In this document: piece after piece, positions 1 through 43,698 of the stretch
How the letters are laid out: each line of letters begins with the position of its first letter
Position numbering within the stretch: position 1 is the first letter of the stretch
From: Elusimicrobia bacterium HGW-Elusimicrobia-3
GTDB lineage: Bacteria > Elusimicrobiota > Elusimicrobia > Elusimicrobiales > UBA9959
DNA length: 43,698 bases
Assembly (NCBI GenBank): GCA_002840355.1
Contig: PHAL01000016.1
Coordinates: forward strand, 1-43,698
Reading direction: 5' to 3'
Notes under the pieces: model-generated
Database searches by the model: none
Seen by the model: only the letters and a program-made list of their open reading frames with translations
What the model was told of the DNA's origin: nothing
Position numbers and translations under genes: made by a program

Positions 1-26
1 AGGCTTTGGTGAAAATGCCAAAGCCT
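1..26. terminator. Hairpin at window edge, probable terminator of the minus-strand operon
   Basis: A perfect 9-bp inverted repeat (AGGCTTTGG at 1-9, CCAAAGCCT at 18-26) encloses an 8-base loop. It lies 30 bases beyond the stop of the truncated permease, where an operon terminator is expected. The U-tract needed for minus-strand termination would lie outside the window. On the plus strand the hairpin is followed only by CTTTAT, a weak tract. It could equally end a plus-strand gene to the left. Confidence 0.5.
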
Positions 27-56
27 CTTTATGAATTATACGCATAGTAAAGGTGT

Positions 57-1091
57 TTATTTTTTCTTCATCATCTTGTGATACATCGCTATAAGAGGCT
101 TGTCAAAGCCAGCAATCATGAAGCCTTTGGCGATAAGACCGATAGCTATGATAGCAAAGACGATATTCATGATGGTGTAGAGGAAGGGCAGCGAGGACCA
201 GATCTCGACGAAGCGCTGGCCCAGGATGTCCACCCGCCCGCCGAAGTAGCCCAGGCAGGCCCCTATCGTGATCCCGATGAGGTAGGACAGGGACACGACG
301 ACGATGGCGAAGGTGATGGAGATGCGGAAGCCGTAGACCAGCTGCGAGAAGACGTCGGCGCCGGAGTCGTCGGTGCCCAGCAGGTGGGTAGCGCCGGGCC
401 GGTGCGGGGGGCGCCCCGGCATGTCGAGCAAGTGCTCGCGCGGGGAATAAGGATATACCGGCATCAGGACGGAGGCCTTGCCGGCCGCGAAGACGGCCTT
501 GGCGTCGGCCAGGATCTTCATGTCGGCCTCTATGGCCGGCACGATGTCCTGCAGGTCCCGGTAGTCCTGGCGCTCCTCGGGCGTAGCCCCCGGGCCGGGC
601 TTCCTGCCCAGCTGAACGCGGATGTCGTCCAGCTCGCCGGCCAGGGACTTCAACTGCTCGTCGAAGACGGAGGGGTCCTTGCGGGCCGCCGCGAACAAGC
701 GGTAATCCACCTGGTCGTCGCCGATCTGGCCATAGTCGGCCTTGCGGTCCATCGCGCGCGGGGCCTTGAAGAACAGCAGCCCGTCGAGCCATTCGGCCGC
801 GGCCGGGAAGGCCACCGTGGAATTGTAGCGGATGAACAGCGGCTTGTTGTTCACCATGAACTCCAGGAACAGCGACATCACGAACAGCGTGGTCACTATC
901 AGGAAGGAGTAGTAGCCGCGCTTGATGGTCTTGAAGCGCGCGATGCGCTTCTCCCAGTGCGGGGCGAGCTTCATGTCGAAGCCCAGGCGCTCGCCGGCTT
1001 TAACGTAAAGCCGGGGCAGCGCCCGGTGCGTGAACAGGTAGCCCGCGGCGAACAGCAGGGCGGCTTCGAGGAGTGTTATTATCAGGGTCAT
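57..1091 (-). CDS. YejE/OppC-like peptide ABC transporter permease, C-terminally truncated
   Basis: Inner-membrane permease of a Yej/Opp-type oligopeptide importer, 344 aa. Residues 1-90 hold two membrane segments and a stretch matching the YejE N-terminus (RGYYSF, NNKPLFIRY). Residues 100-230 are a long charged insertion. The family hallmark LGTDDSGADVF lies at 238-248, followed by two membrane helices and the FVEIWSSLP segment near 295-302. Here homology to YejE stops. About 150 residues that normally follow, including the EAA loop that contacts the ATPase, are replaced by about 35 residues ending in MMKKK. The last 120 bases are markedly poorer in G+C than the rest. The ATG overlaps the stop of the upstream permease (ATGA), so the two are translationally coupled. 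As it stands the protein probably cannot couple to an ATPase. It may be a pseudogene, a recombinant end or an assembly join. Confidence 0.8.
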   Translation of the reverse strand: MTLIITLLEAALLFAAGYLFTHRALPRLYVKAGERLGFDMKLAPHWEKRIARFKTIKRGYYSFLIVTTLFVMSLFLEFMVNNKPLFIRYNSTVAFPAAAEWLDGLLFFKAPRAMDRKADYGQIGDDQVDYRLFAAARKDPSVFDEQLKSLAGELDDIRVQLGRKPGPGATPEERQDYRDLQDIVPAIEADMKILADAKAVFAAGKASVLMPVYPYSPREHLLDMPGRPPHRPGATHLLGTDDSGADVFSQLVYGFRISITFAIVVVSLSYLIGITIGACLGYFGGRVDILGQRFVEIWSSLPFLYTIMNIVFAIIAIGLIAKGFMIAGFDKPLIAMYHKMMKKK

Positions 1092-2134
1092 TTGCCGAAC
1101 CTTATCCTGGGGTCTATCAGCGCCCAGATCATGTCGGAGAAGATATTGCCGGTCAGCCTGATGAGCACCAGGAAGACCAGCGTGCCCAGGATCACCGGGT
1201 AGTCGCGCTGGATGACGGAGTTGAAGCTGAGCAGGCCCATGCCCGGGATATTGCAGGTCTTCTCTATAAGGAAAGAGCCGGCGAACAGCAGGCCGAGCGC
1301 GTGGCCGATCCCGACGGTCAGCGGGATCAGCGAGTTGCGCATCGCGTGCACGAACACGACGCGCCGCTCGGACAGGCCCTTGGCGAAGGCCGTGCGCACG
1401 TAGTCGGCGCCCAGGTTGTCGAGCAGCGAGTTCTTCATCAGTATCGTCATCGTGGCGAAACCGCCCATGATATAGCCTACTATCGGGATGGCCGTATGCT
1501 GCAGCTGGTCGGAGATGCGGGCGAAGAAGCCGAGCTCGGCCCAGTTCTCGGACCGGAAGCCGCCCAGCGGCAGCACGTCGAGGTAGCTGCCGCCGCCCAA
1601 GAGCACCATCAGGATCAGGCAGGCCACGAAGCCCGGGATGGCGTAGCCGATGAAGACCAGCACCGAGGTGGCGGTGTCGTAGCCGGTCTTATGCCGCAGC
1701 GCCTTGCTGACGCCCAGCGGCACGCAGATCAGCCACGAGGCGAAGTAGCCTATCAGGCCGAAGTAGATGGAGATGGGGAACTTCGAGATGATCACGTCCA
1801 GCACCGGCTCGCTGTAGACGTAGGAGCGGCCGAAGTCCAGCCGCACTATGCCCCACAGCCAGCGGGCGTAGCCCTCGGGGATGCTCTTGTCCAGGTGGTA
1901 GTACTTCTTGAGCTCCGCCATGGCCGAGGCCGGGATCTGCAGCTCGGCCTGGGCGCTGGCCATGCCGCCGCCGCCGCCCTCGCTCATCATCGCCATCTTA
2001 ATCTGCAGCTGGGCCTGCTCTATCGGGCCGCCCGGCACCACGCGCAGTACGGCGTAGACCAGGAAGGTGATCGCTATGAAGGTCACCGGTATCAGCAGAA
2101 TACGGCGCAGAAAGTAGGTTGTCATTCCATGCAT
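1088..2134 (-). CDS. YejB/OppB-like peptide ABC transporter permease
   Basis: Inner-membrane permease, 348 aa, of the same oligopeptide importer. The N-terminus (TTYFLRRILLIPVTF) and the VLRVVPGGP stretch at about 29-37 are typical of YejB/DppB. The BPD_transp_1 region spans about 120-345. Its EAA-like coupling loop is at about 243-263 (DYVRTAFAKGLSERR), and the family ending DPRIRF is intact. A five-glycine run sits in the insertion at about 53-57. The start at 2134 is preferred because GAGG lies 9 bases upstream; a second ATG three codons later is possible. The gene begins 11 bases after the binding-protein stop, and its own stop overlaps the next permease start by 4 bases. No ABC ATPase gene is visible in the window. 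Confidence 0.9.
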   Translation of the reverse strand: MHGMTTYFLRRILLIPVTFIAITFLVYAVLRVVPGGPIEQAQLQIKMAMMSEGGGGGMASAQAELQIPASAMAELKKYYHLDKSIPEGYARWLWGIVRLDFGRSYVYSEPVLDVIISKFPISIYFGLIGYFASWLICVPLGVSKALRHKTGYDTATSVLVFIGYAIPGFVACLILMVLLGGGSYLDVLPLGGFRSENWAELGFFARISDQLQHTAIPIVGYIMGGFATMTILMKNSLLDNLGADYVRTAFAKGLSERRVVFVHAMRNSLIPLTVGIGHALGLLFAGSFLIEKTCNIPGMGLLSFNSVIQRDYPVILGTLVFLVLIRLTGNIFSDMIWALIDPRIRFGK

Positions 2135-2145
2135 AGTTTAAAACC

Positions 2146-3954
2146 TCAGTCCCAGGGCCGGTGCTCCACCTGCCCGACGGGCAGGCTGGCTCCGGACTCC
2201 ATCGCCTCGTTCAGCGCTTTCTCTTTGGCGGGGTCCAGCCACCACAGCGAGGCCATGCCGCGGTAGTCGCCGGTCTTGGAGAAATATTTCTCCGGGTGGC
2301 CGAACTTGTCGTAGTAGAGGACGCGGCTGAAGCCCGAGCCCCAGCCCAGCGCGTAAGGGTGCGCCCTGAAGATGATGCCGTCTATCTTCCGGATGAGGCG
2401 CCGCTGCGTCTTGCGGTCGAAGGCCAGGTCGTATTCCTTGCACAGCGCGTCCACCTCGGCGTTCTTGAAGCCTGGCAGGTTATTGTTGTCGTTCTTGTCG
2501 GCCAGGTCGCCGCCCCAGGAGCTGACCGGGTTGGGGAACAGCATCGCGCCCCAGGCCTGCGAGTGCAGCGTGAAGTTGCGCTCGCCCACCTTCTTCATCA
2601 GGGTATTGCGGTCTATCTGCTTGAGCTCCATCTTGATGCCGGCCTTCCGGAAATCTTCCTGCACCACCTTGTATATGCGGCCCATGCTGGGGTCGCCGTA
2701 CTCGAACTCGATCTCCAGCACCTGGCCGTCCTTCTCCAGCCAGCCGTCCTTGTTGCGGTTCTTCCAGCCGGCGCGTTCCAGCAGCACCTTGGCCATGCGG
2801 GGGTTGTAGCGGATCTTGGGGTTATCCGGGTTGGCCCAGTCGCTGCCCGGGTAGTAGCTGTCGATGAAGGTATACTCGTTGAAAAAGAGTTTATCTATCA
2901 GCTTGTCGCGGTTGTAGAGCAGGGCGAAGGCCTTGCGCACATTGCGGTCGTTGAACGGCGGCTTGCGCATATTGAAGACCAGGCCGGAGAACCCCTGCGG
3001 GGACTTGGTGAAGATCTTGCGCTTCTGCACCCAGCCCTTCTGCACCTTCTCGAAATCGCATTCCTCCAGCCAGCGCTGGGACTTATTGACGAAATACCAG
3101 TCCAGTTCGCCCTTTTTGAACTTCTCGAAGGCCAGTTCGTCGTCCATCACCACCAGCCAGAAGAGCTTGTCGAAATTATTGAGGCCTATGCTGCCGCGCT
3201 CCTTCGCGCCCCAGTAGTCCGCGCGGCGGGTCAGGGCTATGGAGTGGTTCTTCTTGATGTCCTCGGCCTTCAGTTCATAGGGCCCGGAACCCATGAACGT
3301 CTTCCAGTTATAGTCCTCCAGGTACTTCTCTCCGGTCAGGCCCTTGAGTTCCTTGGCGGGAAACACGGTCATGTTGCCGAAGTAGAGGAACAGGCGCCAG
3401 TGCAGGGTCTTGGTATGCACCGAGACCACGCTGGGGCTCACGGCCACGGGCTTCTCGTAGCTCTCGCTCCACATCATGTACGAGTACGGGTCCTTGATGT
3501 CCTTGCGCACCCTGAACTCCCAGGTGGCCACCACGTCCCCGGCCGTCACCGGGCTGCCGTCGGCCCAGCGGGCCTTGGGGTTGATATGGAAAGAGAAGGT
3601 GCGCTTGTCGGCCGAGACCTTCCAGTAGTCGGCCAGGGCCGGGATATACTCCAGCGTCACCGGGTGCAGGCCCACCAGCCCCTCGTACATCATGTTCTGC
3701 AGGTCCCGGCTGGCCATCGTATTGGAGTTGGGGCCCAGCGCCCGCAGCGTGGGGGGATAATCCATCCAGGTGGAGCGGAAGGCGCCGCCTTTTTTGGCCT
3801 CGGGCGAGCCGATCAGCGGGAAGTCCTTGCTGGTCTCCCAGCCGGCCGGGTTGAACCCGGGCTCGGCGGCCAGTGGCGCCGCCGCGGCGGCGAACAGCAT
3901 TACAGCGCAAGCGATCTTTGTTTTCAGCATTTGATTATATGGCCGCGGCGGCAT
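2146..3954 (-). CDS. YejA-like peptide ABC transporter substrate-binding protein
   Basis: Periplasmic oligopeptide-binding protein (SBP_bac_5 family), 602 aa, delivering peptides to the two downstream permeases. An N-terminal signal sequence (about 1-31, cleavage likely after PLAAE or nearby) is followed by typical features: PPTLRALGPNSNT, the Y-E-G-L-V-G early motif, the WADGSPVTAGDV motif, and MRKPPFNDRNVRKAFAL in the middle. Length suits the YejA subgroup. The start at 3954 is chosen because its ATG overlaps the preceding stop as TAATG and has GGAG 5 bases upstream. The alternative ATG at 3930 (MLKTKIA) has no ribosome site but would give a shorter, also plausible signal peptide. A much longer open frame continues upstream through the neighbouring gene and is spurious. 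Confidence 0.9.
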   Translation of the reverse strand: MPPRPYNQMLKTKIACAVMLFAAAAAPLAAEPGFNPAGWETSKDFPLIGSPEAKKGGAFRSTWMDYPPTLRALGPNSNTMASRDLQNMMYEGLVGLHPVTLEYIPALADYWKVSADKRTFSFHINPKARWADGSPVTAGDVVATWEFRVRKDIKDPYSYMMWSESYEKPVAVSPSVVSVHTKTLHWRLFLYFGNMTVFPAKELKGLTGEKYLEDYNWKTFMGSGPYELKAEDIKKNHSIALTRRADYWGAKERGSIGLNNFDKLFWLVVMDDELAFEKFKKGELDWYFVNKSQRWLEECDFEKVQKGWVQKRKIFTKSPQGFSGLVFNMRKPPFNDRNVRKAFALLYNRDKLIDKLFFNEYTFIDSYYPGSDWANPDNPKIRYNPRMAKVLLERAGWKNRNKDGWLEKDGQVLEIEFEYGDPSMGRIYKVVQEDFRKAGIKMELKQIDRNTLMKKVGERNFTLHSQAWGAMLFPNPVSSWGGDLADKNDNNNLPGFKNAEVDALCKEYDLAFDRKTQRRLIRKIDGIIFRAHPYALGWGSGFSRVLYYDKFGHPEKYFSKTGDYRGMASLWWLDPAKEKALNEAMESGASLPVGQVEHRPWD

Positions 3955-5078
3955 TATTTCTCCAGCACCTCTATGTTGGCGCGGGGCACCACTATCACCT
4001 CGCCGCCGCCGAGCTGCACTTCGAGCACGCGCGCGTGGCTCTCGCTGCCTATCACGGTCAGCTCGGAGGGCAGGGACTTCACCGTGCCGATCACGCCGAA
4101 ATGCGGCTCGCGTATGATGCGGATGGGGTCGCCGGGCTCTATCCAGCCGCGGCCCTGGTCCTTCTTGCACTCGGTCACGTTCTTCGGGAAGCCGGGGATG
4201 ATGATCTCGGGGCGCATCACGCCGGCGCGGATCTGCGTGGCGCCGCTGACGCTGGCCCGCTCGCCGTTGCGCGACGAGAGCAGCTTGAAGGTATACTCGG
4301 CCATCGGGATGGAGCCGAAGCCCTCGGTGACGATCACCGTGAGGCCGATCTGCTCGGTGCCGGTCACCGCCACGCCGATGTCGTAGCCCAGCAGCTGGCG
4401 CAGGTCGCGGTCGTGGATGCCGCCCACCACGATGGCGTGCACGCCCAGTTCGACGGCGCGCTTGATCGTGGACAGGCTGGCATGCCGGCCGCCCACCACG
4501 ATCTTGCCCCTGTAATTGTCCTTGATGCTCTCGGGCCCCAGGTCCTCGTCCGGGCTGCCGACCGCGATGACGATCTCGCCGTTGGTCTCGCCGCCGATGC
4601 CGAAAATGCCCTGGATGAACGTGCCTTCGGCCTCCAGCGTGACGCCGAAGTCGGGGGTGACCTCCACCACGGTGCCCTTCACGTACGCCTTGATGGGCAG
4701 CACCTTCGGGGGCTCGCGCAGCAGCACCTGGCCGGTCACGTCGGATACGGTCTCTATGGTGCCTTCCACCGGGGATTCCACGGTGGTCTTGAACCATTTA
4801 AAGAAAGGCTTGTTCTCGGCGATGATCTCGCCCTTCTTCACCGGGTCGCCGTCGCCTTTGAGCATGAAGCCCTTCACTTCCTCGGGGGCCACGGCCAGCC
4901 GGTTGGCGATATTGACGGAGAAGACCTTGCCGGGCAGCTCGGTCTTCGCCACCAAGTCCAGGGCTTCCACCTGCTGCCCCTCTTTGGCCAGCACCGTGCC
5001 GGGGATCGGCAACAGACGTTTTTTCCTGAACATCGTGCAGGGCATTACTTTGAGTCCGGGCGTATAAGCGTGAGCCAT
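3954..5078 (-). CDS. Unknown protein with barrel-sandwich and KOW-like segments, linked to the MutL-type ATPase
   Basis: A 374-aa soluble protein with no signal peptide; I do not recognise a named family. Residues 20-120 look like a barrel-sandwich hybrid of the RnfC or biotinyl-lipoyl type (PIPGTVLAKEGQQVEA, ELPGKVFSV, ESPVEGTIE) but lack the lysine motif for biotin or lipoate attachment. Residues 170-230 read as an alternating beta/alpha segment with VVGG repeats. Residues 311-337 resemble a KOW element (GDPIRIIREPHFGVIGTV). AGGAG lies 7 bases before the ATG, and the gene sits 39 bases after the GlmL-like gene. Its stop overlaps the next start. The tight placement suggests it works with the ATPase, perhaps as scaffold or adaptor; that is inference only. 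Confidence 0.85.
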   Translation of the reverse strand: MAHAYTPGLKVMPCTMFRKKRLLPIPGTVLAKEGQQVEALDLVAKTELPGKVFSVNIANRLAVAPEEVKGFMLKGDGDPVKKGEIIAENKPFFKWFKTTVESPVEGTIETVSDVTGQVLLREPPKVLPIKAYVKGTVVEVTPDFGVTLEAEGTFIQGIFGIGGETNGEIVIAVGSPDEDLGPESIKDNYRGKIVVGGRHASLSTIKRAVELGVHAIVVGGIHDRDLRQLLGYDIGVAVTGTEQIGLTVIVTEGFGSIPMAEYTFKLLSSRNGERASVSGATQIRAGVMRPEIIIPGFPKNVTECKKDQGRGWIEPGDPIRIIREPHFGVIGTVKSLPSELTVIGSESHARVLEVQLGGGEVIVVPRANIEVLEK

Positions 5079-5117
5079 ATGTTATCTCCTAAAAGCAGCG
5101 TCTAGCGGGGCCTGGGT

Positions 5118-6911
5118 TCAGACCGGGTACATCCCCATGGCCTTGTACCACTTATTGAGGTTGTCGCGGCGCTTGCCGGCTTCCTTGGCCAGGTTGAAGG
5201 GGCGGCCGCGGCCGTCGAGCACCAGGCCCACCACGCCGCCTTCGATATCGGCCTCCACCTTGTTGCCGGGGCCGGAGCCCATGTCGAAGCCCTTGGCCGG
5301 CTTGGCCACCAGCCTGGCCTTGGGCGCGTCGAACGGCACGTGCACTATCTCGCCGAAGCGCAGCTGGCCGTTCTCTTTTTTGCCGTCGGAGCCGGTCACT
5401 TCCCAGTCCAGGATCACCTGGCCGTCCTTGGCCAGGCCCTTGGGCGCCAGGCACGTGCCCATGCGCACGAGGCAGTCGTGGTAGAACACGTCCAGCGCCG
5501 CCTTCTCGCTGATCTGCGCCAGCACGCCGAGGTGCGGCATCATGAAGATGCTGTCCACGGCCATGCGGGTGATGCCCTCGGGCTGGTAGGCGTCTATCAT
5601 CATCATCATCGACTGCGTGCGGCGGGGGGAATGCGCCAGGATGCCGCCGGAGCCGATCACGTAGTCGAGCTTCATCACGTTGATGAGGCTCTGGCCCGAC
5701 GAGGTCTGGTCGAAAGCGTCCGAGATGGAGCGCTCCTGCTGCACGCCCTTCAGGCCCACGGCCAGCGCCTTGTGCTGCTCGAAGGCCAGGCGCAGCGCCT
5801 CGCGGCTGACGGCGTGCTCTATCTGCAGGTCCTCCACCGTCTGCGGGATGGTGGTGGGGCGGATCATCTTGTTCTTGAGGCGGTTGCGCAGGTCCTGCTC
5901 CTCGATGTCGAAGGGCAGCCAGCGCAGGATATTGGCCAGGCCCGCCTCGGCCATCACGTTGGAGATGGAGTAGCTCATGCCCAGGTTGGCGCTGACGGTG
6001 CGGTTGAAAACTTCGGAGAACACGCTGAACACGTCGGTGGTGGCGCCGCCGATGTCCACGGCCAGCACGTTGAAGTTGTTGGCCTTGGCGAACTTCTCGG
6101 TCATCGTGCCGACGGCCGCGGGGGTGGGCATGATGGGGGCGCCCACCATCTTCATCAGGCGCGGGTAGCCGGGGGCCTGCTGCATCACGTGCTCGAGGAA
6201 GATGTCGTGGATCTTGTGGCGCGCGGGCATCAGGTTCTCGCGCTCCAGGGTGGGGCGCAGGTTCTCGGTGATGATCAGCGCGGTGCGGTCGCCGAGGATC
6301 TCCTTGATCTTGTCCTGGGCCATGCTGTTGCCGGCGTAGATGACGGGCAGCTTGTAGGAGGCGCCCAGGCGCGGCTTGGGATCGGCCGCCTTGAGGAACT
6401 GCGCGAGCTCCACCACGTGGGTGACGCTGCCGCCGTCGGTGCCGCCGGAGAGCAGCATCATGTCGGGGCGCAGCTGGCGGATGCGCTCTATCTTCTCGTG
6501 GTCGGCGCGGCCGTCGTTGGAGGCCAGCACGTCCATCACTATGGCGCCCGCGCCGAGCGCGCAGCGCTGGGCCGATTCGCCGGTCATCGCCTTCACGGCG
6601 CCCGCGACCATCATCTGCAGGCCGCCGCCGGCCGAGCTGGTGGAGACGTAGATGTCCGCGCCGGTATTGCCGCTGTTCGGGGTTATGATCTTTTCGCCGT
6701 CGAGAAGTTTGCGGCCGGAGAGCTCCTCCACCTCGGTGATGGAGTTCAGCACGCCCTTGGTGACGTCCTCGAAGGGGGCCTCGACGGTGGTCGGGGCCTC
6801 GCCGCGGAAGGTCTGGCGGTAGGTGTCGCCCTTCTTCTCTATCAGCACGGCCTTGGTGGTGGTGCTGCCGCAGTCGGTGGCTATGATGACTTCAAGGTCT
6901 TTTTTTGACAT
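5118..6911 (-). CDS. MutL/GlmL-family ASKHA ATPase (mutase-reactivase-like)
   Basis: A 597-aa protein of the MutL/GlmL family (glutamate mutase accessory protein type), belonging to the ASKHA superfamily of sugar-kinase/Hsp70/actin-like ATPases. The phosphate-1 motif is at 11-20 (ATDCGSTTTK) and phosphate-2 at 285-293 (VDIGGATTD); SGGTDGG at 155-161 and GSGG near 422 are also family-like. Known relatives accompany adenosylcobalamin-dependent aminomutases and are thought to help maintain them. No mutase subunit is present here, so the partner is unknown. The ATG at 6911 has AAGGA about 8 bases upstream and overlaps the preceding gene by 20 bases. It is the second gene of the minus-strand operon. 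Confidence 0.88.
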   Translation of the reverse strand: MSKKDLEVIIATDCGSTTTKAVLIEKKGDTYRQTFRGEAPTTVEAPFEDVTKGVLNSITEVEELSGRKLLDGEKIITPNSGNTGADIYVSTSSAGGGLQMMVAGAVKAMTGESAQRCALGAGAIVMDVLASNDGRADHEKIERIRQLRPDMMLLSGGTDGGSVTHVVELAQFLKAADPKPRLGASYKLPVIYAGNSMAQDKIKEILGDRTALIITENLRPTLERENLMPARHKIHDIFLEHVMQQAPGYPRLMKMVGAPIMPTPAAVGTMTEKFAKANNFNVLAVDIGGATTDVFSVFSEVFNRTVSANLGMSYSISNVMAEAGLANILRWLPFDIEEQDLRNRLKNKMIRPTTIPQTVEDLQIEHAVSREALRLAFEQHKALAVGLKGVQQERSISDAFDQTSSGQSLINVMKLDYVIGSGGILAHSPRRTQSMMMMIDAYQPEGITRMAVDSIFMMPHLGVLAQISEKAALDVFYHDCLVRMGTCLAPKGLAKDGQVILDWEVTGSDGKKENGQLRFGEIVHVPFDAPKARLVAKPAKGFDMGSGPGNKVEADIEGGVVGLVLDGRGRPFNLAKEAGKRRDNLNKWYKAMGMYPV

Positions 6912-7224
6912 CTGTATCTTCCTTTGCGGGGGATTCTTCGTTCAACAGCTCTACTAAATAGGCCACGGCCTTCCTGTTCTCCAGCAGCGCCTTGTACTCT
7001 TGCAGTTTGGCCTTGCTGAAGAACACGCCGACCAGCGGCTCCAGCATCTGCAGGCCCTGGGCGCCCAGGCCGTGCACGGGCGCGGTGCTTTCCACGGTAA
7101 AAGCGGCTATAGCCGCCATGCCGCGGGCGCGGATCTTGACCGCCAGTTCCTTCAGCAGCTGCCGCTCAGCGGGGCTGGGTTCCGGAGGTTCGGGAATTTT
7201 AAAAGCGTTGTCCCATATGCCCAT
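6892..7224 (-). CDS. Small hypothetical protein opening the GlmL-like operon
   Basis: A 110-aa cytoplasmic protein of unknown family. It begins MGIWDNAFKIPEPPEPSPAE, then appears mostly helical. A small hydrophobic stretch lies in the middle (GMAAIAAFTVEST at about 35-47), and a charged tail ends in VKKRP. It has no signal peptide and no clear membrane helix. It overlaps the ATPase gene by 20 bases, so the two are almost certainly translated together. No ribosome site precedes the ATG. Instead a TAGAAT box ends 7 bases upstream, suggesting a leaderless transcript. It may be a small partner of the GlmL-like ATPase, but nothing in the sequence proves that. Confidence 0.75.
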   Translation of the reverse strand: MGIWDNAFKIPEPPEPSPAERQLLKELAVKIRARGMAAIAAFTVESTAPVHGLGAQGLQMLEPLVGVFFSKAKLQEYKALLENRKAVAYLVELLNEESPAKEDTDVKKRP

Positions 7225-7231
7225 CGCGTTT

Positions 7232-7237
7232 ATTCTA
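7232..7237 (-). promoter_or_regulatory. Candidate -10 box (TAGAAT) placed for a leaderless start
   Basis: On the minus strand TAGAAT ends 7 bases before the ATG at 7224, so transcription would start at or within a base or two of the start codon. No Shine-Dalgarno sequence is present. The -35 position 17 bases upstream reads TAGGAT, a poor match. A second candidate, TATACT at 7250-7255, would give a 20-base leader, also without a convincing -35. Confidence 0.4.
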
Positions 7238-7270
7238 CATAAAAATAAAAGTATATCCTAGGCCGCCCCC

Positions 7271-7299
7271 TTGAAACCGGCCGGTTCATGGTGTATACT
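7271..7299 (+). promoter_or_regulatory. Sigma-70-type promoter of the ASH-domain gene
   Basis: TTGAAA (7271-7276) and TATACT (7294-7299) are separated by exactly 17 bases. This gives a near-consensus housekeeping promoter with an expected start near 7306 and a leader of about 30 bases before the ATG at 7338. Confidence 0.75.
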
Positions 7300-7337
7300 C
7301 GATTTAAGGGTTTTCCGGGGGATCTGACGGAGGCTTT

Positions 7338-9020
7338 ATGAACGGCGGCAATCCTGTAAACTGGAAGCGGGCGGCCCTGCCCATAGCGGCTTTCACGCTG
7401 GCGCTGGCGGCGGGGATAAACTATTTCGTGGGCGGGCGGGGGGAGGGCGCGGCGCCGGCCGGCAACGACGCCTCTTTCAAGTTCGCCTCCGGGCCGCAAT
7501 ACGCGCCCGGCTCGGCCGCCGCCAGGGGGCAGGCCTCCAACCAGGGCTCTTCCATAGACATGTTCCGCGAAGTGAACAAGAACTACGCCTCTGAGGAGCC
7601 GGGGGAAGAGGCCGGGATCAGGCCGGTGAAAAAGCCCCGCTCCAAGGAGGAGCTGCAGGAGTTCATGAACCAGGTGCGCCACGACATCAATTTCGACCCG
7701 GCCGCCCAGGCCGCGGGGCTGGAAGGGGAAGGGCCCGCCGGCAGGAACACGGCCGCCGGCCGGTACGCCGGCGCACCGGGACAGGAACAGCGGGCCACCG
7801 CCGTCACGGCCAGGGCCGCGTCCTCTTCGGGCAACCGCGCCCCCAGGCTTAATACTTCCAGGAGCGGTTTCTCGGCCGGGCGCAGCGGCGCCCTGTCGCG
7901 TTCCGGCGGCGGCGCGCGGCAGGCGCGCGGCATGGGCGCCGAATACGGCGCGTCCTCCGGCGGCGGCGCCAGCCAGGACACCGATTACGCGGAGTCTTCG
8001 GGCGGCGGCGCCCGCAGCATGGAGGCGGGGGCCTACGGTTCCCACGGCGGCGGCAGGTCGGCCGCCCAGCCCTCGGCCTCCGGGGACGAGCCCAATTCGG
8101 CCGGAGGCGGCCCCACGGAGCAGAAAGAAACCCCTCCGCCTCCCGCGCCGGTAGCCTTCGTCTGGCCGCGCTCCTTCGACTTCGGCGACATGTACATGTA
8201 CGAGACCGCTTCCAGGCTGGTCATCGTGATGAACATCGGCAACGCCCCGCTCAAGCTCGGCACGGTGGAGAACCTCGACCCGGAAACGCCTTTCCTGAAG
8301 GAAAAGGACAAGTGCAGCAAGGCCACGCTGGCCCCGGGCAAGAGCTGCACGTTCAAGGTGCGCTTCTCGCCCAGGGGAAAGCGCGAGTACCTGACCGGCT
8401 TCGGCATCCCGTCCAACGACGAGGGCGCGATGGACTACCAGAGCTACATCGAGGTCAAGGGCAACTCCAAGTATTCCTATTCCACCTGGTGGTGGCGCCG
8501 CTTCAACTACTCCGCCGCGCTCAACAACCGCGTCAATTTCGGCATGGTGCCGGCCGGCCAGACCACCGACGAGGCGCTGCGCGTGACCAACAACAGCGGC
8601 GGCACCTGGGAGAACCTCAAGCTCAACACCTCGGGGCTGCCCTCCTCGTTCAAGGTCACCAGGGACGGCTGCTCCGGCAGGGACCTGGGGCCGCACCAGT
8701 CCTGCGCCGTCACGGTGGCCTTCACGCCCACCGACGCGGTCAACCGCAAGTTCACCACGAGGTATTACGGCCAGTACCACGCCGCGGAGTTCCGCAGCGG
8801 GGCCAAGCAGTACCACCCGCGCCCGGTCTTCCCGCCGCTAGTGCTCGAGAAGCCCGTGGAGGCGGCCCCGAACGGGACCATCCGCGTGCTGGCCAACTAC
8901 AACAAGGTACTCAAGACCGGGCACACCGTGCTGAACATCCCGGTGTCGGGCAAGAGCTGCGCGGCCTTCCCCGTAATGGGGCTGGCGCGCCTGCATCACT
9001 ACTACTTCTTCAGGAAGTAG
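7338..9020 (+). CDS. Exported Gly/Ser-rich protein with two ASH (choice-of-anchor D) domains
   Basis: A 560-aa envelope protein. Residues 9-32 are a hydrophobic signal or anchor helix. Residues 100-270 are low complexity, rich in G, S, A and R, with SSGGGA or close variants recurring several times, then a PPPPAP hinge. Residues 275-376 and 388-480 form two ASPM-SPD-2-Hydin (ASH) Ig-like domains. Each has the FxFG start, the N-x-G/S turn and a Cys pair (KCSKATLAPGKSCTF; GCSGRDLGPHQSCAV). The C-terminus ends with aromatic residues. ASH domains are known as protein-binding modules; the partner here is unknown. GGAGG lies 4 bases before the ATG. The gene stands alone between its own promoter and a terminator. 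Confidence 0.88.
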   Translation: MNGGNPVNWKRAALPIAAFTLALAAGINYFVGGRGEGAAPAGNDASFKFASGPQYAPGSAAARGQASNQGSSIDMFREVNKNYASEEPGEEAGIRPVKKPRSKEELQEFMNQVRHDINFDPAAQAAGLEGEGPAGRNTAAGRYAGAPGQEQRATAVTARAASSSGNRAPRLNTSRSGFSAGRSGALSRSGGGARQARGMGAEYGASSGGGASQDTDYAESSGGGARSMEAGAYGSHGGGRSAAQPSASGDEPNSAGGGPTEQKETPPPPAPVAFVWPRSFDFGDMYMYETASRLVIVMNIGNAPLKLGTVENLDPETPFLKEKDKCSKATLAPGKSCTFKVRFSPRGKREYLTGFGIPSNDEGAMDYQSYIEVKGNSKYSYSTWWWRRFNYSAALNNRVNFGMVPAGQTTDEALRVTNNSGGTWENLKLNTSGLPSSFKVTRDGCSGRDLGPHQSCAVTVAFTPTDAVNRKFTTRYYGQYHAAEFRSGAKQYHPRPVFPPLVLEKPVEAAPNGTIRVLANYNKVLKTGHTVLNIPVSGKSCAAFPVMGLARLHHYYFFRK

Positions 9021-9043
9021 CAGCGCCGGCAAAGCGGCGGCGG

Positions 9044-9078
9044 ACGGCGGGCGCGGGCCCGCCGTTCTACTTTTTTTT
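9044..9078 (+). terminator. Intrinsic terminator of the ASH-domain gene
   Basis: A 9-bp GC stem (ACGGCGGGC at 9044-9052, GCCCGCCGT at 9057-9065) with a GCGG loop is followed, after five bases, by eight T residues. The T tract is also the AAA lysine codons at the end of the convergent DUF192 gene, so the terminator overlaps that gene's 3' end. Confidence 0.75.
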
Positions 9079-9537
9079 GGGGAAAGAGATGCCGAGCCGT
9101 ACGCCCGGCTTCACGCGGTGGGCCCGCGCGGCCCCGGCCGGCAGTTCCAGCACGCAGACGGCGGGGGAAGAGACCCGCGCCAGCTCGGCCTCGGGCTGGC
9201 CGGGCACGGAGCGCGGCACGCGGTGGAAGACCCGCAGCACCTTCAGGTCCGCGTCGAGGAAGACCATGTCCAGGTCCACGTAGGTGTTCTTCATCCAGAA
9301 ATATTTCACTCCGGGTTCGCCGAAGACGAAGAGCATGCCGCCGTCCGGGGCCAGCGCCTCGCGGAACATCAGCCCCTTCGACTGGGCCTCCTTGGTGAGC
9401 GCCAGCTCGGCGCGCACGCGGAAGCCGTCGGGCAGGCGCAGTTCCGCCGCCGCGGCGCCGGCGGGCACTTTCAGCGCCAGGGCGACCCCGGCCAGGCAGG
9501 CCAGAGCGGCGGCGAGCAGCAGGCTAGTCTTTTTCAT
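9067..9537 (-). CDS. DUF192 family exported protein
   Basis: A 156-aa secreted protein with an N-terminal signal sequence (about 1-22, possibly to AGAAAAE at 32). The DUF192 domain covers about 35-152 and includes the family motifs KGLMFRE (about 54-60), GGMLFVF and FWMKNTYVDLD (about 80-90). The family is widespread and small; its biochemical function is not established to my knowledge. It is the last gene of a three-gene minus-strand operon, and its start overlaps the preceding stop by 14 bases. The tail ends in three lysines encoded by the T tract that serves the opposing terminator. Confidence 0.9.
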   Translation of the reverse strand: MKKTSLLLAAALACLAGVALALKVPAGAAAAELRLPDGFRVRAELALTKEAQSKGLMFREALAPDGGMLFVFGEPGVKYFWMKNTYVDLDMVFLDADLKVLRVFHRVPRSVPGQPEAELARVSSPAVCVLELPAGAARAHRVKPGVRLGISFPKKK

Positions 9538-10024
9538 CGGGGGGAGGCGCCTCGGCCGGAGGGGCGGTGGAAGTCTGAACCGGCAGGAAGAGCGGCATCC
9601 GCCCGTCGGCCGCGGCCTTGAGCGCGCCGGCTTCCTTGAAAAGGGCCATCGCGTCCGCGCCGTGCTGCCGCGCCAGGCCGCGCAGCCCGCCCGCCTTGGG
9701 CAGGTCTTCGGCGAGTTTTTTGAACGGCACGCCGGACCGCTCCGACAGCAGCAGCAGCGCGGCCAGCTCCTGGCGGTAGATGCCCCCGCGCAGGTAGCGC
9801 AGGGCCTCCCGCTCGGGCGTGGTGGATCCGAACACGGCGTACAGGGTGGAACTGCTCACTTCGGCCGTGAGCGCCCAGGCGAAGGCGTCCTCGCCGGAGG
9901 TGTCGATGCGGGCGGAGTCGCCCTTGAGGAAAGCGTCCGGCCCCACCTCGGCGCCCAGGAAGACCTGGGCGCCGGCCGGCGCGGAGCCGGCCAGCAGGCA
10001 GAGCGTGAGGACGAGGCGCTTCAC
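9524..10024 (-). CDS. Secreted hypothetical protein
   Basis: A 166-aa protein of unknown family. A clear signal peptide (about 1-19, cleavage after APAGA) is followed by a helical region of about 120 residues containing [20 protein letters not shown]. The tail is rich in P, A, E and D. It begins 5 bases after the RAM-domain gene stop and overlaps the DUF192 gene by 14 bases, so all three are probably one transcript. The function is unknown. The helical segment suggests a small periplasmic protein rather than an enzyme. Confidence 0.8.
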
Positions 10025-10029
10025 GGTAC

Positions 10030-10263
10030 CTAGAGCGAGGTAGTGACGAGCGTTTCGGTGGAAAGCACGCCGGGGATGCAGCGGATCTGCTGCACGACGA
10101 TATTGGAAAGCTGCGGGAGGTCGTCGGTTTCCATGTCCAGCACCAGGTCCCAGCGGCCGAACACGGCCGACATGTGCACCACGGTGGTCAGGCCCTTCAG
10201 TTTGGCCAGGGTCTGCTTTTCCTTGCCAGGCATCAGTTTAACGAGTACAAGTCCGGTTACCAT
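10030..10263 (-). CDS. Stand-alone Lrp/AsnC ligand-binding (RAM) domain protein
   Basis: A 77-aa protein consisting only of the RAM effector-binding domain of Lrp/AsnC regulators, without the DNA-binding helix-turn-helix. The pattern of a beta strand (TGLVLVKL), [11 protein letters not shown] in the centre, and [13 protein letters not shown] at the end is typical. Such single-domain proteins form dimers or rings that bind amino acids or modify full-length regulators. Whether this one does so is inference. AAGGA lies about 7 bases before the ATG, and a strong promoter lies about 40 bases upstream. It is the first gene of the operon with the secreted unknown and DUF192. Confidence 0.88.
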
Positions 10264-10304
10264 ATGTTTTCCTTTCCGGCGCGGGAGCGCGCCGCCTTAC
10301 CTTT

Positions 10305-10333
10305 ATTATACAACCGGACCCGGCTCCGTTCAA
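10305..10333 (-). promoter_or_regulatory. Sigma-70-type promoter of the RAM-domain operon
   Basis: On the minus strand TTGAAC (10333-10328) and TATAAT (10310-10305) are separated by exactly 17 bases. This is a near-consensus promoter with an expected start near 10298. It lies only 24 bases from the divergent TATAAT of the deacylase gene, so the two promoters may compete for polymerase. Confidence 0.8.
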
Positions 10334-10356
10334 TAGGAGATTTACGGGGAAATTAT

Positions 10357-10362
10357 TATAAT
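10357..10362 (+). promoter_or_regulatory. TATAAT box placed for a leaderless deacylase mRNA
   Basis: A perfect TATAAT ends 6 bases before the ATG at 10369, so the first transcribed base should fall on or next to the start codon. The only purine-rich element (AGAGG) is one base from the ATG, too close to act as a ribosome site. The -35 position reads TAGGAG, a poor match. Confidence 0.5.
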
Positions 10363-10368
10363 AGAGGC

Positions 10369-10812
10369 ATGCGAGCCGTAATACAGAGAGTGGCCCGGGG
10401 AGGCGTGACCGCGCCCGGCCTGGAGCGAAGGATAGGCCCCGGCCTGGTGGTGCTGCTCGGCGTGGGCGCGGGCGACGCCGAGGCCGACGCGCTGCTGCTG
10501 GCCGAGAAGACCGCCAACCTGCGCATCTTCTCCAACGCCGAGGGCAAGTTCGACCATTCCGTGCTGGAGACCGGCGGCGAGGCCCTGGTGGTCTCCCAGT
10601 TCACCCTTTACGGCGACGCCTCCAAGGGCCGCCGCCCGGATTTCACTTCGGCGGCGCGGCCCGAAGAGGCCAACGAGCTCTACCAGCGCTACGTCTCCGC
10701 CCTGGCCGACCTGGGCGTGCCGGTGAAGACCGGCGTGTTCGCGGCCGACATGGAAGTGGAGATCGTCAACGACGGCCCGGTGACCATTCTGCTGGACACT
10801 AAAAAACAGTGA
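10369..10812 (+). CDS. dtd: D-aminoacyl-tRNA deacylase
   Basis: A cytoplasmic enzyme of 147 aa, the family's usual length, that hydrolyses D-amino acids mischarged on tRNA. The N-terminus MRAVIQRV, the SQFTLYGD motif at 76-83 and the NDGPVT motif at 134-139 (the Gly-cisPro substrate-gating motif) are all intact. The open frame extends further upstream, but homology begins exactly at this ATG, which follows a TATAAT box by 6 bases. The stop overlaps the GTG start of the next gene. Confidence 0.96.
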
Positions 10813-11519
10813 AGACAGCCTTAAGATCATTTTTCCTGCCGCTGTCGGCCTGCCTGCTGCTGGCCGGCTGCCTGAACCCGGCCATGTTCAAAAAGGGCGC
10901 CTACGCCATGGACGACTGGGATTCCTGGACCGGCTGGAACGACGCCTACGGCGCCGGCGAGGTGAACAGCGGCGGGCTCTACTACCGCCTCTCCGCCAGG
11001 CAGGACGACACCCGCGACGAACCTTCCGACGGCTACAGCCCCGGCCTGATACTCTCGCGGGACCTGCATGGCCGGCGCTGGCGGGTGGACCTGGAAGCCG
11101 ATTTCAAGATCCCGCCCGGTCAGATGAAGCGCTTCTCCTACGGCGTGTGGGTGGGCGGCGACTCGGCCAGGCCGTCGCTGGGCAACGCCTCGGCCGCGGT
11201 GAAACTGGTGGTGCAGCGCCAGAACGGGCCGCGCCCCTCCGACGACACGCTGGACCTGATAGTCCTGCCGGGCGGCAGGCCGGCGCCGCTGCCCAAAAAG
11301 CTGAAGGTGCTGCGCTTCGAGCGGGACGGGGATTATTTCACCGTCGCCTACGCGCTCAACCGCAAGGATTTTACGCCGCTGCTGCGCCTCGACGCCAGCG
11401 CGGCCGCGGACGCCCCGTCGCAGAAGTTCTTCGTGGGCGGTTTCGCCGGGGGGGACCCCGAAGGCGCCTACGCCAGGTTCAAAAGCCTCAAGATAAACGG
11501 GCGGGAAGTCCTGCGCTAA
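10809..11519 (+). CDS. Putative lipoprotein with a lectin-like domain
   Basis: A 236-aa envelope protein starting at GTG (GTGA overlap with dtd). A lipoprotein signal ends in the lipobox LAGC with Cys21, so it should be lipid-modified by Lgt and by the Lnt encoded in this window. Residues 60-235 are beta-rich with features of concanavalin/LamG-like folds ([48 protein letters not shown]). This resemblance is by pattern and not proven. It lies between dtd and RNase R, 9 bases from the latter. No catalytic residues are evident. Confidence 0.85.
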
Positions 11520-11528
11520 AAGGAAGAT

Positions 11529-13574
11529 ATGAAAAAACATTGGAAAAAAAGCGAGCGGCGCCCCGCCGCCGGGGGCCACGAGGCTATTGTGGAAGGGGTT
11601 ATACAGCACCACGGCACCTTCGCCTTCATGCTCTCCGAAACCGAAGGGGCCGGCGACGTTTTCCTGCGCGGCCGCGGCCTTGACCTGGCCATGGACGGGG
11701 ACCGGGTGCAGGCCAAGGTACGCCCGGAAAAGTCCGGCCGCCTGGCCGGCGAGATCGTTAAGGTCATAAAGCGGGCCCACACGACCATGGTGGGCGTGCT
11801 CAGGGGCGTCAGGACCAGCTGGGCCCTGTTCCCCGAGAAGGGCTCCGCCCCGCCGGCCCTGGTTTCCAGCTTCGCGCCGGGGATAGTCCCGGCCGAGGGC
11901 GTCTTCGCCGTGCTGGAGGTCAAGCGCTGGCCCGAAGGCGGCGAGCCCGCCTCCGGCGTGGTGACCGAAATACTGGGCAACCCGGCCGACGTCAGCGCCA
12001 GGATCGATTCCATCCTGCGCGCGCGCGGCATCAACGAGGCCTTTCCCAAGGAAGTCATGGAGCAGGCCGAAGCCTTCGGCGTGCGCCTGGAGCCGGCGGT
12101 CTGGAAGGACCGGGAGCAGCTCTTCGACCTGCCCGTCTGCACCATAGACGGCGCGGACGCCAAGGATTTCGACGACGCCGTCTCGCTGGAGCCGCTGCCC
12201 GGCGGCCTGCTGCGCCTGGGCGTGCACATCGCCGACGTGGCCCATTACGTCAAGCCCAACACGGCCCTCGACAAGGAAGCCTACGCCCGCGCCACCAGCG
12301 TCTACCTGCCCGACCGCGTGGTGCCCATGCTGCCGCCGGCCCTGTCCGACAATCTCTGCAGCCTGGTGCCGCGCCAGGAGCGCCTGACCATGTCCGCCTT
12401 CATGGACATCGACAAGACCGGCAAGGTGGTCAAGCGCCGCCTGGCCTCCACCGTGATCCGCTCATGGCGCCGCTTCACCTACGAGGAAGTGCAGACGCTG
12501 CTCGAAGGCGGCAAGGTGCCCGACGTGCCGAAAGCCGTGGACGAGGCGGTGCGCCGCATGGGCGTCCTCACCGACGTCCTCTACAAGCTGCGCGTCAAGC
12601 GCGGCGCGCTGGACTTCAACCTGCCCGAGTACAAGATCAACGCCGACCCGCACGGCCGCCCGCTGGGCGTCTCGCTGCGGCCGCGCCTGAAGGCGCACCG
12701 GCTGATAGAGGAGTTCATGCTGCTGGCCAACGAGGCCGTGGCCACCGAGCTCTTCGATGCCAAGCGCCCGTTCCTGCACCGCAGGCACGACACGCCCGAC
12801 CCGGTCAAGCTGAAAGCCCTCTCCACCGCGCTGGGCGAGCTGGGCCTGTCGGCCGGGCACATACACGGCGCCAACGTGCAGAAAGGGCTGCAGGACGTGC
12901 TGCGGCAGGCCGAAGGCCACCCGCTGTCCAACCTGATCAACTCGCTGATGGTGCGCAGCATGCGGCAGGCCGTGTACTCGCCGGTGTCGCAGGGACATTT
13001 CGGCATAGCCACGCGCTTCTACTCGCATTTCACCTCGCCCATACGCCGCTACCCGGACCTGATGACGCACCGGGCCATCAAGGCGATGCTGGAAGGCCGC
13101 AAGGAGAACCACGCCGCGCCCACCCTGGAGAAGGCCGGCGTGCACTGCTCCGAGCGCGAGCGCGCCGCCTCCGACGCCGAGCACAAATCGGTGGACGTGA
13201 TGCGCGCAGAGCTGATGAAAGACCTGGTCGGCACTGTGATGGACGGCGCGGTCACCACGGTGATCGAGAGCGGCGCTTTCATCCTGCTGGGCGACAGCGG
13301 CGCCGAGGGCCTGCTGCGGGTCAACGGCCTCAAGCCCGGCGCCAAGGTGCGGGTAATGCTGGCCTCGATAGATCCCGCCACCGGCAAGATCGAACTGGCC
13401 CTCGAGGGAGGCCGCCCGCAGCAGCCGGCGCAGCCCGGGGGCGGCCAGAACACGGCCGGCCGCGACCGCTGGAAGGTCTCCAACCAGCGCAGGGGTTCCG
13501 GCGGCGGCAACCGCGGCAACGGCGGCAGCGGCCGGGGCGGCCGCGGGCGCGGCAGAGGCCGCGGCGGCCGTTAA
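11529..13574 (+). CDS. rnr: RNase R family 3'-5' exoribonuclease with RG-rich tail
   Basis: A cytoplasmic processive exoribonuclease of 681 aa. Residues 17-80 are a cold-shock-like OB domain (VEGVIQHHGTFAFM). The RNB catalytic domain spans about 195-530, with the metal-binding motif IDGADAKDFDDAVSLE at 206-221 (the Asp cluster) and later GVHIADVAHYV. A short S1 domain (about 572-635) follows. The last 45 residues are an arginine/glycine-rich tail with repeated GRG and GGR. The N-terminal helix-turn-helix of E. coli RNase R is absent, making this nearer to compact RNase R/II forms. AAGGA lies about 5 bases before the ATG. A strong hairpin terminator follows. Confidence 0.94.
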   Translation: MKKHWKKSERRPAAGGHEAIVEGVIQHHGTFAFMLSETEGAGDVFLRGRGLDLAMDGDRVQAKVRPEKSGRLAGEIVKVIKRAHTTMVGVLRGVRTSWALFPEKGSAPPALVSSFAPGIVPAEGVFAVLEVKRWPEGGEPASGVVTEILGNPADVSARIDSILRARGINEAFPKEVMEQAEAFGVRLEPAVWKDREQLFDLPVCTIDGADAKDFDDAVSLEPLPGGLLRLGVHIADVAHYVKPNTALDKEAYARATSVYLPDRVVPMLPPALSDNLCSLVPRQERLTMSAFMDIDKTGKVVKRRLASTVIRSWRRFTYEEVQTLLEGGKVPDVPKAVDEAVRRMGVLTDVLYKLRVKRGALDFNLPEYKINADPHGRPLGVSLRPRLKAHRLIEEFMLLANEAVATELFDAKRPFLHRRHDTPDPVKLKALSTALGELGLSAGHIHGANVQKGLQDVLRQAEGHPLSNLINSLMVRSMRQAVYSPVSQGHFGIATRFYSHFTSPIRRYPDLMTHRAIKAMLEGRKENHAAPTLEKAGVHCSERERAASDAEHKSVDVMRAELMKDLVGTVMDGAVTTVIESGAFILLGDSGAEGLLRVNGLKPGAKVRVMLASIDPATGKIELALEGGRPQQPAQPGGGQNTAGRDRWKVSNQRRGSGGGNRGNGGSGRGGRGRGRGRGGR

Positions 13575-13590
13575 ACCGCGTCCAGCCATA

Positions 13591-13621
13591 AAAAAACCGG
13601 AGGGCAGCCTCCGGTTTTTTT
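13591..13621. terminator. Bidirectional intrinsic terminator between convergent genes
   Basis: AAAAAACCGGAGG (13591-13603) pairs perfectly with CCTCCGGTTTTTT (13608-13620) around a GCAG loop. T-runs of seven on each strand let it end both RNase R transcription (plus strand) and the acid phosphatase transcript (minus strand). Confidence 0.92.
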
Positions 13622-13634
13622 ATTTGCCTGGCGG

Positions 13635-14342
13635 CTATTTTCGCAGCAGGGGGCGCAGGCGGGCCAGGTCTTTCCGGTAGGCCTCGGACTTGAGCAGCTC
13701 GGCGTGGAAGAGGTCGCCGAAAGCCTTGCCGGCGGCTATGTCGCCGGGGTAATGCACTCCGCCCACCACGCGGTCCTGCGCTATCTCGTCGGCCTTGGCG
13801 TAGAACTCGGCGCGGCGCTCCGGCACCAGGTCGCTGAGCACGGCCGCGGTCACCCGCGCGGCCGAGGAGTGGCCGCTGGGGTAGGAGAAGCTTTTGCTCT
13901 TCTTGATGCAGGGCTTGGCCTCCTCCGGATAAGCCTTGTAGGGGCGGGGGCGGCTGAAACGCGCCTTTATCTCGTCGAGGGCCTCCTCGAAATCGGCCGA
14001 CAGGCGGTCAAAGAACGCTTTGAATTCGGCGGGCACCGGCTCCGGGAAAGGGCTGTTGGCGCCCCAGTAGGCGTCGTAGGTCTCGTCGGCGGTGCGCGCG
14101 GCCCGGGCGCAGTCGTCCGCGGTGCGCTTGTTCTGCCAGGCCAGCACCCCGGCCAGGTCGGCCTGCTGCTCCATGGAATCCGCGGCGGGCGGCGGGGGGA
14201 ACGGCGCGGTCCTGAAGGGCTGCGGCGCGACGTAGTGGACGCGTACTTCGGCCGGGGCCTGCGTCGCGGCCGGGCGCTGATGGGCGCAGGCGGCCAGCGC
14301 CAGCGCGGCGGCTATTAACAGGTATCTTTTCTTGAAAGTCAT
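13635..14342 (-). CDS. Class A acid phosphatase-like PAP2 lipoprotein
   Basis: A 235-aa envelope phosphatase of the PAP2 superfamily. The lipobox LAAC places the lipidated Cys at residue 19. The class A non-specific acid phosphatase signature is complete: K126-X6-RP (133-134), PSGH at 155-158, and R191-X5-H197-X2-D201. In this family the conserved histidines form a phosphohistidine intermediate and a general acid, with activity on phosphomonoesters in the periplasm. A proline-rich linker (about 40-52) separates the lipid anchor from the domain. There is no ribosome site; a TATAAT ends 6 bases before the ATG. It is a single-gene unit ending at the shared terminator. Confidence 0.92.
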   Translation of the reverse strand: MTFKKRYLLIAAALALAACAHQRPAATQAPAEVRVHYVAPQPFRTAPFPPPPAADSMEQQADLAGVLAWQNKRTADDCARAARTADETYDAYWGANSPFPEPVPAEFKAFFDRLSADFEEALDEIKARFSRPRPYKAYPEEAKPCIKKSKSFSYPSGHSSAARVTAAVLSDLVPERRAEFYAKADEIAQDRVVGGVHYPGDIAAGKAFGDLFHAELLKSEAYRKDLARLRPLLRK

Positions 14343-14348
14343 AAACCG

Positions 14349-14354
14349 ATTATA
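14349..14354 (-). promoter_or_regulatory. TATAAT box placed for a leaderless phosphatase mRNA
   Basis: On the minus strand TATAAT (14354-14349) is separated from the ATG at 14342 by only 6 bases, with no Shine-Dalgarno sequence between. This is the same geometry as at dtd. No good -35 hexamer lies 16-18 bases upstream. Confidence 0.5.
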
Positions 14355-14431
14355 CCAATTCGGCCGGCGGCCGACGCGGGGGCGGGCAAATACTCATTGT
14401 ATGCGCGCTTTAAAATTTAAATAATAGTCAT

Positions 14432-15595
14432 ATGACACCGGCTATCAATGAAAAACGGATGGTCCAGCTGTTCTGCGAGCTCGCCAGGATTTCCTCCCTG
14501 TCGGGCAAGGAGGGCGCCATAGCGCGCCGCCTCTCCATCCTCCTGAAGTTCATGGGGGCCGAGGTAAGCGTGGACGACGCCGGCCGCAAGATAGGCGGCG
14601 AGACCGGCAACCTGACGGCCCGCTTTCCCGGCACCGGGGCCGGCGAGCCTTTCCTGCTGTCGGCCCACATGGACACCGTCGGCCCCGCCGACAAGGTGAC
14701 CCCCGTCGTGCGCAGGGACCGGGTCACCTCCGACGGCACCACCATCCTGGGCGCCGACTGCAAGGCCGGCATCGCGATAATCCTGGAGGTCATAAAGACC
14801 CTCGAGGAGAACCGGATACCCCACCCGCCCATAGAGGCCGTCTTCACGGTCAGCGAGGAGATGGCGCTGCTGGGCGCCAAGTACCTGGACTACGGCGGCC
14901 TGCGCTCGCGCTACGGCCTGGTCTTCGACAACGAGCAGGGCATAGAGAACGTGATCACCAGCGCCCCCGCCGCCGACAAGATGGACATCAAGGTCTACGG
15001 GGCCGCCGCCCATTCCGGCGTGGCGCCCGAGAAGGGCATCTCCGCCATCAAGGTGGTCTCGAGCGCCATCGCCGGCATGAAGCTCGGCCGCATCGACCGC
15101 GAGACCACCGCCAACATAGGCTTTATCAACGGCGGCAACGCCATCAATATCGTGCCGCCGCTGGTGGAGCTCTCCGGCGAGGCCCGCAGCCACGACCCGG
15201 CCAAGCTAAGAAAGCAGACCCGCCACATGGAGGACTGCCTGAAGCGGGCCGTCAAAAAAATAAAGGTGCGCGACGGCGGCCGGCTGATCACCCCGCGCTA
15301 CGAGTTCCTGCTGGAGCAGAAATTCCCGAACCTGCGCATAGACCGGGACAACCCGGTGCTGCCGCTGATAGCCGCGGCCATGAAGGAGGAGGGCATAAGG
15401 ATGCGCCCCTCGGCCTCCGGCGGCGGCACGGACAGCAACGTCATGTACGGCCACGGCATAAAGGCCCCCGTGCTCTCCACCGGCATGCGCGACGTGCACA
15501 CCACGCACGAGTACCTGGACCTCAAGGATTTCTTCGCCTGCGCCCGCCTCACGCTCAAAGTGATAAGCGGCTGGCGCGGCGCGGCCGGAAAGTAG
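14432..15595 (+). CDS. M20 family metallopeptidase (PepT-like)
   Basis: A cytoplasmic di-zinc aminopeptidase-like enzyme of 387 aa, nearest in pattern to the PepT/tripeptidase-like M20 group. Metal and catalytic residues are visible: H79 and D81 in SAHMDTV, the bridging D109 in LGADCKAG, the E142-E143 pair in TVSEEM, and the C-terminal His in DVHTTHEYL (356-360). The dimerisation insert spans about 180-290. No ribosome site is seen. The 30 bases before the ATG are A/T-rich (TAAAATTTAAATAATAG), probably holding the promoter. The methyltransferase gene begins 15 bases after its stop. Confidence 0.92.
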   Translation: MTPAINEKRMVQLFCELARISSLSGKEGAIARRLSILLKFMGAEVSVDDAGRKIGGETGNLTARFPGTGAGEPFLLSAHMDTVGPADKVTPVVRRDRVTSDGTTILGADCKAGIAIILEVIKTLEENRIPHPPIEAVFTVSEEMALLGAKYLDYGGLRSRYGLVFDNEQGIENVITSAPAADKMDIKVYGAAAHSGVAPEKGISAIKVVSSAIAGMKLGRIDRETTANIGFINGGNAINIVPPLVELSGEARSHDPAKLRKQTRHMEDCLKRAVKKIKVRDGGRLITPRYEFLLEQKFPNLRIDRDNPVLPLIAAAMKEEGIRMRPSASGGGTDSNVMYGHGIKAPVLSTGMRDVHTTHEYLDLKDFFACARLTLKVISGWRGAAGK

Positions 15596-15610
15596 CGGAC
15601 AAAGGACCCT

Positions 15611-22878: not shown

Positions 22879-25800
22879 ATGATATTGAAAAGAATTTTAC
22901 TGCTACCGCTTCTGCTCTTAGCCGGCAACCTTGCCGGTCAGACCGTCTACACCGAGAACACCGAAGGCCAGTTCAACGCCGGCTCCCATAATTCCACCTA
23001 CGTCACCGGCGACGCCGTGGCGCTGGACCATTATGGCCGCGCCGCCGGGCTGGACGCGCCGGGCGGCGACGAGTGGTTCAACGGCAGTTGGAATTACCGG
23101 CGCCAGCTGACGGTCGATTCGGCCAACCCCGCCGGGCTGGCCGGCTACGCCGTCGCCGTTACGGTCAACACCCAGGCCGCCATAGCAGCCGGCAGGATGA
23201 AAGCCGACGGCTCGGACATACGCTTCACCACCGCCGCCGTCGCCGGGTACTCGCCGTCGCTGCCGTACTACATAGAGTCGGGGCTCAACACCGCCTCGAC
23301 CAAGATCTGGGTAAAACACCCCTTGGTCTCCCCCGGCTCCAACCCGCTGTACCTCTACTCCGGCAACGCGGCCGCGGCCGCGGCCTCTTCGCTGCCCGGC
23401 ACCTTCGTCATGGGCGACAATTTCGACGCCGCCAACGGCTCGGCCCCCAGCGGCGCCAACTGGGTGACCATAGAATCCGGCGCGCCGGCGGCCGGCTCCC
23501 TGCGCGACATACAGGCCAACCGCCTGCGCATGCTCTTCGGCAGCCCGCTGGGCACGCGCTACTACGGCCTGCGCAGCGCCAACCAGTACTCCTTCGCCGC
23601 CGGCCGCCGCTACCGCGCCGAGATCAACGCCCGCGCCTCAGGCGACTCCTGGTCCAGCTTCACCCTCTGCCAGGCCGTCTATACCTACGCCTACGACCAG
23701 GACGACTGGCTGCGCGTCGCCGTGCACCATACCGCCTCCGGCCCGTCCTACTCCATAGAGCGCAGCGACTACGGCACCAAGACCACGCTGGCCACCGGCG
23801 CGCTGGCCGCCGGCCTGCACGCCGTGGATTTCCTCATCACCGCCTCCTCGTTCAGCGTGCTGCTCGACGGCTCCGAGGTCTACTCCGCCGCCAACACGCT
23901 GCCGTTCAACAGCCCTTACCTGTACCTGGAGGCCTCCTCAGCCGGAGCCGCGCTGGAGGAATTCGTTTTCGACAACGTGACAGCGCAGCCCTACTCCTAC
24001 CCCGAGCCGGCCTTCGGCTCTGCCGGCACCGAGCAGGGCCGCCGCTACGCCGCCGGCAGCTTTCTGTCCCAGACCTACGACAGCGGCGCCGCCGGCTCGC
24101 TCTACTCGCGCGCCGACTGGGACGACGCGGTGCCGGCGGGTTCTTCCGTAACTCTGCAGGCCCGCGCGCACGACACCGACGTGGCGCTGGGCACCTTCAC
24201 CGCGGTGGCCAAGGGGGGCAACCCCGCCGTCTACGGCCGCTACGCGCAGTACCGCCTGCTTTTCTCCACTCTGGACCCGCGCTACACGGCCGCCGTAAGC
24301 AGCGTCACGCTGGGCTACGGTTCGCCGCCGCTGGCGCCGGCGGCTCCGGCCGGCCTCTCCCAGTCCGAGAGTTCCATCCGCTGGAGCTGGACCGACAACT
24401 CCTCCGGCCAGTACCAGGAGGAGGGCTTCAAGATCTTCGACGCCAGCGGCGTACTGAAAGGCTCCGCGGGCCCCAACTCGAGCGAGTGGACGGAGAGCGG
24501 CCTGAACCCCAACACCCTCTACGAGCGCGCCCTGGCCGGCTACAACCAGGCCGGCACCGGCCCCTCCGCGCCGGTCTCGCGTTACACGCTGTCCGTGGCG
24601 CCCAACGTCGGCTGCGACAGGTCCACCGGCACCTGGCTGTCGGGCGCGCTGACCTGCAACAATTTGGCCGGCTTCGGCACCAACGGCGTGGCCTATTACC
24701 GCTACGCCTGGACGCAGCAGCCGACCTACACCTGGGGCGGCAGCGAGACGCAGTGGACCTCGGGCTCGATGTCGAAATCGGACTTCTCCACCGGCAACTA
24801 TTACCTGCACGTAAAGTCCTATAACGGCAACGATGTATCCCTGTCCGGCTACCAGACCTACGGCCCTTACTGGTACGACAGGAACGTCCCCACCGTAACC
24901 GGCTTCAGCCCTTCCTCCAGCCCGTGGACCAACACCGGCCTCGGCTCGCAGGGCTCGTACTCCGACACCGGCGGCTCCAAACTGAACCGCGTCCGCTACC
25001 GCTGGACCACTTCGGCCGACCGGCCGGCCACCGGCTGGCAGGCCTGGGACAGCGCCATAGCGGGCAATGATACAGCCTCCTCCGGCTTCATCATAGGCAG
25101 CCCCGGCCAGTGGTACCTGCACGTTGAAGTAGAGGACACGGCCGGCAATGTGGGCTACGGCTATACCGGCGTTTTCAGGATAGACACGACCAAGCCCACC
25201 GGCGGCATAGCGATAAACGGGGGCGCGGAATATACGCCCTCGCGCAATGTCACGCTGGGCCTGACCTACGCCGACAGCGAGTCCGGAGTCAAGAATCTGG
25301 CCTACAGGAACCTGGGCGGCACCGAGAGCCAGCCGGAACTGCCGCAGGCCACCACGGCCTGGGTCCTGGCCCCCGGCGACGGCAGCAAGCAGGTCTATGT
25401 AAAGGTCACCGACAACGCGGGCAATTTACAGCAGTACGCCGACACCATCACGCTGGATTCGCGCACCTCGCTGCTGGGATCGGGCATCAACGGTACGGCC
25501 AGCGGCGTGATGGGGGAACCGGCGGATTCTTTCCTGGCCCGCGCCGCCATCTCCTGGACGCCCGACGGCTCCCCGCTGGATGGCAGGACTATATCTTTCC
25601 ACTTCAACGGTTCCACGAAAACGGCCCTCACCGACTCGCTCGGCTCCGCGACAACAGGCTTCTATGTCCCGGCGGCCACCGGCACCTATGTCTACAATGT
25701 CTGGTTCGAGACTGACGGGACCTACGCCGCCTCCGCCTCCACCGGCACGCTGCTGGCCTCGCAGCGCACGACCTCGCTGGTAACGGAAGACGTCAACGCC

Positions 25801-28800
25801 ACCTCTGGGGCAGCCTTTACAGCCAAGGCGACGCTTAAGGACTTTAATACTGAATTACCTATAAACGGGCGGACGATCTCGTTCTATTTCGAAGGCTCCA
25901 CCATAACGGCCGTGACCAACGCCCTGGGCGTGGCCACGGTAACATTCACCGCCCCGCTGACCGTAGCCTTCTACGACTACAACGCTACCTTCGACGGGGG
26001 TTCTGTCTACGGCCCCAAGACAGCCACCAGCCGCGTAGGCGTGGGCCTGCGCGTGACCAGCCTGGCGGTGCCGCCCGTGACGGCCCTGGCCCAGGCGACT
26101 TTCAACGCCCAGGCCACGCTGATAGACGGAACGAGCACGGTGGCGGGCGCGGCCATCAACTTCTACTTCCTTGGCTCCACCCAGACGGCAGTTACGGACG
26201 GTTCCGGAGTAGCCACATACGCCTTCACCGCGCCGGCTTCTTCCGGCACCTACTCTTTCGCGGCCGCTTTCGACGGAGACGGGACCTACGCGGCCTCCTC
26301 GGGCGGCGCGCTGCTTACGGTCAACCGCCGCCCGCTGAGCCTGGCCGGCGAGATGGGCCAGGGCTACGTCAACGCCTCTTTCCAGGCCCGGGCCGTGCTC
26401 TATGACGGCATCACGGCGCAGCGCGTGCCCGGCAAGGCCATAGTTTTCATCTTTGAGAGTTCCTCGGCCACGGTAGTCACCGACGCCCTGGGCGTCTCCA
26501 CTGCCGTTTTCGCCTCCGGCGCCCTGCCGCGCAGCGCCACCTGCTACTACTATTTCGCCGGCGACTCCGGCTACGCTTTCGCCGATTCCACCGCGCCGGT
26601 CACCGTTGAACGCCGGCCCGTGGCGCTGTCGGCCTCGGACACCTCGGCGCTGATCAGTTCCAGCTTTACCGCCGTGGCCGAACTCAAGGACACCGCTTTC
26701 ACCCCGGTGCCGGTAGCCGGCAAGACAGTGACCTTCACCTTCCTGGGCGAGCAGAAGACCGCCGTCACCGACGCTCTGGGTGTGGCTTCGGCCACCTACG
26801 CCAGCGGCCTGTCCACCGGCACCTACGAGTATTACGCCTCTTTCGCGCAGGACGGCTCCTACCTGGCCGACAACGACACCGGCACCGTCACCATGGACAA
26901 GCGCCCTGTGGTGGTCTCGGCCTACCCGCGCTTCGTCTTCGCCTTCGACGCCATACAGGGCGTGGCCGACCTCAAGGACGGTGTCACCGGCGAATACATC
27001 AGCAGCCAGACCATCTCCTTCAACTATAACGGCGTCTCCCAGTCCACCACCACCGGCAGCGAGGGCGCCGCCCTGGGCCGCGCCTACGCCGTCTATCCCG
27101 GCACCGGCGTGGCGGCCACCTACAGCTACAGCGCCACCTTCCCCGGCAACTCGCTTTATTCGGCCAACAGCAGTACCGCCTCCGTCACGGTAACCAAGCG
27201 CTCGGTCAACCTGACGGCCTTCCCGCAGAGCGCCATCTGGGGCAGCTCGTTCACGGCCACGGCCGAGTTCCGCGACGGCGCCACCAACACGCTGGTGGGG
27301 GGCAAGCAGCTGCGCCTGGCCTTCAGCACGGCCCCGGCCTCCTTCCAGCTCACCAGCGCGGCCGGCGTGGCCGCCTCCACCTTCACCGCCCCGGCCAGCA
27401 CCGGCGCCTTCAGCTGGTTCGCCAATTTCTCCGGAGACGACGCCTACGCGGCGGCCGCCTCCACCGGCACCATCTCCGTCAACCGGCGCGCGCCCACAAT
27501 CACGCCCATCGCCTCCAGCAAGTATGTCTGGGACTCTATCTACCTGAGCGCGACCTTTACGGACGAGGGCAATCCCGTAGCCGACCGGCTGCTCTATTTC
27601 TATTTCAACGGCTCCACTAAGACCGCCGCCACCAACTCCGGCGGCGTCGCTACCACGCTGGCCTTCTCCTCGGTCAGCGCGCAGGGCGTCTACGGCTTCT
27701 CTGTGCAGTTCGACGGCGACACCAACTATTCGGCCCAGACCGGCAGTTCCACGGTCACGGTCTCGCGCCGGCCCTCCAACCTGAACCTGGGCCCGGTCTC
27801 GGCGATCGCCAACTCCTCCGTCACCCTGTCGGCCACCCTGCTGGACACCAACTGGACCACACCGGTCTCCGGCAAGAGCGTCAGTTTCACGTTGCAGGGC
27901 GCCACCCACACGCTTTCAGCCGTCACCAACGCCTCCGGCATAGCCAGCGTGATATATTCCGCCGCCGGCGTTACCGGCCCCTACATCTATTCGGCCTCGT
28001 TCGCCGGCAACACCAGCTACACCGGCACCTCCAGCAGCGAGACGCTCACCGTCACGCGGCGCCCGTCGGTGCTGGAAATGGCCGACTACTACCCGCCGGC
28101 CAGCAGCACGTTCACTGTCTCCGCCGTGCTCAAGGATTTCACCAACGGCAACGCGATAGAGGCCAAGACGGTCTCCTTCCTGTTCCTCGGCTCCACCAGG
28201 ACCGCCGTCACCACCGCGCTGGGCTACGCGGCCACCTCCTACGTGGCGCTGTCGAGCACCATGAGCTATCCCATACAGGCCGCCTACGCCGGCGACACCC
28301 TCTACGCCCCCGCGACCATAGTCAAGACGGTGTTCCCCGGCCGGCGCAACACGGCCCTGCAGACCTCGGACATCCTGACTGCCGTGGCCAAGGACACGTT
28401 CACCGTCACCGCCAGGCTCAGCGACTACGACCTGGGCACCTATCTCTCCGGGGCGACCATCACCTTCTCTTTTACCGGCTCCACCTACTCGCTGACGGCG
28501 GTCACGGACCCCACAGGCTATGCCAGCGTACAGTTCGCGGCGCCCTCGGCCACCGACACCTACTCCTACACCGCCACGTACGCCGGCAGCGCGCTCTACA
28601 ACAGCACCCTGGAAACTTCCTCGGTGCTGGTCAACCGCCGCGCCATAACCATCAATCCAGCCGACCTGACCGGCGTGCCGGCCATCAGCACCTTTACCGC
28701 CTCGGCCACGCTCTCGGACGGCCCGCTGACCCTCTCCGACAAGACGCTGAGCTTCGTGTTCGTCTCCACCAAGAGCGCCATCACCGGCGTTACCGGCGTA

Positions 28801-31800
28801 GCTGTCTCCTCGTTCATAGCGCCGGTCAGCACCGGCACTTTCTCCTATAAGGTCACTTACGCCGGAGACGCGCTCTACGACCCCGCCACGGCCTACGCCA
28901 CCCTGGGCGTGGTGCTCAAGCCCACCGTGCTGGAGGTGCTGGACGTGCCCGACGCCGTGGTAGGCCTGAAGTTCACCGCCACCGCCAAACTGCGCGACAT
29001 CGAGGCCGGCAACGCGCTGGTGCTGTCCACCAAGACCATCACCATCGTCTTCGGCACCACCACAATAAACGCCGTGACGGACCTCGGCGTGGCCACGGCG
29101 GCCTATACCGCGCCGCTGACCACCGGCACCTACTCCTACACCGCCGCCTTCCCGGGCGACGGCATCTACGGCGCCAGCACCAGCAGCGGCACCGTGACGG
29201 TCAACCGCCGGCCCGTGCTGTTCAGCCTGGCCACGGACCCCAATCAACCCTACGCTTTCCGCGCCAACTCGGTGCAGTCCAGCTTCACCGTCACGGGCGT
29301 GCTTTCAGACGGCCAGGTGGCCGGCCTGAACCTGGCCGGGCAGAGCCTGACCTTCGTCTTCCAGAACTCCACCCAGACGGTCGTCACCAACGAGCTGGGC
29401 GTAGCCAGCGCCACGTTCGCCTCGCCCGTTTCCTCAGGCACCTACGCTTACTACGGTTATTTCTACGGCGACAACAGTTACAACCCCAACCGGCCGGAAG
29501 ATTCGGGAAAGACGCTCAACATCATCCCGCGGCCCACCAACATCCTGCCGCGGGACAGCGCCACCGGCATACTCAACAACGACGGCCTGACCCCGTACTA
29601 CACTTTCTGGAACACCCACGTGCAGGCGCGCGTGATGGACACGCTCAGCAGCGAGGGCATACAGGGCGTGACGGCCAACTTCGTGTTGTGGAACTCCACC
29701 AGGACGGGCGTCACCAACTCCATCGGCACGGCCCAGTCCAGCGCCACCTTCCCGGGCGTAACCGTGACCGGGATATATCCGGCGATAGTCAGGTTCGACG
29801 GCAACGGCACCTACGCTCCCAGCCTGCTGCCGGGGGGAACTCTCACTTCCGACCCCTATACCGCCAAAGTGACCATAAACCGCAGCCCGGCCTATTTCGA
29901 CGTTCCGCAGGTGACCGAGACTTACCCCGACGCCGACACCGTGATCGCCGGCAACCTGGTGGACTGGTGGGGCAGGCCGCCCGCCTACCCCGGCCAGTAC
30001 GTGGAGAATCCCAACGCCGCGCTGATCGGTTATCCTATCCGGTACAGGGTCTCTACGATCCCCTGCGGCGCCGACTGCGGCGCGGTCGGGCGCAACTGGG
30101 CCATAACCGGCTGGGGCACGGTAGGCGCAGGCAATATAGCCACGGCTACCGTGCGCTCCCCGCTGGCCGCCGGAGACTACCCGATAGATTATTATTTCGC
30201 CGCTACTCCCTCGTACGTGCAGTGGGGCCGCAGCGAGCCGCAGCGCGTGCTGCGCGTGGGCCGGCGCCTTACCTATATAATACCGGACTCGGAACCTTTC
30301 ACCGTGGGCGCCCAGATGCCGATAGATATCACCGTAAAGCTGGCCGACCTCACGCAGAGCCTGGCCGGAGTGAACGGCAAGGACCTCGACGTCATCCTGG
30401 TCACGACGCAAACCCTGGTCACCGGCTCCGCGGGTCCGGCCGGCAAAGTAAAAGCCACTTTCGCCGGCATGTCGGTGGGCACCTACACTTACATAGCCCG
30501 CTTCCCGGACGGCGACCCCGCCTACATGCCCTTCACCAGCAGCGGCACCGTGATAGTGGAGAAGAATACCACCGGCCTGGCGGCCGACAATGTCAGCAAT
30601 ATCCCCGCCGGCAACAATTTCGACGCCAGGGCCACGCTGACCATTATCCAGGGCACCACCACGCTGCCGCTGGCCGGCAAGACCATTAACTTCGTCTTCA
30701 CCAGCACCAACGGCCCGGTGAACCTGAGCGCCATGACCAACGCGCTGGGCGTGGCCACCGCGACCTACTCTTCCCCTTATGTCCCGGCCAACTATAACTA
30801 CACGGCGGAGTTCCCCGAAGACGCGGACAATAAACCCTCCAGCGACCTGACCAACACCGTGCAGGTGGTCAAGCGGCGCACCCAGGTGGTGGCCGAGAAC
30901 GCCGCGGTGTATATACAGGAGAATTTCACCTCCACCGCCACCCTGACCGACCTGGACCTGGGAGGGGCGCCGATACCGGGCATGACGGTCAGCTATGTCC
31001 TGCATAAGTCCCCGGACATCTCGGCAACCGCGGCCACCGACGCCGGCGGCGTGGCCGTCACGAGCTTCCTGTCCCCGACCACGGCGAACACGTACCAGTA
31101 CTCCGCCACCTTCCCCGGCACCTCCATCTACGCCGTCTCCAGCGACACCAGGACGGTGACGGTCTCCAGGCGCGTCACCAACCTCAACGCGGCCGACGTT
31201 ACCACGCCCACCAACAGCTCTTTCACCATCACCACCTCGCTCTCCGACGTCACGCACGACCTGGGCGTCTCCACCCCGATAGCCGGCGCGCAGGTGAAGT
31301 TCGTCTTCAACGGCGAAACCAAGTACGCCGTCACGGACGCCTACGGCGTGGTCTCGGCCACCTTCACCGCGCCCGCGGTAGCGGCCAATTACCCTTACAC
31401 GGTCTATTTCGAGGGCGACCAGACCTTCAACGTCACCGACACGCCCCGCACCGTCATAGTGCGCAAGCGCAACACCACGGTGTCGGGCACCGACGTAATA
31501 GCCCCGGCCGGCAGCGCCTTCACCGCCCAGGCCCTGCTCATAGACGAGTTCGGCCAGAAACTGGAGAACTACACCATCACCTTCGTCTTCACCGGCACCG
31601 GCACTTTCACCGGCGCCGACCTGACGGACGAGAACGGCCTGGCCAACAAGATCTATATCTCGCCGCTCAGCACCGGCACTTATAATTACACCGCTTCTTT
31701 CGCCGGCGACGACACCTACGCCGCCAATTCCGACGACCTCAACGAGGTGCTGGTCAACGTGGCCTCCACCACGCTCAGCGTGCCGGACGGCGCCGTCACC

Positions 31801-34800
31801 GTGAACATGCTCTACACGGCCACCGCCACGCTCAAAGGCGCCGCCAGCGGCGCCGGCGTGCCCAATAAGCCTGTGGATTTCACCTTCAACGGCGTGAACC
31901 TGGGCCAGGTGCTCACCGACGAGACCGGCATGGCCGTAAAGACCTTCACCCCGGCTTCTACCGGCACCTTCCGCCTGGACGCGGACTTCTACGGCGACTC
32001 GGCCTTCTTCGCCAGCGAGTCCTCCGCCACCATCACGGTCAGCAGGCGCACGGCCGGCATAGCGGCCCCGGACGTCCAGACCGAAGTCGAAATGGTCTTC
32101 ATAGCTACCGCCACGCTGCGCGACTATAGCGCCGTCCCCAGCACCCCGATAGAGGGCCGCACGGTGGAATTCCTCTTCGACGGCAACACCAAGACCGCGG
32201 TCACCAACAGCGTGGGCGTGGCCACCGTCTCGTACACGTCGCCGCTGTTCTCCGGCGTCTACGCCCTCGGCGCCAACTTCCCCGGGGACGCCATCTTCGA
32301 GGCCACCGCCACGCTGGCCGTGGTCAACATCGCCAAGCACGAGATCTCTCTCGCCGTGGTCAACGGCTCCATCCCCGCGCTGGAGGTCTTCAACGCCACC
32401 GCCACGCTGACCATGGGCGTGACCCCGATCCCCGGCAAGAACATCCAGTTCCTCTATAAGGGCGAGCCCCTTTCCGCGACTACGGACGCCGCCGGGCAGG
32501 CTTTCGTGCAGTACCAGTCGGGCGCCTCCTCCGGGCCCTGGCGCCTGGACGCCAACTTCGACGGCAGCGCCGACCCCACCTACGCCAGCACCTCCACGTA
32601 CGGCACCATCACCGTGCTGCGCCGCGCCGCCGTGGTGGTGCCGGAGAATATCACCCTCTCCGTATTCGACGCCTTCACCGCCACCGCCACCTTCCGCGAC
32701 GTGGTCAGTTCCAACACGCCGGCCGGCAAGTACGCCAAGGTGGCCTTCAACTGGATCAAGACCACCACCTTCACCGCCACCGCCACCGACGGCAGCGGCC
32801 TGCTCTATGTCTCCACCGGCGCGCCGGTCTCCTCGGGCACCTATAAGGTGGAGGCCTTCTACCTCGGCGACGCCACCTACGCGCCCAGCCTGGCCTCCAC
32901 CGCCACCGTCACCGTCCTCCGGCGTCCCTCCCAGCTGGCCCTGGCCGACGTCTCCGTCATGTTCGGGCGCGTGTTCACGGCCACCGCCACGCTCAGGAAC
33001 GAGGCCGTGCCGCTGGCCTCCAAGCCCGTCACCTTCACTTTCGAGGGCAGGCCGTTCACCAAGCTGACCAACGCTTCCGGCATAGCGGTGGCCACCTTCA
33101 CGGTGACGCTGTCGACCGGCCCCAGCCGGATAGACGCGCTCTTCGACGGCGACGCCGCCTACGGCCCCAGCAATGTCGCCACGGCCACGGTGACGGCCGC
33201 GATGCGCCCCACCGCCGTCACCCCGGCAGCGGCCGCAGCCATAGCCGACAAGGTCTTCATAGCCACGGCCACCCTTAAGGATATAGATAACCTTAACCTG
33301 GCCGGCAAAGAAGTGGACTTTATTTTCGAGGGGGAAACCCTGACCGGCATCACCAACGCGCTGGGCGTGGCTACCGCGGCCTTCACGGCCGACGTGGCCA
33401 CCGGCACCTACGCCGTGGGGGTATACTTCAACGGCACCTACGCCTACATCCCCAGCTCGTCCACGCTCACCCTTACCGTGCAGCGCCGGCCCACCAGCAT
33501 CCTGCCGCCCGGCGGCGTGACCACGCGCGCGCTGGACGTCTTCTACGCCACGGCCACCCTGCGCGACCTGGACGCCATAACGCTCGGCGCCAAGCCGGTG
33601 CGCTTCCTCTTCCAGGGAGCGACCTTCTACCGCGCCACGGACGGCGGCGGCGTGAGCATCTCCACCTGGGCCGCGCCCGCCTCCTCGGGCTCGTACATAG
33701 TGGGCGCCTACTTCGACGGAGACGAAAAATACGCGCCCAGCAGTTCCTCCATTCTGGTCGCCAACCTGCAGCGCCCGGCAGGCATCGCCCTCAACGGCGT
33801 CACCGCCACGGCCCTGGACCTGTTCAAAGCCACCGCCACCCTCACAGACCTCAACAACGGCCTGCTGCAGGTCTCGACGCGCAATGTGACTTTCAGCTTC
33901 AGCTGGGGGGCCAACACCTCGGCCCTCACCAACGGGGTGGGGGTGGCCACCGCTTCCTATAACGCCACCGCCGCGGCCGGCGCTTACCAGCTGACCGGCT
34001 CTTTCGCCGGTGACGCCACCTACGCCTCCACCAGCGCCGTGGTGCCGTTGCTGGTCACCAAGCGGAACGCTTATGTCACGGGCGTCTACGTCTCCACCAG
34101 GGTCTTCGACGTGTTCACCGCCACCGGCACCTTCTACGACTCGGTCAGCTCCGCCCCCGTGGCCGGCCGCACCATGAAGTTCATCCTGCAGCACGGCAGC
34201 ACCAGAACGGCCGTCACCGGCGGCGACGGGGTGGCGGCGGCAAATTTCACGGCCCACGGCTCCTCCGGCACCTACGCCATCTACACCATGTTCGAAGGCG
34301 ACGCCACCTACAACCCGGCCGTCACCTATGTCAGCAGCGTCACGCTGGCGCGCCGCGACAGCCGCATCACGCTTACCGCCCCGCCTAGCGTGATCATCAA
34401 CAGCGCCTTTACCGCCTCCGGGACTATCTATGATTCGGTCAACAGCGCCCCGGCGCCCTCCAAACTGCTCTCCTTCCTGTTCCAGGGCAGCACGGTGCCG
34501 GCTTTCGCCGACGGCGCCGGCCAGGCCTCCGCCGGCTACACGGCCTCGCTGTCCTCGGGCGCCTACGAGCTGCAGGTCTCCTTCGCGGGCGACGCCTCGT
34601 ATAACCCCAGCGTCTCCACCCGGACCGTAACCTCGCTGCGCTATCCCACCCGGATAAACGGCCCCGCCGTCACCGTGACCATGAACGAGGTGCTCACGGC
34701 CACCGCCACGCTCACCGACTACCTGGCCAGCACCGTGCCCGCCAAGGCGCTCACGTTCACCTTCCAGTCGCAGCCTTTCGTCGACGTGACGGACGGCCTG

Positions 34801-37800
34801 GGCGTGGCTTATTCCACCTACGCCGCCGATGTCGCCGCCGGCACCTACCAGCTGCCGGTGGCCTTCGCCGGCGACGCCCTCTACGACTCCACCTCCACCA
34901 ATATCCCGGTGCTGGTCAACAAGCGCGTCCCGCTGCTGGCCGTCAGCCCGGCCGCGGCCAGGGCGCTGGACGTCTTCACGGCCTCGGCCACCCTGGCCGA
35001 CAACCTGTACCCGGCACAGAAACTGGCCGGGCAGACCGTCGCCTTCGAATTCGTGGCGGGCACCAGCACCTACCTGGGCAACGGCGTCACCGACGCCCAG
35101 GGCCTGGCCGTTTATAACTTTACCGCCCCGGCCGCCACCGGCGCCTACCAGCTGAGGGGGAACTTCGCCGGCGATTCCACCTACTACCCCTCGCTCAAGA
35201 CCAGTACGGTAACCGTCTCCGCCCGCCCGGCCCTGCTGTCCCTGGCCGACGCGGAGACCGAGATAGACGAGCTGTTCCGGACCACCGCCACGCTCACCGA
35301 CCAGGCCACCCTGCTGCCCGTGGCCTCGCGCCTGGTCACCTTCACCTTCGTCACGAGTTCCGGGGCCTACACCGCCGCCGACGGTGAGGCCTCCGTGCGC
35401 TACACCGCGCCCGCTTCTTCGGGCGCTTACCGGTTGGACGCCGCTTTCGACGGCGACGCCACTTACGGCGCGGTTGCCTCCTCGGCCACGCTGACCGTCA
35501 AGCGGCGCCCGCTGGCGCTGGCGGCCCCGGACATCGCCGGCATCATCGACGAGGTGTTCAAGGCCACCGTCACGGTGACGGACGTGCTCAGCGCCGCCGC
35601 GGTAGTCGGCCGCCCCGTCAATTTCGTCTTCGATAACAGCACGTTCACCGTCCCGACCGCCGCCGGCGGCGTGGCCGTGTCCACCTTCGCCGCGCCCGCC
35701 GCCACCGGCGTCTACTACGCGGCCATCAATTTCCCCGGCGACGCGCGCTACCTGCCGGCCGCCACCACGGCCCAGCTCACCGTGGACCGGCGCCCCGCCG
35801 CCATAGACGCCGAGCCCGTGACCGCGCGGGCCGCCCAGGTCTTCACCGCCACCGCCGCGCTGCGCGACGTGCTGACCCCCGGCTACAAGCCCGCCGGGCG
35901 CGCCCTGGTATTCCACTTCGAGGGCAGCAGCTTTACCGCCATAACCGACGCCCAGGGCCTGGCCGTCTCCACGTTCATGGCGCCCTCCTCCAGCGGCGCC
36001 GTGCGCCTGGACATCTCTTTCGCCGGCGACGCCCGCTACACCCTGGCGGCCTCCACGGCCGCGGTCACCGTGCTGCGGCGCCTCTCCCTGCTGACCCTGG
36101 AGCCCATCGCGGTCAACGCCCTGGACGTCTTCACGGCCACCGCCACGCTGACCGACAAGGTGGACACGGGCGCCTACGCCCCCGGCCGCGACGTGATCTT
36201 CCACTTCGCCGGCACCAGCGTGACCGCCGTCACCGACGCCGGCGGCATAGCGGCGGCGTCCTTCACCGCCCCGCTCTCCTCGGGCGCCTACCAGGTAGAG
36301 GCCACTTTCGAGGGCGATTCCGTCTACGACACCAGCTATTCCAGCGGCGCCGTGGACGTGCTGCAGCGCCCCGTGGCCATCGCCATAGCCGACAGTTCGG
36401 CTTACCCCTTCGAACAGCTCACGGCCACCGCCACCCTCACCGACGGCGCCACGGCCGCGCCGGTGGAAAGCCGCCTGCTGCTGTTCACGCTTGACGGGAC
36501 GCAGCTGGCCGGGACCACGGACGGCGTAGGTGTGGCCACCGCGGCCTATACGCCCCCGGGCACCTTCGGCTATTACGAACTGGGCGCGGAATTCGCCGGC
36601 GACGCCACCTACGCGGCCTGGACGGCCAGCGGCACGGTAGAGGTGATGCGGCGGCCCACCGCCGTGGCCCCGCTCGACGCGGCCGCCACCGCCATGGACG
36701 TGTTCATAGCCAGCGCCTCCCTCTCCGACGTGCGGTTCGGCGCCCCGGTGGAGGGGAAAGAGCTGGTCTTCCTGTTCGAGGGCCAGACCAGCACCGCCGC
36801 AACAGACGCGCAGGGCCTGGCCTGGACCCAGTTCGCCGCGCCGATCTCCTCCGGCACCTACTTCTTTACCGCCGAATTCCACGGCGACCCGGTCTACGCT
36901 GTCTCGTCGGCCACCGGCGCCGTGGCCGTCAGCACCCGCTTCACCAGGACCATAGCGCGCGACACCAACGCCAACGTGGGCGAGCCCTTCGTCCTCTCGG
37001 CCACGCTCACCGACCCGGCCAGGGAAGGCCAGGAGGGCTATTTCGTCCCCAACACGCTGATGAAGTTCATCTTCAAGGACCGGGACAACTTCACCATCGA
37101 GGAAGGCTCCGCCACCACCAACGAGATCGGCGTGGCCACGGTCACGTTCAGCGGCCCCGGCGCCCCCGACGTCTATTATTACACGGCTTTCTTCGAGGGC
37201 GACTATTCCTACACGCCCAGCAGCGCCACCGCCATGGTCAAGGTGGGCCTGCTGACGTCGCTGGTGGCCAACGACGTGGAAACCGAGGCGCTCGAGAGCT
37301 TCAAGGTCAAGGCCAAGCTGACCGACTACCTCTCCACCACGCTCGACGACAAGGCCGTGCGCTTCACGTTCCTCGGCTTCAGCGGCGCCGGCATGACCAA
37401 CGCCGAGGGCGACTCCGGCGTGGCCGCCTCCACCTTCACGGCGCCGCCCTCCTCCGGCACCTACCTCTATAACGCTTACTTCGACGGCGACTCCATCTAT
37501 TCCGCCAGCAACGCCACCGGCACCATCACCGTCAAGCTGCGCACGGCTTCCATCGTCACGTTCCCGACCAGCGCCATGTCCTACAGTTCCTTTACGGCGC
37601 TGATCGCCCTGAAGGACCTCAAGACCAACGGTTCCATAGGCGGCCGCGACGTGGAGATCTACTTCAACGGCAGCACCGTCGCGGCCAATACCGACGCCGA
37701 CACCGGCGTGGCCGGCGCCTCCTTCTTCGCGCCTTTCTCCTCCGGCACCTACAACTACTACGCCGCGTTCGCCGGCGACGACACCTACGCGCCCTCGGTA

Positions 37801-40800
37801 GGCACCGGCACGCTCACCGTGGCGCTGCGGCCCACCAACATGCTGTCCTACAACGTCACGGACCTCACCTCCAACAGCACGTTCACGGCCCGCGTGCAGA
37901 TCAAGGACAACGCCAACCTGCCCATAGAGGGGCTCAGCGTCGACTTCAATTTCGAGGGCCAGTTCTCCGTCGGCGCTACCGACGCCCAGGGCCTGGCCGA
38001 AGTGGTGCTGACCGCGCCGGCCTCCAGCGGCACGTACACCTATTCCGCGGTCTTCTACGGGGACGACCGCTACGCCGCCAGCAACGCCGACGGCACCGTG
38101 GCCGTCGGCCCCAGGCCCACGCTGATGGTCACCTCCTCGGTCTCGTCCAAGCTGGGCTCGCCGCTGGAACTCTCGGCCCGCCTGGTGGACACCGCCACGC
38201 AGGCCGGCATCTCCGGCAAGCAGCTGAACTTCTACTTCGCCGGGGCCACGCTGACCGCGGCCACCGACGGCTTCGGCATCTCCAGCGCGGCGTTCGCCTC
38301 GCCGGCCTCCACCGGCGCCTACTACTACGAGGCCGAGTACGCCGGCGACGGCCTGACCTACCTGGGCAGCTACTCCTCCTCGCCGGTCACCATAGCGCTC
38401 AACTTCACGCAGCTCGAGGCGGCGGAGAACCTTTCCATAAAGATCTACGAGCCCCTGCAGGTGCAGGCCACGCTGCGTGACTCCATAGGCGTGCAGATGC
38501 CGGGTCTGCCGGTGACCTTCGCCTTCGAGGGCGCCGAGGCCGAGGACTACACGGACGAGTTCGGCCGCTCCACCGCCTCGTTCCCCACGCTGCTGCTGGC
38601 CTCCACCGGCACCTACAACTACACGGCCGAGTTCGCGGGCGACACGCTCTACGTGGCCTCCAGCGACACCGCCAACGTGGTCAACGTGGGCCGGCGCGAC
38701 TCGCTGCTGACGGCGGGCAGCCTGATGACCACGCCCAACAAGCCGTTCGCGGCCGCGGCCCTGCTCTCCGACAACGTCAACGACAGCGTCTTCAACGGCG
38801 CGCCGGTCTCCGGCAGGACTATCCTGTTCGAGTTCTTCGATTCCACCTACACGCAGGTCTCCTCCGCGGCCACCTCGGCGCTGGGCGTCTCCAGCGTGAG
38901 CTTCACCGCCCCGGCCTCAACCGGCACCTTCCTGCTGACCGCCCGCTTCGCCGACGACGACCCGATCTACGCCGGCGCCTTCTCCTCGGCCGCGGTAGTG
39001 GTGATGCTAGACGACGGCACCGGGGCCATCAAGACCAAGCTGACGGTCGCGCACGCCCGGGCCTACCTGGGCCGAGTCTTCACGGCTTCCGGCACGCTGA
39101 CCGCCACCGACGAGCCGGTGCCGGGCAAGGCGGTGCTCTTCGAGTTCTTCAACGGCGTGGCCACCTACACGGCGGCCGGCTACACGGACGGCATAGGCCT
39201 GGCCACCGCCGCCTTCACGGCCCCGTCCTCCTCCGGCACCTATAACCTTACCGCCTCTTTCGCGGGCGACGCGCAGTTCTCGGCCGCCATGGGCACGGCT
39301 ACGCTGACCGCCGAGCGCTACCCGGTGTCGCTCGTGGCGCAGGACGTCTCGGCCTACGCCGGCGAGGTCTTCAGGGCCAGGGCGGTGCTGCGCGACGACC
39401 TCACGCAGGACTACGTAGCCGCGAAGACGGTCACCTTCAGCTTCTTCGACGGGGTCTCCACGCTGACCGCGACCGCCCTGACCAGCTCCACCGGTTCCGC
39501 GGAGGTGGAATTCACGGCGCCCGCCGTGCCGGGCGACTACTTCTACACCGCCAGCTTCGAGGGCGATACCGTCTACCTGGGCGCCGCCGACACGGCCTCG
39601 CTGCTGATAGCCTCGCGCGGCTCGAGCACCTTCCTGGTGGGCTACGACGTCGGCTACGAGGTCTCCGTCGGTACCGGCGAGGTGGTGGCCGCCTCGGCCA
39701 CGCTGACCTCCAAGGGCTACCCGGTGCCCGGCAAGCCCGTCACCATCACTTTCCAGGGCGTGGCCCGCGTCTCCACTACCAACGCGCAGGGCCTGGCTTT
39801 CTCTACCTTCACGACCCTGTCCTCCAGCGGCACCTTCGTCTACCAGGCGGACTTCACGGGCGACGCCAACTATAACGCCGCCGTCACCACCGCCGCCGTG
39901 CTGGTCGTGTACAGGAAGCAGCCCGAACCGCCTGCGTTCAAGGCCGAGGTCACCTCCACCACCGTCACGCTGGCCTGGACCCAGGTGACGCAGTACCAGG
40001 ACGAGGTGAAGGAGTACATCATAGAGCAGGCGCTCTCGCTGCGCGGCAACGCCAGCACCTCCACCGCCGTGGCCGCCAGCAGCACCGCCTTCACCTGCGA
40101 CGTGGACGAGGACGAGTCCACGTTCATCAAGATCAAGACCAAGCTCAACGACGAGCAGGTCAGCGCCACCACGCTGATAGTAGAAGTGCCCAGCAAAGCG
40201 GCCGACCCTCTCCGCGTGCCCAACTACTACTACATGAGCCCCGGAGAGAACCCCCAGGACTGGGCCGCGTGGGTAAAGATCCCCGGCAAGGTCATGGACA
40301 AGGTCTCGGCCAACAACGCTTTCGACATCACCGTGGAAAAGGAATCCAACCCCGACTTCCTGGCGTCCTACAATATCAAGTCGGCCGGCGTGCCGGCCGC
40401 AGACCTGGAAAAGGACCTGCGGGCCTCGGACAGGAAAGGCGTAAAGCTGACGATAGCCTACCCGCAGGGCGGAACCGGCACCTCGGCCGCTGCCGGCCAG
40501 GTGGCTATCTACTGGTTCAACGGCGCGGAATGGGTGAAGCTCGGCGGCGAGATAGACGTGCTGACCGGCGAGATCTACACCTACTCCCGCGTGCTGGGCC
40601 AGTTCGCGGTGCGCGCGGCCACGCTGTCCTCCAAGTTCACGCTCAACAAGGTGGCGCCGCGCATCTTCAGCCCCGACGACCCCAGCGCCGTAGTCAACCG
40701 CGCCCGGTTCTACTTCGAGAACCCCGGCGGCGGCGAGGTCACTATCCGGATCTTCGACGTCACCGGCGCGCTGGTGCGCCGCAACCTGGAGTCGGAGGGC

Positions 40801-40923
40801 GCCAATATAATGTTCTGGAACGGCCGCGACCAGGCGGGAACGCTGGTTAAGGGCGGCATATACCTCTACCAGGTCGAGGCCGGGGAGGATGTTGTCACCG
40901 GCACCGTGGTGGTGGCGAAATGA
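22879..40923 (+). CDS. Giant secreted Ig-repeat protein (6014 aa) with FlgD/T9SS-like C-terminal domain
   Basis: A 6014-aa surface or secreted protein, probably an adhesin or extended stalk. A signal peptide (about 1-20, ending NLAGQ) is followed by a DUF2341-like domain (about 66-160, WFNGSWNYRRQL), a lectin/LamG-like region (about 175-375), an Fn3-like domain (about 484-571) and three further beta domains to about 860. About 49 Ig-like repeats of about 98 residues follow (862-5679). A second Fn3-like domain covers about 5681-5775, then comes a beta domain containing IYWFNGAEWVKLGG. The last 97 residues (5918-6014) resemble FlgD-Ig/T9SS-type tails (FSPDDPS, FDVTGALVRR, WNGRDQAG, GGIYLYQVEAG). 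Cysteines are very few. The frame is open throughout and the repeats are diverged, so a merging error is unlikely. The next gene overlaps by ATGA. Confidence 0.93.
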   Translation: MILKRILLLPLLLLAGNLAGQTVYTENTEGQFNAGSHNSTYVTGDAVALDHYGRAAGLDAPGGDEWFNGSWNYRRQLTVDSANPAGLAGYAVAVTVNTQAAIAAGRMKADGSDIRFTTAAVAGYSPSLPYYIESGLNTASTKIWVKHPLVSPGSNPLYLYSGNAAAAAASSLPGTFVMGDNFDAANGSAPSGANWVTIESGAPAAGSLRDIQANRLRMLFGSPLGTRYYGLRSANQYSFAAGRRYRAEINARASGDSWSSFTLCQAVYTYAYDQDDWLRVAVHHTASGPSYSIERSDYGTKTTLATGALAAGLHAVDFLITASSFSVLLDGSEVYSAANTLPFNSPYLYLEASSAGAALEEFVFDNVTAQPYSYPEPAFGSAGTEQGRRYAAGSFLSQTYDSGAAGSLYSRADWDDAVPAGSSVTLQARAHDTDVALGTFTAVAKGGNPAVYGRYAQYRLLFSTLDPRYTAAVSSVTLGYGSPPLAPAAPAGLSQSESSIRWSWTDNSSGQYQEEGFKIFDASGVLKGSAGPNSSEWTESGLNPNTLYERALAGYNQAGTGPSAPVSRYTLSVAPNVGCDRSTGTWLSGALTCNNLAGFGTNGVAYYRYAWTQQPTYTWGGSETQWTSGSMSKSDFSTGNYYLHVKSYNGNDVSLSGYQTYGPYWYDRNVPTVTGFSPSSSPWTNTGLGSQGSYSDTGGSKLNRVRYRWTTSADRPATGWQAWDSAIAGNDTASSGFIIGSPGQWYLHVEVEDTAGNVGYGYTGVFRIDTTKPTGGIAINGGAEYTPSRNVTLGLTYADSESGVKNLAYRNLGGTESQPELPQATTAWVLAPGDGSKQVYVKVTDNAGNLQQYADTITLDSRTSLLGSGINGTASGVMGEPADSFLARAAISWTPDGSPLDGRTISFHFNGSTKTALTDSLGSATTGFYVPAATGTYVYNVWFETDGTYAASASTGTLLASQRTTSLVTEDVNATSGAAFTAKATLKDFNTELPINGRTISFYFEGSTITAVTNALGVATVTFTAPLTVAFYDYNATFDGGSVYGPKTATSRVGVGLRVTSLAVPPVTALAQATFNAQATLIDGTSTVAGAAINFYFLGSTQTAVTDGSGVATYAFTAPASSGTYSFAAAFDGDGTYAASSGGALLTVNRRPLSLAGEMGQGYVNASFQARAVLYDGITAQRVPGKAIVFIFESSSATVVTDALGVSTAVFASGALPRSATCYYYFAGDSGYAFADSTAPVTVERRPVALSASDTSALISSSFTAVAELKDTAFTPVPVAGKTVTFTFLGEQKTAVTDALGVASATYASGLSTGTYEYYASFAQDGSYLADNDTGTVTMDKRPVVVSAYPRFVFAFDAIQGVADLKDGVTGEYISSQTISFNYNGVSQSTTTGSEGAALGRAYAVYPGTGVAATYSYSATFPGNSLYSANSSTASVTVTKRSVNLTAFPQSAIWGSSFTATAEFRDGATNTLVGGKQLRLAFSTAPASFQLTSAAGVAASTFTAPASTGAFSWFANFSGDDAYAAAASTGTISVNRRAPTITPIASSKYVWDSIYLSATFTDEGNPVADRLLYFYFNGSTKTAATNSGGVATTLAFSSVSAQGVYGFSVQFDGDTNYSAQTGSSTVTVSRRPSNLNLGPVSAIANSSVTLSATLLDTNWTTPVSGKSVSFTLQGATHTLSAVTNASGIASVIYSAAGVTGPYIYSASFAGNTSYTGTSSSETLTVTRRPSVLEMADYYPPASSTFTVSAVLKDFTNGNAIEAKTVSFLFLGSTRTAVTTALGYAATSYVALSSTMSYPIQAAYAGDTLYAPATIVKTVFPGRRNTALQTSDILTAVAKDTFTVTARLSDYDLGTYLSGATITFSFTGSTYSLTAVTDPTGYASVQFAAPSATDTYSYTATYAGSALYNSTLETSSVLVNRRAITINPADLTGVPAISTFTASATLSDGPLTLSDKTLSFVFVSTKSAITGVTGVAVSSFIAPVSTGTFSYKVTYAGDALYDPATAYATLGVVLKPTVLEVLDVPDAVVGLKFTATAKLRDIEAGNALVLSTKTITIVFGTTTINAVTDLGVATAAYTAPLTTGTYSYTAAFPGDGIYGASTSSGTVTVNRRPVLFSLATDPNQPYAFRANSVQSSFTVTGVLSDGQVAGLNLAGQSLTFVFQNSTQTVVTNELGVASATFASPVSSGTYAYYGYFYGDNSYNPNRPEDSGKTLNIIPRPTNILPRDSATGILNNDGLTPYYTFWNTHVQARVMDTLSSEGIQGVTANFVLWNSTRTGVTNSIGTAQSSATFPGVTVTGIYPAIVRFDGNGTYAPSLLPGGTLTSDPYTAKVTINRSPAYFDVPQVTETYPDADTVIAGNLVDWWGRPPAYPGQYVENPNAALIGYPIRYRVSTIPCGADCGAVGRNWAITGWGTVGAGNIATATVRSPLAAGDYPIDYYFAATPSYVQWGRSEPQRVLRVGRRLTYIIPDSEPFTVGAQMPIDITVKLADLTQSLAGVNGKDLDVILVTTQTLVTGSAGPAGKVKATFAGMSVGTYTYIARFPDGDPAYMPFTSSGTVIVEKNTTGLAADNVSNIPAGNNFDARATLTIIQGTTTLPLAGKTINFVFTSTNGPVNLSAMTNALGVATATYSSPYVPANYNYTAEFPEDADNKPSSDLTNTVQVVKRRTQVVAENAAVYIQENFTSTATLTDLDLGGAPIPGMTVSYVLHKSPDISATAATDAGGVAVTSFLSPTTANTYQYSATFPGTSIYAVSSDTRTVTVSRRVTNLNAADVTTPTNSSFTITTSLSDVTHDLGVSTPIAGAQVKFVFNGETKYAVTDAYGVVSATFTAPAVAANYPYTVYFEGDQTFNVTDTPRTVIVRKRNTTVSGTDVIAPAGSAFTAQALLIDEFGQKLENYTITFVFTGTGTFTGADLTDENGLANKIYISPLSTGTYNYTASFAGDDTYAANSDDLNEVLVNVASTTLSVPDGAVTVNMLYTATATLKGAASGAGVPNKPVDFTFNGVNLGQVLTDETGMAVKTFTPASTGTFRLDADFYGDSAFFASESSATITVSRRTAGIAAPDVQTEVEMVFIATATLRDYSAVPSTPIEGRTVEFLFDGNTKTAVTNSVGVATVSYTSPLFSGVYALGANFPGDAIFEATATLAVVNIAKHEISLAVVNGSIPALEVFNATATLTMGVTPIPGKNIQFLYKGEPLSATTDAAGQAFVQYQSGASSGPWRLDANFDGSADPTYASTSTYGTITVLRRAAVVVPENITLSVFDAFTATATFRDVVSSNTPAGKYAKVAFNWIKTTTFTATATDGSGLLYVSTGAPVSSGTYKVEAFYLGDATYAPSLASTATVTVLRRPSQLALADVSVMFGRVFTATATLRNEAVPLASKPVTFTFEGRPFTKLTNASGIAVATFTVTLSTGPSRIDALFDGDAAYGPSNVATATVTAAMRPTAVTPAAAAAIADKVFIATATLKDIDNLNLAGKEVDFIFEGETLTGITNALGVATAAFTADVATGTYAVGVYFNGTYAYIPSSSTLTLTVQRRPTSILPPGGVTTRALDVFYATATLRDLDAITLGAKPVRFLFQGATFYRATDGGGVSISTWAAPASSGSYIVGAYFDGDEKYAPSSSSILVANLQRPAGIALNGVTATALDLFKATATLTDLNNGLLQVSTRNVTFSFSWGANTSALTNGVGVATASYNATAAAGAYQLTGSFAGDATYASTSAVVPLLVTKRNAYVTGVYVSTRVFDVFTATGTFYDSVSSAPVAGRTMKFILQHGSTRTAVTGGDGVAAANFTAHGSSGTYAIYTMFEGDATYNPAVTYVSSVTLARRDSRITLTAPPSVIINSAFTASGTIYDSVNSAPAPSKLLSFLFQGSTVPAFADGAGQASAGYTASLSSGAYELQVSFAGDASYNPSVSTRTVTSLRYPTRINGPAVTVTMNEVLTATATLTDYLASTVPAKALTFTFQSQPFVDVTDGLGVAYSTYAADVAAGTYQLPVAFAGDALYDSTSTNIPVLVNKRVPLLAVSPAAARALDVFTASATLADNLYPAQKLAGQTVAFEFVAGTSTYLGNGVTDAQGLAVYNFTAPAATGAYQLRGNFAGDSTYYPSLKTSTVTVSARPALLSLADAETEIDELFRTTATLTDQATLLPVASRLVTFTFVTSSGAYTAADGEASVRYTAPASSGAYRLDAAFDGDATYGAVASSATLTVKRRPLALAAPDIAGIIDEVFKATVTVTDVLSAAAVVGRPVNFVFDNSTFTVPTAAGGVAVSTFAAPAATGVYYAAINFPGDARYLPAATTAQLTVDRRPAAIDAEPVTARAAQVFTATAALRDVLTPGYKPAGRALVFHFEGSSFTAITDAQGLAVSTFMAPSSSGAVRLDISFAGDARYTLAASTAAVTVLRRLSLLTLEPIAVNALDVFTATATLTDKVDTGAYAPGRDVIFHFAGTSVTAVTDAGGIAAASFTAPLSSGAYQVEATFEGDSVYDTSYSSGAVDVLQRPVAIAIADSSAYPFEQLTATATLTDGATAAPVESRLLLFTLDGTQLAGTTDGVGVATAAYTPPGTFGYYELGAEFAGDATYAAWTASGTVEVMRRPTAVAPLDAAATAMDVFIASASLSDVRFGAPVEGKELVFLFEGQTSTAATDAQGLAWTQFAAPISSGTYFFTAEFHGDPVYAVSSATGAVAVSTRFTRTIARDTNANVGEPFVLSATLTDPAREGQEGYFVPNTLMKFIFKDRDNFTIEEGSATTNEIGVATVTFSGPGAPDVYYYTAFFEGDYSYTPSSATAMVKVGLLTSLVANDVETEALESFKVKAKLTDYLSTTLDDKAVRFTFLGFSGAGMTNAEGDSGVAASTFTAPPSSGTYLYNAYFDGDSIYSASNATGTITVKLRTASIVTFPTSAMSYSSFTALIALKDLKTNGSIGGRDVEIYFNGSTVAANTDADTGVAGASFFAPFSSGTYNYYAAFAGDDTYAPSVGTGTLTVALRPTNMLSYNVTDLTSNSTFTARVQIKDNANLPIEGLSVDFNFEGQFSVGATDAQGLAEVVLTAPASSGTYTYSAVFYGDDRYAASNADGTVAVGPRPTLMVTSSVSSKLGSPLELSARLVDTATQAGISGKQLNFYFAGATLTAATDGFGISSAAFASPASTGAYYYEAEYAGDGLTYLGSYSSSPVTIALNFTQLEAAENLSIKIYEPLQVQATLRDSIGVQMPGLPVTFAFEGAEAEDYTDEFGRSTASFPTLLLASTGTYNYTAEFAGDTLYVASSDTANVVNVGRRDSLLTAGSLMTTPNKPFAAAALLSDNVNDSVFNGAPVSGRTILFEFFDSTYTQVSSAATSALGVSSVSFTAPASTGTFLLTARFADDDPIYAGAFSSAAVVVMLDDGTGAIKTKLTVAHARAYLGRVFTASGTLTATDEPVPGKAVLFEFFNGVATYTAAGYTDGIGLATAAFTAPSSSGTYNLTASFAGDAQFSAAMGTATLTAERYPVSLVAQDVSAYAGEVFRARAVLRDDLTQDYVAAKTVTFSFFDGVSTLTATALTSSTGSAEVEFTAPAVPGDYFYTASFEGDTVYLGAADTASLLIASRGSSTFLVGYDVGYEVSVGTGEVVAASATLTSKGYPVPGKPVTITFQGVARVSTTNAQGLAFSTFTTLSSSGTFVYQADFTGDANYNAAVTTAAVLVVYRKQPEPPAFKAEVTSTTVTLAWTQVTQYQDEVKEYIIEQALSLRGNASTSTAVAASSTAFTCDVDEDESTFIKIKTKLNDEQVSATTLIVEVPSKAADPLRVPNYYYMSPGENPQDWAAWVKIPGKVMDKVSANNAFDITVEKESNPDFLASYNIKSAGVPAADLEKDLRASDRKGVKLTIAYPQGGTGTSAAAGQVAIYWFNGAEWVKLGGEIDVLTGEIYTYSRVLGQFAVRAATLSSKFTLNKVAPRIFSPDDPSAVVNRARFYFENPGGGEVTIRIFDVTGALVRRNLESEGANIMFWNGRDQAGTLVKGGIYLYQVEAGEDVVTGTVVVAK
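25462..39915 (+). repeat. Array of about 49 Ig-like protein repeats (unit about 294 bp)
   Basis: My manual parse gives about 49 units, each with the pattern FTATATLxD, GKxVxFxF, AVTDAxGVAxAxFTAP, SSGTYxYxAxFxGDxxYxxS, and a linker ending in RRP or similar. The pattern fits bacterial Ig-like group 3 (Big_3_5-like) domains. Units differ at many positions, so this is an old, diversified array. Unit 16 (about 29881-30262) is unusual, with a long insertion and two closely spaced cysteines. Confidence 0.85.
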
Positions 40924-41297
40924 CGCTCGCCCTTGATAAAAAATTTATGAGCAACCTCTTCAACGCACTGCTTCTTTCCACCCTGCTGGCGGCGCCCGCC
41001 GCGGCGGCGTTTACGCTGACAAAGGTCACGCCCCGCGTCTTCAGCCCCGGGGAGGGGAACCCGGTAGTCAACCGCGCGCGGTTCCATTTCACCAATCCCG
41101 ACGCCGGGGAGATCACGATACGCATCTTCGACATCAAGGGCTCGCTGGTGCGCAGGAACCTGGACTCAGAATCCCCGCTCGTGATGTACTGGAACGGCAG
41201 GGACCAGGGCGGCTCCATGGTCAGGGGGGGTATCTACATTTACCAGATAGAGGTCGGTGAGCAGGTCATAACCGGCACCGTGGTGGTGGCAAAATGA
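40920..41297 (+). CDS. Small secreted protein made of one FlgD/T9SS-like domain, paralogue of the giant protein's tail
   Basis: A 125-aa exported protein. A signal peptide (about 1-30, with KK near the N-terminus and cleavage after APAAAA) is followed directly by a domain of about 97 residues. That domain is identical at about 64 positions to the last 97 residues of the giant protein, by manual count. Shared motifs include KVxPRxFSP, VVNRARF, LVRRNL, WNGRDQ and the terminal GTVVVAK. Its ATG overlaps the giant gene's stop (ATGA). An alternative ATG at 40947 is possible but would lose the basic n-region. It may be a soluble or cell-bound competitor, cap or adaptor for the same sorting or anchoring partner; this role is inference. 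Confidence 0.88.
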   Translation: MTLALDKKFMSNLFNALLLSTLLAAPAAAAFTLTKVTPRVFSPGEGNPVVNRARFHFTNPDAGEITIRIFDIKGSLVRRNLDSESPLVMYWNGRDQGGSMVRGGIYIYQIEVGEQVITGTVVVAK

Positions 41298-42967
41298 AAC
41301 GGCTACCTTATATGAAGACAACGACACTCCTTTCCCTGCTGGGCCTTGCCGTACTGGCGGCGGCGCCGGCCCGCGCCGCCTTCGAGGACGTCGAGACCGG
41401 CCCCAGGGCTTCGGCCATGGCCGGCGCCTACGCCGCCCAGTCCGAGGGCATCTCCTCTATTTTCTACAACCCCGCCGGCATCATCGGCGCCACCCGCTAC
41501 GAGGCGGCGCTGGCCCAGCAGAAGCTCTATCTCGGCCTGACCGACGGCAGCGCCATCTCGCGCGGCGCCATAGCCTTCGGCCTGCCGCTCTCCTTCGGCG
41601 GCTCCTACTGGGGCACCGCGGCCGTGGGCATGGACACGCTCAGCCTCGACAGCCTCTACAGCGAATCCCGCCTGCGCATAGCCTGGGCCTACCCGCTCAA
41701 GGAGCGGCTGTGGGCCGGCCTCGCGCTGGCGCGCATGGGCGTAACCTACGGCAGCGACCCCCTTTACCCGGTCCTGGACGGCACCACCGAAATGTCCGCC
41801 ATGGGCCTCGACATCGGAGCCATATACAGCGGGGAAGGGGCTGACTTCGGCCTTTCGATACAGAACGCCAACGAGCCCGACCTGGGCATCAAGTACGCCA
41901 ACAAGGTGGACCGCAAGATAACCCTGGGCATGGCCCTCAAGCGCCAGACCTTCACCTGGAACTCCGACCTGTCGCTGTCCGGGCAGGACGTTAAGATCAA
42001 GACCGGCGCCGAGGTGCCGGTTATGCGGGAGGCCTACGGCGACCGGCTGCAGGCCCGCGGCGGTTTCAGCGTGGGCTCGCGCGACTACCGCTCGCTCGCC
42101 GCCGGCTTCGGCTACCGGCGCGCCTCCTACCGCGTGGATTATTCTTTCGTTTACCCGCTCAGCGGCCTGGCCGATACCATGGGCTCCCACCAGCTGGGAC
42201 TGTTCGTGGCGTGGGGCGAGCCCCGCGGCCCGCTGGCCGACAGGGAAAACCAGTATTCCGACGAGGCCGGGGAGAAAGGCCGCGGCGGCGGCGGAGGGGA
42301 CGGCGCCGGAGAAGGCGAGGGCGCGCCCCAAAAGACCGAGCCCAGCAAGCAGGACGTGCAGAAGGCCGTCAAGCTGCTGCGCCAGGCCAGGCTCAACCTG
42401 CGCTCCGGCGCCTACGCCAAGGCCGAGGAGGCCTTCAAAAAGGCCGACGAGCTGCTGATGAACACCGACCCGTCCATCAAGGAGACCATGCTGAAGATGG
42501 GCGCGGTGAGCGGCATCCTGCCCGAGGCCACCGGCCAGGCCGGCCGCGACGACCTGCTGCGCAAGTCCGTCAACCGCTACGCGGACAAGAACACCGACGC
42601 GGTGCTCTATATCACCTACGCCCGCCAGAGGTGGCCGAGGGACATAGCGGTCGCAAGGTTGTATAATCTCATCACCCGGGAATTCCCGGAGACGGCCTCG
42701 GGGCTGCGCATCCTGCCGGGCATCACGATCATAGACCAGCTGCTGCAGGACGCCCTGGACTTCATACGCAACGGCCGCTTCATACAGGCCATTTCCACCC
42801 TGCAGCGGGTGCTGCAGCTGGAGCCCGACAATATACCGGCCCTGACCCGCATGGGCTCGGCCTACTGGGCGATGGAAAAGAAGGATATCGCGAGGAGAAA
42901 CTGGCGGAGGGTGCTGGAACTTGATCCTGGTAATACGGAAGTTAACCAGTTCATGCGGATGAATTAA
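41294..42967 (+). CDS. PorV/PorQ-like outer-membrane barrel fused to TPR repeats
   Basis: A 557-aa exported protein. The signal peptide (about 1-28, cleavage after APARA) leads into a PorV/PorQ or UPF0164-like beta-barrel (about 29-310). The hallmark opening is present (GPRASAMAGAYAA, SEGISSIFYNPAGI). An acidic glycine-rich linker (about 322-345) joins a helical TPR region (about 348-557), with clear TPRs in LRSGAYAKAEEAFKKADELL and in the last 75 residues (ISTLQRVLQLEPDNIPALTRMGSAYWAMEK). PorV in Bacteroidota shuttles type IX cargo at the outer membrane. Here the barrel is translated in overlap (ATGA) with two genes carrying T9SS-like tails, so it is the likely export or anchoring partner. 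The start could instead be the internal Met at residue 7. Confidence 0.88.
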   Translation: MKRLPYMKTTTLLSLLGLAVLAAAPARAAFEDVETGPRASAMAGAYAAQSEGISSIFYNPAGIIGATRYEAALAQQKLYLGLTDGSAISRGAIAFGLPLSFGGSYWGTAAVGMDTLSLDSLYSESRLRIAWAYPLKERLWAGLALARMGVTYGSDPLYPVLDGTTEMSAMGLDIGAIYSGEGADFGLSIQNANEPDLGIKYANKVDRKITLGMALKRQTFTWNSDLSLSGQDVKIKTGAEVPVMREAYGDRLQARGGFSVGSRDYRSLAAGFGYRRASYRVDYSFVYPLSGLADTMGSHQLGLFVAWGEPRGPLADRENQYSDEAGEKGRGGGGGDGAGEGEGAPQKTEPSKQDVQKAVKLLRQARLNLRSGAYAKAEEAFKKADELLMNTDPSIKETMLKMGAVSGILPEATGQAGRDDLLRKSVNRYADKNTDAVLYITYARQRWPRDIAVARLYNLITREFPETASGLRILPGITIIDQLLQDALDFIRNGRFIQAISTLQRVLQLEPDNIPALTRMGSAYWAMEKKDIARRNWRRVLELDPGNTEVNQFMRMN

Positions 42968-42976
42968 AGGCGGGCA

Positions 42977-43013
42977 GCGCCGGAGTCCCTCAGGGCCGGC
43001 GCCCCGTTTTTTT
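42977..43013 (+). terminator. Intrinsic terminator of the giant-protein operon
   Basis: GCGCCGG (42977-42983) pairs with CCGGCGC (42996-43002). An inner CCC/GGG stem closes a TCA loop. Seven T residues follow at 43007-43013. It lies just after the barrel-TPR gene and before the ribosome site of the next gene. Confidence 0.8.
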
Positions 43014-43037
43014 GCGTTGTCTTAAGGAGCAGGTATA

Positions 43038-43698
43038 ATGAAAAGCAAGAACCTCTTAATTTTCGCTCTGCTGGCCGCGGCCCTCCTGGCGCCGGCGGCG
43101 GCCCGTGCCCAGTCGCTGGAGGCGCTGCGCAGCAAGACGGCCCTGGAGGCGCAGATCGAGGAGCGGCTGAGATCCATGATCTCGTCCTATCTCAACACCA
43201 AGGAAGTCGCGGTGGCCGCCAAGGTCAACGTGCAGGTCAGCCGCAAGGCCGACGACCCCAAGAGCGGCGTGCGCAAGTGGGACGATAAGGATGAGCTGAT
43301 CCTACCCGGCGTGCCCGCGGCCACGTCCATGACCAAGGACGCCGGCGCGGCCAAGGCCGCCGAGGCCGCCAGGCGGCAGGTGCGCCTGGGCGTGGACAGC
43401 GTCAATATCTGGATCATCGTGGGCAAACCGGTGGCCAAGGACCAGGAAGCCAAGGTCAAGAAGCTGGTGAGCGACGCGCTGGGCCTGGACGCCGGCGTGG
43501 GCGACACCATTTCCGTGGAGAGCACGCTGCCCGAGAAACCTTCGCGCGCGCTGGATATCGGCGCCATCGTGGCGCTGGTCTGCCTGGCCGTGCTGGCCGC
43601 CTTCCTCTACGGCCCCTTCCGCGGCTTCCTGGCCCGCCTCAACGAGAATTTGGCCGCGCTGGCCGCGGCCAGGAAAGGCCCCGCCGAGCATAAGTCCG
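43038..43698 (+). CDS. Membrane protein with FliF/YscJ-like ring-building region (partial, runs off the window)
   Basis: The first 220 codons are visible, without a stop. A signal peptide (about 1-24, ending AARAQ) precedes an exported region that includes SSYLNTKEVAVAAKVNVQV. Residues 110-160 match the pattern just before the second membrane helix of FliF (VNIWIIVGKPVAKDQEAKVK, then LVSDALGLDAGVGDTISVES). A membrane helix follows at about 176-195, and then a basic cytoplasmic tail begins. This arrangement suggests a ring-forming inner-membrane protein of the FliF/YscJ kind, though no other flagellar gene is visible. AAGGAG lies 8 bases before the ATG. TATAATG at the start is probably chance. 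Confidence 0.85.
   Translation, partial: MKSKNLLIFALLAAALLAPAAARAQSLEALRSKTALEAQIEERLRSMISSYLNTKEVAVAAKVNVQVSRKADDPKSGVRKWDDKDELILPGVPAATSMTKDAGAAKAAEAARRQVRLGVDSVNIWIIVGKPVAKDQEAKVKKLVSDALGLDAGVGDTISVESTLPEKPSRALDIGAIVALVCLAVLAAFLYGPFRGFLARLNENLAALAAARKGPAEHKS

Follow-up and report, generated by a model that had tools for sequence, protein, structure and literature searches.

In the bacterial flagellum, MotAB stators turn FliG rings. Ion-driven motors of the MotA/TolQ type also serve surface gliding without flagella, as in the myxobacterial Agl-Glt system (AglRQS), which has neither a FliF/FliG rotor nor SprA, PorV or proteins with a C-terminal sorting/anchoring-like domain (CTD). The locus described here was found in a stretch of 43,698 nucleotides (the window) from Elusimicrobia bacterium HGW-Elusimicrobia-3 (assembly GCA_002840355.1, contig PHAL01000016.1). 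With Agl-Glt gliding it shares the ion-driven MotA/TolQ-type motor, whereas the FliF/FliG rotor and the SprA, PorV and CTD proteins occur here only. With the flagellar motor it shares a FliF ring domain, the middle and C-terminal domains of FliG, MotA, and a MotB having the ion-binding Asp and an OmpA domain. It differs in that FliF and FliG are fused in one short protein keeping only the last FliF ring domain, that FlhA and FliM/FliN were not found in the genomes searched, and that the genes are linked to those of outer-membrane PorV barrels and CTD proteins.

The gliding and type IX secretion (T9SS) machinery of Bacteroidota (SprB-SprF-SprA-GldKLMN) resembles the present system in its SprA-type translocon, its CTD surface proteins with their own FadL-family barrel, and, as predicted for the motor here, an ion-driven inner-membrane motor of the 5:2 type. 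The barrels are of the PorV family with TPRs here and PorP/SprF there; the motor here is MotAB with a FliF-FliG rotor, and GldL, GldM and the PorU protease domain were not found in the source genome. SprB binds its own barrel, SprF, type B CTD proteins are held by PorP-like barrels, and PG1035 is held by PorP together with the TPR protein PorE (PMC9143113). This PorP-PorE-PG1035 arrangement of Porphyromonas gingivalis, in which an outer-membrane barrel associated with a periplasmic TPR protein holds the CTD protein (PMC9143113), would have a parallel here, except that barrel and TPR are fused, the barrel is PorV-type and a rotor gene adjoins.

Our main reading, to which we give a probability of roughly 55%, is that the locus specifies a flagellar-type rotor and stator without a flagellum, coupled mechanically through PorV-TPR to adhesins that carry a CTD and are exported by SprA, in a gliding-like manner with a different motor.

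Three overlapping surface genes

Three consecutive plus-strand ORFs (22879..40923, 40920..41297 and 41294..42967) are joined at two ATGA overlaps (40920-40923 and 41294-41297), exactly as reported in the preliminary description of this DNA. The first encodes a giant secreted surface protein of 6014 aa with a signal peptide, DUF2341, 49 Ig-like (Big_3_5/Invasin_D3) repeats and a CTD (40657..40920). Delimited with a local profile, the repeat array extends over residues 883-5667 (25525..39879) with a median period of 96 aa; Pfam Big_3_5 covered it in three pieces. A 2482-aa ORF on the minus strand (29434-36882), wholly within the giant gene, was rejected as a by-product of the GC-rich repeats, and an Rfam scan of the window gave no match.

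The second ORF, overlapping both neighbours, encodes a CTD-only protein of 125 aa, composed of a signal peptide and the CTD. Its identity with the tail of the giant protein was 63% over 104 aa, in agreement with the two-thirds estimated earlier. Both tails matched Pfam FlgD_ig/CHU_C/Por_Secre_tail weakly (E from 2e-4 to 9e-4, below cut-off), and the CTD-only protein passed NCBIfam TIGR04183, the T9SS type A sorting domain (25.1 bits, cut-off 23). The cargo thus carries a CTD, a feature of T9SS which had already been suspected from the tails.

The third ORF encodes a 557-aa protein with a PorV-family outer-membrane barrel (about aa 30-310) followed by a C-terminal TPR extension (about aa 350-555); both parts had been recognized before, and both held up. 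The family model NF033709 (PorV_fam) matched the barrel at 9e-11, below its curated cut-off, and matched 17 of the 17 barrels compared, that of the window included. A profile made from the alignment of these 17 barrels matched F. johnsoniae PorV (6h3i_F) at 3e-32, and profile and structure-sequence match together place the protein in the PorV/PorQ family. The TPRs were detected with Pfam TPR_2 (5.9e-11). The AlphaFold model (pLDDT 53) was confident in the TPR part only and too poor for contacts, and Foldseek returned TPR proteins as the only matches. PorV is a 14-stranded barrel with both termini in the periplasm; the TPR extension should therefore be periplasmic. In the source genome, C-terminal extensions of TPR length were found on 4 of 5 motor-linked PorVs vs none of the 13 others.

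The source genome has a single SprA-type translocon, a homologue of 1776 aa on contig C31. TIGR04189 matched it at 8e-38, below the curated cut-off, in collinear pieces, and a 10-member SprA profile matched F. johnsoniae SprA (6h3i/6h3j) at 1.7e-18 in four collinear pieces; the homologue used as a single sequence gave no match in a PDB search. An SprA/Sov translocon, another T9SS feature, is thus present. In the same genome, the C25 protease domain gave no match and its controls were also silent; the PorU model matched many proteins at the CTD part and never at the protease part, with no positive-control genome responding; and GldL and GldM gave no match, nor did any T9SS-bearing control pass the cut-off. 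Because no T9SS-bearing control responded, these absences are weaker than those of flagellar genes given below. With neither the protease domain of PorU nor GldL or GldM found, a full T9SS is not established for this genome.

The preliminary description had read the three genes as a T9SS-like system of export or anchoring specialised for one giant cargo, with the TPR region as a periplasmic or surface adaptor. The PorV family, the CTD, the SprA homologue and the kept three-gene order speak for it, and the T9SS-like part of that reading stands as far as these components go. The specialisation does not: about 20 PorV genes were counted in the genome, and in the stretches read (sampled partly via CTD matches) 19 of 20 adjoin a CTD protein gene. 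The pair in the window thus has many counterparts, and belongs to the five with a linked motor gene. Searches for GldL, GldM and the protease domain of PorU gave nothing, with the weak controls described, and the reading leaves unexplained the FliF-FliG, MotA and MotB genes beside the barrel in 18-19 of 20 loci of the phylum. With so many CTD-PorV pairs, and motor linkage being the rule, a dedicated one-cargo T9SS was rejected as the main account and is considered improbable.

The adjoining rotor and stator genes

Seventy bases past the PorV-TPR gene, at 43038, begins a gene for a FliF-FliG fusion protein, which the export or anchoring reading had overlooked together with the MotA, MotB and second MotB genes belonging to it. 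The window contains its 5′ part (43038..43697, plus strand), coding for a signal peptide, a FliF_C ring domain and a membrane helix, 220 aa in all, up to the contig end. The rest was located at the end of contig C68 (8339-9118 of the stretch read there, L055, minus strand), followed by genes for MotA, MotB, MotB2, a response regulator, a CTD protein, PorV and a TPR-LysM protein. The gene is uninterrupted in a 90%-identical relative (L033), where it encodes 482 aa, and in an intact orthologue (L035) the signal peptide and the last FliF ring domain are followed by a membrane helix (about 170-199) and then by the middle and C-terminal domains of FliG. Pfam FliG_C (3.5e-10) and YscJ_FliF_C (1.3e-5) were matched within one 481-aa protein. 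With profiles built without E. coli sequences, aa 24-225 mapped onto E. coli FliF 241-514 (5e-12) and aa 257-463 onto FliG 111-322 (1e-23), in the same order, and PDB matches were obtained to FliG (1lkv, 3.6e-48) and FliF (6scn, 2e-7). A FliF/FliG rotor, as in flagella, is thus encoded in fused and reduced form; its AlphaFold model (pLDDT 46) was too poor for contacts. The domain architecture and gene content of the FliF-FliG/PorV-TPR/CTD locus are very secure.

MotA was matched at 1.1e-23 and the OmpA domains of the two MotB genes at 6e-14 and 8.5e-16. MotB1 retains the ion-binding Asp and MotA the channel prolines, so that the MotA/MotB stator has this flagellar feature; in the type I MotB2 of most relatives the Asp is missing and Gly stands instead. 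The torque charges of E. coli (FliG R281, D288, D289 and R297; MotA R90 and E98) are not conserved, and the rotor-stator interface has therefore diverged. With the FliF-FliG gene next in line and MotA/MotB/MotB after it, a flagellar-type motor is the distinguishing feature of the locus, beyond export or anchoring.

A motor that anchors or senses rather than moves was also considered, in which the stator-rotor complex would tension or position the giant adhesin or act as a force sensor for response regulators. Response regulator genes do adjoin the motor genes (15424-15804 in L035; 22365-22727 in the window), and the loss of the torque charges fits such a role; retention of the MotB1 Asp and of the MotA channel residues, on the other hand, makes energy use likely, and we regard this alternative as quite improbable.

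The source genome has five FliG_C (FliF-FliG) genes. FlhA of the type III export apparatus (PF00771) was found in none of the 13 genomes searched and the FliM/FliN switch (PF01052) in none of 9, flagellated controls being positive for both; no rod, hook or filament genes were seen in the neighbourhoods read, nor was any rod-like part recognized there that could bridge the space between the inner-membrane ring and the outer membrane. A flagellum was rejected, as FlhA and FliM/FliN were lacking. These absences would also suit a relic of a lost flagellum, retained by drift. This is scarcely credible for a fusion kept in 60 of 90 genera, in five copies in the source genome and with its PorV linkage preserved between classes; moreover, the motor genes contain invariant positions, which already imply purifying selection.

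Linkage of barrel and rotor genes in Elusimicrobiota

The three-gene order recurs in related genomes. It is kept in 7 other Elusimicrobiota contigs (L033-L039), with barrel genes 64-91% identical, a CTD protein gene upstream of the barrel and, in most, the CTD-only gene between them; the relatives include Elusimicrobia MAGs GWB2_63_16 and GWC2_64_44. The arrangement is therefore not due to chance. Two loci from other classes (L165 and L166) repeat the order of the window through CTD protein, CTD-only protein, PorV-TPR and FliF-FliG.

Over the phylum, the FliF-FliG fusion was found in 122 of 295 genomes, representing the 60 genera mentioned. Among 20 loci from distant genomes, which include the two from other classes, 18 have PorV-TPR immediately upstream in the same orientation; it is divergent in one, and the other meets a contig end. 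MotA and MotB were nearby in 17 of the 20. Of 37 stretches with the fusion in the genus set, among which a few loci appear twice, 32 had PorV nearby; of the five remaining, 4 meet contig ends and L097 is a real exception. Within the order, genes of the PorV-TPR type were present in 27 of 28 fusion-positive genomes vs 0 of 33 fusion-negative ones (Fisher 2e-16, a value which ignores kinship among related genomes and is not a true probability). The position directly upstream and this co-occurrence were counted in favour of coupling between PorV and motor.

Proposed mechanism and its main alternative

The window would hold the surface half and the first motor-half gene of a phylum-wide envelope machine, for which we infer the export route, the TPR-rotor contact, rotation, and gliding or adhesin movement. 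The single SprA-type translocon would export the CTD proteins, which in the window are the 6014-aa Ig adhesin and the CTD-only protein, and a PorV-family barrel of their own would then hold them at the surface. With its TPR extension, presumably facing the periplasm, this barrel would meet the rotor, predicted to be a single fusion protein that crosses the membrane with one helix, its FliF ring domain being periplasmic and its FliG torque domains (middle and C-terminal) cytoplasmic. MotA/MotB stators, which the OmpA domains of MotB would anchor in the peptidoglycan, would turn the rotor using the ion gradient, and the turning rotor would move or spin the PorV-adhesin complex, so that cells glide or surface fibres are spun or put under tension. 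The mode of working would be similar to the SprB/SprF/GldLM gliding of Flavobacterium, with a flagellar motor instead. According to work cited in PMC9389320, rotation persists in a Salmonella fusion-deletion mutant of FliF-FliG.

The main rival to this moving-adhesin machine is that the MotAB/FliF-FliG motor powers export of the cognate CTD proteins through SprA, replacing GldL/GldM, with PorV-TPR as collector and the adhesin not moved. It is possible, though we doubt it. The motor genes adjoin those of the CTD protein and PorV, GldL and GldM were not found in the source genome (with the weak controls noted), and there is a precedent in Flavobacterium, where GldLM drives secretion as well as gliding (PMC8986121). 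Against it, the motor genes number five for one SprA, the majority of CTD-PorV pairs of the genome have no motor gene close by, and a motor of the GldLM style needs no FliG rotor ring. Furthermore, a sister family has SprA in 4 of 4 genomes and FliG_C loci in 0 of 4; SprA therefore needs no such motor there.

At about even odds, the locus represents a class of envelope nanomachine that has not been described before and is widespread among Elusimicrobiota, with a minimal motor (FliF-FliG fusion and MotAB, without export apparatus) driving PorV-TPR barrels and giant CTD adhesins, either for gliding or as spinning fibres. What is new is the combination: each part is from a known family, yet the set lacks defining features of a flagellum that were tested (FlhA and FliM/FliN). 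A literature search, with bioRxiv and many subscription journals outside its scope, found no report of a system that unites FliG and PorV. If the moving-adhesin reading is true, the FliG-MotAB rotary engine is also used independently of flagella, where it is coupled to surface proteins resembling those of type IX systems, and the flagellar rotor and stator do not depend on flagellar secretion to exist and work; this would bear on the origin of the flagellar motor, with motor and exporter as separable modules. It would also predict surface motility in Elusimicrobiota, a phylum regarded as non-flagellated, and explain the purpose of some of its giant repeat proteins. The loci supply defined sets of genes on which this can be tested, as many as five in one genome.

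Counted against the moving-adhesin machine were the unconserved torque charges of FliG and MotA, the Asp missing from the type I MotB2 of most relatives, the want of a rod-like part in the loci read, and a hairpin between PorV-TPR and FliF-FliG. In folding, this GC hairpin proved strong and had a T run behind it (42966..43013, plus strand); it is a possible attenuating terminator. Surface and motor genes may thus not form one transcript and may be separately transcribed or controlled. A consensus scan did not list the hairpin at 42966-43013. Hairpins were also present in the corresponding gap of six orthologous loci, and z in these folds, that of the window included, ran from -1.8 to -3.9.

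Regions flanking the surface-protein genes

Immediately 5' of the surface-protein locus, a signalling gene cluster (window 17614-22727) encodes a response regulator-HD_5 protein (phosphodiesterase-like), an MFS transporter, an OmpR-type regulator, a HAMP histidine kinase and a single-domain response regulator, and it is possible that this cluster controls the adjoining locus. At the other end, a strong GC hairpin followed by a T run (42966-43013) lies between the PorV-TPR gene and the FliF-FliG fusion gene; hairpins of differing sequence were also observed in the same gap in six relatives.

Additional proteins of the motor loci

Type I loci encode a second MotB-like protein (L035:14747-15427; also on the minus strand of L055, the contig end that continues the window's motor gene). 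Because the position of the ion-binding Asp is occupied by Gly in most relatives and by Asp in stretch L036, the residues suggest a stator with a mixed MotB pair.

In type II loci, a large conserved protein is encoded between the fusion gene and MotA (L050:2943-5372, minus strand), with equivalents in the same gap in L096, L099, L100 and L167-L183. It ranges from approximately 480 to 1240 aa, has a Pro-rich N-terminus (MADE..PPLPP), showed no Pfam match in the members checked, and is perhaps a cytoplasmic scaffold or localiser.

Other CTD proteins and PorV barrels

Many gene pairs for a CTD protein and PorV, with no motor nearby, were found elsewhere in the genome that contains the window (stretches L041, L042, L044-L049, L051, L053, L054, L056, and L057), and a separate PorV barrel appears to serve each CTD protein. 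Relatives (G001:C102 and G003:C46) contain open frames that exceed the giant protein of the window in size, at 11,748 and 11,055 aa, and end in CTD-like tails.
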